From positions 1 through 58,012 of the forward strand of contig JAFGON010000071.1 of NCBI GenBank assembly GCA_016926475.1: 58,012 nt of DNA. The letters run 5' to 3'. Shown here piece after piece: positions 1-58,012 of the stretch. Position numbers and translations under genes: made by a program. Source of the DNA: a candidate division WOR-3 bacterium (GTDB taxonomy: Bacteria > SDB-A). The notes under the pieces are model-generated. The model did not search any database. It had not been told where the DNA came from and worked only from the letters and a program-made list of their open reading frames with translations. Positions within the stretch are counted from its first letter, which is position 1. Every line of letters starts with the position of its first letter.

Positions 1-129
1 ATTCTCGGAGAACTCGCCAAATTTTTCAAGACAGTCAAAACTAAAAAAATAGTCAAAAAATCAAAATCTATCGAAGACTTCATAAATTTTGTGAATGATT
101 ATAAAAATGTCGATGAACGAACAACTTGA
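1..129 (+). CDS. 3' end of an unidentified protein (partial)
   Basis: An open frame runs in from the window edge and ends at TGA 127-129, giving the last 42 residues of a protein. The tail is lysine-rich and helical-looking (contains GELAKFF and IEDFINFVNDY). Its stop lies inside the 5' end of the next gene, the tight overlap typical of an operon. The family cannot be recognised from this fragment. That it is coding at all is inferred from the residue composition and the overlap. Confidence 0.5.
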   Translation: MLGELAKFFKTVKTKKIVKKSKSIEDFINFVNDYKNVDERTT

Positions 130-502
130 CATACTTCTCGCCCTTGACAACGCGGACACTTACATCAGGGAGTTGTCAAACGAAAAGTGCATGGCAAAGC
201 TCAAGGAAATCGGGATGAACCTCGACGTAAGAACCATAAGCAACTTCGAAAAAGTCAAAGACAAATTATTTAAAAAACTGCCCTCTGAACTGATGAGAGA
301 ATACCAAAGGCTGATGAAAAAATACAGAGATGATTTCATACCGAGGGCGATAGTTCCCGTAAGAGAGGAAAGAGGAGAAGGTTATTGCGTAGCTTGTTCG
401 AGCAGAGTTCCCGCCGAAGTCTTCCAAAGACTTAAAAACCATGGTTCAATCGAACGATGCGAAAATTGCGCGAGGTTTATCTTCTGGCCCCCTCTTCCCT
501 GA
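113..502 (+). CDS. small C4-type zinc-ribbon protein (zf-RING_7/DUF164 tail)
   Basis: About 129 residues. The C-terminal third carries a CxxC (YCVAC) and about 22 residues later a second CxxC followed by ARFIFW, the layout of the C4 zinc-ribbon tail of DUF164 proteins (usually about 240 residues with a long N-terminal coiled coil). Here the coiled coil is very short, so the protein is a reduced version. Three in-frame ATGs (95, 107, 113) are possible; none has a clear Shine-Dalgarno, and 113 gives the most family-like N terminus (MNEQLDILLALDN). Its last 26 bases overlap the convergent gene on the other strand. Role unknown; family members are thought to bind nucleic acid. Confidence 0.65.
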   Translation: MNEQLDILLALDNADTYIRELSNEKCMAKLKEIGMNLDVRTISNFEKVKDKLFKKLPSELMREYQRLMKKYRDDFIPRAIVPVREERGEGYCVACSSRVPAEVFQRLKNHGSIERCENCARFIFWPPLP

Positions 503-1466
503 GTCGTTCCATACCAATTTTGATCATTTCTTTGTAACCCAGTATAGACAATATGTCTCTTGCATCGTCCAGAACTAAAAATTCCGCGCTTCCCCTCGCT
601 TGTATAACATCGGAAAGATTCTTCGGAGTGTGGCCTTTTACGGTTATCCAATTAGAATCCGCGATTATCATGTCGAAGTTATGGAGTTGGGGTAAAGATT
701 GGGAGAAGACTCCGTATTCTGATCTAAGAACCAGGTACCCTTGAAAATCCGCGGTAGCAGTTAACCTGACCAAAAACTTTTCCGCTTCGCTTTCGAGAAA
801 AGAATTCCACTCTTCTTCCGCTTCATTTGGCAGTTGATCCTTCCGGGGATCCAGATAATACTCCCTGCAGAACTCTGTCAAAGTGTATGCGTCGTAGGAC
901 TTGACGCCGAAAGGGTAAGCGAAGCCTGATAATACGATACCAGAGTAATAGTAATTCGCCGAAACAACATTCATCAACATATACAAAAGGTCGTTGTATT
1001 CTTGAATTGAAGGCGAAACATAATAGGCATCTACGTTAAAATTTTCTATCAATTCTTCTTTCGAAAATTCAGGCATTGCTTGGCCACGACTGTTTGTCAA
1101 AAATAGGCCCGGCCTTGAATTTATCAAATGAGACGGCGAGGTCGGTTTGTCCGATTTTGTCCAAATCCTGAAAAGGTCGAAATTGAAAAACACTAAAAGG
1201 TTTTTGAGCTTAGCGCAATAAACAACCTCTTCGAGAACATCGTAAGAAAAAGGGAAATCGAAGTAATCCGAAGGAAACAGGGTCTGTCCGTCTTTTAAAA
1301 CTTCAACCACGATCCCGTCAACACCGAGATCAGCTATTGAATCGACGAAAAATTGTACCGATTGGATTGGAATCTCTTCCTGACACACGAGCACAAAAAC
1401 CGCACTTTGGGACGACACGCTGAAAAAAAAGAGCCCCGCGAGAAATAGTAAAGTGGAAATTCTCAC
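477..1466 (-). CDS. secreted GHL10-like (family 10 glycosyl-hydrolase-like) protein
   Basis: About 329 residues. I chose the GTG at 1466 because it overlaps the upstream stop as GTGA and starts directly with a signal peptide (VRISTLLFLAGLFFF then SVSSQSA). Downstream are TIM-barrel-like segments (FVDSIADLGVDGIVVEVLKDG; YYYSGIVLSGFAYPFG) resembling GHL10/DUF187-type proteins. The assignment rests on the general pattern; no catalytic residues are claimed. It is the last gene of the ExbB/ExbD/AgmX operon, so it probably acts in the periplasm or outer membrane on glycan or envelope. The 3' end overlaps the convergent zinc-ribbon gene by 26 bp. Confidence 0.6.
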   Translation of the reverse strand: MRISTLLFLAGLFFFSVSSQSAVFVLVCQEEIPIQSVQFFVDSIADLGVDGIVVEVLKDGQTLFPSDYFDFPFSYDVLEEVVYCAKLKNLLVFFNFDLFRIWTKSDKPTSPSHLINSRPGLFLTNSRGQAMPEFSKEELIENFNVDAYYVSPSIQEYNDLLYMLMNVVSANYYYSGIVLSGFAYPFGVKSYDAYTLTEFCREYYLDPRKDQLPNEAEEEWNSFLESEAEKFLVRLTATADFQGYLVLRSEYGVFSQSLPQLHNFDMIIADSNWITVKGHTPKNLSDVIQARGSAEFLVLDDARDILSILGYKEMIKIGMERLREEGARR

Positions 1467-3313
1467 TGACTGTAGAAATTGAAAGGTACTGTGAAAGTAA
1501 ACGAACCTCCTCCAGGGTCGATCGCTCCAAAGCTCCATCCGCTTATAGCAGATATTATCTGCTGCTCAAGCGATGGCGAACCGAGGGTACTGCTGACCAG
1601 GGAAACGTTTGACACGAATCCTTCCTCGGAAATCGTTATTCTGACAACTATTTTCCCCTGAAGAGATGGATTTACCTCAAGTTCTTTTTCGTAAAAGTAT
1701 TTTAACCTTCCCTGGTACCTCACGATAGTTCTTCTTACGTCGGCCGCATCCCTCGCGCCCGATGTAGCTGCTGATCCGGTTAAATCCGCGATCGAACCGC
1801 CTCTGACTCCCGCGACCCTTTGGTGCTGCAGGTCTCCTCCAGTCGCAGTTCCGGTTGAAATCTCAGTCCCTCCAGTGACGCCAACTGTTCCCGTCACCCC
1901 ACCACCAAGACCTCCCGCGCCTCCGGCGGCTGAAGCGGCTCCACCAGAAACTCCGGAAAGAGAAGCTCCTCCTGCGAGAAGATCCTGTATGCTAGCGTCC
2001 CCTCCTCCCAGGCCCATGGGCCCCGTAGATGGTCCGGATCCTACTCCCAAAACCCTCAATCCTCTCGCCACTCTCGAGGTCTGCCCTCCTTGTCCGACAG
2101 ATCCTCCCGCGCCGCTGCCGCTGCCCGAGCCGCTTCCTGACCCAGAGCCAGAACCTGAGCCGTCGCCCTCACCAGTGCCCTCCCCTCCGGTTGTAACTCC
2201 CAGAGTGCCCCTTCTGAGGCTCTCGATGTCTTCGGACATGGAGACGTCGAGCAAGTCGCTTTCTTCGAGCCTTTTTAGAGTCTCTTCGGCTGTGGCAATA
2301 TCAATATTCATGGCTTGAACTTTGACAGTGTAGGCGTAAACCATCCATAGCAACCAAAATAAAACTACCGTGAAATCAAATATCACGAATTGCCGTCTGT
2401 CCTTTTCATCCTCTCCAACTGTAACCCTGTCATGCGGCCTGTTGTTAAACCTTCCCCACTTAGGTTTACCCGGCTCTTTTTCTATTTGTTGTTGTTTTTC
2501 TTCAGGCGGCGGAGGTGCCGCAAGTTCTTTTTGAACTTCTTTCGGGATTATTTCTTCTCTGACTCCGAGTCGGACAATGAAACTGTTTTTGTATTTAAGG
2601 TCCGCCCTGTCTCCCTGTGCGATGCTGAATTTTTTCTCTATTGTCCCGTCTTTGGCGAAAGTGTCTTCGTCGATTCTTATTCTTTCTCCGTTTTTATTTA
2701 AAACACCGATGAAACCCGGAGTTAAAGTTAGAAAGAATCCGCTCCCTGAATTTGAAAAAAGCCTTAATTCCCTTTCAAATGAAGCATCTTTTATCGCGGA
2801 GCGCGCTGTATTTCCGACGAGAAACACTTGATTTCTTTTGACTATATACTTTTTTAGACTCCCGCTCTTTATTACTTCTACCCAACCTAAGGAGGGAGCG
2901 GGGATATTCTCGGAAGTTTTTTTCTCGGAAGGTTTTGAGAAAGATTGAAATCCGTAACCTATTACCGTGGTTCCGACCTGAATTCTACCTCTGCTCGTCG
3001 GCTGCAGAGGAAGAATAACTTGATCGCCTTCTTTTCGGACTTTGGTTCTGAGAGCCAAATCTTTCACTGAAATTTCTTCTTCACCGATTTTCACCCAACC
3101 CCTGAAAACCTCCGGTTTGATGCACAACTCGTAAGAGTTGCTCAAACTGTTATAGGAAAAAAGAGTGTGCTTTTTTTCAAGGCCTTGTATGTCTTCTTGA
3201 AAAACTATCTCACAATCATCGCTCTTGCCTATGGTCACGAGATCTTTCTCGACGACGAAATGTCTCCGCTTGCCTTGCTGCTGAACAACTATTGCAAGTC
3301 TGATCTCTTCCAT
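1463..3313 (-). CDS. FHA-like / AgmX-type TonB-like energy transducer
   Basis: 616 residues. The N terminus (about 3-60) has an FHA-like start (VTIGKSDDCEIVF) and a second, more degenerate copy lies around 143-250. There is a proline-rich linker (PPPP near 267-270), one transmembrane helix at about 309-330, and a Gly/Ser-rich stretch (about 376-500, including an (SG)n run). The C terminus (about 525-616) is an AgmX/PglI-type TonB-like domain (GRLKYFYEKELEVNPSLQG, then IVVRITISEEGFV). This matches proteins that couple an ExbB/ExbD motor in the inner membrane to an outer-membrane partner; the motor genes lie directly upstream. Start ATG 3313 has a G-rich Shine-Dalgarno. The long SG linker probably spans the periplasm. 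Confidence 0.8.
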   Translation of the reverse strand: MEEIRLAIVVQQQGKRRHFVVEKDLVTIGKSDDCEIVFQEDIQGLEKKHTLFSYNSLSNSYELCIKPEVFRGWVKIGEEEISVKDLALRTKVRKEGDQVILPLQPTSRGRIQVGTTVIGYGFQSFSKPSEKKTSENIPAPSLGWVEVIKSGSLKKYIVKRNQVFLVGNTARSAIKDASFERELRLFSNSGSGFFLTLTPGFIGVLNKNGERIRIDEDTFAKDGTIEKKFSIAQGDRADLKYKNSFIVRLGVREEIIPKEVQKELAAPPPPEEKQQQIEKEPGKPKWGRFNNRPHDRVTVGEDEKDRRQFVIFDFTVVLFWLLWMVYAYTVKVQAMNIDIATAEETLKRLEESDLLDVSMSEDIESLRRGTLGVTTGGEGTGEGDGSGSGSGSGSGSGSGSGAGGSVGQGGQTSRVARGLRVLGVGSGPSTGPMGLGGGDASIQDLLAGGASLSGVSGGAASAAGGAGGLGGGVTGTVGVTGGTEISTGTATGGDLQHQRVAGVRGGSIADLTGSAATSGARDAADVRRTIVRYQGRLKYFYEKELEVNPSLQGKIVVRITISEEGFVSNVSLVSSTLGSPSLEQQIISAISGWSFGAIDPGGGSFTFTVPFNFYSQ

Positions 3314-3332
3314 ACCGCCCCCTTTTTAACCT

Positions 3333-3944
3333 TCAGAATTTAGGCGCTAAAACCATGACAGAAACTTTTTTGTAGCCTGCCATTGTGCACGTATTGACAA
3401 TTTGAGTGATTAAATTATAACTGACAAGGCTGTCCGCCTGAATTATGACCCTAACGGAATCAGGGTCAATCTGGTTTATTTCAGCGGTCTGAATTGCTAT
3501 TTCGTAAGTCTCTCTCAATTTGTCCAGTAGTAAAGGGATAAAAGTATCTGTTTTTACCGGCATCCCTTGGGCTGACTGTATTATTGAAGTCTGGTCTAGA
3601 GTTATCGAATAGCTGTTTGCCGTCACGACGTTGATTCCGACCATGGGTTTTTCGTCGAGCTCCTCTTCTGTGATAATGGACGGAAGGTTGACATCCATAG
3701 GCGGAGGGCTTTGATTCGGATCGGTGGAGAAATTCAGAAGAAGAAAGATCAGGATAATCGTGAACATATCTATAAGCGATGTCAATTGAAGAACAGGAGT
3801 TTCTCTTTGAGCTTTAGGTCCTTTTGAAGCGTTTGATGATTTCAAATTCGATATTGATTTTCTGAACATCATCTTTCTTTTTGTCGGGGGTTTCGGGAAC
3901 CATTTAAAAGTTTTCTCTTTGTTGTCTTGACCGTCTTGATTCAT
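3333..3944 (-). CDS. ExbD/TolR-family proton-channel protein (canonical Asp)
   Basis: About 203 residues. A basic cytoplasmic N terminus leads into one transmembrane helix with the family motif LTSLIDMFTIILIFLLL, whose Asp (residue 63 counted from the upstream ATG 3956) aligns with the proton-carrying Asp25 of E. coli ExbD. The rest is a periplasmic domain ending in a TolR-like beta/alpha fold. Two ATGs compete; GGAG six bases before ATG 3944 decides for the second. It follows the variant ExbD with almost no spacing and precedes the AgmX protein, so the three should form one complex with the ExbB upstream. Confidence 0.85.
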   Translation of the reverse strand: MNQDGQDNKEKTFKWFPKPPTKRKMMFRKSISNLKSSNASKGPKAQRETPVLQLTSLIDMFTIILIFLLLNFSTDPNQSPPPMDVNLPSIITEEELDEKPMVGINVVTANSYSITLDQTSIIQSAQGMPVKTDTFIPLLLDKLRETYEIAIQTAEINQIDPDSVRVIIQADSLVSYNLITQIVNTCTMAGYKKVSVMVLAPKF

Positions 3945-3957
3945 GCTTTTCTCCATT

Positions 3958-4635
3958 TTAAGAACCCGAAGGCCACCAAGGCGGAGGTTGAAGGTAGTTG
4001 TTTTGAAATCCTCTTTTCTGGGATATCTTCATAAAACTCACCAAATCGTTTAAATTGACTCTTTCCCCGCTCACTGCGTCTCCTATGCTGTCAACCGAAA
4101 TCAGGATAAAAAGATTCAGTCTGCTCACGACACTGTCCATGATCGCCTGATCTCCGGGGTTGTTTTTCAAAACAGTTTTAATCTCTCTCCAGTTAGGAGC
4201 TATGAACTGTTCCGGGGTAGTGTCGAGAAAAACTTTTACTTCCTTCTTTGCCTCGATGAAAAGGGAATCCAATTTCATACCTACAGCGCTTTCAGCTTGT
4301 GTCCACCCTTCAAAAAAATGGGTCTTTTCAATTAGAGTGTCAACGGCGATCGATTCTCCTCCGACGTATCTGTAACGGGACACTTCGCAAACAATTCTGT
4401 TGTCTTTGGTCCTCGCGAGAATGGTAGTCATAAAATAGGTTGGAGGAGGAAGATAGTTCTCGCCTGTGACGGCTCCAAGCCCAGCGAGTTCGAGATTGAG
4501 AATCGACGTTTGGACAATCTGAAAACTAGTCAGAAGAGCAGGTATGAGAATCATGAAAAGGTTTAAAATCGTCGTGACATCAACACCTCTTTGATGACGA
4601 GTTTTGCGGCTCGCCCTGGAAACTGCGAAAGACAT
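3958..4635 (-). CDS. variant ExbD-like protein with Asn in place of the channel Asp
   Basis: 225 residues with the ExbD layout: basic N terminus, one membrane helix, periplasmic domain. In the helix the motif reads VTTILNLFMILIPALL, so the position of the proton-binding Asp is Asn25 (codon AAC at 4563-4561). The periplasmic part is longer and ends in a Pro/Trp-rich tail (PPPWWPSG). In the ExbD family this Asp is needed for proton flow, so the subunit is inferred to be structural or regulatory and to pair with the normal ExbD encoded next. ATG 4635 follows the ExbB stop by three bases. Confidence 0.75.
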   Translation of the reverse strand: MSFAVSRASRKTRHQRGVDVTTILNLFMILIPALLTSFQIVQTSILNLELAGLGAVTGENYLPPPTYFMTTILARTKDNRIVCEVSRYRYVGGESIAVDTLIEKTHFFEGWTQAESAVGMKLDSLFIEAKKEVKVFLDTTPEQFIAPNWREIKTVLKNNPGDQAIMDSVVSRLNLFILISVDSIGDAVSGERVNLNDLVSFMKISQKRGFQNNYLQPPPWWPSGS

Positions 4636-4638
4636 CTA

Positions 4639-5259
4639 TCAGTCCTTTTTTATATCCTGCAACATATTCATTATTCTCACGGAGTATTCATCAATGTCGT
4701 CGACTATTCCATCCGCTTTTGACTGTAAAAAAGAATGGATCAGCATCAATGGAATGGCGACTGTCAAGCCGAAAAACGTGGTGTTCAGAGCGACGGAAAT
4801 ACCTTGAATAAGTTCGAGAGTTCTCGTAGAAGCACTTGCCGTCAACAACGCGCCGAATGATTTTAAAAGTCCGGCTATCGTTCCCAAAAGCCCCAAAAGG
4901 GTCGCCACTTGAGCGAGAACAGGAAGGTAGTTCAGCCTTCTGTTGATCCTGGGGATTTCCGCGAGACCGACTTCATCGACCGCGTTTTGCATTTCTCTGA
5001 TATCGCCTTTGTAATTTCTCAATCCGGCTCCGATAATTTTTGAAAGAGGTTTGCCCATTGAATCGCAGTACCTTATCGCTCCGTTGTAATCTCCGTCCCT
5101 GAGTTTCTTTGTCACGTTACGTAAAAAATTATCGGCGTTAATACTCGATTTGAAAAGAAATATTATTCTTTCGACTATCAGTCCGAGCGCGACTAATGCC
5201 ACAAGAGAAATAAAGTGCATAGCCCATCCGCCATTCTTATAAAATTGGATGAAAGCCAT
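4639..5259 (-). CDS. MotA/TolQ/ExbB proton-channel protein
   Basis: 206 residues with three membrane segments (about 11-36, 112-135, 153-178). The last two contain the family signatures GLLGTIAGLLKSFG and ALNTTFFGLTVAIPLML, including the conserved Thr positions facing the pore. Length fits TolQ/ExbB. A strong Shine-Dalgarno (GGAGGT) precedes ATG 5259. It is followed directly by two ExbD-like genes and an AgmX-type transducer, so it is the stator/motor of this envelope machine. Whether it powers import, export or motility cannot be told from sequence. Confidence 0.9.
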   Translation of the reverse strand: MAFIQFYKNGGWAMHFISLVALVALGLIVERIIFLFKSSINADNFLRNVTKKLRDGDYNGAIRYCDSMGKPLSKIIGAGLRNYKGDIREMQNAVDEVGLAEIPRINRRLNYLPVLAQVATLLGLLGTIAGLLKSFGALLTASASTRTLELIQGISVALNTTFFGLTVAIPLMLIHSFLQSKADGIVDDIDEYSVRIMNMLQDIKKD

Positions 5260-5283
5260 TAAACCGACCTCCTTTAAATTAAA

Positions 5284-5700
5284 TTACCTGCCAGACAAAT
5301 AAAATATTCCGGAAGTTATAAGAAAAGTTCCTCCGGCGATTAAGAAATAGGTGCTCGATTGCTCTTTCGAACTAAGAAGATAAACACCTGCTGCTGTCCC
5401 AGCCCCTCCCAGCAAAAGAAATGTTTTTGAATATGGTCTCGACACTCGGTGCCTGCCAAGCATTCCGAGTTCTGTCCTCGCCAAGAACACCTGGTCAAGA
5501 ATCTCTCGGGAAAAACTCTGAGATATAATGAAATTCGAAAAGTCAATTTTTGCCGTCGCGGCTATATTTATTACAAGAGGTTCCCTAGCCGTACCCTTTA
5601 TCTCAATTTCTTCGATCTGAAGAATGCTCGATGGTAGCTCCTGAGAAAAAATTGTGGCTGAGAACAAAAAAACAAGAGAAATAAACGACATCGCTTTCAT
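5284..5700 (-). CDS. small membrane protein of the ExbB/TPR operon, unknown function
   Basis: 138 residues with an N-terminal signal peptide (MKAMSFISLVFLFSATIFS, then QELP), a short extracytoplasmic segment containing IEIKGTAREPLVINI, and two C-terminal hydrophobic helices (TFLLLGGAGTAAGVYLL and FLIAGGTFLITSGIFYL). I recognise no family. It lies between the TPR lipoprotein and ExbB genes in the same operon, 22 bp after the former, so it is probably part of the same envelope complex. Confidence 0.6.
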   Translation of the reverse strand: MKAMSFISLVFLFSATIFSQELPSSILQIEEIEIKGTAREPLVINIAATAKIDFSNFIISQSFSREILDQVFLARTELGMLGRHRVSRPYSKTFLLLGGAGTAAGVYLLSSKEQSSTYFLIAGGTFLITSGIFYLSGR

Positions 5701-5722
5701 GCTTTAACTCTAAATTTCATCC

Positions 5723-8602
5723 TCATTGAGGTGTTGAATCCTGCAGAACATTCTCATGTTCGACTTCGTTAATATTATCATACAGTTCTTCGGGAAACAA
5801 ATCCGGTCTGAAATTTTTCAGATTTTCCAGTGCTTCCAAAGTCTGCCTATACCAGACATTGTCTATCAGACCATTGCCCTCAGCCGTGACTTTAGCGGCA
5901 TTGTAAAATTGAGCGGAAGCGTCTTCATAGGGCAGAGCCTGCTGTTCGAGTTGTTCTTGAAAATAAATCTGTTCTTCTTCTGTCCAAGCAGGATCGTACT
6001 CCGCCTCTCTGAATGCTCTCGCGTAGTCCTCGTTGCACTGACCGAGAAGGTATAGCGAAGCAATAGTTGATAGTCCGACTTTAAGGCTGGCTATCCTCGT
6101 CAGATAATCGGCGATTATTTTCATATCGGTATCGTATGGAGGAAAAGAGTTATCTATAGGCCAGTAAAGCTGGGTTCCTTTAACTTTTTCGAAATCGTAT
6201 TGGACGACATCTACCATATCCATCTCTATCTCGTAAGGAGTAATTCCTGCGGCAGCTCCTCCTTCAAGATAATCCTTTAATACCCTTCTCCTCACATTGT
6301 CCGCGTCCGATTGGAGTCCGAGGCTGTCCAAAGACATCGCCTGCCTGTGTAGTGCTTGATAGTGGATCTCTTCGGAAAAAGAAGTTCCCTCGGCAATTCT
6401 TCCGAATGCGATTTGGGCATCAGCAAAATTTTTAGCTCCGAAAAATGCCTTGCCTGTCCAAAAAACTGCTTCTCTTGTCCCTTCCGAAGCCGGATACTTC
6501 GCGATAAATGATTCCAAAGCCATCGCCGCTTCATTCCAGAGGCTTCTGCTTTCGGTGCCCGAGCTGTCGGCTCTCTCCGCGCGGGATATCGCTATGTTCG
6601 ATACATTCATGTAAGCAGAATACAGAAGGCTGTCTTCGAGATAATCATAATTTCTTATGTAGGAATTGAAAACCTGGACAGCTCTCGTTTCGTTTCCGGC
6701 GTTGAAAAATATAACGCCGGCGTTGAATAGAGCTTTTCTGCCTTCTTCACGGTCGGAGTATTTTGAGTGGACTTCTAAAAAAGACACGGCTTTCATAGTG
6801 TCTGTTTCGGTGGTGTTTGATGCCGATTGAAAAGCTATTATTGCCGCCTGCCTCATCAGAGTGGTATCGCTTGATTGGGAAGCGGCTTTCAAAAACCAGG
6901 TTTCAGATGAAGACAAATCTCCAAGGTTGTAATAGGTCTGAGCGACCATAGCCGAAGCTGAAGCCGAGGCTTCAGACGTCGGAAAATCTTCTACGACTTT
7001 TTTGTACCAATACATCGCTTCTTCGTATCTTTGGGCTTCGTATAAAATTTTCCCTATCGACATCGAAATGTTGACAGGGTCAGAAACTTCTGTCCCTGGC
7101 TTATTGTCCCATATTTCCATGTATCTTGTCGCGGCGGCGATCATGCTGTCCTGCCTCTCCGATGAAGCGCTGTCCTGCGAATACCACTGGTTAATAGAGG
7201 TCACCGCTTCGTAAGCCGCCGTCAAAGCCAAAGTGTCGTTTGTCTCATCCAGGGCTACCATAGAGTAACTTTTAGCAGCTTCGAGAAATTTTCCCATTTC
7301 ATAATTTGCTTCGGCATAGGCAAATCGAAGCCCGTAAACCTCGGGATCTTCAGGATACTGTTCCATGAAATTAGCGTACCTCTGCGCCGCCGTAGCCCAT
7401 TCTTCGTACGTACCCTCCTGAAGGGCTTTTCTGTGGTGTATACCCGCAGTGTACAACATAGCTTCTCTTATCAGGGAATCGGTTGAAGAGATTTGAGACG
7501 AGTCTCCGCTGCTGGACAGATTAGTCTGCCAATCAGCACCGTAGTTTTCAACGAGCCTGTCCATTGTTGCGTCCGCAAGAGTCATATCGCCGACTTCCGC
7601 GTAGAGAGAAGCGAGGTCCCTTAGAACAAATGGAGCTTTAGGGCTTCTCGGATACATGCTCAGATATGTGTTGTAAGCTTCTATCGCCTTGCTGTAATCA
7701 ACCTTATCCTTAAAAGTTTCGGCAAGTTTCAGGACAATTTCGTCGCCTTTGGGCATCTCCGAAAGCTCTGTCAAAACCCGCTGCAACCTCACAATACCGT
7801 TGGGCAATTCCGAAAAATCAAAACCGAGATACATGACGGCTTCATCGGCGAGCTCTGTTTTGCCCTCTTCCTCGGACATCTCGAGCAAAAACAAAAAATG
7901 CGTAATGGAAGCTGGTATTGAATCCGGACTGACTACCCTGTTAAGCCAGCCGATCATGTAAATAGCTTTATCGTAGTTGGGGTCATTCGGGTATTCGAGA
8001 ACTTTCCTGAAATAATCTATGGCCAAGTCAATTTTACCGAAACCTTCATGACGGAAATTGAAATAGTAAAGCCCCAGCCTGAAACAAGCCGCGGGTACTC
8101 TCGAGCTTCCGGGGTATCTCTCGACAAGCTTTCTGTACATTATACTGGCCGAATCCAAATTCCCCTCTTCTTCGAGGATAGAAGCGAGAGCGTAATAAGA
8201 TTCTATCGCTGAAACTGTGTCTATTCCCTCGTATTTGTTTATGACCTGAAGGTACGCATTTTTCGCCTTATCGTAAACCGGAAAAGGTTCAGACCCTGTA
8301 AAACCCCTGTCAATCCATTCGTCAATTTTATTTTCATACTCGTTTTTGGCTCTGATCCTGTATATCTCAGCAAGTCTCAGCGCGGCATCAGCTCCAAAAG
8401 GATTGTTAGGATATAGACCGATTAAGTTTTCCAAATATAGAACCGTTGCGTCCATATACTCTTCTTGAAGGTCTTCAAGTTCAGCTCTCTCACTCTCCAG
8501 TCGCAACAATTCTGACTCTGGATCGAGCCTTCCCGGGCCGCATGAAAACAAGATCAAAACCGAAACAAAAATTAAGGGCGAAAAAATCTGTTTCGAATTC
8601 AT
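5723..8602 (-). CDS. large TPR lipoprotein
   Basis: 959 residues. The N terminus is a lipoprotein signal with lipobox LFSC (Cys near residue 21). The body is a long run of tetratricopeptide-type helical hairpins of the YbgF/BamD kind, with repeated aromatic/Ala patterns (YYNLGDLSSSETWF; FFNAGNETRAVQVFNSYI). Such proteins scaffold envelope complexes, and this one probably sits in the outer-membrane inner leaflet facing the ExbB/ExbD motor encoded downstream. Start ATG 8602 has GAGGAAG upstream. No catalytic domain is visible. Confidence 0.8.
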   Translation of the reverse strand: MNSKQIFSPLIFVSVLILFSCGPGRLDPESELLRLESERAELEDLQEEYMDATVLYLENLIGLYPNNPFGADAALRLAEIYRIRAKNEYENKIDEWIDRGFTGSEPFPVYDKAKNAYLQVINKYEGIDTVSAIESYYALASILEEEGNLDSASIMYRKLVERYPGSSRVPAACFRLGLYYFNFRHEGFGKIDLAIDYFRKVLEYPNDPNYDKAIYMIGWLNRVVSPDSIPASITHFLFLLEMSEEEGKTELADEAVMYLGFDFSELPNGIVRLQRVLTELSEMPKGDEIVLKLAETFKDKVDYSKAIEAYNTYLSMYPRSPKAPFVLRDLASLYAEVGDMTLADATMDRLVENYGADWQTNLSSSGDSSQISSTDSLIREAMLYTAGIHHRKALQEGTYEEWATAAQRYANFMEQYPEDPEVYGLRFAYAEANYEMGKFLEAAKSYSMVALDETNDTLALTAAYEAVTSINQWYSQDSASSERQDSMIAAATRYMEIWDNKPGTEVSDPVNISMSIGKILYEAQRYEEAMYWYKKVVEDFPTSEASASASAMVAQTYYNLGDLSSSETWFLKAASQSSDTTLMRQAAIIAFQSASNTTETDTMKAVSFLEVHSKYSDREEGRKALFNAGVIFFNAGNETRAVQVFNSYIRNYDYLEDSLLYSAYMNVSNIAISRAERADSSGTESRSLWNEAAMALESFIAKYPASEGTREAVFWTGKAFFGAKNFADAQIAFGRIAEGTSFSEEIHYQALHRQAMSLDSLGLQSDADNVRRRVLKDYLEGGAAAGITPYEIEMDMVDVVQYDFEKVKGTQLYWPIDNSFPPYDTDMKIIADYLTRIASLKVGLSTIASLYLLGQCNEDYARAFREAEYDPAWTEEEQIYFQEQLEQQALPYEDASAQFYNAAKVTAEGNGLIDNVWYRQTLEALENLKNFRPDLFPEELYDNINEVEHENVLQDSTPQ

Positions 8603-8614
8603 CTTAAAACTTCC

Positions 8615-10147
8615 TCAAAGCGAATCCTGGAGTTGTGTCTGAAGGGTTTGAATTCTCGATTTGATCTCAGACAGACGGTATTCTACGTCTTTGTACATCA
8701 TGAAAAAAGTTACACCCGCGCCATACTGTGCCTGAATAAGCCAGTTTGTCGTCTCTGTAATGCCTTTTAAGCCTATTTGATTTTCAATATCCGCAAGCGT
8801 CATTGAGATGCCCGTCAATTTGAACCTGATGCTGTCGAGCGCTCCGGAATATGTAACAGGGAGCTTGGTCTCGAGATAGTCAAGGTCCATAAGCAACAAG
8901 TCTGTTTTCGCTCTCTCCTCCTGAACCATCAGTGTTATATTTCTCTTGAGGGCTTCCAAATCGGCTTTTTCGGAGGGGTTTATCTGAAAACCGATTGAAT
9001 GAAGGACATCCTGCTGAAATCTTAGATTTGATTTTATACGTTCCAAACTGTCGGCGATATCGTTTCTGCCCCTCACTCTCGAAAGAGCTATCAAATTCTC
9101 AAGACTGTTTTCCAGATTTCTGGTGGCCTGAACGTCTTCGATCACTTCAGATGAAAGAGCGTTTTCGTAGGCCGCGGCCAAAACGTTTTCATAGTCGTAA
9201 TCGCTGGAGTAGCTTTTAAGAATGTCGGAATATATGTCGAAAGTTTTTTCGTAGGACTCCATCTGGATTAAAATTGCTGCTTTTGCGAGCTTAACGTCCG
9301 TCGTCATCCTTCCAATGTCTTCTCGTCTTTCAAGGTCCTCTATTATTTCCATCGCTTCTTCGAGCAGACCAACTTTTATGTATATCCATGCGATTCCGAA
9401 ATCAGCAGCGTTAGGATCCGCCCCTTTTTTCTTTGCAAGTTCATAAAATTCAAAAGAGGTCTGCAGCTCGCCTATTTCATAGTGAAGCTGGGCAAGGCTC
9501 ATCAGAGCTCTCGCCTTCCATCCATCGGGTATGTATCCTGAATAGATACCGAAAGCCATTTCGTTGAGTTTTTCTTTAGCCAGGGATATCCCTTCCTCGT
9601 TCTTGTTTTCTTGAAAATAGGAAATGGCGTTAATGTAAAGCGCGAAAGGAAACTGCGGTGATGAATAGGAAATCATCGAACAATATTCTCTGGTTTTTTG
9701 AAATTCAGCCCTGGAAAAATAGCAAAGGCCGAGTATCAGGTACACATTGTCGGAAAATTCGCTTCCGGGATAAATCTCAAGGAATTCGCTCGATTTTTCT
9801 ATGCTCTCATCGTAGCTGGACTGTTGGTATGAAATTACACAATACATATACATGGCTCTTCTTTTCAGGCTGTCGGGGGACATAAAATGCTTGTATATGT
9901 TCTGGTAGGTGATCTTAGCCCAACCCAAGGCGCCCATGAGGTAAAGAGAATCGGCAGCTCTTATGGGAGGAGGTGTTTCAACAGCTTCCCTCAAGTTCTC
10001 TACCTCTTTGTAAAGTTCCTCGAGAACCTGCCTTTCGTATGATATTTCCCTTTTTACCGAATCAGTTACTTGATAGATTTCATCAGTAGAGAGTTCAGTC
10101 GTCGGTTCTTGCGACAACAGAATTATAACAAAAATAAGAGAGAGCAT
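8615..10147 (-). CDS. periplasmic TPR/coiled-coil protein
   Basis: 510 residues. The signal peptide is short (MLSLIFVIILLSQEP). A coiled-coil segment follows (about 35-55), then TPR-like hairpins (for example SEFSDNVYLILGLCYFSRAEF and AKAAILIQMESYEKTFDIY), and the C-terminal 130 residues are again predicted helical/coiled (ERAKTDLLLMDLDYLETKL; SEIKSRIQTLQTQLQDSL). GAGGAG before ATG 10147 fixes the start. It is the second gene of the operon and probably a scaffold partner of the large TPR lipoprotein. No enzymatic motif seen. Confidence 0.75.
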   Translation of the reverse strand: MLSLIFVIILLSQEPTTELSTDEIYQVTDSVKREISYERQVLEELYKEVENLREAVETPPPIRAADSLYLMGALGWAKITYQNIYKHFMSPDSLKRRAMYMYCVISYQQSSYDESIEKSSEFLEIYPGSEFSDNVYLILGLCYFSRAEFQKTREYCSMISYSSPQFPFALYINAISYFQENKNEEGISLAKEKLNEMAFGIYSGYIPDGWKARALMSLAQLHYEIGELQTSFEFYELAKKKGADPNAADFGIAWIYIKVGLLEEAMEIIEDLERREDIGRMTTDVKLAKAAILIQMESYEKTFDIYSDILKSYSSDYDYENVLAAAYENALSSEVIEDVQATRNLENSLENLIALSRVRGRNDIADSLERIKSNLRFQQDVLHSIGFQINPSEKADLEALKRNITLMVQEERAKTDLLLMDLDYLETKLPVTYSGALDSIRFKLTGISMTLADIENQIGLKGITETTNWLIQAQYGAGVTFFMMYKDVEYRLSEIKSRIQTLQTQLQDSL

Positions 10148-10159
10148 CCCGGCTCCTCG

Positions 10160-11089
10160 TCACTGACTTTCTTCGAGAATTCTGCGGAGTCTTTCTAGTT
10201 CCCTTTCAGCTTCTTCTCTTTGCCGTCTTATTTCTTCAAGTTCTCTCTGGTAATTGCTCATGATTTCGAGTTCCCTCTGTCTTCTCACTGAAAGAGCCCT
10301 GCTTCCAAAGAAAGGTCCGAAATTGAGCTGTACCCCCATGACGATTTTTTGTTGTTCTGTCGGACAATTCCTCGCCACATAATTCACCCCGAAAGTCTGT
10401 TCAATTTCAAGCCAGCCTATCAAAAATTCGATATTGTCGTTTGCTCTGTACATAGACGCGAAGTTCCAATCTTTACCGTCCATGTCGCTTATAAACTTGA
10501 AATTTTTAATAGGCCTGTACTCAATGCTGGCGAAAATTCCTCTCAACGGTTCAGATCTGGGTCTTTCCCCCAAAAATCTTCCGCTGCCCAAACCAAAAGA
10601 GAGTATGACAGGAATGCTTGGAAAATAGTAGGTCAAGTCCTTGGTGAAAACCCCATAAAAAGAAAAGTTCTGGTTGTGATCGTAATAGTCCAGCGAATGT
10701 CTCCCAAATTCCGACATTTTTTCATAAGGAGAAATATTCTGAATACCGAGGGCAAAAGCCGGATACCTTTCAGTCTCCCTTAAAACTCGGACTTTAGCGA
10801 AAGCTGACCAGACATCCGTACCGAGATATCCTCCACCGACTTCAACCCAGTCGTAAAGTCCCACTGAGAGGTTTGCGCCGAAAACATATTGGGAAAATGT
10901 TTCATAACTTGCTCCGTAACGTATGAAGTCCTGGCTGTAAACGGTAAAAACAGAAGTAATCTGAACGCTTGAATGCGGCATCAAATAAGCATTTGGGGCA
11001 TCAATATAATTACCCTGCAAAAATGGAGTGCAGTACAAAGATAAGCTGTATGTAAAAAAAACTGTCGCCAAAAAAAGCGTTCTCTTCAT
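10160..11089 (-). CDS. outer-membrane beta-barrel protein with C-terminal coiled coil
   Basis: 309 residues. Signal peptide (MKRTLFLATVFFTYSLSLYC), then alternating amphipathic strands typical of a small outer-membrane barrel (VQITSVFTVYSQDF; FKFISDMDGKDWNFASMY; KIVMGVQLNFGPFFG). It ends in an Arg/Glu-rich helix (about 265-309, for example RREEAERELERLRRILEE), which is unusual for a barrel and could reach into the periplasm to dock with the following TPR proteins. GGAGG six bases before ATG 11089. It is the first gene of the envelope operon. Family not recognised beyond 'outer-membrane beta-barrel'. Confidence 0.7.
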   Translation of the reverse strand: MKRTLFLATVFFTYSLSLYCTPFLQGNYIDAPNAYLMPHSSVQITSVFTVYSQDFIRYGASYETFSQYVFGANLSVGLYDWVEVGGGYLGTDVWSAFAKVRVLRETERYPAFALGIQNISPYEKMSEFGRHSLDYYDHNQNFSFYGVFTKDLTYYFPSIPVILSFGLGSGRFLGERPRSEPLRGIFASIEYRPIKNFKFISDMDGKDWNFASMYRANDNIEFLIGWLEIEQTFGVNYVARNCPTEQQKIVMGVQLNFGPFFGSRALSVRRQRELEIMSNYQRELEEIRRQREEAERELERLRRILEESQ

Positions 11090-11142
11090 AACATTCCTCC
11101 GAATCTTATGACTGAATTAGATCCCGATTCTCCAACATTCAA

Positions 11143-11171
11143 ATAATACTACCGCAAGCCGTAAAAATCAA
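11143..11171 (-). promoter_or_regulatory. sigma70-like promoter of the envelope operon
   Basis: On the minus strand TTGATT (11171-11166), a 17-bp spacer and TATTAT (11148-11143). Expected transcription start is near 11136, giving a leader of about 47 nt containing the GGAGG of the barrel gene. It is the only good promoter seen upstream of the nine-gene minus-strand operon. Confidence 0.6.
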
Positions 11172-11226
11172 ATAATACAATGCTTGACATCCCATAAAAA
11201 CGAAATAAAAAAACGATGGTTGTGCC

Positions 11227-12168
11227 TTAAAAAACTATTCTTCTCGCTTTGACAAAACGCGTTGAATAACTCTCTCTCTCCAAAGAACTGATAATAACCC
11301 CTCTGTTCCTGTAAGAAGAAGAGTGAATGAAGCGGCCAGATCCGAGATATATTCCAGCGTGTTTCGGGTCTTCGAAAATTAAAATATCCCCAGGCATCAA
11401 AGAGTCTTTCGGTGCTTCTATACCTGCGCTCTCCATATCGGTGACGGTTCTTGGCAAATCGATTCCGTTGTCAGCGTAGACTCTGTATACGAGTCCGCTG
11501 CAGTCAAAACCTCCTTCGCCTGTGGCTCCGTAGACGTAGGGTGACCCAAGGTATGATATGGCGCTGTTTAAAATAGATTGTATTAATTCGGTTTTGGCGG
11601 TATTCAAGACATTGTACACGTTGCCAGTTTCTGTCGCAGTATCAATTTGCTCCACAGCCCCCATTGAAGGTGCAGGGAACACAATCGACATATCGATTAC
11701 TATCGGTCGGGGCATCTTTTCCTCTGGAGGGACGATAATGTTCAAATTCACGGGTGGCCTGCTTTGTCCGGAATTGTTGTTCTGTGAAGGTGGCGGATAC
11801 CTGCCGGGTATCGCCAAGCGCTGTCCTTCTCTTATTAAATCCGAAGAAAGGCCGTTAGCTCTTTTTATTGCCTCCACTGTCGTCTCGAATCTGCGAGCCA
11901 AACCAGAGAGAGTCTCGCCGCTTTTGACGACATATAAATCCCCAGTCCCCGAAGAGTTAGAAGGAATCGACAATCTCTGACCCTCGACTATCATGTCCGA
12001 ACTCAAGTTGTTGGCATCCTTTATGCGCGAAACTGAAACTCCATACATTCTCGAAATAGAAGTCAAGGTTTCTCCAAGTTTGACAGTGTGGGTCAAACCA
12101 GTCAACACCTGGGTAATAACCGACGAAAAAAACGCAAACATTAATAGTGCTTTAAGTATGCTTTTCAA
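11227..12168 (-). CDS. LysM-LysM-NlpC/P60 peptidoglycan hydrolase
   Basis: About 313 residues. Signal peptide (MKSILKALLMFAFFSS), two LysM domains (HTVKLGETLTSISRMYGVS; YVVKSGETLSGLARRFETT), a proline-rich linker, and an NlpC/P60 domain with catalytic Cys in FDCSGLVYRVY and His in DPKHAGIYLG. It should cleave peptide stems of peptidoglycan in the periplasm. The start is the TTG at 12168, not the longer TTG at 12207: a GGAGG lies six bases before it and translation then opens with a proper signal peptide. It overlaps the asparaginase stop by 17 bp, so the two are probably coupled. Confidence 0.85.
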   Translation of the reverse strand: MKSILKALLMFAFFSSVITQVLTGLTHTVKLGETLTSISRMYGVSVSRIKDANNLSSDMIVEGQRLSIPSNSSGTGDLYVVKSGETLSGLARRFETTVEAIKRANGLSSDLIREGQRLAIPGRYPPPSQNNNSGQSRPPVNLNIIVPPEEKMPRPIVIDMSIVFPAPSMGAVEQIDTATETGNVYNVLNTAKTELIQSILNSAISYLGSPYVYGATGEGGFDCSGLVYRVYADNGIDLPRTVTDMESAGIEAPKDSLMPGDILIFEDPKHAGIYLGSGRFIHSSSYRNRGVIISSLERESYSTRFVKARRIVF

Positions 12169-13114
12169 AATAACCCTCCATTTTTTTTTCTTCAGATCCG
12201 AGAGCAAGCATCAGTTTTATTCTCGCCTTGTTAGCCCTTAAATTTCCCGCGAAAAAACAACCTAATCCGGCAAGATGCTTGCCTCCTCCATCATACCCGT
12301 AAGTCGGCGCGACTCTGCCGTTTTGAACCTTTGTGGAAACTACCACCGGAATACCTTTAAAGATAGCTTGGGAGATGCCTTCGATCATGGACGGCGGGAC
12401 ATTCCCTCTTCCCAAAGCCTCCAAAACTATTCCCCTTGCCCCTGAATTCACGGACTCTTTAATGAATCTTCCGTCAGATCCCGAGTAAGTAGGTATGATA
12501 TCCACGGGGATGACAGGCCCTTTTGTCGGGATATATTCTCTGTCAGTCGTCCGGGAAAAAAATATGACTTTTTCGTCTATAGTACCCATCAATCCATGTT
12601 CGGGGGAAGTAAAAGCAGCTAAATTTGACGTTGAAACTTTTACCACATCCCTTGGAGAAAAAATACTGTTGTTGATTACAACCATAACGCCTCTTTTACG
12701 AGAAGAATGGTTTAAAACAACTTTCACCGAATCAAATATGTTTCTCGGTCCATCTATTCCCAAATCCGGAGCCGCTCTCATGGCTGCTGTCAAAACGACT
12801 GGAACATCCCCTTCGTAGGTCAATGATAGAAAGAAAGCGGTTTCTTCCAGAGTGTCGGTTCCGTGAGTTATGATTATGCCATCACAATTGAGGGCGAGAG
12901 ATTTTATTCTGTTGGATATTCTCATCATGTCTTCAGGAGTTATCCAGGGGCTTGGGACATTTGAAAATTCGTCGAATTCGAGTTTGAAATCATCTTGTGG
13001 CAGATCAAATCCTTTGAAAACATCTTCTCCGAAAAAAGAAGGGACAATTCCGCGGTCTGCTTCTTTTTTCATCTGAATAGTGCCGCCCGTCGCCACAATG
13101 AAAATTTTTTTCAT
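12152..13114 (-). CDS. L-asparaginase (type I/II asparaginase-glutaminase family)
   Basis: 320 residues. It has both catalytic threonine signatures of the family: ATGGTI near residue 9-14 and THGTDTLEETA around 90. The C-terminal domain is complete (GNVPPSMIEGI and VVSTKVQNGRVAPTYGYDGGG). There is no signal peptide, so it is cytoplasmic and hydrolyses L-asparagine to aspartate and ammonia. ATGA overlap with the preceding regulator gene and 17-bp overlap with the hydrolase gene after it suggest an operon of functionally unrelated genes. Confidence 0.9.
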   Translation of the reverse strand: MKKIFIVATGGTIQMKKEADRGIVPSFFGEDVFKGFDLPQDDFKLEFDEFSNVPSPWITPEDMMRISNRIKSLALNCDGIIITHGTDTLEETAFFLSLTYEGDVPVVLTAAMRAAPDLGIDGPRNIFDSVKVVLNHSSRKRGVMVVINNSIFSPRDVVKVSTSNLAAFTSPEHGLMGTIDEKVIFFSRTTDREYIPTKGPVIPVDIIPTYSGSDGRFIKESVNSGARGIVLEALGRGNVPPSMIEGISQAIFKGIPVVVSTKVQNGRVAPTYGYDGGGKHLAGLGCFFAGNLRANKARIKLMLALGSEEKKMEGYFEKHT

Positions 13115-14463
13115 CTTCTCATTTCAATTTCGTCGAGGAAGTGCTCCTGGGTAAAATCAAAAATGAATTGAAATATCTCTTCAAGGTTCACCAAGTTGTA
13201 TTCGGGGACAGCGAACCATTTTGGATTTTCAAAAGGCAATCCGGCCGCTCTCTGCCCTACGGGAGAAACTATTGTGCAGGGAATTTGAGATCGATAACTG
13301 TTGAATCTTCTCGCAATTTCTATACCGTCATTTCTGGATTCCTCGTCTGTGGGATCTATAAAAACGACAAGGGCATTAGCCTGCTCGAGAAATACTTGCC
13401 AAAGCAGGTTAAATTTCCTTTTCCCGCTGCTGACCACGATATCTATTGAAAAATCCTTCATGACGTCCAACTTTGCAAAACTTGAAATCGCACTGTCCTT
13501 TTTGGAAACTGGGAGGTCCCTGCCAATGTATTTGAGAATGTTTTCGATAAAAAAATCGAGCATTTCTTTCCTGCCGTCTTTCCACAGGTCGATAACCAAA
13601 ATCTCAAATATCCTTTTTTCTCCGAGAGCGATTTTTTTGGAAAGATCCTCCATCTTTTTCAGCACTTTGGATTCTTGGGTAGTCTCAACTTGCAAAAGAG
13701 CTTGCGTGAGTTCTTTGACAGCGGTGTTGTCTCTAGCTTCTTCGTCCATCAGCCTGATGCCTTCAAGGAGAAGGTGCGACAAATTTTCTCTTATTGTCTT
13801 TTCTGTCGGCAGCTTATCAGGAGAATAGACAAAAGTTCCTTCCTGCCATCCTATTATATGGTATATTGCGTTACTTCCCCTGAGTCTTCCGGATTCAGAA
13901 TGAACAATTATTCCTTTTTCAAAAAATACCGATGCGTTCTTTTCAGAGCTTCTTAATTCTAAAGAACCGGTTTTGGCTCCCATTTCCATAAATTGTAAAA
14001 GATCTACAACCGGAAAACTCTCGATTTTCCCACCAAAACCATCAATGCTGTTGAGCATGAATTCGCTGTCGTATCTCTGAGAGCAAAGGTTTTCGACTAT
14101 TGAGAGCAGTTCCTGTTCGTTTGTGGGTTTGGAAAGGCAAACATCGGCTCCTAATTTGTAACCTTCAATTCTCTCGGCGGGGTTAGTCGTCGCGGTCAGC
14201 AAAACAATGGGTATAGATCTTCTTTTCTGCTCCGCCCTCAACCTTTTACAAATATTTCTTCCTTTTGTTCCGGGCATTTGATCATCCAGGATGGCGGCGT
14301 GAAAATCCTCTTTGAGCAGTCTTGTTAAAGCCTCAGATCCGTTTTCTTCTCTTATTATTTCATATTTCCTGTTGTCGAATACATCACTCATAACTTTCAT
14401 CAAATGAGGGTCGTCTTCGGCAATTATAATTCTGATTTTGCTTTGCATATTGTTTTCTATCAT
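13111..14463 (-). CDS. REC-PATAN (DUF4388) regulator with C-terminal pseudo-GTPase-like module
   Basis: 450 residues in three parts. First, a response-regulator receiver (about 10-125) with acidic EDD at 16-18, phospho-acceptor Asp60 in ILDDQMPG, Thr90 and Lys112 (SKP). Second, a PATAN/DUF4388 domain (about 143-245: VDLLQFMEMGAKTGSLEL; YHIIGWQEGTFVYSP). Third, after a helical linker, a segment (about 330-440) that reads like the second half of a Ras/MglA-type GTPase (ANALVVFIDPTDEES, CTIVSPVG) but without P-loop or NKxD. It has no DNA-binding domain, so output is probably by protein contact. ATG 14463 or the internal ATG 14448 could be the start. No cognate kinase gene adjoins it. Confidence 0.8.
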   Translation of the reverse strand: MIENNMQSKIRIIIAEDDPHLMKVMSDVFDNRKYEIIREENGSEALTRLLKEDFHAAILDDQMPGTKGRNICKRLRAEQKRRSIPIVLLTATTNPAERIEGYKLGADVCLSKPTNEQELLSIVENLCSQRYDSEFMLNSIDGFGGKIESFPVVDLLQFMEMGAKTGSLELRSSEKNASVFFEKGIIVHSESGRLRGSNAIYHIIGWQEGTFVYSPDKLPTEKTIRENLSHLLLEGIRLMDEEARDNTAVKELTQALLQVETTQESKVLKKMEDLSKKIALGEKRIFEILVIDLWKDGRKEMLDFFIENILKYIGRDLPVSKKDSAISSFAKLDVMKDFSIDIVVSSGKRKFNLLWQVFLEQANALVVFIDPTDEESRNDGIEIARRFNSYRSQIPCTIVSPVGQRAAGLPFENPKWFAVPEYNLVNLEEIFQFIFDFTQEHFLDEIEMRR

Positions 14464-14518
14464 AATGACTATAAATAATCAATCCAGTTTGCTTGAACTT
14501 ACCGCGAGAAAAACATCT

Positions 14519-15424
14519 CTACAGTATTTTACTCCTCTTTGCGACGAACCTTAAGAGCAAATCTCCGATATCCGTGTCAGTTCTCGCATCAATAAAGAAA
14601 ATGCTGTTTTTCCTTGTCTCTTCAAACAAAAAGTCCTCAAAGCCCTTCATTCTGTCATCGTAACTTTTCTTGGTCTTTGAATGTTCAGTGTTTACTCTTT
14701 TTAGTTTATTTTCTGGGTCCAAAAAGGTTAGATCTTCTTTAAATCCATATCTTATCTCCTTTGGATCTCTCACCCAGAAAACTACTACTTCGTTTTTCTT
14801 GTATCTTAAACCCTTTAGGGGTTTCATGAATTCCCTGCTCTCGCCGAGAAGATCGGATACTATGATTATCATACTTCTTTTTTTTATCCTCTCCCCTAAT
14901 TCAAAAAGTGTTTTGTGAACGCTTGTTTCACCCGAAAATTCCGTCCTTTCAATAATTCCGAAAAGCCTTCTCACATGGAGACCCGTCGCGCCAGGCAAAA
15001 CAATTTTATCAATTTTGTCTGTAAACGAAACGAAACCCACCATGTCTCTCTGTCTTGTCAGAAGGTATATGATAGAAGCACACAAAATTTTTGCGTATTC
15101 CGATTTTTGAATCCAGTTGCTGCCATAATCCATCGATGCTGAAGCATCCAAAACAACATAAGCTTGCAGGTTTGTTCTATCTTCAAACTCTTTGATAACT
15201 GTTTTATCCCTTCTGCAAGTCGCTCTCCAGTCTATTCTTTTGGCATCGTCGCCCTGGCAATATTTTCTGTGCTGGGAAAATTCAACTGAAAATCCCTTGT
15301 AACTGCTTCTGTGCAATCCGCTGAAAAGGCCTTCTACGACCATTTTCGCGACGATATTCAAAGAAGTCTCCTTGAGAAGGTATTCAGGAATTCCCAGATG
15401 GTTGGTTGTTACTTTTTTTTCCAT
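14519..15424 (-). CDS. DUF58 (von Willebrand A-like) protein
   Basis: About 301 residues. It carries the DUF58 signature near residues 60-75 (KYCQGDDAKRIDWRATCRRD) and a vWA-like fold with a MIDAS-type motif (VVLDASASMDYG) and later IIIVSDLLGE. ATG 15424 is preferred to the upstream TTG because homologues begin close to this point. DUF58 proteins normally sit beside a MoxR AAA+ ATPase and other vWA proteins; none is in this window. The gene is monocistronic or followed by the regulator gene 55 bp away. Confidence 0.85.
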   Translation of the reverse strand: MEKKVTTNHLGIPEYLLKETSLNIVAKMVVEGLFSGLHRSSYKGFSVEFSQHRKYCQGDDAKRIDWRATCRRDKTVIKEFEDRTNLQAYVVLDASASMDYGSNWIQKSEYAKILCASIIYLLTRQRDMVGFVSFTDKIDKIVLPGATGLHVRRLFGIIERTEFSGETSVHKTLFELGERIKKRSMIIIVSDLLGESREFMKPLKGLRYKKNEVVVFWVRDPKEIRYGFKEDLTFLDPENKLKRVNTEHSKTKKSYDDRMKGFEDFLFEETRKNSIFFIDARTDTDIGDLLLRFVAKRSKIL

Positions 15425-15442
15425 TGGATAATAACACAACAA

Positions 15443-15470
15443 TTGAAAATATCCAGTATTATGATATTAT
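15443..15470 (+). promoter_or_regulatory. promoter giving a leaderless mRNA for the ABC exporter genes
   Basis: TTGAAA (15443-15448), 16-bp spacer, TATTAT (15465-15470). The ATG at 15477 is six bases after the -10 hexamer, at about the expected transcription start, and there is no Shine-Dalgarno. Confidence 0.55.
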
Positions 15471-15476
15471 TTCTGG

Positions 15477-16196
15477 ATGCTTGCAATTAAAAATCTCAAA
15501 AAATTATACGGAAAAACTCTCGCTTTGGACGGAATAGATCTTGAAATTCCTGAAGGCAATATTTTCGCTTTTATAGGACCCAACGGAGCAGGCAAGACGA
15601 CGACAATTAAAATTCTGGCGACTCTTTTACTGCCGAGCGCCGGTGAAATCCACGTAAAGGGTATCGACCTCTTGAGAGAACCCAACAAAATAAAAAAAAT
15701 AATCGGTTACATCCCCGACACGCCGTTTCTCTACGATAAATTGTCGGGTAGAGAATTTTTGCAATTTGTAGCGTCTCTTTTCTCGGTCGAAAGAAAAACT
15801 TTTAATATAAAATTCTCCGAATTAGACGAATACCTTTCTTTTGGAGAATGGATTGACGATCTTGTTGAAAGCTATTCTCATGGAATGAAACAGCGCGTGG
15901 CGATAGCATCTTCTTTGATACACGACCCTTATCTTCTTCTGATAGACGAACCAATGGTCGGACTAGATCCTCTTTCTGCAAAAAAAGTCAAAGACCTTTT
16001 TAAAGAATACGCTTCAAGAGGGAACATAATATTTCTTTCGACCCATACTCTCTCTCTGGCCGAAGACATAGCCGATATCGTGGGAGTGATCAACAAAGGC
16101 AGACTGATTCGCAAAGGATTTACTGAAGATTTAAAATCCAAAAAAGAATCGAATCTAGAAGAAATATTTCTAAAAATGATTGCCGAACAGACATGA
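15477..16196 (+). CDS. ABC transporter ATP-binding protein
   Basis: 239 residues with Walker A (GPNGAGKTTT, about 34-43), a diverged signature (YSHGMKQRVAIAS, where LSGGQ is usual), Walker B (LLLIDEPMVGLD) and the switch His (LSTHTLSLAED). This is the CcmA/ABC-2 exporter class. Its stop overlaps the permease start as ATGA, so the pair is coupled. The start has no Shine-Dalgarno but sits just behind a promoter. Substrate unknown. Confidence 0.9.
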   Translation: MLAIKNLKKLYGKTLALDGIDLEIPEGNIFAFIGPNGAGKTTTIKILATLLLPSAGEIHVKGIDLLREPNKIKKIIGYIPDTPFLYDKLSGREFLQFVASLFSVERKTFNIKFSELDEYLSFGEWIDDLVESYSHGMKQRVAIASSLIHDPYLLLIDEPMVGLDPLSAKKVKDLFKEYASRGNIIFLSTHTLSLAEDIADIVGVINKGRLIRKGFTEDLKSKKESNLEEIFLKMIAEQT

Positions 16197-17851
16197 GAAA
16201 ACTACTGCTGTTAAAGCTCAAAATACTCAAAAGAGATACTTTGAGCTTTTCACTGCAGAATGCAATCAAACTATCGTCTTTTTTACTGGTCACAACGATA
16301 TTCTATTTCGGCATATATTCACTTCTAGTGAAAATTTTCAGTTTTCTGTACGTCGAAGAGTATATCGGACCTGTTATCATCACAAGGCTGATAGCAATGA
16401 CTTTTTCTTCTTTTTTCTTTTTTCTCATCATAAGCAACATTATAACTTCAATACCCACTTTTTTCAGAAACCCAGAGGTTGAATACCTTTTCACTTTGCC
16501 ACTGGATCAAAAAAAAATATTTTTTTCTCGACTGGTGGAAAACATTATCTACGCTTCCTGGGCGAGTTTGATCATAGACATACCCATGATAACGGCGTAC
16601 GGAACAATATACCAGGGATCAGTTAAATACTACTTTACGTCAATCGCGTCCCTTTTGTTTTTCCTTTTGACGACTTCTTCGCTGGGAATATTCATTATAT
16701 TCTCAGTTTTACCGGCTTTTTTAAGTTTTTCAAGACTGAGGATCACATTTTGGATTTTGGCAGTTTTTTCCTTTATGGTGATGGTATATCTGTCTTTCAA
16801 ATTCAACGTCCTCTTCAAAGTTCCAAACATAACCACAATGCAGGAAGTTCTTGATTATATAAAATCATTGGAACTTCCCGCTTTCCGTTTTTTGCCGTCA
16901 GAGTTCTTTGCCGAAGCCATGAAAACCGCTGTGAAACCCGGCTTTTCTTTTCTGAAACCGCTTTTGGCAATGTTGGCTTACTGCGCGGGAGGATTTCTTT
17001 TGCTTGGGGCGTCCTCGTTACGATATAGAAAACTTTTTTTGACCACACCAGCGGTTTTGAACAATTCCCAAAAAAGAAAAAAAAACTTTCCAATCATAAA
17101 AGGAAAGTTCTTCCGCACCGCGAGGATTCTCACTTTGAAAGACATGATTGTTTTTTTAAGAGAACCCACTCAATGGGGGCAAAGCCTTATACTGTTTCTT
17201 CTTCTCGCCATATATCTTTTGGGAATCATCAACTCTTCCTTCAACGTCAGGCATCCTGTTTTTATGACTTTTATATCTTTCGCGAACATTGCCTTCGTCT
17301 CGTACCTCATGGTCACAATTTCGGTGAGATTCACCTACCCGGCGATCAGCCTCGAAGGAAATTCATTCTGGTTGATGAGGACATACACCGATTTAAAAAC
17401 ATTCATAGCTACCAAGTTCATGATAAATTTAATCCCTGTTTTGTTGGTAGGGCTTTTTCTTGTCTCAATCGGAAATTTTTTCCTCCACACGGGTTTTTTG
17501 ATTGCCTATATAGGAATCATAAACATTTTTCTTTTTTCCTGGGGGATCACCGGCATAAACATAGGAATAGGAGGGTTGGTTCCTAATTTTAAAGAGAAGA
17601 ATCCGTCCAGGCTTTCCGCCGGAGCCGGAGGAATTATCTCCGCGGTGATAAGTCTTTTTTATCTCGTTTTTTCTCTTCTGATTATGAACCAATGGGCTTA
17701 CGATTATTTCCGAAAAACATTTTTTTTCGGAGGAGAAGTGAATTTCAAATTGCTCGCCCTTTGTCAATTGACTGTAGCTCTGCTGACCTTTCTATTCGCC
17801 TTTCCGTTCCCCGTGCTAGCCCTGAAATCTTTGAAAAAGACGAATTTGTGA
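16193..17851 (+). CDS. ABC exporter permease (large PF16949-like)
   Basis: 552 residues, strongly hydrophobic with roughly 12 transmembrane segments in two halves (for example FYFGIYSLLVKIFSFLY; LILFLLLAIYLLGIINS; LFYLVFSLLIMNQ). It resembles the 'putative ABC exporter' permeases that pair with a single CcmA-like ATPase. ATGA overlap with the ATPase gene upstream, and GTGA overlap with the YigZ gene downstream. The transported compound cannot be read from sequence. Confidence 0.8.
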   Translation: MRKLLLLKLKILKRDTLSFSLQNAIKLSSFLLVTTIFYFGIYSLLVKIFSFLYVEEYIGPVIITRLIAMTFSSFFFFLIISNIITSIPTFFRNPEVEYLFTLPLDQKKIFFSRLVENIIYASWASLIIDIPMITAYGTIYQGSVKYYFTSIASLLFFLLTTSSLGIFIIFSVLPAFLSFSRLRITFWILAVFSFMVMVYLSFKFNVLFKVPNITTMQEVLDYIKSLELPAFRFLPSEFFAEAMKTAVKPGFSFLKPLLAMLAYCAGGFLLLGASSLRYRKLFLTTPAVLNNSQKRKKNFPIIKGKFFRTARILTLKDMIVFLREPTQWGQSLILFLLLAIYLLGIINSSFNVRHPVFMTFISFANIAFVSYLMVTISVRFTYPAISLEGNSFWLMRTYTDLKTFIATKFMINLIPVLLVGLFLVSIGNFFLHTGFLIAYIGIINIFLFSWGITGINIGIGGLVPNFKEKNPSRLSAGAGGIISAVISLFYLVFSLLIMNQWAYDYFRKTFFFGGEVNFKLLALCQLTVALLTFLFAFPFPVLALKSLKKTNL

Positions 17852-18489
17852 AAAATATTTGTTATGTGCCTTCAGATGAATTTTGGGGCGAACTTGTAGA
17901 AAAAAAAAGCAGGTTCATTTCCTCTCTCGCGCCCGTAAAGTCTATTGAAGACTGTAAAAAAATAATAGCTTCACGCAGATCTCGCTTTAAAAACGCCAAA
18001 CATCATCCGTGGGCTTATATTTTAGAAGGGCAGAAAAAGTATTCCGACGACGGTGAACCGACAGGGACTTCAGGAAGACCAATATTGGCATGCCTTGAAA
18101 GGGAGTCCATATGCGGCGCTATAATAGTCGTCAGCAGAATTTTCGGCGGCATAAAACTTGGGGCATCGGGTCTTACAAGAGCTTACATCAAAGCCGCGAA
18201 ACTGTCTCTTGAAGCGGCGTTATTCAAAAAACTCGTTGAAATGGCAGACATTGAAGTGACATGCGAATACGGTACGTATGAAAGTTTTAAAACAGCCTTA
18301 AAATCTCTGAAAATTTTTTACCTTGATGAGAGTTTTACCGAAAAGGTTTTGATCCATTTCTCTATAGAAAAAAAAGACGAAGGATGCCTGGAGGAAATCA
18401 TCCTGAAATTCGATTCTGTATTCTGTTTGAAAATCGGGGAGAGGAAAACCTATATCGATGATTTTAGTAGAATACCGTCATCTATTTGA
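17848..18489 (+). CDS. YigZ/IMPACT-family protein
   Basis: 213 residues from the GTG at 17848, which overlaps the permease stop as GTGA; the frame extends further upstream only inside the permease gene. Typical IMPACT signatures are KKSRFISSLAPV, AKHHPWAYILE, SDDGEPTGTSGRPIL and IVVSRIFGGIKLGASGLTRAY. Length fits YigZ (about 205). The family's biochemical role is unsettled (a translation or stress link in YigZ/IMPACT). Its stop overlaps the convergent thioesterase gene by 8 bp. Confidence 0.9.
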   Translation: MKNICYVPSDEFWGELVEKKSRFISSLAPVKSIEDCKKIIASRRSRFKNAKHHPWAYILEGQKKYSDDGEPTGTSGRPILACLERESICGAIIVVSRIFGGIKLGASGLTRAYIKAAKLSLEAALFKKLVEMADIEVTCEYGTYESFKTALKSLKIFYLDESFTEKVLIHFSIEKKDEGCLEEIILKFDSVFCLKIGERKTYIDDFSRIPSSI

Positions 18490-18964
18490 AATACTCAGAC
18501 AGAGGTCCTTTCTCAACGTCGATATCAGCGGATTTTGAAAATTTTTTCTTTTCCGGAATAAAATAGATACCGTTGGCAAAACAGTATACCTTTTCCTGTG
18601 TATCTTCAATCGAAGCTTCACAGAATATCGACCTCCTTTTCACCTCCAGAACTTTCCCCCGTGCCTTATATTCTCTGTCAAGCTTCAGAGGAAGCCTGTA
18701 TTTGATTTCCAGGGACATCGTAACTGTCATGATTTGAGTTTTTGCAAAACAAGCCCAGAACATAATCTCGTCAAGAACTGTTCCAGCTATTCCTCCGTGT
18801 AGCATTCCGGGAAAACCCTCGAACTGTCGTTTGGTTTTGAATGATGTCGTCACTTCGTCTTTTCCTTCAAAGAATTCGAGTTGCAGACCATGCTCATTGT
18901 GAGGAGAACACGCGAAGCAATAATAATTGTTTAAGCTTAAAAATGGATTCTTTACTTTTCCCAT
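18482..18964 (-). CDS. PaaI-type hotdog-fold thioesterase
   Basis: 160 residues with the hotdog signature FPGMLHGGIAGTVLDEIMFW (about 52-71), whose His-Gly-Gly and downstream Asp/Glu form the acyl-CoA thioesterase active site. The N terminus carries a Cys pair (YYCFAC) seen in several related 4HBT proteins. It probably hydrolyses acyl-CoA; substrate unknown. No Shine-Dalgarno; the ATG is 10 bases behind a consensus-like promoter. Divergent from lptE. Confidence 0.8.
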   Translation of the reverse strand: MGKVKNPFLSLNNYYCFACSPHNEHGLQLEFFEGKDEVTTSFKTKRQFEGFPGMLHGGIAGTVLDEIMFWACFAKTQIMTVTMSLEIKYRLPLKLDREYKARGKVLEVKRRSIFCEASIEDTQEKVYCFANGIYFIPEKKKFSKSADIDVEKGPLSEYFK

Positions 18965-18979
18965 ATATCAAATAATAAT
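18951..18979 (+). promoter_or_regulatory. possible leaderless promoter of lptE
   Basis: TTTACT (18951-18956), 17-bp spacer, AATAAT (18974-18979, one mismatch to TATAAT). ATG 18988 lies eight bases after it. The -10 box coincides with that of the opposing thioesterase promoter. Confidence 0.4.
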
Positions 18980-19003
18980 AAATGATAATGAAAGTATTGT
19001 CAA
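18975..19003 (-). promoter_or_regulatory. promoter giving a leaderless mRNA for the thioesterase gene
   Basis: Minus strand TTGACA (19003-18998), exactly 17 bp, then TATTAT (18980-18975). The ATG at 18964 begins ten bases past the -10, leaving a leader of about 3-4 nt and no Shine-Dalgarno. Confidence 0.65.
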
Positions 19004-19479
19004 AAAATGTCATAGTGTCAGTTTTAGTTCTTTCCGGTTGTGTGGCTTATTCTTTTCATGGAGGATCTTTCCCCCAGAAAGCCGAAACAATTTCTATTCC
19101 GGTCGCCGATAATTCTTCCGGAATGTACGGTCTGGAACAAGACTTCACCCAAAACGTCAGAAATACATTCATAAAAGACGCGAGGTTGCGCCTGTCTGAT
19201 TCCAAGGATACCGATCTAACTCTTTTGTTGAGAGTGACTGCATATTCCAACGAAGTGTTTTCGTACACTTCGGACGAGCAAATTGAACAGTACCAAGTTT
19301 CCATATCGGTCATCGTGACATACATAAACAACATTGAGAATGACACGATATGGAAGGACAAAGTAATTATTGCTCAGGGCATTTATTCAGCTTATAATCA
19401 GACTGAAGATGACGGTAGGAATTTGGCTTACGATGATTTTTCGAAAAACCTTGTTTCTTTGATGACAGAAAACTGGTAA
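18988..19479 (+). CDS. lptE: LptE-like LPS-assembly lipoprotein
   Basis: About 163 residues. Lipoprotein signal with lipobox LSGC, then the LptE opening CVAYSFHGGSFPQKAETISIP and the family's 'VADNSSGMYGLEQDFT ... IKDARLRL' pattern. LptE plugs the LptD barrel that inserts LPS in the outer membrane. ATG 18988 gives a normal n-region (MKVLSKNVIV); ATG 18982 is a near alternative. No Shine-Dalgarno. It is followed 34 bp later by the HU gene. Confidence 0.8.
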   Translation: MKVLSKNVIVSVLVLSGCVAYSFHGGSFPQKAETISIPVADNSSGMYGLEQDFTQNVRNTFIKDARLRLSDSKDTDLTLLLRVTAYSNEVFSYTSDEQIEQYQVSISVIVTYINNIENDTIWKDKVIIAQGIYSAYNQTEDDGRNLAYDDFSKNLVSLMTENW

Positions 19480-19513
19480 ACTTCGCGGAATGTTTTGATG
19501 CAAAGGAGTCAAA

Positions 19514-19810
19514 ATGAGAGAAACAACAAAGACTAAAATGGATCTAATCAACGAAGTGGCTGAATCCACTGGTTTTCCAAAAAAAGATACGAGCATTATT
19601 GTCAATGCCTTTATAGACGCACTTGTAGGAACGATTGCCAGACACGAAAGAGTTGAGATCAGAGGTTTTGGAGTATTCAAAGTTAAAAGCAGAAAAGGGA
19701 GAAGCGCGATCAATCCCAGAACAAAACAGATGATGAATATCCCCGACCACTCAGCCCCTACTTTCAAACCCGCGAGATTTATAAAGGAATCTGTTAAAAA
19801 AGATCAATAG
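19514..19810 (+). CDS. HU/IHF-family DNA-bending protein
   Basis: 98 residues with the full HU/IHF fold: N-terminal helices (KTKMDLINEVAESTGFPK), RVEIRGFGVFKVKSRKGR leading to the DNA-binding arm (INPRTKQMMNIP), and the tail PTFKPARFIKESV. An AGGAG precedes ATG 19514. It bends DNA in the nucleoid. It is probably transcribed together with the small basic gene and tRNA-Arg downstream. Confidence 0.92.
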   Translation: MRETTKTKMDLINEVAESTGFPKKDTSIIVNAFIDALVGTIARHERVEIRGFGVFKVKSRKGRSAINPRTKQMMNIPDHSAPTFKPARFIKESVKKDQ

Positions 19811-19818
19811 GAGGAACC

Positions 19819-19914
19819 TTGCCCTGCGGAAGAAAAAGAAAATTGCAGAAAATCCGTACTCATAAACTCAAGAAAAAACGTAGACTGAACAGACACAAAA
19901 AGAAAATCAGATAA
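19819..19914 (+). CDS. COX24/AURKAIP1-like small ribosomal protein (mS38/bS22 type), 31 residues
   Basis: A TTG start at 19819, four bases after a perfect GGAGG (19810-19814), opens a 31-codon frame ending at TAA 19914. The product is almost all Lys/Arg and reads PCGRKRKLQKIRTHKLKKK followed by RRLNRHKKK. Proteins beginning MPCGKKRKRHK with repeated THK/RHKKK motifs are the COX24/AURKAIP1-domain peptides of Bacteroidota and relatives, related to mitochondrial mS38 and mycobacterial bS22, which sit near the decoding centre. The family match is from memory of the motif; the start is set by the Shine-Dalgarno. Confidence 0.8.
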   Translation: MPCGRKRKLQKIRTHKLKKKRRLNRHKKKIR

Positions 19915-19933
19915 AAAATAGCTGAAAAGATTC

Positions 19934-20007
19934 GTGCCCGTGGCTCAATCGGATAGAGCAGCGGATTCCGGATCCGCAGGTTGAAGGTTCAAGTCCTTTC
20001 GGGCACG
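19934..20007 (+). tRNA. tRNA-Arg (anticodon CCG)
   Basis: 74-nt cloverleaf: acceptor GTGCCCG/CGGGCAC, D stem GCTC/GAGC, anticodon stem GCGGA/TCCGC with loop TTCCGGA (CCG, reads CGG), T loop TTCAAGT with stem GAAGG/CCTTT, discriminator G. CCA is not encoded. The next gene's ATG begins only seven bases after the 3' end. Confidence 0.95.
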
Positions 20008-20014
20008 CATTGAT

Positions 20015-20845
20015 ATGCGCCAGAAAACTTGCGGTCTCAGAGTTGACATAGACACTAAAAGAGGAAACTGTTCGGGTGTTCCGGCAATACTTAGAATACT
20101 CGCACAAAGGGACGTAAAAGCTTCTTTTTTTATAACCACCGGACCGGATGATTTCATTTTCAGCTTAAATAGAATTTACAGAGAAAAAGGATTTCTATCG
20201 AAATTATTCTCCTTGAGGGAATCTTATTTCCATCTGGTTTCCACGGATTTGTTTTGCAACAGAAAAAAAACTATTGAGCTGATATTGTCCGAAGGACATG
20301 AAGTTGGGGTTCACGGATATTCACATTTTAAATGGATAGCTCTTTTCCGGCCCGAGCTTTCGGAATTATTTTTTGAATACTTAAAAAAAAGCATGCAGGA
20401 ATTTTTCAAATTCGCAGATTATTATCCTTCATTTTCAGGAGCTCCTGGCTGGAAGACTTCCGAAGGTTTGCTGCTTTTGCAGGATTCAATCAATTTCGAT
20501 TGGGCTAGCGACGTGAGGTCCAGATCACCTTTCACTCCGGTTTCTTACAGAGCAAACAGCATCAAGACAATTCAGATACCCGTCACCCTACCGACGCTCG
20601 ATGAAATCCTGATCTCAAAAAATCCACTCAAAGAAGTTTTCGACAACGGAGATATTTATTGCGCCCACGCCGAACTCGAAGGCATAAAATACAAATATTT
20701 TTTGGAACGAATTCTAGACAAGAACAAAGAAAAGGGAGTAATTTTCAAGCCTTTGAGTTATTTCAAGAAAAGAGGATCAAAAGCATACAGGAAAGTCAAA
20801 TACGGTTTTTTACCCGGCAGAACAAATCCGGTGGCTCTCGCGTGA
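20015..20845 (+). CDS. ArnD-like polysaccharide deacetylase
   Basis: 276 residues. The N terminus (GLRVDIDTKRGNCSGVPAIL) with the Asp of RVDIDT, then SFFITTGPDD, EVGVHGYSHFKW (metal-binding His pair) and IQIPVTLPTLDE and IYCAHAELEG correspond point for point to ArnD, which deformylates L-Ara4FN linked to undecaprenyl phosphate. A related sugar-lipid deacylation is inferred; no other arn genes are here. ATG 20015 is seven bases after tRNA-Arg and has no Shine-Dalgarno. It overlaps the radical SAM gene by GTGA. Confidence 0.8.
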   Translation: MRQKTCGLRVDIDTKRGNCSGVPAILRILAQRDVKASFFITTGPDDFIFSLNRIYREKGFLSKLFSLRESYFHLVSTDLFCNRKKTIELILSEGHEVGVHGYSHFKWIALFRPELSELFFEYLKKSMQEFFKFADYYPSFSGAPGWKTSEGLLLLQDSINFDWASDVRSRSPFTPVSYRANSIKTIQIPVTLPTLDEILISKNPLKEVFDNGDIYCAHAELEGIKYKYFLERILDKNKEKGVIFKPLSYFKKRGSKAYRKVKYGFLPGRTNPVALA

Positions 20846-22209
20846 AAAGAAAGATTCTTCTTCTCGCGCCGGCGCAAAAACAACTCTACTCTGGAAAAAT
20901 TCCATATCCGCCTCTTGGACTTTTGTGCCTTTCTTCGGTTTTGGAGAGCAACGGCTTTGAAACAGAACTCGTTCAAGAAGATTTATTTTCAAAAAATAAT
21001 TTACTGCAGAAACTCAATCAAAAAGACGTGCTGTCCGTATTCGCAACATCAACTACAGCTCTTTTTCCAAGAATACAAAAAATTGCCAGCGAGTTAAAAA
21101 TAAATCAAGGTCCTCCTGTCATGCTCGGCGGACCTCACGCCACTTCATACGGCAAAGATTCTCTCACAGAAGGCATAGTAGCCGCGGTTCAAGGAGAAGG
21201 CGAGACGACTGCAGTAAACCTCGCGTTCAAACTCTATGAAAATTCAGACATATCAGGCTTGAAAGGCGTCGTTACAAGAGAAAAATCGAACCCTTTACCC
21301 GATTTCATAAATGATCTGGACACCTTGCCTTTTCCGAATTACGGAAAGGTAAAAGACTGGAAAGTATTCAAACCGCCAGAGTCTAAATCTTCTCCAGCTA
21401 TCCCGGTCTCCTTCAGCAGAGGGTGCACAGGCAACTGTGTTTTCTGCTCGACCCCGAGCGTATGGGGGAAAAAAGTTAGAAGGATGACAACCGATAGAGC
21501 TCTCGAACTGATTGAATACGCCGTTTCAGAATACAAAGCTAAAGAAATTCACATCACCGACGATGATTTTTCGGGTGACAGAGACTGGACAGAAGATTTC
21601 CTGTTCATGTTGAGAAAAAAAAAACTTCCGGTTTCTTTTTTTTTCATGAACGGAATCAGACCTTCCAATATCGACAGAGATCTTCTCAGGCAGCTAAAGC
21701 ACTCGAATTTTCTAAACGCCGGTTACGGAATAGAAACCTCTGACAAAGAAATTTTCAGTAAAATCGGCAAATCTGTCAGCATAAAAAAATACGAAGAGGC
21801 GATAAAATTATCCTCTGAAGAGGGTTTGACCACATGGGTTTTCTATATATTCGGACTACCCGGAGAGACGAGAGAGACCGTTGAAAAAGACGTCCTTCAC
21901 GCGATTTCATCTAAAGCTCATTTCGCAAAATTTTTCATTCTCCAACCATACAAAGGCACAAGGATTCACAGGATTTATTCGAAAATGAAAATAATCGGGA
22001 GAGGACCCCAGAAAGGTCTTTACGAAAGCGCTGGTCTTCAACTGCCTGGATTTTCTCCGGGTGAAATGGAAAAAATGCTAAAAAAAGCCTATTTGAAATT
22101 TTACTCCAACCCCGCGACGATTTTTAGAATTCTCAAAGTCTCGAGAAATTTCAGCGCGGGTTCATTTTTTTCCGATTTCAAATTTGTCTTGAAAATGATG
22201 AGAGGCTAA
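20842..22209 (+). CDS. B12-binding-domain radical SAM protein
   Basis: 455 residues from the GTG at 20842 (GTGA overlap with the deacetylase stop). N-terminal Rossmann-like cobalamin-binding type domain (ILLLAPAQKQ; PYPPLGLLCLSSVLE; PPVMLGGPHA), then a radical SAM barrel with the 4Fe-4S motif C195-x3-C199-x2-C202 (SRGCTGNCVFCS) and ITDDDFSGD. The B12 domain lacks DxHxxG, as in many of this class. Relatives do methylations or ring rearrangements of lipids and cofactors. Between a sugar deacetylase and a membrane glycosyltransferase-like protein, it probably modifies an envelope lipid or sugar. Confidence 0.85.
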   Translation: MKRKILLLAPAQKQLYSGKIPYPPLGLLCLSSVLESNGFETELVQEDLFSKNNLLQKLNQKDVLSVFATSTTALFPRIQKIASELKINQGPPVMLGGPHATSYGKDSLTEGIVAAVQGEGETTAVNLAFKLYENSDISGLKGVVTREKSNPLPDFINDLDTLPFPNYGKVKDWKVFKPPESKSSPAIPVSFSRGCTGNCVFCSTPSVWGKKVRRMTTDRALELIEYAVSEYKAKEIHITDDDFSGDRDWTEDFLFMLRKKKLPVSFFFMNGIRPSNIDRDLLRQLKHSNFLNAGYGIETSDKEIFSKIGKSVSIKKYEEAIKLSSEEGLTTWVFYIFGLPGETRETVEKDVLHAISSKAHFAKFFILQPYKGTRIHRIYSKMKIIGRGPQKGLYESAGLQLPGFSPGEMEKMLKKAYLKFYSNPATIFRILKVSRNFSAGSFFSDFKFVLKMMRG

Positions 22210-24141
22210 ATGAAGCATGCATTTTTCATCGTTCCTTTGATTGTTTTTGCCCTGTCGTTTTCAGCCTATTATTTTTTTTCATGCCCCGGTCTTTTTTGGG
22301 AGGACTCTTCATTGATGGACGCAGTAGCCAGGACGCTCTCAATAACACATTCTCCCGGGCATCCAGCTTATTCTTTGATGTCCAGATTCATTGTGATTCT
22401 ATTAAACCCATTTGTATCTCAGTCCAGAGCGGTTGTGATCGCGAGCGCCTTCTACTCGTCTTTGTCTCTTTTCTTTTTTTCTTATGCTCTCATCCGCATG
22501 GGCAGATCTCTTATTATGAGCGTTATTTCTCCGCTTCTCTTCGGGTTTTCAGCGCCTGTGTTCCATTATTCGACTGTCTCCGAGACATACTGTCTTCTTG
22601 TTGCCGGTCTTTCGTTATTCCCTCTCGCCTTCTCGAAAAAAAGGGATTTCGCCCTTTATTCTTACTTCCTCGGTTTTTTGTCGGGTGGGAGCATACTTCT
22701 CGCGGTTGTTTACCCCGTTGCAGTGTTGTTCTTTTATTTAAAAGAAAAAAATTTACGTTTTGTATTTTCGACCGCACCGCTTTTCATTCTCGGTCTTTCG
22801 GTGTATTTCTTTCTTTTTTTCAGAGGACAAGCTTCTCCTCCAGTAAACTGGGGAGCCCCGGGTAAATTTGGAAATTTTTTGGACATGCTCGCCATGAAAG
22901 AATTCCGCGGAGATTTTTTTTCCGGTTTTTTGTCCCAGTCAAATCCGGTGCAATCTCTTTTTCAATTGTTCAAATCAATTGTGCTGAATTATTCGGTAAT
23001 CGGATCTATTCTTTTCGTTCCCTCCTTCATAGCCCTCTACCGCAAACACGGTCCGTTATCTCTCTGTGTCCCAGTGATTTTTCTCTTTTATCTTGTCTTC
23101 TCTCTAAAAGCCGGAAGGGGACCCGATTTTGAAGCTTACACGATACCTCTGTATTTTTTTGCCGCTTTCACAGCGTCTTTTGCGCCCATAGAAGGAAAAT
23201 ATGGAAAACTCTCTCTCGCAATACTTATATCTTCGGTTTTTGTCTCCTTTTTTCTAAACCATCCACATATGCTCAGAAGGCATTCTGAGGGGGCGCGGTT
23301 ATACGCAGATCATCTCGCTGAGGAGATCCCCCAAAACTCGGTAGTTTTCTGTGAAAACACAAACGAATATTTTCTTCTTTTAGACATGCAGGCTGCTGAG
23401 GGCAGAAGAACCGACCTCACTCTTGTGTATCCCGATTTGTTGGATGAACGCTGGTATCAAAGCTCTTTGGGAAAACTATTCTTCTTTCTCAAAAAACCGG
23501 AAGATCTTAAAAACTACTGTTTGCAAAATTCCATGCCGCTTGTCTTGATACCTTCTTCAAAAACCAAATCTTTTCCTGCGTATTTCACACCGAAAAATTC
23601 GTATTTTCTTTTCAACGGAAATGACACCTTTTCACAAACGGCACAAAGGATTATTTTCGATCCTGAGCCGTATTCCCAAAATCATCAAAGGGTTTTATGG
23701 GAAAACCAGATGCACTATTTTTATTCTAATGGAAAAATTTCAGACCTATTGACGGTTCTCGATTCACTGAACGAAAATTTCGATTTTTGGCAATACAGGT
23801 TTAACAGAGCACAGGTCAGACTGGACCTCTACAAAACGGAAGTATCCCCGCAACAGAGTCAATTGATTATGGAAGATCTCGAAAATGCCCTCAAGTTGGG
23901 AGCGGAAAAAAACATGGTATTTTTCAATTTTTCAAGGGTTTTCGCTTCGCAGGGAAAATTCTCAGAAGCTCTCTCATACGCTTCCAAAATGAATGAATCG
24001 CCTGAAAAATCTGAAATCACGGTTCTCATACACCTATCGGCGGGAGACCTCGAAAGCGCGAAAACTGAATTGAGAGAAGCTTTACTGAAATGGCCCGGGG
24101 ATATAAAGCTGAGAGACCTGAAAATGCTCATCGGAGAATAG
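22210..24141 (+). CDS. DUF2723 membrane protein (O-mannosyltransferase-like) with C-terminal TPR
   Basis: 643 residues. About ten transmembrane segments occupy the first 380 residues. The first loop carries the DUF2723 signature (WEDSSLMDAVARTLSITHSP then GHPAYSL), whose acidic residue is where GT-C enzymes bind lipid-linked sugar. The last 250 residues are extracytoplasmic or soluble with two TPR-like hairpins. DUF2723/TMEM260-type proteins are GT-C-fold transferases. The start directly follows the radical SAM stop, completing a three-gene cassette. Confidence 0.8.
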   Translation: MKHAFFIVPLIVFALSFSAYYFFSCPGLFWEDSSLMDAVARTLSITHSPGHPAYSLMSRFIVILLNPFVSQSRAVVIASAFYSSLSLFFFSYALIRMGRSLIMSVISPLLFGFSAPVFHYSTVSETYCLLVAGLSLFPLAFSKKRDFALYSYFLGFLSGGSILLAVVYPVAVLFFYLKEKNLRFVFSTAPLFILGLSVYFFLFFRGQASPPVNWGAPGKFGNFLDMLAMKEFRGDFFSGFLSQSNPVQSLFQLFKSIVLNYSVIGSILFVPSFIALYRKHGPLSLCVPVIFLFYLVFSLKAGRGPDFEAYTIPLYFFAAFTASFAPIEGKYGKLSLAILISSVFVSFFLNHPHMLRRHSEGARLYADHLAEEIPQNSVVFCENTNEYFLLLDMQAAEGRRTDLTLVYPDLLDERWYQSSLGKLFFFLKKPEDLKNYCLQNSMPLVLIPSSKTKSFPAYFTPKNSYFLFNGNDTFSQTAQRIIFDPEPYSQNHQRVLWENQMHYFYSNGKISDLLTVLDSLNENFDFWQYRFNRAQVRLDLYKTEVSPQQSQLIMEDLENALKLGAEKNMVFFNFSRVFASQGKFSEALSYASKMNESPEKSEITVLIHLSAGDLESAKTELREALLKWPGDIKLRDLKMLIGE

Positions 24142-24208
24142 AAGACTTGATGATACATCCCGGTGGACTTTCGTTGTATAATCTTTTTGACTTAAAATTC
24201 GCTCGATA

Positions 24209-25516
24209 ATGGAAAAAATCAAAAAAATATTGAAATCCTCCTTCAGGTCGCTGAGCAATTTCAATCTTTTCGACCTAAGGCATCCCTGGCTGAAATTCGT
24301 GCTTTTAATAACTCTGCTGACGATAACCGGAGTAGGCATTTTATCATATATCATGACTCAAAAACTGATCAGCGACATCAAAAAATCCGAAAAACTTGTA
24401 GCTCAAGGCTACGCGTCTTTGATGACTTTTTTCACCACCCAAGTAGCTCAGGATCCCACAAACGAGAAAATATTCCTCGAGGGAAAAAGAATCATCGCTT
24501 CAATACCCATCCCTGTCATAATAACTGAACCCAACGGAAAGCCGAGGGCGTGGAGAAACATAGGAATCGATCCCGACGCAGTCACCAGTGAAGAAATCGA
24601 CACTACAGACTTAGAATCCATGGACAACGTCCATCTGCTGAAAATCGTTGAAGAATACAAAAAAATGGACGAAGTCAACGACCCCATACCTATCTATGTA
24701 GAAGTAGGAGAAGTTCGCCTGACAGCGGCTTATCTGCATTACGGCAACCTTCCTTTTTTAAAAACAATTAACCTCCTGCCTCTGGTTCAGACTGTGCTTT
24801 TAATCGCTCTTCTGTTCACCCTTCTCATCTCCTTGAGAATAGCCAGAAGTTGGGAGAGGGACAACATCTGGATGATAATGGCAAAAGAGACAGCTCATCA
24901 ACTCGCCACACCTCTATCTTCGATAATGGGCTGGACTGAATTTTTTAAAACGGATCCCTCAACCGTAGAAGAAGGGCTCGACAGCATTGAGAGAGATTTG
25001 ACCAGAATGAACAACATCATTAAAAGGTTCAGCCGTATAGGAACTTCACCGACTATGACATACATCGACTTAGATGAAATAGCCAGAAACGCGGTGGAGT
25101 ATTTTTCGAGCAGACTCCCGACTTTGGGAAAAGGAATCAAATTAAAATACCAGTCAACCGGAAAATGCTCTGTCGTGGGCGATGCCGAACTTCTATCATG
25201 GGTTGTCGAAAACCTGATAAAAAACTCTCTCGACGCTATGAATAAAGATCAGGGACACATATCCATAAATCTCGAAAAAGACGAAAAGAAAAAAAAGGCA
25301 CTTCTCCGGATCAAGGACAACGGCAAAGGGATGACTAAAAAACAATCGTCTAAAGTCTTCGACCTCGGATACACTTCAAAGAAATTCGGGTGGGGTATGG
25401 GTCTCACCCTTTCCAAGAGGATCATCGAAAATATTCACGAAGGGAGAATATACATCGAGAGTTCCAAAGTGGATCAAGGGACCGTCTTCGCCGTCGAACT
25501 CAAAACATCTTCATAG
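24209..25516 (+). CDS. orphan sensor histidine kinase
   Basis: 435 residues. Two transmembrane helices (about 31-50 and 187-208) flank a periplasmic sensor region without recognised domain. The H-box is MAKETAHQLATPLSSIM with His230. The HATPase domain has the N box (ENLIKNSLDA), G1 (DNGKGM) and G2 (GWGMGLTLSKRI). It has no receiver or HAMP, and no response regulator gene adjoins it. ATG 24209 lacks a Shine-Dalgarno. The last 6 bp overlap the convergent lamin-tail gene. Confidence 0.9.
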   Translation: MEKIKKILKSSFRSLSNFNLFDLRHPWLKFVLLITLLTITGVGILSYIMTQKLISDIKKSEKLVAQGYASLMTFFTTQVAQDPTNEKIFLEGKRIIASIPIPVIITEPNGKPRAWRNIGIDPDAVTSEEIDTTDLESMDNVHLLKIVEEYKKMDEVNDPIPIYVEVGEVRLTAAYLHYGNLPFLKTINLLPLVQTVLLIALLFTLLISLRIARSWERDNIWMIMAKETAHQLATPLSSIMGWTEFFKTDPSTVEEGLDSIERDLTRMNNIIKRFSRIGTSPTMTYIDLDEIARNAVEYFSSRLPTLGKGIKLKYQSTGKCSVVGDAELLSWVVENLIKNSLDAMNKDQGHISINLEKDEKKKKALLRIKDNGKGMTKKQSSKVFDLGYTSKKFGWGMGLTLSKRIIENIHEGRIYIESSKVDQGTVFAVELKTSS

Positions 25517-27220
25517 CTTCTCGGCGAGGACCACTGTCAGCTTTCTCGAAAATGAATTACCTTCTATCAAGTCGGATGAAATAAAAATCAAATAAATTCC
25601 GGGAGGCGATATTTGCCCGTTTTTGTCTCTACCATCCCATATAAAGTATTGTTCCAACCCGGGTTCAAAACTCTCGAATTCCCTCAGCACAAAACCTCTT
25701 ATATCGTATATTTTGACTTTTATCCTCTCTGGATAAGTTCCGAGTGAAATCCCTATGACGCAAGTTTCGTCAAAACCGTCTCCGTCCGGTGAAAACGGAT
25801 TAGGGCTGACTGATGCATTTCCTGTTATTTGCGGCAGTATGGATTGAACCGAATTGACCTCACCGGGCGTAGAGCGCTCTGGAGAGACGCATTTAAGCCA
25901 ATTTGACTGTTGCGAAGAACTTACATCGTCACAGACCCTCTCAAGGCTGAAACCGTTTTCCCACGAGGAAAATGCATACAAAAGATTGTCGATGACTGTC
26001 CCGTAAAAGTCCTCTATACTGAGCGAATCCTCCGAGTTTCCGAGAGTAGGCCAATTATCAAGCTGTAGGAGTTCTCCGTCAAACGATCCGTGCTCGGATC
26101 TGAATGCGGCTGAATCTTCACAGAGGACAACAAAGGATTTAGCGGATGCTGATATCTGGGCTGACGTTGTCTCGGTGCCGCTGAAAATTCTGACTTCTAA
26201 AGAGCAATAATCGTATGACCTGTTTCTGATTTCAAACCATTCCCCTGACACATCCGGAGCGAACATCAACTCTGACAATACTATCTGACCCGGTAATTCG
26301 CCGAATCTAACCAGTCTCGAAGCAGAGGCTTCAAGGGCTTTAACCCAGAAATTATACAGTCCCGGGGGGGCAGGATTCCATACGCTTGAAAGGGAGTCAT
26401 GTTCCCCGGGATGAAGAGACTCGACGTAAAAATATTCAAAAACAGGGTTCAAACTATCTTGTCCGCTTAAACGTTCAGTTGAAAGACCTCTCAGTAAAAA
26501 ATTTCCCAAAGTCTCAGGACCAAAATTTTCAAAAACCACCGAAACAGTGCAGGCTTCTCCCGGTTTGGCTTCTGAAAATTTCATCTGAGAGGGATCGATT
26601 CCCAGATTTCCGCAAAGCACACTGTTGTCCATGCCAGGCGTGCATGAATCTTTGGATGGAAACCAGTTTTTTTCCAAATCTTCAAGGTAGGGATTCAAAC
26701 GTTCAACGGAAATTCCGTCTCCCGGGTCAAAAGGAATTGAATCCATGGAATCCATCGGTGTGCCGTAGGAAGATATCGTATTTTGAAAACTGTCTAGAAG
26801 TATCAGAGGATCCGTCGTAGACAAGCCGTTTCCCAGTGTTGTGTTTCCGACAGTTACAATCAAAGAGCTGTCTCCAAATGTATAGGGCTGGTAAAAATCT
26901 CCTGAGTCCACGTATTCAGGGTCGAGCACCACTGCGTATTGTCCCGGTAAAAGAACGGTAGTACGCCATAGAACATTCTGGGCTAGCAGACGGTCGTCCG
27001 TCCAAGCGATTATGACGTCAGTCTGGTCTCCGTCTGTTACGAATAACCCCGACAGATCTACAGGAAATCTGGATAAGTTCAACAGTTCGAAAAATTCATT
27101 CCTGTCCCCGGGAGATCCCGCTCCCGACTCGCTTCCTTTTGGGTTAGCCCCAACTTCGTTGATGACAATATCTTCGGCATAAGAATAACCACTGCACAAT
27201 ATATTGACAAAAACCGCCAA
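25511..27220 (-). CDS. secreted lamin-tail-domain protein with FlgD-Ig-like C terminus
   Basis: Roughly 570 residues. After a short hydrophobic N terminus ending SYAEDIVINE comes a lamin-tail-domain-like segment (IVINEVGANP, NEFFELLNLSRFPVDLSG, GDGISVERLNPYLEDLEKNW), then a CARDB-like region (MKFSEAKPGEACTVSVVFEN) and a second lamin-tail-like piece (LSELMFAPDVSGEWFEI). The C terminus is a FlgD-Ig/sorting-type domain (SPNPFSPDGDGFDE and IWDGRDKNGQISPPGIYL). The start is uncertain: TTG 27220 is the only usual start that avoids the divergent gene; ATG 27301 would give a longer signal peptide but overlaps it by 60 bp. Confidence 0.7.
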   Translation of the reverse strand: MAVFVNILCSGYSYAEDIVINEVGANPKGSESGAGSPGDRNEFFELLNLSRFPVDLSGLFVTDGDQTDVIIAWTDDRLLAQNVLWRTTVLLPGQYAVVLDPEYVDSGDFYQPYTFGDSSLIVTVGNTTLGNGLSTTDPLILLDSFQNTISSYGTPMDSMDSIPFDPGDGISVERLNPYLEDLEKNWFPSKDSCTPGMDNSVLCGNLGIDPSQMKFSEAKPGEACTVSVVFENFGPETLGNFLLRGLSTERLSGQDSLNPVFEYFYVESLHPGEHDSLSSVWNPAPPGLYNFWVKALEASASRLVRFGELPGQIVLSELMFAPDVSGEWFEIRNRSYDYCSLEVRIFSGTETTSAQISASAKSFVVLCEDSAAFRSEHGSFDGELLQLDNWPTLGNSEDSLSIEDFYGTVIDNLLYAFSSWENGFSLERVCDDVSSSQQSNWLKCVSPERSTPGEVNSVQSILPQITGNASVSPNPFSPDGDGFDETCVIGISLGTYPERIKVKIYDIRGFVLREFESFEPGLEQYFIWDGRDKNGQISPPGIYLIFISSDLIEGNSFSRKLTVVLAEKL

Positions 27221-27232
27221 TATAAGTATAAT
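27204..27232 (+). promoter_or_regulatory. perfect consensus promoter giving a leaderless mRNA
   Basis: TTGACA (27204-27209), 17 bp, TATAAT (27227-27232): both hexamers match the sigma70 consensus exactly. ATG 27242 starts nine bases after the -10, at the expected transcription start, and nothing like a Shine-Dalgarno lies between. Confidence 0.8.
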
Positions 27233-27241
27233 TAAATTGTT

Positions 27242-27535
27242 ATGAGTACTAAAACCGAAATCAACTCGAAGAAATGGATGAAAGCTCTTGAGGACCTTCA
27301 TGAAATTGCAGTTAAACTCGGCGTTGAAGTTATATACGATAGGATAAGCGGTGAAGGCGGTTTCTGCAGAGTTCACGAAAAACCAGTCATAGTTCTCAAC
27401 CGAATTTACAGCACCCAAGCTATTGTCCGTATCTTTATCCAAAACCTCAGCGCTCATTATTCTCTCGAGGAAGTCTACCTATCTCCATTTCTAAGAAACC
27501 TCGTGGAAAAAAGGCAAATTTCTCACGCCAGTTGA
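27242..27535 (+). CDS. small conserved protein of unknown function
   Basis: 97 residues, soluble, with the pattern ALEDLHEIAVKLGVEVIYDR followed by GGFCRVHEKPVIVLNRIY. It resembles a small uncharacterised family common in Bacteroidota-like genomes ('leader helix, gG.CRv..k.vvvlN'). No metal or catalytic motif is certain; the single Cys and its Arg-Val context are conserved-looking. It is expressed alone from a perfect promoter. Its 3' end stops 13 bp short of the convergent dihydrolipoyl dehydrogenase gene. Confidence 0.75.
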   Translation: MSTKTEINSKKWMKALEDLHEIAVKLGVEVIYDRISGEGGFCRVHEKPVIVLNRIYSTQAIVRIFIQNLSAHYSLEEVYLSPFLRNLVEKRQISHAS

Positions 27536-27548
27536 CATAATCCTCTGT

Positions 27549-28907
27549 CTATTTATGTAGAGATTCTCCCAGTGCTGCTCTCGCAGCTTCTGGGATTATC
27601 TCGCACAGTGAAGGGTGAATGTGGACGGTATCGACTAAGTTTTCGAGTTTCAAACCCATTTTTACAGCCAACGAAACTTCCCCAAGCAACAAGTCCGCAT
27701 TTGCACCGACGATTTGTCCTCCTATAATCACATGGTCGTTTTTCCTCGCGACTAGTCTCGCCCAGCCCTCTATCGTCCCGGATGCCACTGCTTTTCCGTT
27801 GGCTGAAAACGGAAATTCACCCCATACTGATTCAACGCCATTTTCAGCCGCTGTAGTCGGGTTAAAACCGATATTTGCAATTTCCGGTTCAGAGAAAACA
27901 CAGGCGGGAATGTATTCGAGCTGCTTTTTCAACGTCCCACCTGTCAAATACGAAACAGCGACTTCAGCTTCGTGGGATGCTTTATGAGCCAAGTAAGGCT
28001 CACCGGCGACATCGCCAACCGCCAGAATTCCTTCAACAGAAGTTCTGCAATAATCGTCAGTTATCAAATGACCCCTCGAATCCTTTTTTAAAATATTTCC
28101 GTCAGCTATTGAAGAATTGGGTTTTCTGCCGGTTGATACAAGAATCTTTTCGGTCTCGAATTCCTCACCGCTTTTCAGACGGCTTAGAACATTTCCGTTT
28201 TTCTTCTCACAATTTTCAAAAATTTTTCCGGTCAAGACATTCACCTTCTTCTTTTTAAGAGATTCTGCTAAAACCATTGATGCTTTCTGATCTTTAAGCT
28301 GAGGTAAAAGAGTTTCAAACATTTCAACTATGACTACAGACACGCCTATCGAAGCCCAATAAGTCGCCAACTCAACTCCGATAACTCCCCCGCCTAGGAC
28401 TAGCACGCTCGAAGGCGCTTTATGAGAAGTAACAGCATAGTCAGAACTGATAATATTCTCTCCGTCAAATCTTGCAACGGGTATGTCCGACGCAACCGAA
28501 CCTGTTGCCATAATGATATTTTTCGATTCCAGGATGCCATCTTGAAATACGACCTTCCCTTTTTCTATGGAAAGAGCTTCTTTTTGAAATACTTCAACAC
28601 CTCTTTGTTTCAAAAGGTTTTCCACTCCCTTTACAAGTTTGGCAACGCTCAACGACCTGTGCTTGTCAGCGGCGTTTTCATCGAAACCGAGTTTTTCGGC
28701 TAAAAGGCCGTATCTCTTTCCAGATTTAGAGAGGGTCAAAAGCGAAGAAGAAAACAGCATGGCTTTTGTCGGAATACATCCCATATTCAGGCAGACGCCT
28801 CCTACCTTATTTTTCTCTACCAGGGCGGTTTTCAACCCTTTTCGTACTCCTTCAAGGGCGGCGACATAACCTCCGGGGCCTCCGCCTATTACTGTCAGGT
28901 CAAACAT
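27549..28907 (-). CDS. lpdA: dihydrolipoyl dehydrogenase
   Basis: 452 residues. FAD-binding start (TVIGGGPGGYVAALEG), redox disulfide in GGVCLNMGCIPTKA (about 37-50), NAD-binding GGGVIGVELATYW, the second FAD motif GILAVGDVAGEP and the C-terminal catalytic dyad in TVHIHPSLCEIIPEA. It reoxidises the dihydrolipoyl group of 2-oxoacid dehydrogenases or the glycine cleavage system, none of which is in the window; lipA lies 12 kb away. Its start overlaps the lnt stop by 8 bp. A relative such as mercuric reductase is unlikely because the C-terminal HPxxxE motif is intact. Confidence 0.9.
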   Translation of the reverse strand: MFDLTVIGGGPGGYVAALEGVRKGLKTALVEKNKVGGVCLNMGCIPTKAMLFSSSLLTLSKSGKRYGLLAEKLGFDENAADKHRSLSVAKLVKGVENLLKQRGVEVFQKEALSIEKGKVVFQDGILESKNIIMATGSVASDIPVARFDGENIISSDYAVTSHKAPSSVLVLGGGVIGVELATYWASIGVSVVIVEMFETLLPQLKDQKASMVLAESLKKKKVNVLTGKIFENCEKKNGNVLSRLKSGEEFETEKILVSTGRKPNSSIADGNILKKDSRGHLITDDYCRTSVEGILAVGDVAGEPYLAHKASHEAEVAVSYLTGGTLKKQLEYIPACVFSEPEIANIGFNPTTAAENGVESVWGEFPFSANGKAVASGTIEGWARLVARKNDHVIIGGQIVGANADLLLGEVSLAVKMGLKLENLVDTVHIHPSLCEIIPEAARAALGESLHK

Positions 28908-30426
28908 CCTGTCTCCTTTTTTTCGCTTTTAATAGTATGACGGAAATAGAGGCAAACACGGACAAAACAGCCAATATTTCTTTCATGTAATGCGTGTAAA
29001 AACTTTTTGAAGGCATAGTTCCTATTGTACCATAAATATACCCGGGCATATCTGCGCCTGTGTTTTCGACAACTCTTCCAAAAGGGTCAACCAGATATGA
29101 GACTCCCGTATTTGCGCATCTTATTCCCCAGACATTGTTTTCTACAACTCTTAGGATAAAAATATCGGCATGCTGAACCGGACCTGCAGATCTGCCAAAC
29201 CACTGATCGTCTGTTAAATTGACAACAACCCCGGCTCCGCTTTCGACAAGACCTCTGTAATATTGTGTAAAAGCGGACTCATAACAAATGCCTACTCCGA
29301 TTTTCATTCCCTTGGTTTCAGGGAGCGATTCGTTTTTACCCGGAAGGTAGTCGCTTTGCCCCAAATCTACAGAAGTCAGAAACGGCATGACATCGTCAAA
29401 AGGCAAATGTTCCCCGAAAGGTACAAGGTATATTTTATCGTGCCTCGCCGCCAAAACGCCTTCATCATCTATCAAAAAAACCGAATTAGTGGGTCTGTAG
29501 GCATCTTTGAAAACAGTTATGTCCTGAGCCCCTACCAAAATCGAAGTATTATGAGCTCTGGCAAAATCCGAAAGGATTTCCGATCTGGGGTCGTAATCTT
29601 CAAAAAGTGATTTAACAGGCCAAGGCCAGCTAGTCTCAGGCAAGACCAACACGTCGATTCTCTGTTTTTCAACAGCTTTCGACAAAAAATCGAGGATGAT
29701 TTCCGCTCTTCTCTCCCTTGAAATCTCATCTTCACTTCCTTTGAGATCCTGCGAAATATTGGGTTGAACCACCGCGATTCGGCGGAGATTTTGAAAGGAA
29801 GTCCTTCGAGAAAGTCGAATTGTTCCGAATAAAACGTTCGCGAGCAGAATAGCGAGCAGAACCAGAAAAGAATATTTCTTTTTCTTCAGAACCATTGCCA
29901 AAGACGAGTTGACGGCGGTTATCCAAATGCCCAGCAGGTATATACCCCCTATTGAGGTTATCTGTATGAGTAGAGGCAGCCCTGCGAGAGAATATCCGCT
30001 CATACCCCAGGGAAAACCTACTTGTGAACTTCTCGAACGTATGTATTCAAGAGCTGTCCAGAGCAACGATGAAAAGACAATAAAAAAAAGAGGATTCTTT
30101 ATTTTAGAGATAAAATACGCGTAGATGCCAAAGTATAATGACAAATAAACGCACATCAGAATGTACCCAGCAAATAGAAGAAGTTTTAAATGACCGTTTA
30201 TCGGCAGTCTGGTTATCCAAAATAGATGCAGAGAAAAGAAAACAAAACCTGCTGTCAAGCCTTTGGAAAAAGATTTTTTTTCACGACCATAAAGGGATAA
30301 AAGCAGAGGTACTTGGGCGGCGAGTATTAGAAGCCGAAGCGATGCCGGCGGAAAACTCAAAAACATCATGAAGCCCGAAAGAGCTGGAAAAACATAACCT
30401 CTCGCAGTCTTGAAAAAGGCTTTTAT
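28900..30426 (-). CDS. lnt: apolipoprotein N-acyltransferase, with a non-canonical start
   Basis: About 508 residues. N-terminal membrane helices, then a nitrilase-type domain with the catalytic triad motifs VLPETSWPWP (Glu), VPFGEHLPF (Lys region) and GVGICYESAF (Cys). Lnt adds the third acyl chain to lipoproteins. The first ATG (30369) would cut off conserved N-terminal sequence: the frame stays open upstream and encodes MKAFFKTARGYVFPALSGF, typical of Lnt. No ATG, GTG or TTG exists there. ATA 30426, six bases after GGAG (30436-30433), fits best; ATT 30447 is the other choice. It lies just after the L,D-transpeptidase gene. Confidence 0.85.
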   Translation of the reverse strand: MKAFFKTARGYVFPALSGFMMFLSFPPASLRLLILAAQVPLLLSLYGREKKSFSKGLTAGFVFFSLHLFWITRLPINGHLKLLLFAGYILMCVYLSLYFGIYAYFISKIKNPLFFIVFSSLLWTALEYIRSRSSQVGFPWGMSGYSLAGLPLLIQITSIGGIYLLGIWITAVNSSLAMVLKKKKYSFLVLLAILLANVLFGTIRLSRRTSFQNLRRIAVVQPNISQDLKGSEDEISRERRAEIILDFLSKAVEKQRIDVLVLPETSWPWPVKSLFEDYDPRSEILSDFARAHNTSILVGAQDITVFKDAYRPTNSVFLIDDEGVLAARHDKIYLVPFGEHLPFDDVMPFLTSVDLGQSDYLPGKNESLPETKGMKIGVGICYESAFTQYYRGLVESGAGVVVNLTDDQWFGRSAGPVQHADIFILRVVENNVWGIRCANTGVSYLVDPFGRVVENTGADMPGYIYGTIGTMPSKSFYTHYMKEILAVLSVFASISVILLKAKKRRQDV

Positions 30427-30452
30427 AGCTTTCTCCGATCGGTTAATTCAGG

Positions 30453-31187
30453 TCAAAATATGAAAACCGAAGCTCCCACAGGAATCAGACTGTCGACGAT
30501 TTCGAGGTCTTCTTCCTTGAGCCTTATACAACCGTGAGAGTATACTCCTCTGCCTATTTGACCTTTGTGTATCAGTATTCCTTCTCCGAGATTCAACGCA
30601 TAATTGCCAAGAGCTCCCGGTACTTCTCTCACCCGCAGTTTGTCTTCCTCAGGAAGGCTGTCGTAAAAGGCGATAGACTGATTGAAATCGAGGGAATCGG
30701 GAATCACTATCCATTCAGTATCGCTGGGGATTTCAAGACCTTGTTCCCGCCAGAACCAATTAGGCCTTATCCAGTATGGTTCTGTTTTTTTTGCCAGCAC
30801 TCTTCTTTCACCTGTTGGAGTTTGAAAGTTGAACTGCTCCCCCGCTCTCAAGACTTCTCCTACACCAGTAGCGCAAGATCCTTCCCATATAGTTTTATCG
30901 CGCTTTTTTACCCAAAAATGCTGACGTCTGAGGCTGATCAACATGTAGTATTCGTCTGTTTTGAGCGTCTGGTTTTCAAAGGCGAATTTTTCGACGAGAT
31001 ATTCGAGGTTTGAAGACGAATTGACGAGATTGGATATCACTATGTTCAGACTATCCCTTTTGTTTTCAAAATAGGTCGCCTTTTCCCCTAAATGAGATGT
31101 TTTTCTGTACTGAAAATAAAAAAACACCCCTTCAACCAGGATCAACAGAGACAAAACCGCAATCACAATATTTTTTTTGTTTTTCAT
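30453..31187 (-). CDS. L,D-transpeptidase (YkuD domain), membrane-anchored
   Basis: 244 residues. One N-terminal membrane anchor (IVIAVLSLLILVEGVFFYF), a short coiled coil, then a YkuD domain ending with the catalytic motif RGVYSHGCIRLKEEDLE (Cys near residue 219). Such enzymes make 3-3 peptidoglycan cross-links or attach proteins to the wall; the periplasmic domain contains MLISLRRQHFWV typical of the fold. No Shine-Dalgarno; ATG 31187 starts seven bases behind a promoter -10. lnt follows. Confidence 0.9.
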   Translation of the reverse strand: MKNKKNIVIAVLSLLILVEGVFFYFQYRKTSHLGEKATYFENKRDSLNIVISNLVNSSSNLEYLVEKFAFENQTLKTDEYYMLISLRRQHFWVKKRDKTIWEGSCATGVGEVLRAGEQFNFQTPTGERRVLAKKTEPYWIRPNWFWREQGLEIPSDTEWIVIPDSLDFNQSIAFYDSLPEEDKLRVREVPGALGNYALNLGEGILIHKGQIGRGVYSHGCIRLKEEDLEIVDSLIPVGASVFIF

Positions 31188-31194
31188 ACGGTCT

Positions 31195-31222
31195 ATTTTA
31201 TTGAATAATCCATTAAAGTCAA
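31195..31222 (-). promoter_or_regulatory. promoter giving a leaderless mRNA for the L,D-transpeptidase gene
   Basis: Minus strand TTGACT (31222-31217), 16 bp, TAAAAT (31200-31195). The start codon is seven bases after the -10. The -35 lies one base from the -35 of the divergent alr promoter. Confidence 0.6.
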
Positions 31223-31223
31223 C

Positions 31224-31252
31224 TTGCTAAAAAACCTTTCAGATCATATAAT
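31224..31252 (+). promoter_or_regulatory. promoter of alr
   Basis: TTGCTA (31224-31229), 17 bp, TATAAT (31247-31252). The transcript would carry a leader of about 110 nt that contains a 14-codon upstream reading frame. Confidence 0.6.
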
Positions 31253-31278
31253 TTGCATTTATTGAACAGGAGCTTTCA

Positions 31279-31323
31279 ATGGTATCGAAAATTTTCAAAA
31301 AACACTGTGTTTTAAGGGCATGA
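31279..31323 (+). CDS. 14-residue upstream reading frame in the alr leader
   Basis: ATG 31279 has an AGGAG six bases upstream, the best ribosome-binding site in the region, and reads 14 codons (MVSKIFKKHCVLRA) to TGA 31323, in the same frame as alr. The alr ATG itself has only a weak AGAAGAG. It could be a leader peptide controlling alr, or the remnant of an older start. Sequence alone cannot tell. Confidence 0.35.
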   Translation: MVSKIFKKHCVLRA

Positions 31324-31368
31324 CAGGTCTTTTGACACCAACGCCAATTTTCAAAGAAGAGAAAAACA

Positions 31369-32511
31369 ATGAGAGCTAGCTCCTTGAGCTTGGTCGAGAT
31401 CAACGAAAACAATCTCTCCGAAAACATCAGGCTTTTCAAAAATCATTTAGGTAAAAATGTTGAATTCGCGCCTGTTATAAAATCAAACGCATACGGGCAC
31501 GGTTTGAGGGAAGTGGTGGGTATCTGTCTAAAAAACGGCGTGAGTACTTTTTGCGTTGCTTCACTCGAAGAAGCCCTCCTCGTTAGAGAGCTGTCTTCTG
31601 AAGCGAGAATTATTTGTTTGGGTTATGTTTCAATCAAAGAAGTGAGAGAAGCAGTTGGTAAATCGATTGAGTTGACAGTTTTCAACGAAAAGACGATTGA
31701 GCAGGTTTCAAAACAGTCCGTTAAACAGAAGAAAAAATCTCAAATCCACCTTAAAGTCGAAACAGGGACCAACAGGCAGGGTTTTTTGCCTGAAAAGGCG
31801 ATAAAAGCCGCACTGCTTGCCGCCTCATCGGAAGGAGTTATGTTGCGCGGAGTTTCAACTCACTTTGCAAACATCGAGGATACTACAGAACATGAATTTG
31901 CAATAGGTCAGATGAAAATTTTCGCTGAAATCACGAAAAATATAAAAAAAGTTACAAAGAGCCCCATACAAATTCACAATGCCTGCTCCGCCGCGACAAT
32001 TCTTTTCCCGGAAACACATAACGATTTGGTAAGAGTTGGAATATCCCTTTACGGCATTTGGCCTTCAAAGGAGACTTTTCTCTCGTCTAAAATATCAGGA
32101 AAAAACTTTTCCTTGAAACCCGTCTTATCATGGAAAACAATAATATCTCAAGTGAAAACAGTCGAGAAAGGCAGCTTCGTTGGTTACGGATGCACCTACA
32201 AAACTTCAACAAAATCCAAACTCGCCTACATTCCAATAGGTTATTACGACGGTTACGACAGGTCTTTGTCTAATATCGGGTGGGTCCTGGTCAGAGGGAA
32301 AAGAGCTCCTGTGAGAGGCAGAGTCTGCATGAACGTCGTCATCATAGACGTGACTGATATTAAAGGCGCCAAACTTGAAGACGAAGTAGTCCTTCTCGGA
32401 AGACAGGGCGATGAAGTTATTACAGCTGAGATAATGGCGTCGCTCTGCGGGACAATAAATTACGAAATCCTCTCTAGGATCAACCCTCTTATCAAGAGGA
32501 ATGTCATATGA
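31369..32511 (+). CDS. alr: alanine racemase
   Basis: 380 residues. PLP-binding Lys in PVIKSNAYGHG (about 38-48), the barrel motif HLKVETGTNRQG, and the C-terminal domain with catalytic-Tyr region FVGYGCTYKT and RGRVCMNVVIIDVTD. It supplies D-alanine for peptidoglycan. It overlaps the following unknown gene by 4 bp (ATGA). Divergently transcribed from an L,D-transpeptidase gene, so two wall functions share one intergenic region. Confidence 0.92.
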   Translation: MRASSLSLVEINENNLSENIRLFKNHLGKNVEFAPVIKSNAYGHGLREVVGICLKNGVSTFCVASLEEALLVRELSSEARIICLGYVSIKEVREAVGKSIELTVFNEKTIEQVSKQSVKQKKKSQIHLKVETGTNRQGFLPEKAIKAALLAASSEGVMLRGVSTHFANIEDTTEHEFAIGQMKIFAEITKNIKKVTKSPIQIHNACSAATILFPETHNDLVRVGISLYGIWPSKETFLSSKISGKNFSLKPVLSWKTIISQVKTVEKGSFVGYGCTYKTSTKSKLAYIPIGYYDGYDRSLSNIGWVLVRGKRAPVRGRVCMNVVIIDVTDIKGAKLEDEVVLLGRQGDEVITAEIMASLCGTINYEILSRINPLIKRNVI

Positions 32512-33224
32512 CGGGAATCTGCGTTTTTTCTCCTGAAAGGTCAGCCCAGCTCATCACAGAAGCGGTGGTAAACCTGCCCGAAACACAAAACGCCTTCCAA
32601 AACGGTTATCTCGTAATAGCGAATGGGACCATGAATTCAAACATCGCTAAAGCTTTGACCAAGGAGGATTATCCCCAGAAAGAATACACTGTCGGCATAA
32701 TAGAAAATCATTGTCTTGGTGTCACGCCGCAGAAAGAGAGGATCAAACCTCTGTTATTATTCAAAGGAAGAGCCATCGAAAAAGATTATTTGGATATTCT
32801 CCCAGAGATGGGTCATGGAGACGTAATAATAAAAGGGGCAAACGCGGTTGACCCCCATGGAACAGCGGGGATTCTCGTAGCCGGAGAGATGGGCGGGACA
32901 ATTGGAAGGATTTACGGTCAAGTCATAGCCAGATCCATTGAGCTGATAATTCCAGTAAGCTTGCGAAAGCTCATACCTTCAGTTAAAGCGGCATGCGATA
33001 GATTGAAAGGGATAGACATTGAATTCTCAGATGGTATAAAAGCGTCTCTTTTTCCTGTCATTTCCGCCGATATCATCACCGAAAAGCAAGCCGCGAAATT
33101 TCTATTTAATGTCGATCTAGAACTTATCGCTTCAGGCGGATTCGGCGATTCGATATCGGATCTAGTCTTTTTTGTCGAAGGATCTTCAAATAGCATAAAA
33201 GCCTTAGAATCATTCAGGAGGTGA
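32508..33224 (+). CDS. conserved protein of unknown function between alr and hppA
   Basis: 238 residues, soluble, no signal peptide. Characteristic stretches are GHGDVIIKGANAVDPHGTAG then GEMGGTIGRIYGQVIARSI and IIPVSLRKLIPSVKAA. The glycine-rich block and 'IIPV.L.KLIP' look like a nucleotide- or phosphate-binding enzyme, but I cannot name the family. It is translationally coupled to alr (ATGA) and separated from hppA by only 4 bp, so it is in a D-Ala/pyrophosphatase operon. No catalytic assignment is made. Confidence 0.7.
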   Translation: MTGICVFSPERSAQLITEAVVNLPETQNAFQNGYLVIANGTMNSNIAKALTKEDYPQKEYTVGIIENHCLGVTPQKERIKPLLLFKGRAIEKDYLDILPEMGHGDVIIKGANAVDPHGTAGILVAGEMGGTIGRIYGQVIARSIELIIPVSLRKLIPSVKAACDRLKGIDIEFSDGIKASLFPVISADIITEKQAAKFLFNVDLELIASGGFGDSISDLVFFVEGSSNSIKALESFRR

Positions 33225-33228
33225 TTTA

Positions 33229-35496
33229 ATGGAAGCAATTTTATTTTTGCAATCACTTGTCTCTTTTGAAAATACCGTTGACAATCTTTTCTGGCTAGCT
33301 CCCGCAGGGGCAGTTGTGGCGCTTTTATTTGCCTTCATTTTTTTCAGATCTATCCTCAAGGAAGAAGCGGGTGACAAGAAAATGCGCGAAATAGCCAACC
33401 ACGTCAGAGTCGGCGCAATGGCTTACATGAAACAGCAATACAAAATCGTGTTCGTTTTCTTTTTGTTCGCCTTCATTTTTTTCGCTTTCCTCGCGTTCGT
33501 CCTCAAAGTTCAATCTCGATGGGTTCCATTCGCTTTTCTCACCGGAGGATTTTTCTCGGGTCTGGCTGGTTTTATAGGCATGAACACCGCCACACTGGCT
33601 AGCTCGAGAACCGCAAGCAAGGCTAGAGACAGTCTTGACGGCGCGCTGAAAGTGGCTTTTCGTTCCGGCGCCGTAATGGGTTTGACAGTAGTCGGACTCG
33701 GCTTGTTAGATATTTCTCTGTGGTTTATAGTATTGCGCCTTTTTGTCGGAATAAAGGATTTAAACGAAATCACGGTGACAATGCTCAGTTTCGGAATCGG
33801 CGCTTCATCACAAGCTCTTTTCGCGAGAGTAGGCGGCGGCATCTTCACCAAAGCCGCCGATGTTGGAGCTGACCTCGTCGGCAAAGTCGAACAGAACATC
33901 CCAGAAGACGACCCAAGAAACCCGGCTGTCATAGCGGACAATGTGGGCGACAACGTCGGAGACGTAGCCGGTATGGGAGCTGATCTATACGAGAGTTATT
34001 GCGGAAGCATTCTTGCTACAGCCGCCCTCGGAGCAGCAGCTGGCGCGAGTTTGGGCCATGGACAATTTCTACTTGTGGTCGCTCCGATGATAGTGGCGGG
34101 GATTGGATCTTTTCTTTCAGTTCTAGGAATTTACCTCGTCAAAACAAAAGAAGGCGCTACTCAAAAACAACTTCTTCATTCTCTCTCCGTGGGCATCAAC
34201 ACGAGTTCTGCATTCATAGCTCTTTTGTCTCTCGCCGTCATTTATTTAACTTTAAAAACCGTTCTTTCCGGTCCATCAATTGCTTCAGGTTTCATGGGTA
34301 GTATTGTCGGAAGGTGGCCCGGGATCTGGCTTTCTATGCTTTCAGGTCTTTTCGCTGGTATAACGATAGGAAAATCGACAGAATATTTCACCTCTTCGGA
34401 CTTCAAACCAACACAGAAAATAGCAAAACAAGCCCTGACGGGCACTGCGACTTTAATAATCGAAGGAATCGGCTCCGGTATGCTTTCGACAGTAGTCCCT
34501 GTCCTGGCAGTCTCCTCGGCGACTTTGCTTTCTTATTGGCTATCGGGAGGTTTTCACAACGCCTCTTTCGGGCTTTACGGCATAGGTTTCGCCGCGGTTG
34601 GAATGCTTTCGACCTTAGGCATTACCCTCGCGACTGACGCTTATGGTCCTATAGCCGACAACGCTGGAGGAAACGCTCAAATGAGCGGTCTGCCTGAAGA
34701 AGTCAGGAAAAGGACTAATGCTTTGGACTCTCTTGGAAACACAACCGCCGCAACAGGTAAAGGATTCGCGATAGGCTCTGCTGCTCTGACAGCTCTGGCT
34801 CTAATAGCAGCCTACGTAGAAGAGATTAGGGTATCTCTTCTAAGAGCGGGACAGACTGTTCTTGAATTGGGCCATGGAACAATCGAGACGGCTTCCGCGA
34901 CTTTTTCCGATTTTATGAATTTTTACAGCGTAAACCTGATGAACCCTGTCGTTTTGATAGGGGCTTTTTTGGGAGCCATGCTTCCTTTCGCATTTTCGGC
35001 TTTGACCATGAAAGCGGTCGGCAGAGCCGCACAGGCAATGGTCAACGAAGTAAGAAGACAATTTTCCGAAAAAAAGGGGATATTAGAAGGGACAGAAAAA
35101 CCGGACTACGCTTCTTGCATCCAAATTTCCACTAAAGGGGCGCAGAGGGAAATGATTTTTCCTTCTCTTCTGGCTATAATTACGCCTGTAGTGACTGGTT
35201 TTCTTCTCGGCATAGCCGGGGTAATCGGTCTTCTCGTTGGAAGCCTTATCACCGGATTCACACTGGCGATTTTCATGGCAAACGCGGGGGGAGCTTGGGA
35301 CAACGCGAAAAAATTCATCGAGGAAGGCAATTTCGGTGGAAAGGGATCCGATGCGCATAAAGCTGCGGTCGTGGGCGACACCATAGGAGACCCTTTCAAA
35401 GACACCTCCGGACCAAGCCTGAACATTCTTATAAAGCTCATGAGTATGGTCAGCGTTGTGGTTGCGGGTCTGATCATTTCTTTTCATCTTTTGTAA
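33229..35496 (+). CDS. hppA: membrane-bound, K+-dependent-type pyrophosphatase
   Basis: 755 residues, about 16 membrane helices. PPi/Mg-binding motifs are intact: [59 protein letters not shown] and [19 protein letters not shown]. In the K+ determinant motif [11 protein letters not shown] the residue is Ala rather than the Lys of K+-independent enzymes, so it is of the K+-dependent class. Members of this class pump H+ or Na+; which one cannot be settled here. A near-perfect Shine-Dalgarno (GGAGGTGA) precedes ATG 33229. It recovers energy from biosynthetic PPi. Confidence 0.95.
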
Positions 35497-35501
35497 AAAA
35501 A

Positions 35502-35523
35502 GCCGCGAGATTTGCCTCGCGGC
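35502..35523. terminator. bidirectional intrinsic terminator
   Basis: 8-bp perfect stem GCCGCGAG (35502-35509) / CTCGCGGC (35516-35523) with a 6-nt loop. On the plus side it is followed by TAAAAAAATTTTTT and on the minus side by seven T, so it can end both hppA and the convergent lipoprotein gene. Confidence 0.85.
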
Positions 35524-35542
35524 TAAAAAAATTTTTTAGCGT

Positions 35543-36244
35543 TTACTCCGCGTTCAATTCAACAGCAGTGACTTCTTTCAGCGACCAATCCCCAAAAAGC
35601 GACATTGAACCTGTCAAAGTGTCGCCTTGTGAAAACTCCAAAAACATCACGCCCCATGAATCAAGGGATTCGTCAAACAAACAAGCGGAAATATAATTTT
35701 CAGAACATATCCCGAATCCGGAGACAAAAGAGTTTTCGGCTTCCAAAAGAACATCAAATGTTCTGTCGCCAAATGGTTCAACCAGCATAAGAACCTCTTC
35801 TTTCCCATGATCTGAACCTACAAAGAGTCTGAAGACCGAGCTTTTAACAGATAAACCGCATTCAGGTATAACATATTCGTCTTCGGGTAAACCGGTTTTA
35901 GAAAGTCTTTCCGAAAATGTTTCCGGATTACCCGCGGTCCAGACTCCATCCAAAGTTTTTTCTTTTATTATGTATATTCCCGAGGCGAAACTGCTGTCGT
36001 CTCTTATAGCCAAAAAAAGCATTTCTCCTCGCCTTATACCCACTCCGTCAATGCTTTCGCCTTGTCTGATTTTGAAAACATTTTCATCCATTTCGGAGAA
36101 ATACGTCTCTATTTCATAATCTTCCCCATAGGCGACATAGGATCCCGCAAGTTCTCCATTCTTTCTCAGGTCAATTTTGTCTGGCTTAAAAGTACATGAA
36201 ACCATTGCCACAAGAGGCAAAATCAGAAAAATAGTTTTCACCAA
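35543..36244 (-). CDS. putative lipoprotein of unknown function
   Basis: 233 residues from GTG 36244, which follows GGAG. Lipoprotein signal MVKTIFLILPLVAMVSC (lipobox MVSC, Cys17). The remainder is beta-rich, acidic and without a recognised domain (GSYVAYGEDYEIETYFSEMD; DRTFDVLLEAENSFVSGFG). It is expressed alone and ends at the shared terminator with hppA. Likely an envelope protein; function unknown. Confidence 0.65.
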   Translation of the reverse strand: MVKTIFLILPLVAMVSCTFKPDKIDLRKNGELAGSYVAYGEDYEIETYFSEMDENVFKIRQGESIDGVGIRRGEMLFLAIRDDSSFASGIYIIKEKTLDGVWTAGNPETFSERLSKTGLPEDEYVIPECGLSVKSSVFRLFVGSDHGKEEVLMLVEPFGDRTFDVLLEAENSFVSGFGICSENYISACLFDESLDSWGVMFLEFSQGDTLTGSMSLFGDWSLKEVTAVELNAE

Positions 36245-36287
36245 AACTCCTCTCTAAAATAATTCAAAGTGTTCGTTGCTTGAGTTC

Positions 36288-36316
36288 GGTATAAATGATA
36301 ACATTGCTTTTTTCAA
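36288..36316 (-). promoter_or_regulatory. probable promoter of the lipoprotein gene
   Basis: Minus strand TTGAAA (36316-36311), 17 bp, TATACC (36293-36288). This gives a leader of about 37 nt with a GGAG Shine-Dalgarno. Confidence 0.4.
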
Positions 36317-36375
36317 TTGATAATCAGATTATTTTTCAAACAGTTTTTTTCGGACAACAATTTTAGGAGGTTGGA

Positions 36376-36741
36376 TTGTTTTTATTCAGATTATATCTTT
36401 CAGCCCAGAGCTGCGCTCAAGATACCGCCCAGTCAGGTCAAAGTCAGGGTTCTAACCCTTTGTCGACGCTATTTTCTTTTCTTCCTTTTATACTGATATT
36501 CGTGGTTTTTTATTTTCTTCTCATATTTCCGGAAAGTAAAAAAAGAAAACAGCATCAGAAAATGCTGGAAGCAATAAAAAAAGACGACAAAGTTCTCACC
36601 TCAGGCGGGATATACGGTATCGTCAAGAACATCAAAGGCAGCGTAGTTGTTGTTAAAATAGCCGACAAAACCGATGTCGATGTCGAAAGAGGTTCGATTA
36701 TTAAAGTCGTCAATCAGACGGAGGAAGAAAAAAATCCTTGA
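36376..36741 (+). CDS. yajC: YajC, Sec translocase accessory protein
   Basis: About 121 residues from TTG 36376, five bases after AGGAGG. The N-terminal part (MLFLFRLYLSAQSCAQ) is longer than usual, then one membrane helix (FILIFVVFYFLLIFPESKKR) and the YajC soluble domain (KMLEAIKKDDKVLTSGGIYG and VVVVKIADKTDVDVERGSI). YajC binds SecDF-YidC; secD and secF are not adjacent here, which is unusual. The stop overlaps the fmt start (TTGA). Confidence 0.9.
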   Translation: MFLFRLYLSAQSCAQDTAQSGQSQGSNPLSTLFSFLPFILIFVVFYFLLIFPESKKRKQHQKMLEAIKKDDKVLTSGGIYGIVKNIKGSVVVVKIADKTDVDVERGSIIKVVNQTEEEKNP

Positions 36742-37655
36742 AGGTTATGCTTTTTGGATCAGACGAATTCAGCCGTGCTTTCGCGGAAAAAACGGGGAAT
36801 TTGATCGGTTCTATTTTCACCATAGGAAGAAGAAAAAAAGGGAGGGGTCTCAGAGACCGATCTTCTCTTCTCTGGGAATGGGCGGAATCTCGCGATTTGC
36901 CGAGATTTGAATCAGACTCCCTCAAAAGCCTCGAGTCGGTCGAATTCGTCAAAAAACAGGCACCGGACCTTTTTCTTGTCGCATCTTTCGGAAAAATGAT
37001 ACCCAAGGAACTGTATTCAACCCCCAAACACGGAGGGATCAACATCCATCCTTCTCTTCTGCCCCGATACCGAGGTATGGCACCGGTCGCAAGAGCGATA
37101 ATGAACGGAGATCTCCATACAGGCGTGACTTTGCACAAACTCTCCCAAAAGATAGATTCCGGAGACATGATCGTCCAACTAAAAACGGACATAAAACCGT
37201 CGGATGACGATTTATCCCTTAAGCTTCGACTAGCCTGTCTTGCCTCAGATATGGTAAAGGAAGTTTTAAATTCACTTGAGTATTTTTTACAAAGAACCAT
37301 ACCTCAACAAGAATCCCAAGCCACATGGGCGAAAGCTATCACCGAGAGGGACAGAAGGATAACATGGAATATGACATCAGATCAAATCGTAAACAAATGC
37401 AGAGCGCTGAGGCCTAAACCCACGGCTTACTTTCCGTTCAAAAGTAAAATTATTCAACTTTTAGACGCAGAAAAAGCACCCGAACTCGACAAAGACGCAT
37501 CGACTTCAACTGTTTTGGAGACAAAACCTTTTACCGTAAAAACTTTGGACGGAGCCGTCGTTTTGAAAAAGCTCAGGCCTTCTTCCAAAAGGGAGATGAC
37601 CGGAGTGGATTTCGTCAACGGTTGCAGAATATCGAAGGGAGAGTTGTTAGAATAA
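36738..37655 (+). CDS. fmt: methionyl-tRNA formyltransferase
   Basis: 305 residues. Formyl-transferase core with KMIPKELYSTPKHGGINIHP, LLPRYRGMAPVARAIMNGD (catalytic Asn/His and the SLLP loop) and GVTLHKLSQKIDSGDMI, followed by the C-terminal tRNA-binding domain. The start is TTG 36738 (MKVMLFGSDEF), overlapping the yajC stop as TTGA. It formylates Met-tRNAi; a deformylase gene is not in the window. purF follows after one base. Confidence 0.9.
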   Translation: MKVMLFGSDEFSRAFAEKTGNLIGSIFTIGRRKKGRGLRDRSSLLWEWAESRDLPRFESDSLKSLESVEFVKKQAPDLFLVASFGKMIPKELYSTPKHGGINIHPSLLPRYRGMAPVARAIMNGDLHTGVTLHKLSQKIDSGDMIVQLKTDIKPSDDDLSLKLRLACLASDMVKEVLNSLEYFLQRTIPQQESQATWAKAITERDRRITWNMTSDQIVNKCRALRPKPTAYFPFKSKIIQLLDAEKAPELDKDASTSTVLETKPFTVKTLDGAVVLKKLRPSSKREMTGVDFVNGCRISKGELLE

Positions 37656-37656
37656 A

Positions 37657-39141
37657 ATGTGCGGAGTCGTTGGTATCCTATCGAACGAAATCTGCGTTTC
37701 GCAGATAATTGACGCTCTCGTGTCAATCCAACACAGAGGACAGGACGCCGCGGGGGCGGTCACCTACGACGGTAAAGTGTTTCACCTCAAAAAAGGCATT
37801 GGGCTTGTCAGAAATGTCTTCAAAGAAAAGAACATCAACAGACTGACGGGAAAAATTGGGCTGGGTCACGTCCGCTATCCGACAATTGGATCGGGATCTA
37901 ACGAAGACGCTCAACCCCTTTACACCAATTCGCCTTATGGAATAGCTATGGTTCACAACGGCAACGTGGCAAATTACAACGAACTCAAAGAGAACCTTCA
38001 CCTTTCAAGGATTCACGTCAACACATCTTCCGATGTCGAGATAATTTTAAGCGTATTTGCTCAGAGTCTCAAAAAAAAACCTAAATTCAGCAGCCAGGCT
38101 TTGTTCGATTCCATAAAAGAAGTCATGGAAAATGTCAAGGGAGGTTATTCGGTCGTAGGCTATATAGCAAATATCGGAATGTTTGCTTTTAAAGACCCTC
38201 ACGGCATAAAACCACTTTTCTTTGCCAAGAAAAATGGCAATGTTCTTTTCGCTTCCGAAACGGTTGTGGCTGACGTTTTAGAATACGATTTTATTGACGA
38301 AGTCAAACCGGGAGAAGCTGTGTGGGTGCCGGAACTGACAAGAGAAATTTCTCGGAAAATCATCTATCAGAAAGAATACAGACCTTGCGTTTTTGAATGG
38401 GTTTATTTTGCGAGACCGGATTCTATTATTGAGGGCGTTTCTGTCTACGAAGCGAGATACAGAATGGGTAAAGAGCTCGGCAATCAAATGCTCGCGGAGA
38501 AAATTGAAGCTGATGCGGTGATCCCTGTTCCAGACACAGCAAGAACCGCCGCGTTGGCAATAGCCGAGAGGATGAACATACCTTTCAAAGAGGGCCTTAT
38601 CAAAAACAGGTATATCCTCCGAACTTTCATTATGCCCGATTCCATGAAAAGAGATTATTCCCTTAGACACAAGCTAAACCCGATAAAATCGGAAATAAAA
38701 GGGAAGAGGATAATTCTAGTCGACGACAGCATAGTAAGGGGAGTGACTTCAAAAAAAATCATTTCTCTGGTAAGGGAGGCTCAGGCTTCAGAGATAATTT
38801 TCGCGTCGACTTCACCTCCCATAAGACATCCTTGTGTCTATGGAATAGACATGCAGACAAAAAGAGAATTAATAGCAAACGCCAGATCTATTGATGAAGT
38901 TAGGAAATTTATCGGCGCAGACCAATTGTTCTACCTGACAATCGAAGGTTTGAGAAAAAGTGTTTCAGGCGTGAATCCATCCCTGATTGGCGAAACCAAT
39001 TTCTGCGACGCCTGCTTTTCGAACAACTATCCCGGAGGGATCACGGAAGAGGAATTGGACCTTGTCGAAAAAGAAAGGCTGAAAGACAGGTTCGTGCTAA
39101 GCAATAAGATCTCTCATTCTCTCTTCAGCAAAAAGAAGTAA
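37657..39141 (+). CDS. purF: amidophosphoribosyltransferase, [4Fe-4S] type
   Basis: 494 residues. Cys2 (MCGVVGIL) is the glutaminase nucleophile and no propeptide precedes it. Further motifs: HRGQDAAGAVTYDG, GHVRYPTIGS, and the PRPP-binding loop KRIILVDDSIVRGVTSK. Cysteines in PCVFEWVYFARPDS, IRHPCVYGID and FCDACFSNNYPGG match the cluster ligands of the B. subtilis-type enzyme, so it should carry an oxygen-sensitive [4Fe-4S] cluster. First step of purine synthesis. The last 45 bp overlap the convergent TIM-barrel gene. Confidence 0.95.
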   Translation: MCGVVGILSNEICVSQIIDALVSIQHRGQDAAGAVTYDGKVFHLKKGIGLVRNVFKEKNINRLTGKIGLGHVRYPTIGSGSNEDAQPLYTNSPYGIAMVHNGNVANYNELKENLHLSRIHVNTSSDVEIILSVFAQSLKKKPKFSSQALFDSIKEVMENVKGGYSVVGYIANIGMFAFKDPHGIKPLFFAKKNGNVLFASETVVADVLEYDFIDEVKPGEAVWVPELTREISRKIIYQKEYRPCVFEWVYFARPDSIIEGVSVYEARYRMGKELGNQMLAEKIEADAVIPVPDTARTAALAIAERMNIPFKEGLIKNRYILRTFIMPDSMKRDYSLRHKLNPIKSEIKGKRIILVDDSIVRGVTSKKIISLVREAQASEIIFASTSPPIRHPCVYGIDMQTKRELIANARSIDEVRKFIGADQLFYLTIEGLRKSVSGVNPSLIGETNFCDACFSNNYPGGITEEELDLVEKERLKDRFVLSNKISHSLFSKKK

Positions 39142-39909
39142 TTCACCGAGGTTCAGATCTTTCTTAACGCTCTTAGAAGCTTCTATCACGCATTCGAAAC
39201 CTGACTTAAAAAAATCTTCGATTTCCCCTTTTGAATGTCCTGGCGCATCTCCCATACCCGGCAGAAAGTGTCTGTCCCTTAAACCGTCATTGTCGTTTAG
39301 ATGAACAGATCTAACCCTAGATAAGAAATTATTGGGCAGTGAATCAAGTTTATTGCCCGATATTCTCAAATGTCCTAAATCGAGACAAGCCCCCATATTG
39401 TCGAAAGGCTTCAAATACTTTGCAATATCCTGCGGGTCCGTCGCCAGCCTCGGTTTCATAAGATTTTCCATAAGAAGCTCTACGTTCCACCTGAAAGAAA
39501 AATCAGACAATTCTTCGAGTGATTTTTGGAGAGCCCATTCTTTTTCCCCAATTTGATAATCGTTCTGTGTGTCAGCGTGAAACACGACATACCTCGCTGA
39601 CAGTCTGTGGGCTATCACCACTGCTTTTTCGACTTCTCTAAGAGCCTTAATTCTTTCATATTCATCCGGACAGCATATCAGGGCATACATCGGAGCGTGA
39701 AGAGAGATGACTTTGATTGCATTTTTTCTGCATAAAAACCTTATCCTATCCGTGCTTTCAGGATCGTCATAATCCCAATGATCTGATTCAACCCTTATCT
39801 CAACTTTTTTGAAATCTGTGTGTGCAATCTCCTCGAGAAAATCAAAAAGACCGGATGGAATCGCTATAGAACTCGACAACACAAAATCAGATATTTCTAA
39901 TTTTTTCAT
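39097..39909 (-). CDS. sugar-phosphate isomerase/epimerase-like TIM-barrel protein
   Basis: 270 residues of the xylose-isomerase-like/AP-endonuclease 2 fold: FKKVEIRVESDHWD, IKVISLHAPMYA, ARYVVFHADTQND, VELLMENLMKPRLA, MGACLDLGHLRISGN and VRSVHLNDNDG supply the expected metal-ligand Glu, His and Asp positions. Substrate unknown. AAGGAG four bases before ATG 39909; it overlaps the end of lipA by 23 bp and the end of purF by 45 bp. Confidence 0.8.
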   Translation of the reverse strand: MKKLEISDFVLSSSIAIPSGLFDFLEEIAHTDFKKVEIRVESDHWDYDDPESTDRIRFLCRKNAIKVISLHAPMYALICCPDEYERIKALREVEKAVVIAHRLSARYVVFHADTQNDYQIGEKEWALQKSLEELSDFSFRWNVELLMENLMKPRLATDPQDIAKYLKPFDNMGACLDLGHLRISGNKLDSLPNNFLSRVRSVHLNDNDGLRDRHFLPGMGDAPGHSKGEIEDFFKSGFECVIEASKSVKKDLNLGELLLFAEERMRDLIA

Positions 39910-40744
39910 AATACTCCTTGGCTCTGTAGGAACTTCTTACGAGTGGTCCGGATAAGACAGCCTTCAAGCCTGCATCTAAAGCCATTTGTTCAATCAGCTC
40001 AAACTCTTCGGGTCTTAAATATCTCTGAACGGGTAAGTTGTTTTTCGAGGGCTTCATGTATTGTCCTACCGTTAAAATATCGGCGCCGGAAGACACTATG
40101 TCTTTGAACACTTCTTGCAGTTCCGCAAAACTCTCCCCCATTCCGACAATCAATCCCGTTTTGGTTATCAATCCCATCTTCTTTGAATATTGTATTACAT
40201 CAAGAGATCTGATATAATTAGCCCCAGGTCTTATTTTTCTGTAGAGAGAAGGAACTGTTTCGATGTTGTGATTCAAAACGTTTGGTCGAGCGGACAGGAC
40301 ATTCAAAAGAGAATTTCTATCTCCTTTGAAATCCGGTATCAAGACTTCAACCCCAGGTTTTTTTTCGCTGTTTTTCACCTCATTGATAGCTTCAGAAAAA
40401 ATTCCCGCCCCACCGTCCGGCAGATCATCTCTCGTCACTGAAGTTATCACTACATAATCGAGTCCCAATTCTTCTGCAGCTTTTGCCAGCCTTAAAGGTT
40501 CTTTGTCGTCAACAGGACCAGGAGTTCCGGACTCTACCCCGCAGAAAGCGCAATTCCGGGTGCAGACCCTTCCTAAAATCATGAAAGTAGCTGTTTTTTT
40601 GGAATAGCATTCTTCTCGGTTGGGGCATTTTGCCTCTCTGCAGACAGTGTTCAAATTTTTCAAACTGATTATTTTCGAAGTTTCAAGTGAAAGCTCTGAG
40701 AGAAAAGCCTTTCTCTTGAGCCATTGTGGAATTCTCTCTTCCAT
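39887..40744 (-). CDS. lipA: lipoyl synthase
   Basis: 285 residues. Auxiliary cluster motif CREAKCPNREEC (about 35-46) and radical SAM motif CTRNCAFC (about 61-68), followed by VVITSVTRDDLPDGGA, FKGDRNSLLNVLSARPNVLN and MGESFAELQEVF, the full LipA pattern. It inserts sulfur into octanoyl groups of 2-oxoacid dehydrogenase or GcvH subunits; the matching lpdA lies elsewhere in the window. No lipB is adjacent. Its ATG overlaps the preceding stop as TAATG. Confidence 0.95.
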   Translation of the reverse strand: MEERIPQWLKRKAFLSELSLETSKIISLKNLNTVCREAKCPNREECYSKKTATFMILGRVCTRNCAFCGVESGTPGPVDDKEPLRLAKAAEELGLDYVVITSVTRDDLPDGGAGIFSEAINEVKNSEKKPGVEVLIPDFKGDRNSLLNVLSARPNVLNHNIETVPSLYRKIRPGANYIRSLDVIQYSKKMGLITKTGLIVGMGESFAELQEVFKDIVSSGADILTVGQYMKPSKNNLPVQRYLRPEEFELIEQMALDAGLKAVLSGPLVRSSYRAKEYYEKIRNI

Positions 40745-42312
40745 TAAAACAAAGTTATTTTCTGGGTAACCTGTATGGTAGCTTCACCTGAATTGAATAC
40801 ACCGTTGACAAAATAGAGACTTATTGGAAGAGCCATCCCGTTTCTGTCCCTTCCGTCCCATGAGAAACAATGCTGCCCTTCCTCCAGCCGGCCTTCGAAA
40901 ACAGTCGCCATTTCCCTTCCTGTGATATCGTTAATGGTAATTCTTATGTTTCCCGGAACCAATGCCTCTATAAAAAATTTCGCTCCAGTCGCGCCTAGTG
41001 AACTTGGAAACACGCTCATAATTCGAACTGGGAGGGAATCAGTTGAATTCGTCACGGTCTGAGCGTCTGACCTTATGAATTCGATCAATTCGTCGACAAT
41101 AACTGAATAGCGATTGGAACCAGAAAAGTTTTGAGGAAACAATACCATTAAATTGCCGGATCTTGCCAAAATCGGAATGCTGGAAATTCTCAAAAGTGTG
41201 TCTTCAAAGGGACAGGTAGAAAAATTGTTGACTGAAAAATAAAAATCCAATGGCAATTCCCCGTACAAAGTTCCACATATGTTATCGTATTCCATAACTT
41301 CCGAGGGATTCAGCGTAAAACCCGAATATTTCGTGAAGTTGGAAGAATACAAAGCTTTTAGGGCTGAAAAACCCAAGAGGACAACTGGTTTTTCTCTGTA
41401 AATTTCCGAAATGTACTTTGCCAAATCGTCGGAAACGACAAAGTTTTCACCTGTTCTGACAAAAACAATCGAAGCATTTTCGCAGAGGTCTCTGCATGTC
41501 TCTTCTGTTATGTATGAAATAGGAATAATGGCAGTTTTATGCAACCCTAAGCCATCATCTGGGTTCTTTAATTCTTTTGATTCATTTACAAGGTTCGATA
41601 ATTCAGTAGCTATTCTCAATCCTGAAGGTCTTTCGTCGACATCGGTTAAAAAAACATACTCATAATCGGCATGGTCAGAGACATAAAAGAAATCCAAAGG
41701 ACTCTTAACCGGTAAGGCGTTACCAAAATTATTGACGAGCACTTCAGCGGAATAAAATCCTGGTCCTATGTTTCCGAATCTGACTATCATTGAATTGGAA
41801 TCGAAAAAGGAAGAAGAGATGGAAGTGTCCCACATGTCGGGAAATCTTCTGATCCTGACGATTCTTCCAAACCTCTGATTTACAAAAGGATTGTGAAATA
41901 TCCTGACAGTAGCGTTTTTCTCAGAAACCTCGGTTTTTAAACTGTCTATCCTGAATACCACTGGAATCTTGAAAAGCAGGGATTCGCTTGTTTCGCCTTT
42001 GTAAGCGGACATCAAGACGTGTATCACTGTATCAGGCGCTAAATTTTGCCTAAACGTCAATTCAATATTGCCCCTCTGTCTTGAAGGATCAAACCGGGAG
42101 CAGTGAATTACGTAAAAATTTCCCTGAACTGCGACCACGCTGTCGAACTTTTTATTTTCTTCCTGAATTGAAAATAAAAGGGATACTCTTTCTCCGGGGG
42201 AAGCAAATCCGTCTGAATTAGCGGACTCTGATTCGTCTATAAGGCCAAACTCGACTTGGGTGACTGCGGCTTTCAAGGGGCAGAAAATTATCATCGCCAC
42301 CAATAGGCACAA
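40744..42312 (-). CDS. secreted protein with FlgD-Ig-like C terminus, starting at a tRNA 3' end
   Basis: About 522 residues. A hydrophobic N terminus (LCLLVAMIIFCPLKAA) acts as signal peptide. The middle contains beta-rich repeats and an alpha/beta region (IIPISYITEETCRDLC; FVVSDDLAKYISEIY) vaguely like gingipain-type C25 domains; I see no active-site pair. The C terminus is a FlgD-Ig sorting-type domain (INDITGREMATVFEGRLEEG then FSWDGRDRNGMALPISLY). The open frame runs back through tRNA-Thr, but that part is tRNA sequence; the first usable start after it is TTG 42312, two bases beyond the tRNA (TTG 42303 and GTG 42300 are alternatives). Confidence 0.65.
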   Translation of the reverse strand: MCLLVAMIIFCPLKAAVTQVEFGLIDESESANSDGFASPGERVSLLFSIQEENKKFDSVVAVQGNFYVIHCSRFDPSRQRGNIELTFRQNLAPDTVIHVLMSAYKGETSESLLFKIPVVFRIDSLKTEVSEKNATVRIFHNPFVNQRFGRIVRIRRFPDMWDTSISSSFFDSNSMIVRFGNIGPGFYSAEVLVNNFGNALPVKSPLDFFYVSDHADYEYVFLTDVDERPSGLRIATELSNLVNESKELKNPDDGLGLHKTAIIPISYITEETCRDLCENASIVFVRTGENFVVSDDLAKYISEIYREKPVVLLGFSALKALYSSNFTKYSGFTLNPSEVMEYDNICGTLYGELPLDFYFSVNNFSTCPFEDTLLRISSIPILARSGNLMVLFPQNFSGSNRYSVIVDELIEFIRSDAQTVTNSTDSLPVRIMSVFPSSLGATGAKFFIEALVPGNIRITINDITGREMATVFEGRLEEGQHCFSWDGRDRNGMALPISLYFVNGVFNSGEATIQVTQKITLF

Positions 42313-42314
42313 AA

Positions 42315-42387
42315 AGCCGATGGGCGGATTCGAACCGCCTACCCGCGCATTACGAATGCGCTGCTCTACCATCTGAGCTACACCGGC
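42315..42387 (-). tRNA. tRNA-Thr (anticodon CGT)
   Basis: 73-nt cloverleaf on the minus strand: acceptor GCCGGTG/CATCGGC, D stem GCTC/GAGC, anticodon stem GCGCA/TGCGC with loop TTCGTAA (CGT, reads ACG), T stem GGCGG/CCGCC with TTCGAAT loop, discriminator T. CCA is not encoded. A protein-coding frame begins immediately after it. Confidence 0.95.
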
Positions 42388-42405
42388 CTTCTTCATAATT
42401 CATAA

Positions 42406-42433
42406 ATTATAAATCTAATTGACAATATTTCAA
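42406..42433 (-). promoter_or_regulatory. promoter of tRNA-Thr and the following FlgD-Ig gene
   Basis: Minus strand TTGAAA (42433-42428), 16 bp, TATAAT (42411-42406), 18 bases before the tRNA 5' end. Confidence 0.65.
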
Positions 42434-42442
42434 CAGCAAAAT

Positions 42443-43177
42443 TCATCTGACAGGTTCGCATCCGGTTTCGTCAAAGGGAATTCTTTTGTTTATGTGAAAA
42501 TAAACACCTGAATACACTCTGCAGTCTAAATCTCTGCCTTCATTTTCAGCGTATGGGTGTATCCACCAAATATCGGTTTTATAAGAAGGATAAGCGTAAT
42601 AACTGTAAACTGATCCAGAAGACCTCGGTCTCAGCCCCACCTTCGATACTACTGGATACGAGCTGTCTCCGTTTTCTTCTATAACCTTAAGCAAAGATTC
42701 CAAAACATTTTCCGGTCTGTCTTCGTAGCCTTCGACATAGAAATCCGCAGCAGCTCCCATTATGTGTTTAGATGTCATTGATACTTCATGCGGATTACCT
42801 GAATCTCCATTTTCGTTTACATATTTATACAAGTCTGCGGCAATATACCTGTTGTGCTTTATCGACCTGTACCCAGATATTATAAAGACTTGAGAGTTTA
42901 TCTCGTTTTGAAGATCGTTGAGTAAATCCAGAAGATCCGGGTCTATTCCTCTTCTCGGAAGAGTTCCCGAATCGCCGTCGTAAAAAGTTTCTCCGTTCCA
43001 GACGATAGGTGGATTTTCTCCAGAATCCCCTTTACACCTGAAATCTTCGACGGTGATTTCCCTTAGTCGCAATGAACTGCCGGGGAGCAAAGCAAAAAAA
43101 ACAATGAGTGCAATATACAATAAGATAACACCTCCTTTTTTTGGTAAGGTCGGTTTTTCTTGTCCTTGTAAGCTCAA
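42443..43177 (-). CDS. M15/DUF882-like peptidoglycan peptidase
   Basis: Up to 244 residues. One hydrophobic N-terminal segment preceded by PKK (VILLYIALIVFFALLPG), then VEDFRCKGDSGENPP, VFIISGYRSIKHNRYIA and HIMGAAADFYVEG, the SGYRS/HN and H..GxAxD motifs of the YcbK/peptidase M15A group, with a further His in YSGVYFHIN. It probably cuts peptidoglycan in the periplasm. The start is uncertain: TTG 43177 keeps the basic n-region, but a strong GGAGGTG inside the frame (plus-strand positions 43131-43137) would favour a shorter protein. Divergent from proS, 31 bp apart. Confidence 0.7.
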   Translation of the reverse strand: MSLQGQEKPTLPKKGGVILLYIALIVFFALLPGSSLRLREITVEDFRCKGDSGENPPIVWNGETFYDGDSGTLPRRGIDPDLLDLLNDLQNEINSQVFIISGYRSIKHNRYIAADLYKYVNENGDSGNPHEVSMTSKHIMGAAADFYVEGYEDRPENVLESLLKVIEENGDSSYPVVSKVGLRPRSSGSVYSYYAYPSYKTDIWWIHPYAENEGRDLDCRVYSGVYFHINKRIPFDETGCEPVR

Positions 43178-43208
43178 TATGTTATATCACATTTTCAAAG
43201 GAGGAGAT

Positions 43209-44927
43209 ATGTTTTGGTCTAAATATTACATACCAACAACCAAAGAGATGCCTTCAGACGCTCTTCTGGCTAGCCATAAGCTGTTGTTGAAAGCCGGATT
43301 CATAAGACAGGAGCTGTCCGGCGCCTACAATTACCTCCCCCTCGGTTTGAAGACCATAGCTAAAATAATGAGAATCGTGAGGGAAGAGATGAACGCCATT
43401 GAAGCAGTGGAGCTTCTTGCGCCTTCACTCGCCTCCAAAGAGACTTGGCAAGCCACCGGTCGGTGGGAAGATTTCGGAAGCGATATGTTTAAATTCAAAG
43501 ACAGGAAAAACAGAGACATTTGTCTTGCTCCAACCCACGAAGAAATAATAACAGGACTCGCCAAGAGAGACTTCCGGTCATACAGGGACCTGCCCAAATA
43601 CCTTTATCAAATTCAGACTAAGTTCAGGGATGAACCTAGGCCTAGGAGCGGCGTTCTAAGGATGAGGCAGTTTCTCATGAAAGATTCATACAGCTTCGAC
43701 AAAGACGAAGAAGGTCTTGCGGTTTCATACGAATCGCATAAAAAAGCTTACCAGAGTATCTTCACAAAAAGCGGGCTCCATTTTAGAATCGTCTCCGCTT
43801 CAAGTGGCTTGATGGGAGGATCGGATTCAGAAGAATTCATGATACCTTCCGAATCCGGCGAAGATCGAATAGTTTACTGCGAAAAATGCGATTATTCCGC
43901 CAACCTTGAGGTTGCATCTTCAAAAGTAGAAAGCATCTCTTATCCTTCAAAGGCCATGGAAAAGGTCAACACTCCTGTGGGGGGGTCTGTTGATGAAGTC
44001 TCTGCTTTCTTGGGGTTTAAAAAAGACAGGATGATTAAAAGCTTGCTTTGGATGGTGGGAGAAAAACCTCATTTTCTCCTTCTATGCGGCGAAGACGAGT
44101 TGTCGGAGGCAAAACTCGCCAAGCACCTTGGCGCCGGAAGGCCTGCACATGCCGAAGAAATTCTGAAAATCACGGGAGCACCCGCTGGTTATGTGGGGCC
44201 GATAGGCGTAAAAAATGTAGCTGTTTACGCCGACGAAAGACTGCAGACAGCGACTGGGATGTGCACGGGGGCCAACGAATTTCACTACCACTTCACCAAC
44301 ATCGACATCGAAAGGGACATTCAAGTCAAAGGATATTTAGACCTGAGAGAGGTCAAAAAAGACGAAAAATGCTTGAAATGCGGAGGTATTCTCAACGTAG
44401 AAAACGCTGTCGAAGTCGGTCATATTTTCAAACTCGGCACAAAATATTCAAAGAGCATGAAAGCCAATTTTACCGACGAAAAAGGGGAAGAAAGACCATT
44501 TGTGATGGGAAGTTATGGAATTGGCATAGAGCGGATTATGGCTTCTGCAATAGAACAAAATCACGATGAAAACGGCATAATTTGGCCTGTGACCATATCG
44601 CCGTTTGAAGTTATTGTCATTCCATTGAATCTACACGACACAAAAGTTAAAAACACCGCTTTTTCATTGTGTGAGGAACTAAAATCTCATTCGATTGAAT
44701 ACATCATCGACGACAGGGAAGAAAGGGCTGGTATTAAATTCAAGGACGCCGACTTGATAGGTATTCCTCTGAGGATAACCATTGGAGAAAAAAACATCGC
44801 CAAAGGCTTGGTTGAAGTAAAAAGAAGGGATTCTTCCACCGTGGCGACTGTGCCGATTGAAAAGACTGTCGGAGAAGTCAAAAAACACTTGAAAGATCTC
44901 TACAATCTATGCTCAATTACTGAATGA
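43209..44927 (+). CDS. proS: prolyl-tRNA synthetase
   Basis: 572 residues from ATG 43209, which follows AAAGGAGGAG; the frame is open further upstream but only over the divergent gene. Class II motifs: GLKTIAKIMRIVREEMN, the proline-site block PTHEEIITGLAKRDFRSY and YQIQTKFRDEPRPRSGVLRM, then the bacterial editing (INS) domain (about 225-400) and KSMKANFTDEKGE followed by GSYGIGIERIMA, plus an anticodon-binding C terminus. Bacterial-type ProRS of normal length. It heads an operon with pheS and pheT. Confidence 0.95.
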   Translation: MFWSKYYIPTTKEMPSDALLASHKLLLKAGFIRQELSGAYNYLPLGLKTIAKIMRIVREEMNAIEAVELLAPSLASKETWQATGRWEDFGSDMFKFKDRKNRDICLAPTHEEIITGLAKRDFRSYRDLPKYLYQIQTKFRDEPRPRSGVLRMRQFLMKDSYSFDKDEEGLAVSYESHKKAYQSIFTKSGLHFRIVSASSGLMGGSDSEEFMIPSESGEDRIVYCEKCDYSANLEVASSKVESISYPSKAMEKVNTPVGGSVDEVSAFLGFKKDRMIKSLLWMVGEKPHFLLLCGEDELSEAKLAKHLGAGRPAHAEEILKITGAPAGYVGPIGVKNVAVYADERLQTATGMCTGANEFHYHFTNIDIERDIQVKGYLDLREVKKDEKCLKCGGILNVENAVEVGHIFKLGTKYSKSMKANFTDEKGEERPFVMGSYGIGIERIMASAIEQNHDENGIIWPVTISPFEVIVIPLNLHDTKVKNTAFSLCEELKSHSIEYIIDDREERAGIKFKDADLIGIPLRITIGEKNIAKGLVEVKRRDSSTVATVPIEKTVGEVKKHLKDLYNLCSITE

Positions 44928-44938
44928 AAGGCGTTTTA

Positions 44939-46465
44939 ATGGAAAAAAATTCTCTCCATCCTCTCGAGATAAAGTTTTTAAAAAACCTTAAAAAGGGCAA
45001 CAATTTCAGCGTATCCTGCTATCCTCAAAATTCCGGATTGACCCCGGAAAACGTCAGGGGAATCATCGGTTGGTTTAAAGCAAAAAATTGGCTCGAAGAA
45101 GTTGAGGAAAAGGTTTCTATAAGAGCGGAGATAACCGACGAGGGAAAAACATACGCCCAAAACGGTCATCCCATGAGACTCGTTTTAGACAAACTTGCAA
45201 TTTCTCCGCTGACCATAAAAGAGATGATAGAAACCACCGGATACGGACAAGCCGAAATTGGAAAAGCTGTCGGTTTCTTGAAAAAAAATGAACTCGCCCT
45301 GGAAAATGACGGCTTTATAAGCCCAACCGGAAAAACTATCCCCGAATACCTTGAAATTTTGGAAAAACTTATGAATACATCTCTCAAAAAAGAACTCGAC
45401 CTTGAATCCCTTTCAGATATGGAACTCAAGGTACTCGAAGAGAACGCAAAAAAAAGAGGTTCTGGTTCCATATTCAGGCTCAAAGAAATGAAAACGGTCG
45501 TTTACCGACTTAACGAAGAAGGTGAAAAAGCCAGAGCTTCAATTGAAGGAGCTGAAGACGCCGAAGAAATTGGAGCTCTTACTCCGGAAATGCTGAGAGA
45601 AAGATCATGGGACGGTAAACTTTTCAGAAAATACGGTTTTTCTATTAAACCGAGAACGAAACTTGCCGGCAGATTTCACCCTTACGGCAGATTCCTTGAC
45701 ACAGTCAGAAAAGAATTGACTTCGATGGGATTCACAGAGATGAGAGGTCCTATCGTAGAATCGGAATTTTTCAACAACGATGTTCTTTTCATGCCGCAGT
45801 ATCATTCCGCCAGAGACATACACGATATCTACATAGTAAAGGAGCCTTCAAAAGCCAACGATATACCAGTCAACATTTTAAAAAAAATTGCTTCCGCTCA
45901 CAGAGACGGAGGCAGGTCCGGTTCCCGGGGTTGGGGTTATGATTTTGACACTGAAAAAACCCAGCGACTTGTCCTCAGAAGCCAAGGAACCGCGATAAGC
46001 GCGAGGGAGATGACAAAAAAACCTCCCGTGCCCGGAAAATTTTTTGCTATAGCCAGATGCTTCAGGTACGACAGCGTCGATGCAACACACGCGCCGGATT
46101 TTTTCCAAATAGAGGGAATCGTTCTAGAGGAAAATATTAACTTCAGACACCTTCTTGGTCTCCTTTCGAATTTCGCGCAAAACCTCGCTCACGCAGAAGA
46201 GATCAAATTCGTCCCCGGATATTTCCCTTTCACAGAACCATCCGTCGAGGCCATGATTAAACATCCGCAATTAGGATGGATCGAATTGGGTGGAGCTGGT
46301 ATTTTCAGACCCGAGATCACGGTTTCTCTTGAGATACCTTGCCCGGTGATTGCGTGGGGTCTCGGTCTTGACAGAATGGCAATGAACGCCCTAAAGATAA
46401 ACGACATAAGAGAATTGTTCACGCAAGATTTCGAAAAAATACGTTCAGCAAAGGTGGTTTTATAA
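44939..46465 (+). CDS. pheS: phenylalanyl-tRNA synthetase alpha subunit, archaeal/eukaryotic type
   Basis: 508 residues. The N-terminal 230 residues hold winged-helix domains (GLTPENVRGIIGWFKAKNW; PLTIKEMIETTGYGQAEIGK), then the class II core with MRGPIVESEFFNNDVLFMPQ, LRSQGTAISAREMTKK, ARCFRYDSVDATHAPDFFQI and LGLDRMAMNALKI. Length and domain order match archaeal-type PheS, not the about 340-residue bacterial one. ATG 44939 has AAAGG eight bases ahead; ATG 44924, overlapping the proS stop, is the alternative. pheT follows with TAATG overlap. Confidence 0.92.
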   Translation: MEKNSLHPLEIKFLKNLKKGNNFSVSCYPQNSGLTPENVRGIIGWFKAKNWLEEVEEKVSIRAEITDEGKTYAQNGHPMRLVLDKLAISPLTIKEMIETTGYGQAEIGKAVGFLKKNELALENDGFISPTGKTIPEYLEILEKLMNTSLKKELDLESLSDMELKVLEENAKKRGSGSIFRLKEMKTVVYRLNEEGEKARASIEGAEDAEEIGALTPEMLRERSWDGKLFRKYGFSIKPRTKLAGRFHPYGRFLDTVRKELTSMGFTEMRGPIVESEFFNNDVLFMPQYHSARDIHDIYIVKEPSKANDIPVNILKKIASAHRDGGRSGSRGWGYDFDTEKTQRLVLRSQGTAISAREMTKKPPVPGKFFAIARCFRYDSVDATHAPDFFQIEGIVLEENINFRHLLGLLSNFAQNLAHAEEIKFVPGYFPFTEPSVEAMIKHPQLGWIELGGAGIFRPEITVSLEIPCPVIAWGLGLDRMAMNALKINDIRELFTQDFEKIRSAKVVL

Positions 46466-48156
46466 TGCCAAAGGTCGTAACGGAAAAACAATCGCTTCTC
46501 TCTCTGGCAGAAAAACCCATAAGCTTGGAAAAAATTCAAGAATTGTCATGGCTGGCAAAAGCAGAGATGACCATTTCAGCTGACACGGAAGAAATAACAC
46601 TTGAATTTGCAGACACAAACAGACCTGATCTATGGTCCCCAGAAGGCCTCATGAGACTCATCAACCAGTATCTTGAGGGAAAAGCCAGGGATTATTCTTA
46701 CCTTTCGGATCCATACGACAACGAAAAATACGTTATCGTCGAGGAAAGTGTCCAGCGAGTCAGACCATACATAGGTATGTTTCTCTGCAAAATGCCTCCC
46801 GTCACAGAAAAGACGCTTAAGAGTTTAATTCAGACACAGGAAAAACTGGCGGAAAATTACGGAAAAAAAAGAAAAATAGTCAGCATTGGACTTTACCCCG
46901 CATCTATTGTCGATTTTCCGATAATATACAAAGGCGTAAAACCCAATGAAGAGTCTTTCACTCCTCTTGGATTCGAAGAAGAAATGACTCTGGCAGAAAT
47001 TTTAGTGAAGCACCCAAAAGGAATCGAATACAGAGATATTCTCGAAGCAAGAAAATGCGTGCCTTTGATGGTAGATAAAAAGGGTGAAATTCTCTCTTTT
47101 CCGCCAATCATAAATTCAAGGAGAACCGGAGAGGTGAAAATCGGAGACACATACCTAGCGGTTGAAGCCACGGGAAACGATCTTTCGGCAGTTCGACTCG
47201 TTCTGAACATTTTCGCCATGAACCTCAGCGACAGAGGAGGACAAATCACAAGGATGAGGTCGCTGTACCCCGACAATCAAATTTATACTTTTCCCACGGA
47301 CGAAACTGAAGAGTTCTACCTAAACATACCTCAAGTGAATAATCTTCTCGGAAGCGAATTCGGAATAGAAAAAATTTCGTCTAACCTGAGAAAGATGGGT
47401 CTAAAATCCAAAAAAGGTACTTTCGACAAAGAACTTATTGTGACAGTTCCTTTTTACAGAAGGGACATAATGCACGAAGTGGACATTATTGAAGACATCG
47501 CTATAGCTTCGGATTACAACGATTTCGAACCTCAGATGCCCGAAAGCTACACCAAAGGAGGCTTGAGTCCACAGCAGGAACGGGTGGACACTGTTCGTCA
47601 GATATCAATTGGTATGGGGTTTTTAGAATATATGGGTAATATACTGACTTCGAAGGAGACGATGAAGACTTGCGCCGGAAAGCACAGCGACCCAATCGAA
47701 ATCGCAAACCCCATGACTTCAATGTTTTCATGTCTTCGGGATTTTCTTTTTCCAGGACTCCTCACCGCAGAATCAAAAAACAGCAAATCCTTGTATCCTC
47801 ACCATATCTTTGAAACAGGAGAAATCGTGAGAAAGGTTTTCGGACAAGAAGCTCTTAAAACGGACACTGTGTTTTCAATAGCCTACTTGATAGCAGGACC
47901 CGAGACAAATTTTTCTGATATATATTCTGTTATTGACACCATTTGCGAAATGCTCTCCGTGAAATTATCTCTTTTGGAAAAAGATTTCGATTTTTTCATT
48001 CCAGGCAGAAGCGCTTGTGTCTATCTCAACGGAGTAAATTCGGGATTTTTGGGGGAAGTTTCTCCAAAATTGCTCGATGTTCTTGGAATCAGAATGCCGT
48101 TGGTTTTATGCGAAATAAATGACATAAGTTTTTTATTTGAAAGGAAAGCAAATTGA
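46465..48156 (+). CDS. pheT: phenylalanyl-tRNA synthetase beta subunit, archaeal/eukaryotic type
   Basis: 563 residues, far shorter than bacterial PheT (about 800) and without its N-terminal EMAP and C-terminal anticodon domains. Signatures of the archaeal form: LEFADTNRPDLWSPEGLMRL, VRLVLNIFAMNLSDRGGQI and MHEVDIIEDIAIASDYNDFE, with GNILTSKETMK and ETGEIVRKVFG near the end. It forms the alpha2-beta2 enzyme with the preceding subunit. TTGA overlap with the OsmC gene. Confidence 0.92.
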   Translation: MPKVVTEKQSLLSLAEKPISLEKIQELSWLAKAEMTISADTEEITLEFADTNRPDLWSPEGLMRLINQYLEGKARDYSYLSDPYDNEKYVIVEESVQRVRPYIGMFLCKMPPVTEKTLKSLIQTQEKLAENYGKKRKIVSIGLYPASIVDFPIIYKGVKPNEESFTPLGFEEEMTLAEILVKHPKGIEYRDILEARKCVPLMVDKKGEILSFPPIINSRRTGEVKIGDTYLAVEATGNDLSAVRLVLNIFAMNLSDRGGQITRMRSLYPDNQIYTFPTDETEEFYLNIPQVNNLLGSEFGIEKISSNLRKMGLKSKKGTFDKELIVTVPFYRRDIMHEVDIIEDIAIASDYNDFEPQMPESYTKGGLSPQQERVDTVRQISIGMGFLEYMGNILTSKETMKTCAGKHSDPIEIANPMTSMFSCLRDFLFPGLLTAESKNSKSLYPHHIFETGEIVRKVFGQEALKTDTVFSIAYLIAGPETNFSDIYSVIDTICEMLSVKLSLLEKDFDFFIPGRSACVYLNGVNSGFLGEVSPKLLDVLGIRMPLVLCEINDISFLFERKAN

Positions 48157-48566
48157 AGTGCACAACTAATTGGATAAGTGACATGAAATTCGAAACTCAT
48201 CTCGGACACCATACAGTTAAGATGGACACCGTGGAAAATTTTGGAGGTCATGACGAGGCTCCCATGCCGAAAAGCCTTTTGTTGGCAAGCCTTTCAGGAT
48301 GTACTGGCATGGATGTGGTCTCTATATTAAAAAAAATGCAAGTAAAAAATTACCAACTGCAAATCGAATGCAGCGCAAAACAATCGGATGAACATCCCAA
48401 GATTTTCACCGAAATAAACTTAAAATACGTTTTTAAGGGAAAAGACCTTCCTCTTGACAAAATAGAAAAAGCCGTGGACCTTTCCTTCACAAAATACTGC
48501 GGAGTGACCGCGATGCTTCAAAAAAGTTCAATTCTGACAAAAGAAATAGAAGTGCTGTCTTTTTAA
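48153..48566 (+). CDS. OsmC-family protein
   Basis: 137 residues from TTG 48153. OsmC fold with the peroxidatic-site pattern PMPKSLLLASLSGCTGMDVV and a second Cys in TKYCGVTAMLQKS. These two cysteines are the catalytic pair of OsmC/Ohr thiol peroxidases; the family also contains members of unknown role (YhfA type), which this one resembles in length. The end of a plus-strand operon; no terminator hairpin is visible in the 33 bp before the convergent gene. Confidence 0.85.
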   Translation: MKCTTNWISDMKFETHLGHHTVKMDTVENFGGHDEAPMPKSLLLASLSGCTGMDVVSILKKMQVKNYQLQIECSAKQSDEHPKIFTEINLKYVFKGKDLPLDKIEKAVDLSFTKYCGVTAMLQKSSILTKEIEVLSF

Positions 48567-48599
48567 AATACGAATAATCAAGATTTACGGCGCGACCTC

Positions 48600-49250
48600 T
48601 CATTTAAGAATTTCAACAATTTTTTCTAAAAATTCCGCTCTTTGCGGTCTGTTGTGCCCCGACAACACAATTTCTGGTTTAAAATCCAGGCACTTTTTCA
48701 AGTGCTCGATGAACTCAGCTCTATCAGTCTCCAATTCCGGTACTATGTTTTCAGCGTCATCTCCAATATTGTCGCCAACAAAAAGAATTCCTTCGTTTTT
48801 ATAGAAAACGCTGATGCCGTCGACTGTGTGCCCTGGCGTTGAAAAGATTTGGATTGAATCATCTAAAAAGTTCAGTTCGCCATCGAACGTGACGTTAGGA
48901 AAGCATTTCCCGACTTCTCCTCTCGTATATTCCCTCTTGGATGACAACAATTCATCAAAACATTTTTTTTGCAACTCGGCGGATTTTCTGTGGGAAATTA
49001 TTTCTTTTCCTTTGAAAAAACAATTACCCCAGACATGATCCCAGTGATAATGCGTGTTGACGACTTTGATGGGTTTTTTGGGGTCAATTCTGCTCATGAT
49101 CAATTCCGAACTATCAGATCCGAATCCAGTGTCGATTATGTAATTGTTCTTTTTGGATCTGACTATATAGCAGTTAGTGGGGCAACCTGGTATTACATAC
49201 TGGACAAGACAGGTTACATCAGATGAAATCTTTTCAAATTCATGTTCCAC
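48600..49250 (-). CDS. metallo-beta-lactamase-fold hydrolase (glyoxalase II-like)
   Basis: 216 residues. Metal motif THYHWDHVWGN, third ligand in FSTPGHTVDG, then FVGDNIGD and VLSGHNRP complete a two-metal MBL site. The closest general class is glyoxalase II-like hydrolases; substrate unknown. It is the second gene of a minus-strand pair, 18 bp after another MBL-fold gene of a different subgroup. Confidence 0.85.
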   Translation of the reverse strand: MEHEFEKISSDVTCLVQYVIPGCPTNCYIVRSKKNNYIIDTGFGSDSSELIMSRIDPKKPIKVVNTHYHWDHVWGNCFFKGKEIISHRKSAELQKKCFDELLSSKREYTRGEVGKCFPNVTFDGELNFLDDSIQIFSTPGHTVDGISVFYKNEGILFVGDNIGDDAENIVPELETDRAEFIEHLKKCLDFKPEIVLSGHNRPQRAEFLEKIVEILK

Positions 49251-49268
49251 TTGGTATTCCGTCTCCTC

Positions 49269-49919
49269 TCAGAGTTTGTGTTTCAGAACCAAAACCTTTG
49301 TCTCCTCGGGCAAACCTCCGATTTCGACTTCACAAGAATCAATAATTTCGACATTGTTTTTATTTTTGAGAAATTCTCCAACTGAAGAAATGGGAAAATC
49401 GAGAACTTCGGTTTTATAATGCATAGGAATCACGATTTTGCATTCGAGTTTTTCCGCAATTTCATCCGCCTGATTGGCATCTATGGTGTAATGACCCCCG
49501 ACGGGCGTCAAAAGAATATCTACTCTTCCAATTTCTTCCCTCTTTGCACCGTCCAAAACTTCTCCAAGATCACCGAGATGACACACCTTCAAACCATCGA
49601 TCTCTATTACGAATACTATGTTTTCTCCCCTCTCGGATCCGCCTTTGTCGTCATGAAAAGTTTTTACCCCTTTTATCCTGATCCCTTTAACTTTTTTAAT
49701 CCCTGTCTCTTTGACGACAATGAAATTTCCCGGTACCGATTCCACGCTGTTGTGGTCCGAATGCGAATGGCTTACAACGACTATATCGGCTTCTTCGTCA
49801 ATCTTCCCATAGCCTACGGAACCACCGCAGCCGCCTGATTTATAAGGATCTGTAAGTATTCTCAAACCGCTTTTTGAAGTGATCATAAAGCATGAATGCC
49901 CAAGCCACTTAATATTCAT
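49269..49919 (-). CDS. metallo-beta-lactamase-fold hydrolase (UlaG/YtkL-like)
   Basis: 216 residues. It opens KWLGHSCFMITSKSGLRILT, as in UlaG/UPF0173 proteins, with the metal motif VVSHSHSDHNSVES and later CHLGDLGEV, LTPVGGHYTID and IPMHYKTEV. This subgroup acts on small phospho-compounds or is of unknown use. GGAGG five bases before ATG 49919. It lies 24 bp from the divergent cyclase gene. Confidence 0.85.
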   Translation of the reverse strand: MNIKWLGHSCFMITSKSGLRILTDPYKSGGCGGSVGYGKIDEEADIVVVSHSHSDHNSVESVPGNFIVVKETGIKKVKGIRIKGVKTFHDDKGGSERGENIVFVIEIDGLKVCHLGDLGEVLDGAKREEIGRVDILLTPVGGHYTIDANQADEIAEKLECKIVIPMHYKTEVLDFPISSVGEFLKNKNNVEIIDSCEVEIGGLPEETKVLVLKHKL

Positions 49920-49943
49920 TTTAACCTCCCGTGAGGCGCGACA

Positions 49944-51026
49944 ATGCCGATTATCCTTTTGACTTCATTCTATACACTCAATATTATATTTGCAATGAGC
50001 GTTCTGCAAAAAGACAAAACCGTAAAAATCACACTGGGAACTTTTACATCCGGAATCATTTTCGGAATTTTCACTTTTCTTTTCTTGAACATAAGATGGC
50101 AGAGTTTTTTACTCGGTTTGATAATTGGCATTCAAGCTTACCTCTACACTTTTTTCATTTCGGATTTCCTCATGAAACGACTGCGTCAGGATCATATTTT
50201 GCTTTCTCTTCTTCTAAATTCAATAGCAAGAGTAACGATCATATTTTTATCAATTTTCCTGTCCTTTGAAGTCCTCAGTAGTTTCAGAATCGGGATAGTG
50301 AGTTTTTTCAATTTAATAGATTCTTCCTACGATAAAATATTAATAGGTCTGGTATTCGGCTTGGTCCTCAGTCTGATTATCGACGCTTACGAACTATTCG
50401 ACACCCTTTTAGGCAAGAATATTTTCTTGAAAATCATCGCGGGTAGATTCAACCAGCCGTTTGAAGAAGAACTATTTTTCATGTTCCTCGATTTAACTTC
50501 TTCCACCTCGCTCGCAGAAAAGCTAGGCCATAAAAAATATCTTATGTTACTCAACGATTTTTTTCACGATTTAGCAACTCCTGTCAGTCTTACCGGCGGA
50601 CAAATTTACAAGTATGTCGGAGATGAAGCTATAATAACTTGGAGTTTGAAAAAGGGCTGTATCCGTTCGGCTCCCTTGAGATGTTTTTTTATGATGAGAG
50701 AGGCTATAACCAAGAAAAGTAAAAAATACCTCTACAAATACGGGACTGTACCATCATTCAAAGCCGGCTTGCACGTTGGAAACGTAGTCACCGGTGAAAT
50801 TGGACTGGTCAAAAAAGAAATATCCCACATAGGCGATGCGATCAATACTACTTCAAGGTTAACAGAACTCTGCAAAGAACTAGGTAAACCAATTCTGACT
50901 TCCAGGGACGTATTAGAAATAATGACTATGGAAAAAGAATACGTTTTTTATCCTGTGGACGAAAAGGTCCTGCGAGGGAAGACAAAATCCATAGAAATAT
51001 TTTCGGTGGAACTCAGAAAACAATGA
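49944..51026 (+). CDS. membrane class III adenylate/guanylate cyclase
   Basis: 360 residues. Six hydrophobic segments in the first 165 residues, then a class III cyclase domain (about 175-330) with metal Asps in FLDLTSSTSLAEKLG and YVGDEAIITW, and the transition-state Asn/Arg in HIGDAINTTSRL. All catalytic positions seem present, so it is probably active as a homodimer making cAMP (or cGMP). No cNMP-binding effector is encoded nearby. ATG 49944 has only a weak Shine-Dalgarno. Confidence 0.85.
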   Translation: MPIILLTSFYTLNIIFAMSVLQKDKTVKITLGTFTSGIIFGIFTFLFLNIRWQSFLLGLIIGIQAYLYTFFISDFLMKRLRQDHILLSLLLNSIARVTIIFLSIFLSFEVLSSFRIGIVSFFNLIDSSYDKILIGLVFGLVLSLIIDAYELFDTLLGKNIFLKIIAGRFNQPFEEELFFMFLDLTSSTSLAEKLGHKKYLMLLNDFFHDLATPVSLTGGQIYKYVGDEAIITWSLKKGCIRSAPLRCFFMMREAITKKSKKYLYKYGTVPSFKAGLHVGNVVTGEIGLVKKEISHIGDAINTTSRLTELCKELGKPILTSRDVLEIMTMEKEYVFYPVDEKVLRGKTKSIEIFSVELRKQ

Positions 51027-51064
51027 TCTAAAGCATTATTTGATTCCCTTTTTAAAAAAACCTC

Positions 51065-51093
51065 TTGACAAAAACGTTTTTCTTTGTTAGATA
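51065..51093 (+). promoter_or_regulatory. promoter of the dtxR-feoA-feoB genes
   Basis: Consensus TTGACA at 51065-51070. The -10 is imperfect (TTAGAT 51087-51092 at 16 bp or TAGATA 51088-51093 at 17 bp). ATG 51102 is 31 bases after the -35 box, so the transcript is inferred to be leaderless. Confidence 0.55.
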
Positions 51094-51101
51094 AAACTAA
51101 C
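51086..51101. promoter_or_regulatory. inverted repeat overlapping the -10: candidate DtxR-type operator
   Basis: GTTAG (51086-51090), six A/T-rich bases, CTAAC (51097-51101). TTAG/CTAA half-sites are typical of DtxR/IdeR/MntR operators. The repeat covers the -10 and ends at the start codon of the DtxR-type gene, as expected for iron-dependent autorepression. Confidence 0.5.
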
Positions 51102-51512
51102 ATGAACAAAAAAACAAAGAAATATCTTTCTTCCCATATGGAAGACTATCTTGAAGCGATTCTCGATATCGCCAACAAACAAAAAAGAGTACGCGTCACC
51201 GACGTGAGTTTGTATCTAAACGTAAGAAAACCGTCTGTAAATTCAGCTGTAAAAAAGCTCAAAGCGATGAAATTGCTGAAGCATGAAAAATACGGAGATA
51301 TACAACTGACGGAAAGAGGTGAAAAACTAGCTGAAAAAATACTGCAAAAGCACAATGTACTTTTCAATTTTTTAAGCGAATATTTGGATGTCCCGAAAGA
51401 CATCGCCGCTGTAGAAGCTTGCAAGATAGAGCACAACATCAGCGCAGAAACACTCAAAAAACTCTCCGACTTCATTGATTGTATAAAAAATATGAATTTC
51501 CAAAAAAGTTAA
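51102..51512 (+). CDS. DtxR/MntR-family metal-dependent repressor
   Basis: 136 residues from ATG 51102; the frame's earlier ATG (51084) lies within the promoter. A winged helix (VTDVSLYLNVRKPSVNSAVK then LKAMKLLKHEKYGDIQLTERG) and the dimerisation domain with metal-ligand residues (AEKILQKHNVLFNFL; EACKIEHNISAETLKKL) are present, but no SH3-like third domain, as in MntR. Directly upstream of feoA and feoB, so it is most likely the Fe(II)-responsive repressor of this operon. Confidence 0.85.
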   Translation: MNKKTKKYLSSHMEDYLEAILDIANKQKRVRVTDVSLYLNVRKPSVNSAVKKLKAMKLLKHEKYGDIQLTERGEKLAEKILQKHNVLFNFLSEYLDVPKDIAAVEACKIEHNISAETLKKLSDFIDCIKNMNFQKS

Positions 51513-51559
51513 GACATGATTTTGAAAAGATTTAACACCCTCACTTTTATGGAGACCTG

Positions 51560-51805
51560 ATGAAAATCGAAAAAGGAAAATCCATACCCCTTTCGCTTGC
51601 AAAATCAGGAGAAAATTTAATAATATGCGAACTTAAGGGAGGCGGAGTCTTCAAAGAAAAGTGCATCAGCATGGGAATAATACCAGGCAAAGAAATAGTC
51701 ATTTCACACAAAAGCAGAAACGGTCCATGCCTCATGAAAATAGGGGATTCAAGGATTATTATTGGCGGCGGAATGATGAATAAAATTTTCGTTGTAGAAC
51801 CCTGA
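51560..51805 (+). CDS. feoA: FeoA, small SH3-like ferrous iron transport protein
   Basis: 81 residues with the FeoA core: CISMGIIPGKEIVIS and IGDSRIIIGGGMMNKIFV. FeoA binds FeoB in the cytoplasm and is needed for Fe(II) uptake. GGAG precedes ATG 51560. It is 47 bp after the regulator gene and 18 bp before feoB. Confidence 0.88.
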   Translation: MKIEKGKSIPLSLAKSGENLIICELKGGGVFKEKCISMGIIPGKEIVISHKSRNGPCLMKIGDSRIIIGGGMMNKIFVVEP

Positions 51806-51823
51806 ATCGCCCCTGGGGTAGAT

Positions 51824-54127
51824 TTGAAATCTCGAAAAATAACAGTAGCTCTCATAGGCACTCCGAATTGCGGCAAGACCACTGTTTTTAATTCACTAAC
51901 CGGCGGAAACGTGAAAACCGGAAATTGGCCGGGAGTGACAGTTGAAAAAAGGGAAGGCAAGTTAAAACCCGACTCTAAAATCGGGTCAGAAGACTATGAT
52001 TTGTCTATAGTCGATTTACCTGGCACCTATTCACTTTCGGCTATATCAGAAGACGAAAAGGTCGCGAGAGATTTTATTTTAAGCGGCGAACCTTCGATTA
52101 TACTAAACATTCTAGACGGATCCAACCTCGAGAGAAGCCTTTACCTCACCGTACAACTACTCGAAATGAACGCCCCTCTGATTCTCGCCGTAAACATGAT
52201 CGATATAGCCGAACGCTCAAGAATTCAACTGGATTTAGAAGAGCTTTCACGGCAATTGTCAGTTCCGGTCGTTGGCATGAGTGCTCTGAGAAAAAACGAC
52301 GTAAGCAATCTAAAAAAAATTCTCGTTGAAAACGCCGGAAAAAATATTTCCCCGAGGGCACACTTTGAATACGCCAACGAAATCGAAGCCGAAATACACG
52401 CTTGCCAGGAGAAAACTTCTTCATATGCGCTTGCCTCAGGTTTAGAAAGCAGATGGCTTTGCATAAAACTTCTCGAAGAAGACCGTTGGGTTTCGTCAAA
52501 ACTCGTCGAAAATGGTGTCTTCACTGAAAGTGAAATCGGAAGTTCAAAAAAGAAAATTGAAAACATGCTAGGTGATTCAATTGAGATCATTTTTGCTGAT
52601 CACAGATACGGATTTATTCACGGAATATGCCAGAGAATAATCACAAAACAAGCGGCCAGGGAATCCTATACAGAAAAAATCGACAAAGTAGTATTGAACA
52701 GATACCTCAAATTACCAATTTTCCTTATCGTAATGTATGCGATTTTTTGGGCAACGATAACTTTGGGCGGGACTTTCACGGATTTTTTTGAAATGATTTC
52801 GGGTGTGATTTTCATCGATGGCCTCGGATTTCTGCTTGAAAAATTGAACTCACCAACTTTCCTCAAGATAATTTTAGCCAATGGAGTAGGCGGGGGAATT
52901 CAGACAGTCATAACATTCACTCCTATACTTTTTTTTATGTATATCATGTTCGCAGTACTCGAAGACAGCGGATACATGGCGAGAGTCGCTTTCATCATGG
53001 ATAAGTACATGAGCAAGATTGGCTTGCCGGGTAAAGCTTTCGTCCCTTTGCTTGTAGGCTTCGGATGCACGGTTCCTGCGATTCTCGCCACGAGAACACT
53101 TGAAAATAGAAGAGACCGATTGATGACTATTTTCATAGCCCCTCTGATGTCCTGCGGTGCTAAAATGCCTGTATACGCTCTCTTCACCGCAGCTTTTTTC
53201 CCGAAAAACAGTGCTTTAATTGTGATATCTCTTTATTCAGTAGGCGTATTTTTCGCCATCATCACAGGTCTTATGATGAAGTCAACTCTTTTCAGACATC
53301 ATCATTCCTATTTTGTCATGGAACTCCCCATTTACCACGCTCCGCGCCCAAAACACATATTGTTCCACACATGGATGAGGCTAAAATCATTTTTACTAAA
53401 AGCTGGACAAGTCATAGTCATCGCGGTTGCGATACTGACGGTTATCAATTCATTTGGAACAGATGGATCTTTCGGTAACGAAAACAGTGACAAATCCTTA
53501 CTGACTTTCATGGGTAAAACCATAACACCTCTTTTCCACCCAATAGGGATAGAAAAGGAAAATTGGCCTGCTACGGTCGGTCTTCTTATGGGGGTTTTCG
53601 CAAAAGAGTCAGTCATCGGAACTTTAAACTCTCTTTACGCCCAAATAAAAGCCGCTGAAAGTGAAGGTATTCAGGAAGAAGAAAGTTATTTGGAGAAAAT
53701 TAAAGGAGCCTTTACCTCTATACCCGAAAATTTGTCCGAAGTTTTGCACCCCTTTTTAAAGTTATTCGGTTACCAAGAAGCAACAGAAACAGTCGCGAGT
53801 GAAAACAAGATATTCGGTCTTATGAGTTCTTTCTTCAGCAAAGGAGGCTTTCAGGCTTATGCCTATTTGCTTTTTATCCTTTTATATTTTCCCTGCCTTT
53901 CTTCATTTGGAGTCATGATCAGGGAGAGTGGCTGGATTTTAGCCGTAGCCAGCGCGGTTTACTTGACCTCAATAGCATGGTCTACTTCCACTCTTTTCTA
54001 CCAAATGACAGTCGGGAAAAATCTCATTTATATTATGATCGCTGTTCTCGTTTTTGGTTTGAACCTGGGGTTGTTTTTCTTTTTGAAATATTCAGGTTTT
54101 TCAAAGGAAGAATACGACTCTGAATAA
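51824..54127 (+). CDS. feoB: FeoB, ferrous iron transporter
   Basis: 767 residues from TTG 51824. G domain with G1 GTPNCGKTT, G3 DLPGTYSL and G4 NMID, a helical GDI region, then two Gate domains in the membrane (VGFGCTVPAILATRTLENRR; FFMYIMFAVLEDSGYMARVA; LLMGVFAKESVIGTLNSLY) and a C-terminal helix. Normal length. It imports Fe(II) across the inner membrane, as expected for an anaerobe. No FeoC was found downstream. Confidence 0.95.
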   Translation: MKSRKITVALIGTPNCGKTTVFNSLTGGNVKTGNWPGVTVEKREGKLKPDSKIGSEDYDLSIVDLPGTYSLSAISEDEKVARDFILSGEPSIILNILDGSNLERSLYLTVQLLEMNAPLILAVNMIDIAERSRIQLDLEELSRQLSVPVVGMSALRKNDVSNLKKILVENAGKNISPRAHFEYANEIEAEIHACQEKTSSYALASGLESRWLCIKLLEEDRWVSSKLVENGVFTESEIGSSKKKIENMLGDSIEIIFADHRYGFIHGICQRIITKQAARESYTEKIDKVVLNRYLKLPIFLIVMYAIFWATITLGGTFTDFFEMISGVIFIDGLGFLLEKLNSPTFLKIILANGVGGGIQTVITFTPILFFMYIMFAVLEDSGYMARVAFIMDKYMSKIGLPGKAFVPLLVGFGCTVPAILATRTLENRRDRLMTIFIAPLMSCGAKMPVYALFTAAFFPKNSALIVISLYSVGVFFAIITGLMMKSTLFRHHHSYFVMELPIYHAPRPKHILFHTWMRLKSFLLKAGQVIVIAVAILTVINSFGTDGSFGNENSDKSLLTFMGKTITPLFHPIGIEKENWPATVGLLMGVFAKESVIGTLNSLYAQIKAAESEGIQEEESYLEKIKGAFTSIPENLSEVLHPFLKLFGYQEATETVASENKIFGLMSSFFSKGGFQAYAYLLFILLYFPCLSSFGVMIRESGWILAVASAVYLTSIAWSTSTLFYQMTVGKNLIYIMIAVLVFGLNLGLFFFLKYSGFSKEEYDSE

Positions 54128-54324
54128 AATTTCCAAATTTTTCGGCGAAAGATGTTCATAAAAAAATCTTATACCTTAAAAACAGTTGGCTCTCGTTGCT
54201 AGATAAATGTTTTGGTGTTTCTGAATCCGGAATGAAATCTTTTTATATCCTGAGACCATCAGTTTACACCTTCAAGAGCCCATTCTTTCTGGTATAAGCA
54301 TTTTTCAATTTAAGTAAAAAAATA

Positions 54325-54398
54325 TGGAGGTGACCGGATTCGAACCGGAGACCTCCTGCGTGCAAGGCAGGCGCTCTAGCCAACTGAGCTACACCCCC
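54325..54398 (-). tRNA. tRNA-Ala (anticodon TGC)
   Basis: 74-nt cloverleaf on the minus strand: acceptor GGGGGTG/CACCTCC with G3-U70 (the alanine identity pair), anticodon stem CCTGC/GCAGG with loop CTTGCAC (TGC), discriminator A, no encoded CCA. The first pair of the T stem (TCCGG/CCGGT) is a U-U mismatch. Confidence 0.95.
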
Positions 54399-54410
54399 GA
54401 ATTGATTTTA

Positions 54411-54439
54411 AATGTAAATACAGATCATTGTCTTGTCAA
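54411..54439 (-). promoter_or_regulatory. promoter of tRNA-Ala
   Basis: Minus strand TTGACA (54439-54434), 17 bp, TACATT (54416-54411), 12 bases before the tRNA 5' end. Confidence 0.65.
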
Positions 54440-54452
54440 TGATTTTCAAAAA

Positions 54453-55238
54453 TTACAGAACATATCTTTTTCTGCCCAAAATGATAATTGAAGACGCGAT
54501 AGAAAAAAGGACGACAAGCGAAATCACAAAAAAGGCGGTGACGGGATTTTCCCTCGTAATGGGATTACTGAAAAGACCGCCTCCTCCCCCATTGCCGAGA
54601 GAAGGAAGAATTGACCTGACATGATAGATAATCGTAAGTTTCTGCGTCATACCTGGAATAAACTGAACGATCCCCTCCCAGCCGAAAATAAAAACAAGCC
54701 CAATCGCTGTCGACTTGGAAGCCAAAAGAGACAACAGAGAAAAAACGGCAAAATAAGCCAACAGAGCCAACGATATGCCCAAAGTGAAATTAAAAAAAAT
54801 CAAAAGGACACCTGCGTTTAAAAGATGATTGAAAAACATGGTCAGAAAACACAGGATATAACCCGGTATGACAGAAAATAAAACAATCGTCAAAAGAGAA
54901 AAGAATTTTCCCATAAATATGTCTTTTTTCGGAACTGGCCTTGATGTGAGAAAGACGAGTGTCTTGTCTTCGATATCTTCCCTGATAAGTGAGCTTCCAA
55001 AGAAAACCGCAACGACCGGGCTGTAAAAGCTGACATAAAAAAGATAGGCAAAACCTTTGAAAAAAGACAATTCGTAGGTCAGCGCTTGTCCCTGAAAAAG
55101 AGAATATATTTTAACCGCGACGACTATCATAAGAGGGAAAACGTTAAGCAGGATGAACACTCTGGTCCTGGTCCGTCTAAAACCGGGGGCCAGAAACATT
55201 TTGTAAATCGCCTTGAAATAATAGAGTTTTTCCATCAA
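54453..55238 (-). CDS. ABC-2 type permease (second pair)
   Basis: 261 residues with six membrane segments (for example GFAYLFYVSFYSPVVAVFFG; LLTIVLFSVIPGYILCFLTM; TAFFVISLVVLFSIASSIII) and the ABC-2 motif FLTSRPVPKKDIFMGKFFSL after the second helix. It ends the four-gene ABC operon, and its start overlaps the ATPase stop as ATGA. Substrate unknown. Confidence 0.85.
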   Translation of the reverse strand: MMEKLYYFKAIYKMFLAPGFRRTRTRVFILLNVFPLMIVVAVKIYSLFQGQALTYELSFFKGFAYLFYVSFYSPVVAVFFGSSLIREDIEDKTLVFLTSRPVPKKDIFMGKFFSLLTIVLFSVIPGYILCFLTMFFNHLLNAGVLLIFFNFTLGISLALLAYFAVFSLLSLLASKSTAIGLVFIFGWEGIVQFIPGMTQKLTIIYHVRSILPSLGNGGGGGLFSNPITRENPVTAFFVISLVVLFSIASSIIILGRKRYVL

Positions 55239-56152
55239 GCCACCAGATAATCGAAAACTGACTGCAAGTTGTCGTCGGCGGCTTCAATTTCATCTATATC
55301 AATATTGTTTTCGGTGATAATTCCCGAAAGAAGGGCTGTAAAAACTGCTCTTTTTCTGGTTTTAACAGTTAATTCTTCCTCCGCCAAATCGATTCCGAGA
55401 ACTATATCCTGCTCGAGCAGGAAGCGTGCGAGTTTTTTAGGTTCTTTAAGCTTTATTCTCACGATGTGAGGTTTAGAATCTATTAATTCTCTGACATCGT
55501 GAATGTTGCCCTGGGCGAAAACTTTTCCCTGGTGAATTAGGATTATCTCGTCTGTCATCATCTGTATTTCCGGAAGCACATGCGATGAGACTACTACGGT
55601 TTTACCTCTTTGGGAGAATTCTTTTATTATCTTCATGACTTCAATTCTCCATATCGGATCCACTCCGTTTAACGGTTCATCGAGCAATAGCAGGTCTGGG
55701 TCATGGGCGAAACTTTGAACTATCCTGATCCTCTGCCTCATCCCCATGCTGTATGTCTTTATCATCCTTGATGATACTTCAAGCAGGCCAAGCCTCGAAA
55801 GCGCTTCTTCCGATTTTTTTCTTGAATCTTCAACTGAAAACCCGTGAAGCCTGAGAAGGTTGAAAACAAATTCAAATCCAGACATGTTCTTGAAATAAGA
55901 ATCGTATTCAGGACAAAAACCTATTTTTCTGAATACTCTGTCATCTGAAAATACGTCAGAGCCAAAAATTTTAACCTCTCCGATGTTTGGCTTTATCTGG
56001 CCCGAAACAAGTTTCAAAAAAGTAGATTTGCCGGCACCGTTTGGACCCAAAAGGCCTATGACACCTTCTTCTATTTCAATAGATATGTCGCTGACACCTA
56101 AAACTTTACCATACCATTTTGACACTTCTTTCAACTCGATTATCTCTGACAT
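55235..56152 (-). CDS. ABC-2 transporter ATP-binding protein (second pair)
   Basis: 305 residues: Walker A GPNGAGKSTF, diverged signature YSMGMRQRIRIV, Walker B LLLLDEPLNGVD and switch His SSHVLPEIQM, then a C-terminal extension of about 85 residues common in CcmA/NatA exporters. It starts at ATG 56152 with no spacing to the first pair's permease stop. It pairs with the permease that follows. Confidence 0.9.
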   Translation of the reverse strand: MSEIIELKEVSKWYGKVLGVSDISIEIEEGVIGLLGPNGAGKSTFLKLVSGQIKPNIGEVKIFGSDVFSDDRVFRKIGFCPEYDSYFKNMSGFEFVFNLLRLHGFSVEDSRKKSEEALSRLGLLEVSSRMIKTYSMGMRQRIRIVQSFAHDPDLLLLDEPLNGVDPIWRIEVMKIIKEFSQRGKTVVVSSHVLPEIQMMTDEIILIHQGKVFAQGNIHDVRELIDSKPHIVRIKLKEPKKLARFLLEQDIVLGIDLAEEELTVKTRKRAVFTALLSGIITENNIDIDEIEAADDNLQSVFDYLVA

Positions 56153-57004
56153 CTACTTTTTTTCCATTTTTGATACCTGAGAATACAGGAGAAATATAAA
56201 GAAAAAAGACTGAAAGAGTATGTTGAAAAAAGCGAAAAGGTCGAAATAGCTGAACCCGTTTTCTCTACCGAACAGCAAGTTTCCGGTTCTCTTAACAAGC
56301 TCATAAATGGATAAAAAGCTAAATATTTCGCTTTTGAAAATACCGTTGAGCGCTCCGTAAACAGCAAGCCCCAGAAAATACAACACAAAAATTATCACTC
56401 CGACAAACCTGCCGTTGTCGGTTAAACTCGAGACGAGAAGGGTCAAAGAAGAAAAGAAAAGCGACACAATGATTGAGAACGCCACGCATGAAAAGAGAGA
56501 TAACATGCTCATAGTGAAAGTCGGCGAGAACATCGCCTTCAACAGAATAAGAATCAGACCCGGCAGAAGCGTCACACAGAGCATGTAAAAACCTATTATG
56601 GACATTTTTCCGGCGATGTAATCCCATTTGCCGAGCGGTCTGGAAAAGTATAGCGCAACAGCGTTTGTTTTCAAATCACCAGCTATCAACTCCGATCCAG
56701 CGGCAAGGCTTAGCAAAAGAAGAGTGAAAATCAAATATCCGTTGACGTAAAAGGTTCTCAGTATGCTCGTTATTGAGGACAGAGCTTCTATGTTTTCTTC
56801 GATAAAACTAAGTTCGGGTTTGGAAGTAATATAGACGGCTATGACGAAAAAACCGAGTTGGAGCGCGGACATAATCAGCGTCGCTTTCAATAATTTTTTT
56901 GAAAAAGCATGGTAAATACCTTCTCTCCATATCGGAATCCAAGGCAGAGATGCCCTCTTTAGCTCTCCATTCCACCTGAAATATCCACGCCGCCTGATTA
57001 TCAT
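56153..57004 (-). CDS. ABC-2 type permease (first pair)
   Basis: 283 residues. A cytoplasmic N terminus (WNGELKRASLPWIPIWREGI) leads to six membrane segments, with the ABC-2 motif ALYFSRPLGKWDYIAGKMSI after the second. The start overlaps the first ATPase stop as ATGA. It resembles the Gld/Nos-type export permeases only at the level of general layout. Confidence 0.85.
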   Translation of the reverse strand: MIIRRRGYFRWNGELKRASLPWIPIWREGIYHAFSKKLLKATLIMSALQLGFFVIAVYITSKPELSFIEENIEALSSITSILRTFYVNGYLIFTLLLLSLAAGSELIAGDLKTNAVALYFSRPLGKWDYIAGKMSIIGFYMLCVTLLPGLILILLKAMFSPTFTMSMLSLFSCVAFSIIVSLFFSSLTLLVSSLTDNGRFVGVIIFVLYFLGLAVYGALNGIFKSEIFSFLSIYELVKRTGNLLFGRENGFSYFDLFAFFNILFQSFFFIFLLYSQVSKMEKK

Positions 57005-57927
57005 TGTTCCTGCTTGCCTACAGCTCTGATGAATCTGTCGCTAAGAGAGGATTTGATTCGGGAATATCTCACTATTCCGGTTTTTGCTTCAATCGCGTAA
57101 CGGAAAAAGTTTTTTTTGTCAAAATCTGAAGGCACCATCACTTTAAGACATTTATTCTCAGTCCTTTCAAATTTCAAGCCCTTTTCTTCGAGAATCCGGC
57201 AATAGACTGTTTCGTCTCCATCGACTTTTATTTCGACCGCATCCCGGCTTTTTTCCGCCATGGCAATTGTAGGTTCAACCGAGATAATTTTGCCTTTGTC
57301 TATTATCACTGCCTTTCCGCATGTGTATTCAATGTCTGGAAGAATGTGGGTTGAAAGAATTATGCTCATGTCGTGATTCTTAGATATGTCATTGATGAGG
57401 TCTAGCATCTCTTTCCTGCCTCTTGGGTCCAGACCCGCTGTAGGTTCATCCAAGAAAAGAAGTTCCGGATCGTGTACAATGGCCTGGGCTAATTTGATTT
57501 TTTGTTTCATGCCTGTTGAATAAGTCTGTACTCTTCTGTATCTCTGTTCCTCAAGACCAGCGTAAAAAAGTACCTCATGCGCTCTTTTCATTGATTCGAC
57601 CCTCGGCATCCCGCTCAGCTCTCCGAGGTATTCGACCAGAGTGATGCCGTCCACTTCTGGAAGAAGACATTCGCTCTCAGGCATATATCCGATTTTTCTC
57701 TTCAAAATCTTAGCGTTGTTCTTAATGTCTTGACCCAAAACTCTCGCGGTTCCCTTTTTTGGGTTTAAAAAACCAAGTATTATCTTCATAAGAGTGGTTT
57801 TTCCGGCGCCGTTTGGCCCCAAAAGCCCGTATATTCCTTTTTCGAGTTTCAAAGTTACTCCGTCGAGAGCTGCGACTCTCCCGTAAGAGAAACTCAAATC
57901 TTCTGTTTCGACAATGTACTCAGTCAG
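57001..57927 (-). CDS. ABC-2 transporter ATP-binding protein (first pair), non-canonical start
   Basis: About 308 residues: Walker A GPNGAGKTTL, signature YSTGMKQKIKLA, Walker B LLFLDEPTAGLD, switch His STHILPDIEY. The first usual start (TTG 57897) would remove the first beta strand; upstream in frame are the family-like residues TEYIVETEDLSFSYG with no ATG, GTG or TTG before the stop at 57942. CTG 57927, six bases after AAGGA, is the likely start; ATT 57915 is the other choice. First gene of the four-gene exporter operon. Confidence 0.8.
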   Translation of the reverse strand: MTEYIVETEDLSFSYGRVAALDGVTLKLEKGIYGLLGPNGAGKTTLMKIILGFLNPKKGTARVLGQDIKNNAKILKRKIGYMPESECLLPEVDGITLVEYLGELSGMPRVESMKRAHEVLFYAGLEEQRYRRVQTYSTGMKQKIKLAQAIVHDPELLFLDEPTAGLDPRGRKEMLDLINDISKNHDMSIILSTHILPDIEYTCGKAVIIDKGKIISVEPTIAMAEKSRDAVEIKVDGDETVYCRILEEKGLKFERTENKCLKVMVPSDFDKKNFFRYAIEAKTGIVRYSRIKSSLSDRFIRAVGKQEQ

Positions 57928-57939
57928 GTATAATCCTTT

Positions 57940-58012
57940 TTATTGATGTTGATATTTTTCCGCGGCTTTCAGCTCGATCTCTAGCATTCTTTTTTTAAAC
58001 TCTACGTATGGG
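57940..58012 (-). CDS. 3' end of an unidentified protein (partial)
   Basis: A minus-strand frame enters from the window edge and ends at TAA 57942-57940. It gives 23 residues (YVEFKKRMLEIELKAAEKYQ and two more after it), an amphipathic, helical C terminus. The next gene's start is 12 bases beyond, so they are probably in one operon. Too short to identify. Confidence 0.45.
   Translation of the reverse strand, partial: PYVEFKKRMLEIELKAAEKYQHQ

Follow-up and report, generated by a model that had tools for sequence, protein, structure and literature searches.

A nine-gene envelope operon in a candidate division WOR-3 bacterium: a probable compact member of the Agl-Glt/Nfs core-complex class with an asparagine in place of the membrane acid of ExbD1

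The window that we have analysed, a stretch of 58,012 nucleotides from a candidate division WOR-3 bacterium, contains a nine-gene operon that very probably represents a compact form of the Agl-Glt/Nfs core complex. From the comparison of this operon with core-complex loci of other phyla, we report a new observation on the motor: only the second of the two ExbD proteins, ExbD2, always keeps the acid of the membrane helix, while the first, ExbD1, mostly carries asparagine, serine or alanine, together with a proline. The lack of the ExbD1 acid in most core-complex loci points to a motor that has only one proton site.

All nine genes are read from the minus strand and are tightly packed: 1-24 nt separate neighbouring genes, except for the last two, which overlap by 4 nt. 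Their order is barrel, TPR protein, TPR lipoprotein, small protein, ExbB, ExbD1, ExbD2, FHA-AgmX protein and GHL10 (Table 1); it is identical in the three relatives L063, L064 and L065, i.e. the operon is intact in all four available genomes of the host's family. The genes and the order listed by the earlier note were thus confirmed, although its list omits a probable tenth member, the LysM-NlpC/P60 gene next to the barrel gene, and two of its starts have been revised: the GHL10 gene, placed at 1538, most likely starts at the GTG at 1466, because the homologues in both L063 and L065 overlap the end of the AgmX gene by the same 4 nt, and the barrel gene, placed at 11171, begins at 11089, position 11171 being a promoter-like match that is no commoner than in shuffles. 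Scans for promoters and terminators gave matches at chance level only. Pfam and NCBIfam matches cover ExbB, ExbD2, the TPR proteins and the AgmX/PglI-TonB end of the transducer, with GHL10 at threshold level.

Table 1. Genes of the operon and the adjoining peptidoglycan endopeptidase gene, with their positions in the window and the basis of each assignment.
Feature	Position	Strand	Basis
Outer-membrane beta-barrel, ~12 strands, C-terminal helical tail at residues 263-308	10160..11089	-	AlphaFold2, Foldseek, profile match
Periplasmic TPR protein, GltC-like at low score	8615..10147	-	Sub-threshold Pfam TPR; NF033756
Large TPR lipoprotein, lipobox ..LFSC, scaffold at the GltD position	5723..8602	-	TPR/YbgF repeats
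Small conserved protein, signal peptide, EIEIKGTAREP motif	5284..5700	-	HMM built here
ExbB/TolQ-like proton channel, AglR position	4639..5259	-	PF01618 E 1e-24
ExbD1, AglQ position; Asn25 replaces the membrane Asp, in-helix Pro	3958..4635	-	ILNLFMILIP
ExbD2, AglS position; membrane Asp63 kept	3333..3956	-	PF02472 E 2e-13
FHA-FHA-TM-GS-TonB force transducer	1463..3313	-	NF033768 E 5e-23, TIGR01352; AlphaFold2/Foldseek
GHL10-like protein with signal peptide, probably a pseudo-enzyme	477..1466	-	PF02638 at threshold
LysM-NlpC/P60 peptidoglycan endopeptidase, probable tenth part	11227..12207	-	NlpC/LysM family matches

The core complex comprises aglR, aglQ, aglS, gltC, gltD, gltE and gltG, and outside the Myxococcales and the Bdellovibrionales its genes are clustered with one additional gene (Luciano 2011, PMC3169522). 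The operon contains, in one cluster, an ExbB/AglR-type channel followed by two ExbD/TolR-type proteins, a GltG-type transducer (FHA, one TM helix and an AgmX/PglI TonB-like end), TPR proteins at the positions of GltC and GltD, whose homologues occupy these positions in other phyla too, and, before ExbB, a small gene of the kind that precedes the motor in non-myxobacterial core complexes. It differs from the Agl-Glt/Nfs core complex in the lack of a separate GltE, a lipoprotein that is separately encoded in many other core complexes: an HMM made from the genes at the GltE position found no separate gene in the operon, and the matches of the GltE model in the host genome are located elsewhere and far below the cut-off. 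Further differences are the helical-tailed barrel, the degenerate GHL10, the NlpC/P60 gene and the two tandem FHA folds. The identity with the published core complex (PMC3169522, PMC3858216) had been missed by the earlier note.

With an ExbB profile, 80 loci were found in GTDB contigs; genome searches brought the number of tabulated loci with this type of ExbB to about 100. The run TPR-small-ExbB-ExbD1-ExbD2-AgmX occurs in KSB1, Calditrichota, Fibrobacterota, Nitrospirota, Nitrospinota, Myxococcota, Gammaproteobacteria and others, the small gene being undetected in some loci that have the other members of the run; in the ExbB tree, the ExbB of the nine-gene operon groups with Fibrobacter and KSB1 sequences (support of the set 97). 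The genes are clustered, not scattered, both in the relatives and across phyla, which is the outcome that the proposal of a single machine had called for, and we hold with good confidence that the nine genes form one.

Two other motors are encoded in the same genome: a complete tolQ-tolR-tolA-tolB-pal-ybgF locus on contig C55, and an ExbB-ExbD-ExbD-TonB locus on contig C47, beside a TonB-dependent-receptor-like gene; the ExbB of the nine-gene operon is ~30-34% identical to the ExbB-type proteins of these loci. The nine-gene locus is therefore a third motor, which bears out the description of it as neither Tol-Pal nor classical TonB. With Tol-Pal (TolQRA-TolB-Pal-CpoB) it shares the 5:2-type motor family, a TonB/TolA-like C-terminal domain and YbgF-type TPRs, but it has two ExbD genes and neither TolB nor Pal, both of which are present at C55; Tol-Pal identity has been rejected. 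With ExbB-ExbD-TonB it shares the motor family and the TonB-type C-terminal domain, but it has cytoplasmic FHA domains, and it has neither a TonB-dependent receptor nor, in the TM helix of the transducer (FVIFDFTVVLFWLLWMVYAYTV), the SHLS-type histidine of the TonB/TolA transmembrane helix (PMC12204202); classical TonB identity has been rejected. A specialised Tol/TonB-like energiser of outer-membrane biogenesis, secretion or nutrient uptake through the barrel is an unlikely reading: the presence of barrel and motor in one operon, the TonB-type domain and the adjoining LysM-NlpC gene would fit it, but the missing histidine, the barrel without a plug domain or a TonB-dependent-receptor family match (Pfam, NCBIfam), the complete Tol-Pal and TonB loci that the genome already has and the TPR-rich scaffold, unlike that of Ton or Tol, all argue against it.

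In proteins of the ExbD/TolR/MotB type, protons are carried on an aspartate in the membrane helix. The pore threonines of ExbB are conserved (alignment A1), and the membrane aspartate of ExbD2 is kept in every surveyed locus where the residue is readable. ExbD1 has no Pfam ExbD match and a very divergent periplasmic part, and its Asn25 is located at the position of the usual ExbD aspartate. Across the 99 loci where this residue is readable, it is Asn in 70, Ser in 8, Ala in 1 and Asp in 20; these are counts of loci, not of independent events, and include near-duplicates, such as loci from the genus of the host, and L065 and L111, two entries for one contig. An in-helix proline follows the residue in all 79 Asn, Ser or Ala loci and in none of the 20 Asp loci. 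The residues were read from HMM-anchored columns; in a control with a broader regular expression, some rows without the proline were scored as Asn with a visible upstream Asp, are Asp by eye and stand outside the counts. We have found no report of this Asn/Pro pattern in the open-access literature, to which the search was confined.

The asparagine of the operon is shared with most non-myxobacterial core complexes. The loci with an Asp-type ExbD1 are those of the myxobacterial AglRQS and their close kin, of Bdellovibrionota with one adjoining Myxococcota MAG, of two Gemmatimonas and of one other genome. On the ExbB tree, the distribution of Asp and Asn needs four changes and is compatible with one origin and with either residue as the older state. 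The ExbD2 sequences group in a single clade that contains no ExbD1 (support 99), and the two are therefore ancient paralogues. The motor order is orthologous to that of Myxococcus AglRQS, which works with Glt (gliding) or Nfs (spore coat) and a GltG/NfsG-type transducer; unlike the operon with its Asn25, Myxococcus has a membrane aspartate in both AglQ and AglS, and its AglQ lacks the in-helix proline. The first-position ExbD of myxobacteria has its aspartate at about residue 27-32, e.g. D28 in L081, which matches D28 of AglQ. The change of AglQ D28 to Asn in M. xanthus abolishes proton conductance, motility and sporulation (PMC3858216); other members of the core-complex class thus naturally carry a change that is lethal to the Myxococcus motor.

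These patterns are compatible with a class of ExbB/ExbD motor built on an obligate ExbD heterodimer, with one proton-binding aspartate and one permanently neutral, proline-kinked partner, to which we give slightly less than an even chance. A different arrangement, rather unlikely in our estimate, has ExbB working with an ExbD2 homodimer and thus two aspartates, the Asn-type ExbD1 being an anchor or regulator outside the pore with a membrane helix of its own. The periplasmic domain of ExbD1 in the operon, diverged beyond recognition by Pfam, and the presence of all usual motor residues in ExbD2 alone would agree with such a homodimer; however, the same helix and N-terminal motif are retained in ExbD1, whose gene stands between those of ExbB and ExbD2 in almost every locus; AglQ, the myxobacterial counterpart, depends on its aspartate (PMC3858216), and a conserved polar asparagine in a proline-kinked helix suggests a role inside the channel.

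The transducer consists of two FHA folds (residues 1-125 and 141-253), a TM helix at ~308-330, a GS-rich stalk (374-521) and a C-terminal AgmX/PglI TonB-type domain (522-616), whose matches to NF033768 (E 5e-23) and TIGR01352 establish the AgmX relationship that had been noticed earlier. The FHA domains that had also been named have no Pfam match; they appear as two beta-sandwich domains in the AlphaFold2 model, where mean pLDDT is ~52-54 for the barrel and the transducer alike, and in Foldseek these match many solved FHA domains with probabilities up to 1.00 and E of ~5e-3 to 7e-2. The equivalog cut-off of NF033760 is not reached (68 of 650 bits), and the match of the GltG model is restricted to the C-terminal part. 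Between genera, identity is 84% over residues 404-521 of the stalk but 41-46% in the FHA domains, and the stalk is therefore not a random linker. Among PDB sequences, the AgmX alignment picked up artificial GS linkers for the most part, and HasB with a weak match. In Myxococcus, AglR binds GltG and NfsG (PMC3169522, PMC3858216).

The periplasmic TPR protein matches the GltC model NF033756 with 20 bits (E 2e-4), far below the cut-off, and Pfam TPR families below threshold; it has a counterpart at the same position in KSB1/Calditrichota loci. In ~70 surveyed loci, the small gene and ExbB are immediately preceded by a homologue of the TPR lipoprotein. The T9SS protein PorW was considered and rejected, its TPR cross-match being weak. 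The small protein, which has a C-terminal hydrophobic hairpin in the host's family, has no Pfam or NCBIfam match; with the HMM built here, a homologue is found directly upstream of ExbB in ~50 loci across phyla, including a single Asp-type locus, with a weak match. From its position and distribution, it is probably the unnamed additional core gene of Luciano 2011.

The barrel model has ~12 strands and a 46-residue C-terminal helix (mean pLDDT 53.7, with 68-90 in the tail), and its Foldseek matches are outer-membrane porins, OmpG, FapF and a designed 12-strand barrel. Tail included, its profile aligns with that of the barrels that seven KSB1/Calditrichota loci have at this operon position (hhalign probability 91%, E 1e-6). 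In KSB1 L144 and L168, a DUF58 gene and a LysM-NlpC/P60 gene lie upstream of the barrel in the same order, the latter directly upstream of it; the operon here has a near-identical arrangement, and the LysM-NlpC/P60 gene is conserved in L063 and L064. This gene therefore probably belongs to the cassette.

The GHL10 member named by the earlier note matches PF02638 exactly at the cut-off (27.9 bits), but it has lost the Asp-rich motif of the family, DGIxFDxxRYP: SGIVLSGFAYP stands in place of the DGIxFDFVRYP that is kept by the other GHL10 of the genome, and the motif is changed in all four operon copies of the host's family. The likeness to the DigH/GHL10 peptidoglycan glycosidases is thus a weak Pfam match, and an active hydrolase has been rejected because of the lost motif; if the motif aspartates are catalytic, as we assume, the protein is probably a pseudo-enzyme, i.e. 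a glycan-binding relic. Its alignment against PDB sequences gave no meaningful match.

As regards function, a gliding machine like the Myxococcus Agl-Glt would have the same core parts and an AgmX/GltG-like transducer. However, CglE/GltH-type NF033755, the one gliding-specific Group A protein that we searched for, is present in the myxobacterial genome G031 and absent from the four genomes of the host's family, and gliding is therefore unlikely here; the lack of a GltE-like lipoprotein in the operon and the restriction of the GltG match to the end of the transducer also speak against it, and the core alone is unlikely to drive motility (Luciano 2011, PMC3169522). In 11 loci outside the host's family, mostly Myxococcota-like, a gene for Wza-type polysaccharide export (named from sequence), preceded by a barrel, is located downstream of the core genes; the window itself has no Wza link. 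The Agl-Nfs machine moves a Wza-exported polymer on spores (PMC3858216), and the two observations together favour the movement or positioning of a surface polymer or adhesin, a role that we propose tentatively. We have found no experiment on any core complex outside Myxococcus.

The explanation that we consider moderately probable as a whole is a proton-driven, envelope-spanning core-complex machine that exerts force on the surface through an ExbD heterodimer with one acid. An ExbB pentamer would hold a putative heterodimer of ExbD1 (Asn25) and ExbD2 (Asp63), and protons would cross via the single aspartate of ExbD2. The FHA-FHA-TM protein would take up the motion of the motor, presumably a stroke, and span the periplasm with its conserved glycine/serine stalk; its TonB-like domain may dock on the TPR scaffold, which would in turn be tied to the barrel through the TPR lipoprotein and the helical tail of the barrel. 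The NlpC/P60 protein would open the peptidoglycan, and the pseudo-GHL10 may bind glycan. The output would be force acting at the outer membrane or the surface, with a surface polymer or adhesin as the most likely cargo to be moved or positioned.

The core complex, whose function has been called unknown outside the Myxococcales, now extends to another uncultured lineage; the barrel of the operon recurs in KSB1/Calditrichota core complexes, and some others are linked to Wza polysaccharide export. Whether AglR works with AglQ-AglS heterodimers or with homodimers of either is, according to one review, not known (PMC9389320); a second review proposes a hand-over-hand mechanism that rests on the two proteins (PMC9120999). 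The one-acid rule makes this dimer question directly testable, and the Asn-type ExbD1 is a natural counterpart of the dead aglQ D28N motor. If motors of this class do work as obligate ExbD heterodimers, a full turn would take half as many protons (~72 degrees for each), or the motor would rock instead of rotating, and the AglQ of myxobacteria and Bdellovibrio would differ from it by a second acid.

At the position of the first ExbD of the core-complex motor where the membrane aspartate has been lost, and where the window carries asparagine, we have found serine or alanine in nine of the compared loci (L113, L132, L136, L143, L153, L172, L175, L077 and L130), with the proline of the same helix kept in all nine; on the residues observed, it is the acid itself, and not the asparagine, that seems to be avoided.

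Directly upstream of ExbB, about 50 loci from many phyla encode a short protein of an unnamed family, with a motif of approximately EI.G...KP; the window member has no match above the cut-off among Pfam or NCBIfam models. Elsewhere in the window, the ORF start MKKAGVAQMVEQRIRNARVGGSNPP is a spurious translation of an overlapping tRNA gene.

Compared between genera, the folded FHA domains of the AgmX force transducer are less conserved than its stalk, a low-complexity Gly/Ser segment. Two further AgmX/PglI-tail proteins, encoded in the same genome, could be alternative transducers serving the same motor.

Coordinates of the features
Feature	Stretch	Positions	Remarks
Small pre-ExbB protein	window	5284-5700	
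AgmX stalk	window	1750-2104	residues 404-521
tRNA gene	window	42315-42387	minus strand
AgmX/PglI-tail protein	L061	8967-10253	motor genes not adjoining
AgmX/PglI-tail protein	L062	9581-10015	motor genes not adjoining

Downstream of the core-complex operon, an outer-membrane barrel and a Wza-type polysaccharide export protein are encoded in 11 loci (L066, L068, L129, L130, L146, L155, L156, L157, L170, L172 and L178), five of which also have a Wzc-like protein; exopolysaccharide is possibly tied functionally to this motor class.

Follow-up and report, generated by a model that had tools for sequence, protein, structure and literature searches.

In a 58,012-nt contig of a candidate division WOR-3 genome, hereafter the window, six genes raise the question of whether transcription can start at, or within a few bases of, the start codon itself and translation proceed without a Shine-Dalgarno (SD) sequence. 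The window is one contig of the metagenome-assembled genome (MAG) G000 (2.15 Mb, 106 contigs), which was compared with the congeneric genomes G001 and G002 and with G003, a genome of another genus for which the sample was smaller. Promoter scores, given in bits, describe sigma70-like -35/-10 pairs matched to the E. coli consensus. An earlier note on this DNA had claimed that the six genes share a common geometry, with 28–33 nt from the -35 box to the start codon, and that none has an SD sequence. When the upstream regions were scored, all six promoters were present and the distances were as claimed, the end of the -35 box lying 28 nt (ATPase), 33 nt (thioesterase), 31 nt (lptE), 32 nt (small protein), 29 nt (L,D-transpeptidase), and 31 nt (dtxR) before the start codon. 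Five of the promoters are strong or moderate (small protein 14.0, thioesterase 12.4, L,D-transpeptidase 10.4, and ATPase 9.1 bits, with dtxR moderate at 7.3 bits), and that of lptE is weak (6.2 bits). No SD sequence is apparent in front of any of the six, and where the gene caller chose the same start, the SD match does not exceed 3 nt. SD-led genes do occur elsewhere in the window, as the note had also stated, with AGGAGGTGA before the gene at 33229 and AAAGGAGGTG before the TTG start at 43120 on the reverse strand. The features of the ATPase and L,D-transpeptidase genes are:

15443–15448, forward strand: -35 box TTGAAA of the ATPase gene, invariant in G001 and G002
15465–15470, forward strand: -10 box TATTAT of the ATPase gene, spacer 16 nt, 6 nt to the ATG; the corresponding box is TATCAT in both G001 and G002
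15477–16196, forward strand: ABC-transporter ATPase (PF00005, E 2e-27), predicted leaderless; promoter-ATG register kept in G001 and G002
31217–31222, reverse strand: -35 box TTGACT of the L,D-transpeptidase gene, invariant in G001 and G002 and also present in G003
31195–31200, reverse strand: -10 box TAAAAT of the L,D-transpeptidase gene, spacer 16 nt, 7 nt to the ATG; invariant in G001 and G002, gap of 9 nt in G003
30453–31187, reverse strand: YkuD L,D-transpeptidase (PF03734), predicted leaderless

The promoter of the small protein is a perfect consensus (TTGACA-17-TATAAT). Although its open reading frame (ORF) shares bases with an opposite-strand ORF whose 5' end is over-extended, it is conserved in three relatives and is therefore a real gene. 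The opposite ORF (25511–27457, reverse strand) encodes lamin-tail and CHU_C-like domains, the latter a weak match. It is probably over-extended, with its real start probably at a TTG near 27220, because the 97-aa gene overlaps its first ~70 codons and a signal-peptide-like stretch follows.

27204–27209, forward strand: -35 box TTGACA of the small-protein gene, TTGACA also in G001, G002, and G003
27227–27232, forward strand: -10 box TATAAT of the small-protein gene, spacer 17 nt, 9 nt to the ATG; the corresponding position holds TAGAAT in G001 and TAAAAT in G002
27242–27535, forward strand: conserved 97-aa protein, predicted leaderless; 77–85% identity within the genus and 61% within the family

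The thioesterase and lptE genes are transcribed divergently, 17 nt separating their start codons (18964–18982), and the promoter of either gene is located wholly or partly within the coding sequence of the other. The lptE promoter is the least certain of the six: G001 and G002 retain its TTTACT box, though the encoded protein also constrains these bases, and the start codon may be at 18982, at 18988, or at a downstream TTG, the relatives having a different start. A like pair is found at L058:16715/16742, where 26 nt separate two genes that are both predicted to be leaderless. Among divergent pairs, 21% are predicted leaderless at distances below 60 nt vs. 10% above 200 nt, which gives no more than weak support to the generalization that closely spaced pairs are mostly leaderless.

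18998–19003, reverse strand: -35 box TTGACA of the thioesterase gene, within the lptE coding sequence, invariant in G001 and G002
18975–18980, reverse strand: -10 box TATTAT of the thioesterase gene, spacer 17 nt, 10 nt to the ATG; invariant in G001 and G002, TATAAT with a gap of 7 nt in G003
18482–18964, reverse strand: 4HBT thioesterase (PF03061), predicted leaderless or with a leader of a few nt
18951–18956, forward strand: weak -35 box TTTACT of lptE, within the thioesterase coding sequence
18974–18979, forward strand: weak -10 box AATAAT of lptE, spacer 17 nt, 8 nt to the ATG at 18988; GATAAT in G001 and G002
18982–19479, forward strand: LptE lipoprotein (PF04390), leaderless status uncertain

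To place these genes in their genomic context, stretches of G000 totaling 1.10 Mb were sampled, and 893 genes were called with our own caller, which uses coding potential and start-codon preference and ignores upstream signals. Genes were counted when they had no SD match of at least 4 nt and a -35/-10 pair scoring at least 8 bits whose end lies 5–11 nt before the start. Such promoters were found in 25 of the 193 operon-leading genes without SD, compared to 1.9 ± 1.5 in dinucleotide shuffles and 1–6 matches in windows of equal width farther upstream. At the same threshold, none of the 123 SD genes in the sample had a promoter at 5–11 nt. The peak that the earlier note had predicted for this spacing is thus present, and only in genes without SD. 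It is a property of operon heads, as only 2 of 364 operon-internal genes have a near promoter. The proportion at SD-less starts also exceeds that at random intergenic positions (p about 1e-10) and at intergenic ATGs that are not gene starts (18/378, p = 0.0006), where near promoters are themselves mildly over-represented (4.8%, vs. 2.7% at random positions). The modal gap between the end of the -10 box and the start codon in G000 is 6–7 nt. If RNA polymerase starts 7 nt after the -10 box, as is established, transcription would begin on or adjoining the A of the ATG. In the same pipeline, plasmid pTT27 of Thermus thermophilus, the positive control, gave a peak (6 vs. 0.7 in shuffles), and E. 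coli K-12, the negative control, gave none (0 vs. 0.3). The congeneric genomes show a similar excess (6 vs. 0.5 in G001 and 7 vs. 0.3 in G002); the smaller sample from G003 gave 2 vs. 0.3, a count too small to speak for or against an excess. The SD class is above background as well, with matches of at least 5 nt in 143 of 462 genes vs. 29 of 462 in a control stretch, so that a general absence of SD sites of the Bacteroidetes type does not describe this genome. A search for the 16S rRNA carrying the anti-SD found no copy in G000–G002 and only the 5' part in G003.

The same pattern appears when the promoters are taken as the point of departure, measuring the distance from intergenic promoter-like sites to the ATGs of ORFs of at least 60 codons. 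Pooled counts in 7-nt bins from 5–11 to 47–53 nt were 32, 4, 22, 12, 11, 5, and 11. The distribution is two-peaked with a near-empty bin at 12–18 nt, as would arise from two separate modes, in which the mRNA has either no leader or one long enough to hold an SD sequence. When all positions including coding sequence were counted, the ATG excess was mild (65 vs. 46.8), and restriction to intergenic sites brought the signal back. ATGs of short ORFs in G000 are also more numerous 5–11 nt past promoter-like sites (19 vs. 7–11 elsewhere). For ORFs of fewer than 30 codons, ATGs are about twice as frequent at this distance, possibly representing 5'-terminal upstream AUGs.

With alternative starts allowed, 45 of 419 eligible genes had a near promoter of at least 7 bits vs. 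9.6 expected, and 60 vs. 21.6 at 6 bits. The excess of 35–38 genes amounts to 8–10% of the genes at the head of operons and about 4% of all those sampled, as a lower bound. Within 15–40 nt, a promoter of equal strength is found for only 26–37% of the leading genes with SD; weak promoters therefore probably escape the method, and the real proportion is likely to be higher. Leaderless candidates prefer ATG as the start codon (36/40 vs. 92/140, p = 0.003). The top candidates encode ordinary conserved proteins, namely a lipoate/biotin ligase, an S49 (SppA-like) protease, Sir2, an SSF symporter, TrkA, an ABC transporter, a UV endonuclease, and a type II/IV secretion ATPase.

The promoters are also conserved among the related genomes. 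For the ATPase, thioesterase, small-protein, and L,D-transpeptidase genes, G001 and G002 keep the boxes at exactly the same distance from the ATG while the spacers diverge, and the L,D-transpeptidase promoter is still recognizable in G003. Across five promoters in the three congeneric genomes, 55 of 60 box positions are invariant vs. 36 of 83 spacer positions (p = 7e-10). Outside the window, the same promoter distance is found in the orthologues of L013:724 and L029:11180 (G002) and of L036:4710 (G003).

Taken together, we consider it very likely that the six genes are leaderless transcription units, with leaders of 0–4 nt, in a genome that mixes two modes of translation initiation. A sigma70-type (primary-sigma) promoter would have RNA polymerase begin on the A of the ATG or just a few bases upstream of it, and the ribosome would start on the 5'-terminal AUG without an SD sequence. 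Where the gap between the -10 box and the ATG is 8–10 nt, a leader of 1–4 nt is as likely as none. For other operon-leading genes, the promoter lies ~19 nt or more upstream and the leader carries an SD sequence.

Several other explanations could produce a similar picture. The upstream regions are AT-rich (A 0.34, T 0.29), as is the -10 consensus, and the six genes were picked by a reader out of about fifty, so that promoter look-alikes near starts might have arisen by chance. This is hardly credible in view of the shuffles, the low counts in other upstream windows, and the empty SD class, and the conservation of the -35 and -10 boxes but not of the spacers adds to what is largely a refutation. 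Alternatively, the start codons could be misplaced, the promoters giving rise to mRNAs with leaders on which translation truly begins farther downstream, behind an SD sequence. Start calling is imprecise in the G000 MAG, and dtxR of G002 does start 12 nt downstream in this way. However, leaderless candidates have an in-frame downstream start with an SD sequence no more often (3/34) than SD genes do (13/132). N-terminal alignments with the congeneric genomes begin at residue 1 or 2 for the ATPase, thioesterase, L,D-transpeptidase, and small protein, and the peak exists only relative to the called ATGs, which makes misplaced starts a very improbable explanation for these genes.

A second promoter farther upstream could also generate leadered mRNAs translated independently of SD (A-rich or S1-dependent), the near box being minor or only regulatory. 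Multiple promoters per gene are common, and about half of the operon-leading genes lack an SD sequence, of which the leaderless set covers only a part. Moreover, Bacteroidetes do use SD-less leadered mRNAs (PMC6847099). On the other hand, just 17–26 nt separate the start codons of some of these genes from a divergent gene, a stretch in which another promoter would hardly fit, the near boxes are close to consensus and conserved, and the near-empty stretch at 12–18 nt would be unexpected if any leader length worked. We thus regard this possibility as quite unlikely.

Variability of the initiation mode within the genus is found at dtxR, which encodes a DtxR/MntR-family repressor. An inverted repeat, GTTAGATAAAACTAAC, ends exactly at the ATG, suggesting that the protein may repress its own gene by binding across the -10 box and the transcription start. 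The sequence GTTAGNNNNAACTAAC has a single exact match in G000, at dtxR, and G003 likewise contains one match, located before a MarR-like gene instead of dtxR.

51065–51070, forward strand: -35 box TTGACA of dtxR, invariant in G001 and G002
51088–51093, forward strand: -10 box TAGATA of dtxR from promoter scoring (or TTAGAT at 51087), spacer 17 nt, 8–9 nt to the ATG
51086–51101, forward strand: inverted repeat GTTAGATAAAACTAAC, probably an operator, reaching from the -10 box to the ATG; likewise found upstream of dtxR in G001 and G002
51102–51512, forward strand: DtxR/MntR-family repressor (PF02742, PF01325), predicted leaderless in G000 and SD-led in G002

At dtxR, G001 has the arrangement of G000. 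In G002 (L085:1501), the promoter is as in G000, AAG replaces the ATG, and an SD sequence, AGAGGTGA, follows with a new ATG 12 nt downstream. This would represent a natural change of initiation mode, the direction of which cannot be proven from three genomes. It is conceivable, though we propose it only tentatively, that the lineage maintains leaderless initiation as a stable inherited minority program beside a working SD system, and that single genes such as dtxR switch within a genus as the terminal AUG is lost and an SD sequence gained.

Signals of this kind were described by Zheng et al. (2011) in 207 of 953 bacterial genomes, among them just one of the 37 from Bacteroidetes/Chlorobi, where 2.4% of the genes were leaderless (PMC3160421). 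Their 'TA-led' genes have a TANNNT box with its first T ~12 nt upstream of the start, lack SD sequences, and occur alongside SD-led genes; a -10 end about 6–10 nt before the start, the absence of SD, and the enrichment at operon heads are likewise found here. In contrast, a TTGACA-like -35 box at 16–18 nt is also shown in our case, and the lineage lies outside the groups listed in that study. Deinococcus-Thermus and Actinobacteria share the promoter-to-start geometry, as also seen in the pTT27 peak, but average 39% and 19% of genes (PMC3160421) vs. the lower bound of about 4% here. Within the Bacteroidetes, mRNAs with short leaders amount to a few percent, with about 3.7% of 5' UTRs shorter than 10 nt in B. 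thetaiotaomicron (PMC7366714) and 5.5% leaderless mRNAs in F. psychrophilum (PMC9723704). A wider kinship with the Bacteroidetes is possible. However, F. johnsoniae (PMC6847099) and B. thetaiotaomicron (PMC7366714) lack SD sites and use -33/-7 promoters, unlike the classical -35/-10 promoters and clear SD sites found here. Leaderless transcription has been predicted in 21.6% of bacterial species, with AT-rich non-canonical sites in the FCB group (PMC9581028).

The earlier note had considered a mixed regime in an FCB-like lineage to be of interest; the pointers to placement here are the NCBI label 'candidate division WOR-3' and the weak CHU_C domain. The regime itself is supported by the peak, the controls, and the conservation, but its novelty is smaller than implied, because genomes mixing leaderless and SD-led genes are common in bacteria and a few percent of mRNAs in Bacteroidetes have short leaders. 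Our literature search found no earlier report of leaderless initiation for WOR-3. Thus, the regime is of a known kind, and what is new, as far as this search went, is its presence in the lineage, the conserved boxes, and the dtxR switch. These findings extend mixed leaderless and SD-led initiation to an uncultured lineage, in which gene callers tuned to SD sequences may misplace such starts. A comparative system for how genes change their start mode is also at hand in the three genomes of one genus, which share conserved leaderless promoters and include one natural switch to SD. If the lineage belongs to the FCB group, it would be a member that retains the classical sigma70 promoter and both modes of initiation.

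Follow-up and report, generated by a model that had tools for sequence, protein, structure and literature searches.

Can the maturation of a tRNA make the 5' end of a bacterial mRNA? The question is raised by a tRNA-Arg(CCG) gene that stands directly before an ArnD-like deacetylase gene on the same strand. The window, i.e. the whole stretch of 58,012 nt that was analysed, corresponds to contig C71 of an assembly of 106 contigs that total 2.15 Mb (G000). Its relevant features are:

18982..19479, + strand: LptE-like lipoprotein gene (named from resemblance alone), probable upstream member of the transcription unit
19514..19810, + strand: HU/IHF-type DNA-binding protein gene (Pfam PF00216, E=1e-26), Shine-Dalgarno sequence (SD) aaaggagt
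19819..19914, + strand: gene of a COX24-like basic peptide of 31 aa (putative name, from the first-pass annotation), translation LPCGRKRKLQKIRTHKLKKKRRLNRHKKKIR
19934..20007, + strand: tRNA-Arg(CCG), 74 nt, discriminator G, CCA not encoded (Rfam model)
20008..20014, + strand: spacer CATTGAT, 7 nt, the predicted entire 5' leader once the tRNA 3' end is cut
20015..20845, + strand: ArnD-like polysaccharide deacetylase gene, 276 aa, ATG at 20015-20017, without SD
20841..22209, + strand: B12-binding radical SAM gene (PF04055, PF02310), probable GTG start overlapping the ArnD stop
42315..42387, - strand: tRNA-Thr(CGT), followed 2-20 nt later by a same-strand ORF for a putative secreted protein, no clear SD

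Anatomy of the tRNA-ArnD junction

Position 20006 closes the acceptor stem of tRNA-Arg(CCG) and is followed by the discriminator G (20007). The end reported by ARAGORN (20008) is one base too long, as stem pairing and the Rfam model both give 20007. The first-pass annotation had placed the deacetylase ATG seven bases past the tRNA 3' end, and this was borne out. Upstream, the frame reads TGA(19982) AGG TTC AAG TCC TTT CGG GCA CGC ATT GAT ATG and contains no ATG, GTG or TTG. The ATG at 20015 is therefore the sole possible start. Homologues, those from other phyla included, share this start residue with the window protein, and a mis-called start was ruled out on both grounds. A gap of just 7 nt between the tRNA and the AUG is too short to hold a promoter or a terminator.

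The protein matched NF011923 (E=1.8e-37) with 129 bits, which is below the curated NCBIfam cut-off of 382, and PF01522 (E=1.2e-6). Because of the low NF011923 score, we call it an ArnD-like polysaccharide deacetylase and not ArnD proper (4-deoxy-4-formamido-L-arabinose-phosphoundecaprenol deformylase).

The tRNA separates two cistrons, with the stop of the COX24-like gene 19 nt before it and the ArnD-like ATG 7 nt after it. The COX24-like gene has a TTG start at 19819, a stop at 19912-19914 and an SD (aggagg) overlapping the HU stop. As HU and the COX24-like gene carry SDs and closely precede the tRNA, the region reads most naturally as a single transcript. HU, the COX24-like gene, the tRNA and the deacetylase all lie on the + strand, as had been annotated. 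The absence of a promoter between tRNA and ATG was likewise confirmed: a sigma-70 scan found no + strand promoter-like site in 19480-20015, with the reservation that the promoter rules of this phylum may differ. No terminator-like site was found in 18900-20300. Co-transcription of the tRNA and the ArnD-like gene, which the annotation had set as a condition, is likely from the anatomy, i.e. the tight synteny, the 19-nt spacer, the 7-8 nt gap and the lack of promoter- or terminator-like sites in the scanned ranges. The radical SAM gene is the probable next member of the ArnD-like gene's transcription unit.

Conservation within and outside the phylum

Four genomes of the phylum were compared: that of the window, two of the same genus (G001 and G002) and one of the same family (G003). 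The order lptE-like - HU - COX24-like - tRNA-Arg(CCG) - ArnD-like was kept in all four, each time with an ATG start of the ArnD-like gene. The gaps past the discriminator were 7 (cattgat), 7 (gagaaat), 7 (gaaaaat) and 8 nt (ccaaaagt) for G000 to G003, and a CCA after the discriminator was present in G003. This puts the arrangement beyond chance. The gap was constant although the leader sequences and the proteins had diverged (54, 53 and 40% identity to the window protein in G001, G002 and G003).

The neighbouring genes were also conserved. The LptE-like gene had the same position in G001 and G002 (71-72% identity) and in G003 (49%). The COX24-like gene was found in all three relatives, with a similarly short distance to the tRNA. 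The radical SAM gene was adjacent to the ArnD-like gene in G001 and G002 (62-67% identical) and overlapped it, and two more genes beyond it also stayed attached in these two genomes. The public record LKUE01000128.1, named Desulfuromonas sp. SDB, is the same contig as in G003, and its organism name looks wrong.

Three outgroup WOR-3 genomes (G145, G159 and G160) had the same gene order with tRNA-to-ArnD distances of 293, 263 and 149 nt. In these genomes, the COX24-like stop touches the first base of the tRNA (0 nt). In two of them, a hairpin follows soon after the tRNA; that of G159 is ATCCTGG..CCAGGAT with a run rich in T behind it, and that of G160 has a longer stem. Separate transcription of ArnD is likely in all three. 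In two other WOR-3 genomes, ArnD is located elsewhere, behind an apparent methyltransferase gene and with no tRNA. Relatives with the ORF far from a tRNA had been named as evidence against a tRNA-made 5' end. They were seen outside the phylum only, so there is no refutation within the phylum, and the tight form is lineage-specific. The simplest history would be that the spacer was lost in this phylum.

Leader, tRNA processing and competing readings

A cut after the discriminator would give an ArnD message that starts CAUUGAUAUG, with a leader of 7 nt. Leaderless mRNAs have been defined as having a leader below 10 nt (PMC4681348), and the predicted leader falls under this limit, provided that the discriminator is where the cut falls. 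Folding predictions for the new 5' end left the AUG unpaired in the minimum-energy structures of G000 and G001; for G002, the same held at least for the centroid structure. The predicted folded 5' end of G003 pairs; there, the cut may lie after the CCA, leaving 5 nt. Folding of the tRNA together with the leader was uninformative, as the minimum-energy structure had no cloverleaf (z -0.77). A start-codon hairpin (CGCAT-TGAT-ATGCG, 20003-20019), which the tRNA cut would shorten, was found in G000 only and was absent in the relatives; it was put down to chance.

The lack of an SD before the deacetylase, which had been part of the original argument, was confirmed by the SD energy at its start (-2.5 kcal/mol). 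As an argument it is weak. A clear SD was found in 24 of 84 (longest start) to 48 of 84 (best start) G000 genes that are not close behind another gene, compared with 16% of random intragenic positions. With 43-71% of such genes lacking an SD, its absence is not diagnostic and was dropped as proof in itself, and is compatible with near-leaderless translation. Among the relatives, the ArnD-like start had a partial SD in G001 (-6.6 kcal/mol), a weak one in G002 (-3.5 kcal/mol) and none in G003. In G001, a GGAG consisting of the discriminator and the first leader bases straddles the junction and could act in the uncleaved transcript.

CCA is not encoded in 35 of the 42 tRNAs of G000, so precise 3' cutting and CCA addition are expected. 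In none of the four phylum genomes did a search for RNase Z give a match over the curated cut-off. The best G000 match, an MBL-fold protein encoded at C4:17875-18669, scored 91.6 bits where the cut-off is 293. G003 had a better candidate, without a relative in G000-G002. Since five of 14 control genomes were also under the cut-off, the shortfall is not proof of absence. RNase Z is the weakest link in the reading that a tRNA cut makes the ArnD 5' end.

RNase P sets the 5' end of a tRNA. In the explanation we favour, tRNA-Arg(CCG) would be an internal cistron of a transcript running lptE-like - HU - COX24-like - tRNA-Arg - arnD - radical SAM. RNase P would cut at the 5' end of the tRNA and an RNase Z-type or other endonuclease at its 3' end, which would release the tRNA. 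The two cuts would leave separate messengers for HU/COX24 and for arnD/radical SAM, the latter with a 7-nt leader, and translation of arnD would begin at the 5'-proximal AUG of a nearly leaderless mRNA. Cleavage at the discriminator giving a stable arnD 5' end is plausible from the sequence, and we have moderate confidence in near-leaderless translation of arnD. The explanation as a whole seems to us reasonably probable. The proposal that tRNA maturation makes the deacetylase 5' end is partly supported, by the anatomy, the conservation in all four genomes and the recurrence of such junctions (see the following section); among the points against it are the lack of a confident RNase Z in G000, the GGAG of G001, the CCA and paired 5' end of G003 and the many SD-less genes.

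The same RNase Z result, extended to G001 and G002, favours a reading in which the tRNA is matured by a cut farther downstream followed by exonuclease trimming. Each transcript would then yield either the tRNA or the ArnD message, not both, and most ArnD protein would come from uncleaved or partly cleaved transcripts. The GGAG across the junction in G001 fits this as well. However, a folded tRNA 7 nt upstream of the AUG should hinder ribosome binding, and the strict 7-8 nt spacing is left unexplained. We find this reading unlikely. Plain compaction is an alternative history, in which a deletion removed a spacer of the outgroup type, arnD is weakly expressed by read-through and the tRNA cut has no role. 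The WOR-3 relatives with their 149-293 nt spacers are consistent with this, as is the fact that about half of the genes have no SD anyway. The gap, however, stayed at 7-8 nt while protein identity fell to 40-54%, and a tRNA-Gln(CTG)-ORF pair keeps a tight gap as well; compaction without a role of the cut is in our view distinctly improbable. Lastly, arnD might have its own promoter inside the COX24 or tRNA gene, with a leader that includes some or all of the tRNA. The sigma-70 scan may miss promoters of this phylum, but it found no + strand site from 19480 to 20015, a start within the tRNA would still give an SD-less leader, and the tRNA sequence is constrained by its own function. We give this reading very little credence.

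tRNA-ORF junctions across the phylum and in known systems

The survey took in tRNAs followed by 500 nt or more of sequence within targeted stretches, with ORFs called mechanically. An ORF of ≥150 aa on the same strand started within 60 nt of 14/34 tRNAs in G000, 10/21 in G001, 12/22 in G002 and 14/24 in G003. This corresponds to 41-58% in the phylum genomes vs 16/186 (9%) in other phyla (Fisher p=9e-6 for G000 alone), where the control tRNAs came from stretches around the highest-scoring tRNAs and were not a random sample, and the related genomes are not independent of each other. The WOR-3 genome G145 had 5/18.

Most of the trailers between tRNA and ORF hold an SD (Lys-TTT, Ala-GGC, Arg-ACG to tadA, Arg-CCT, Leu-TAG to trigger factor and Val-GAC to a ThrS-like gene). 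Gaps of ≤14 nt occurred two to four times per phylum genome. Those with an ATG start were Arg-CCG before the ArnD-like gene, Gln-CTG (no SD, three species, constant gaps of 10, 11 and 11 nt past the CCA), Leu-CAG (12 nt in G000, no SD), Leu-TAA (11-12 nt, with AAGGA), Thr-CGT (G001) and Pro-TGG (G003). In the control set, an ATG-started ORF at a gap of ≤14 nt was found in 0/186, and there were four GTG/TTG candidates. The tRNA-Thr(CGT)/secreted-protein pair is a second case within the window. It has no clear SD in any of the three genus members; the ATG is 8 nt past the discriminator in G001, and G000 has a TTG at 2 nt or an ATG at 20 nt. Hence tRNA-Gln(CTG), tRNA-Leu(CAG) and tRNA-Thr(CGT) all stand closely before ORFs with no clear SD. 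The first-pass annotation had asked for recurring gaps below 10 bases; short gaps do recur in the phylum, mostly at 10-14 nt and not below 10.

The tight placement of tRNAs before ORFs throughout the phylum is more interesting than the ArnD-like case alone. Only tentatively do we suggest that the phylum uses tRNA excision as a regular maker of mRNA 5' ends, in which case the ArnD-like gene and the ORFs behind Gln(CTG), Leu(CAG) and Thr(CGT) would be near-leaderless and dependent on tRNA processing, as in mitochondria. Not every tRNA neighbour is co-transcribed, as a conserved hairpin after tRNA-Glu(TTC) indicates. This GC-rich hairpin directly follows the tRNA in all four genomes, with an SD-less ORF 43-54 nt on; it is probably a terminator, and the next ORF probably a separate transcript.

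In bacteria, operons are known in which protein genes follow a tRNA, e.g. tRNA-Trp-secE-nusG, thrT-tufB, tRNA-Val-thrS and tRNA-Leu-tig. The junctions described here are similarly co-oriented and close. The phylum has tRNA-Leu(TAG)-tig (by family search) and, by resemblance, tRNA-Val(GAC) before a ThrS-like protein and tRNA-Trp before a SecE-like protein. The trailers of the known operons are long enough for an SD, whereas that of the ArnD-like gene is too short. tRNA punctuation is known from animal mitochondrial transcripts (Ojala, Montoya and Attardi 1981, cited in PMC4995348). As there, the tRNA abuts the ORF, and its excision would make an mRNA 5' end with a nearly absent leader. Unlike in mitochondria, the setting is a bacterial chromosome on which many genes use SDs and this placement is confined to a subset of the ORFs, and the processing is predicted. 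Transcripts of the Plasmodium apicoplast, whose genome is of bacterial descent, are also cut at tRNAs (PMC4995348). The apicoplast is an organelle, and the present case is a free-living bacterium. Actinobacterial leaderless mRNAs (P. acnes, PMC3848588; S. coelicolor, PMC4681348) share the leader below 10 nt that makes a canonical SD impossible, a property predicted here, but their mapped 5' ends are transcription starts and not tRNA processing ends. A literature search covering few subscription journals returned no account of tRNA 3' processing as the source of a bacterial mRNA 5' end.

Accounts of tRNA punctuation usually tie it to organelles with compact genomes. With 41-58% of the surveyed tRNAs leading into co-oriented ORFs, in some cases across a gap too short for an SD, the phylum would be a natural setting to study tRNA processing as a maker of bacterial mRNA 5' ends or as a control point. 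It also lets one ask how the arrangement arises, as the outgroups have the same order with a long spacer.

Some tRNAs are tightly flanked on both sides. In contig C56 of G000, the stop of a 289-aa CDS lies 0 nt before tRNA-Gln(TTG) and prs follows 17-19 nt after it, which is kept in three species. tRNA-Ala(GGC) is sandwiched between a CDS stop 2 nt before and a CDS 31 nt after. Positions 1-8000 of contig C64 in G000 carry, on one strand, tRNA-Leu(GAG), ORFs of 472, 506 and 254 aa, tRNA-Gln(CTG), an ORF of 277 aa and tRNA-Met; by eye, the 506-aa product is MscS-like and the 254-aa product signal peptidase I-like.
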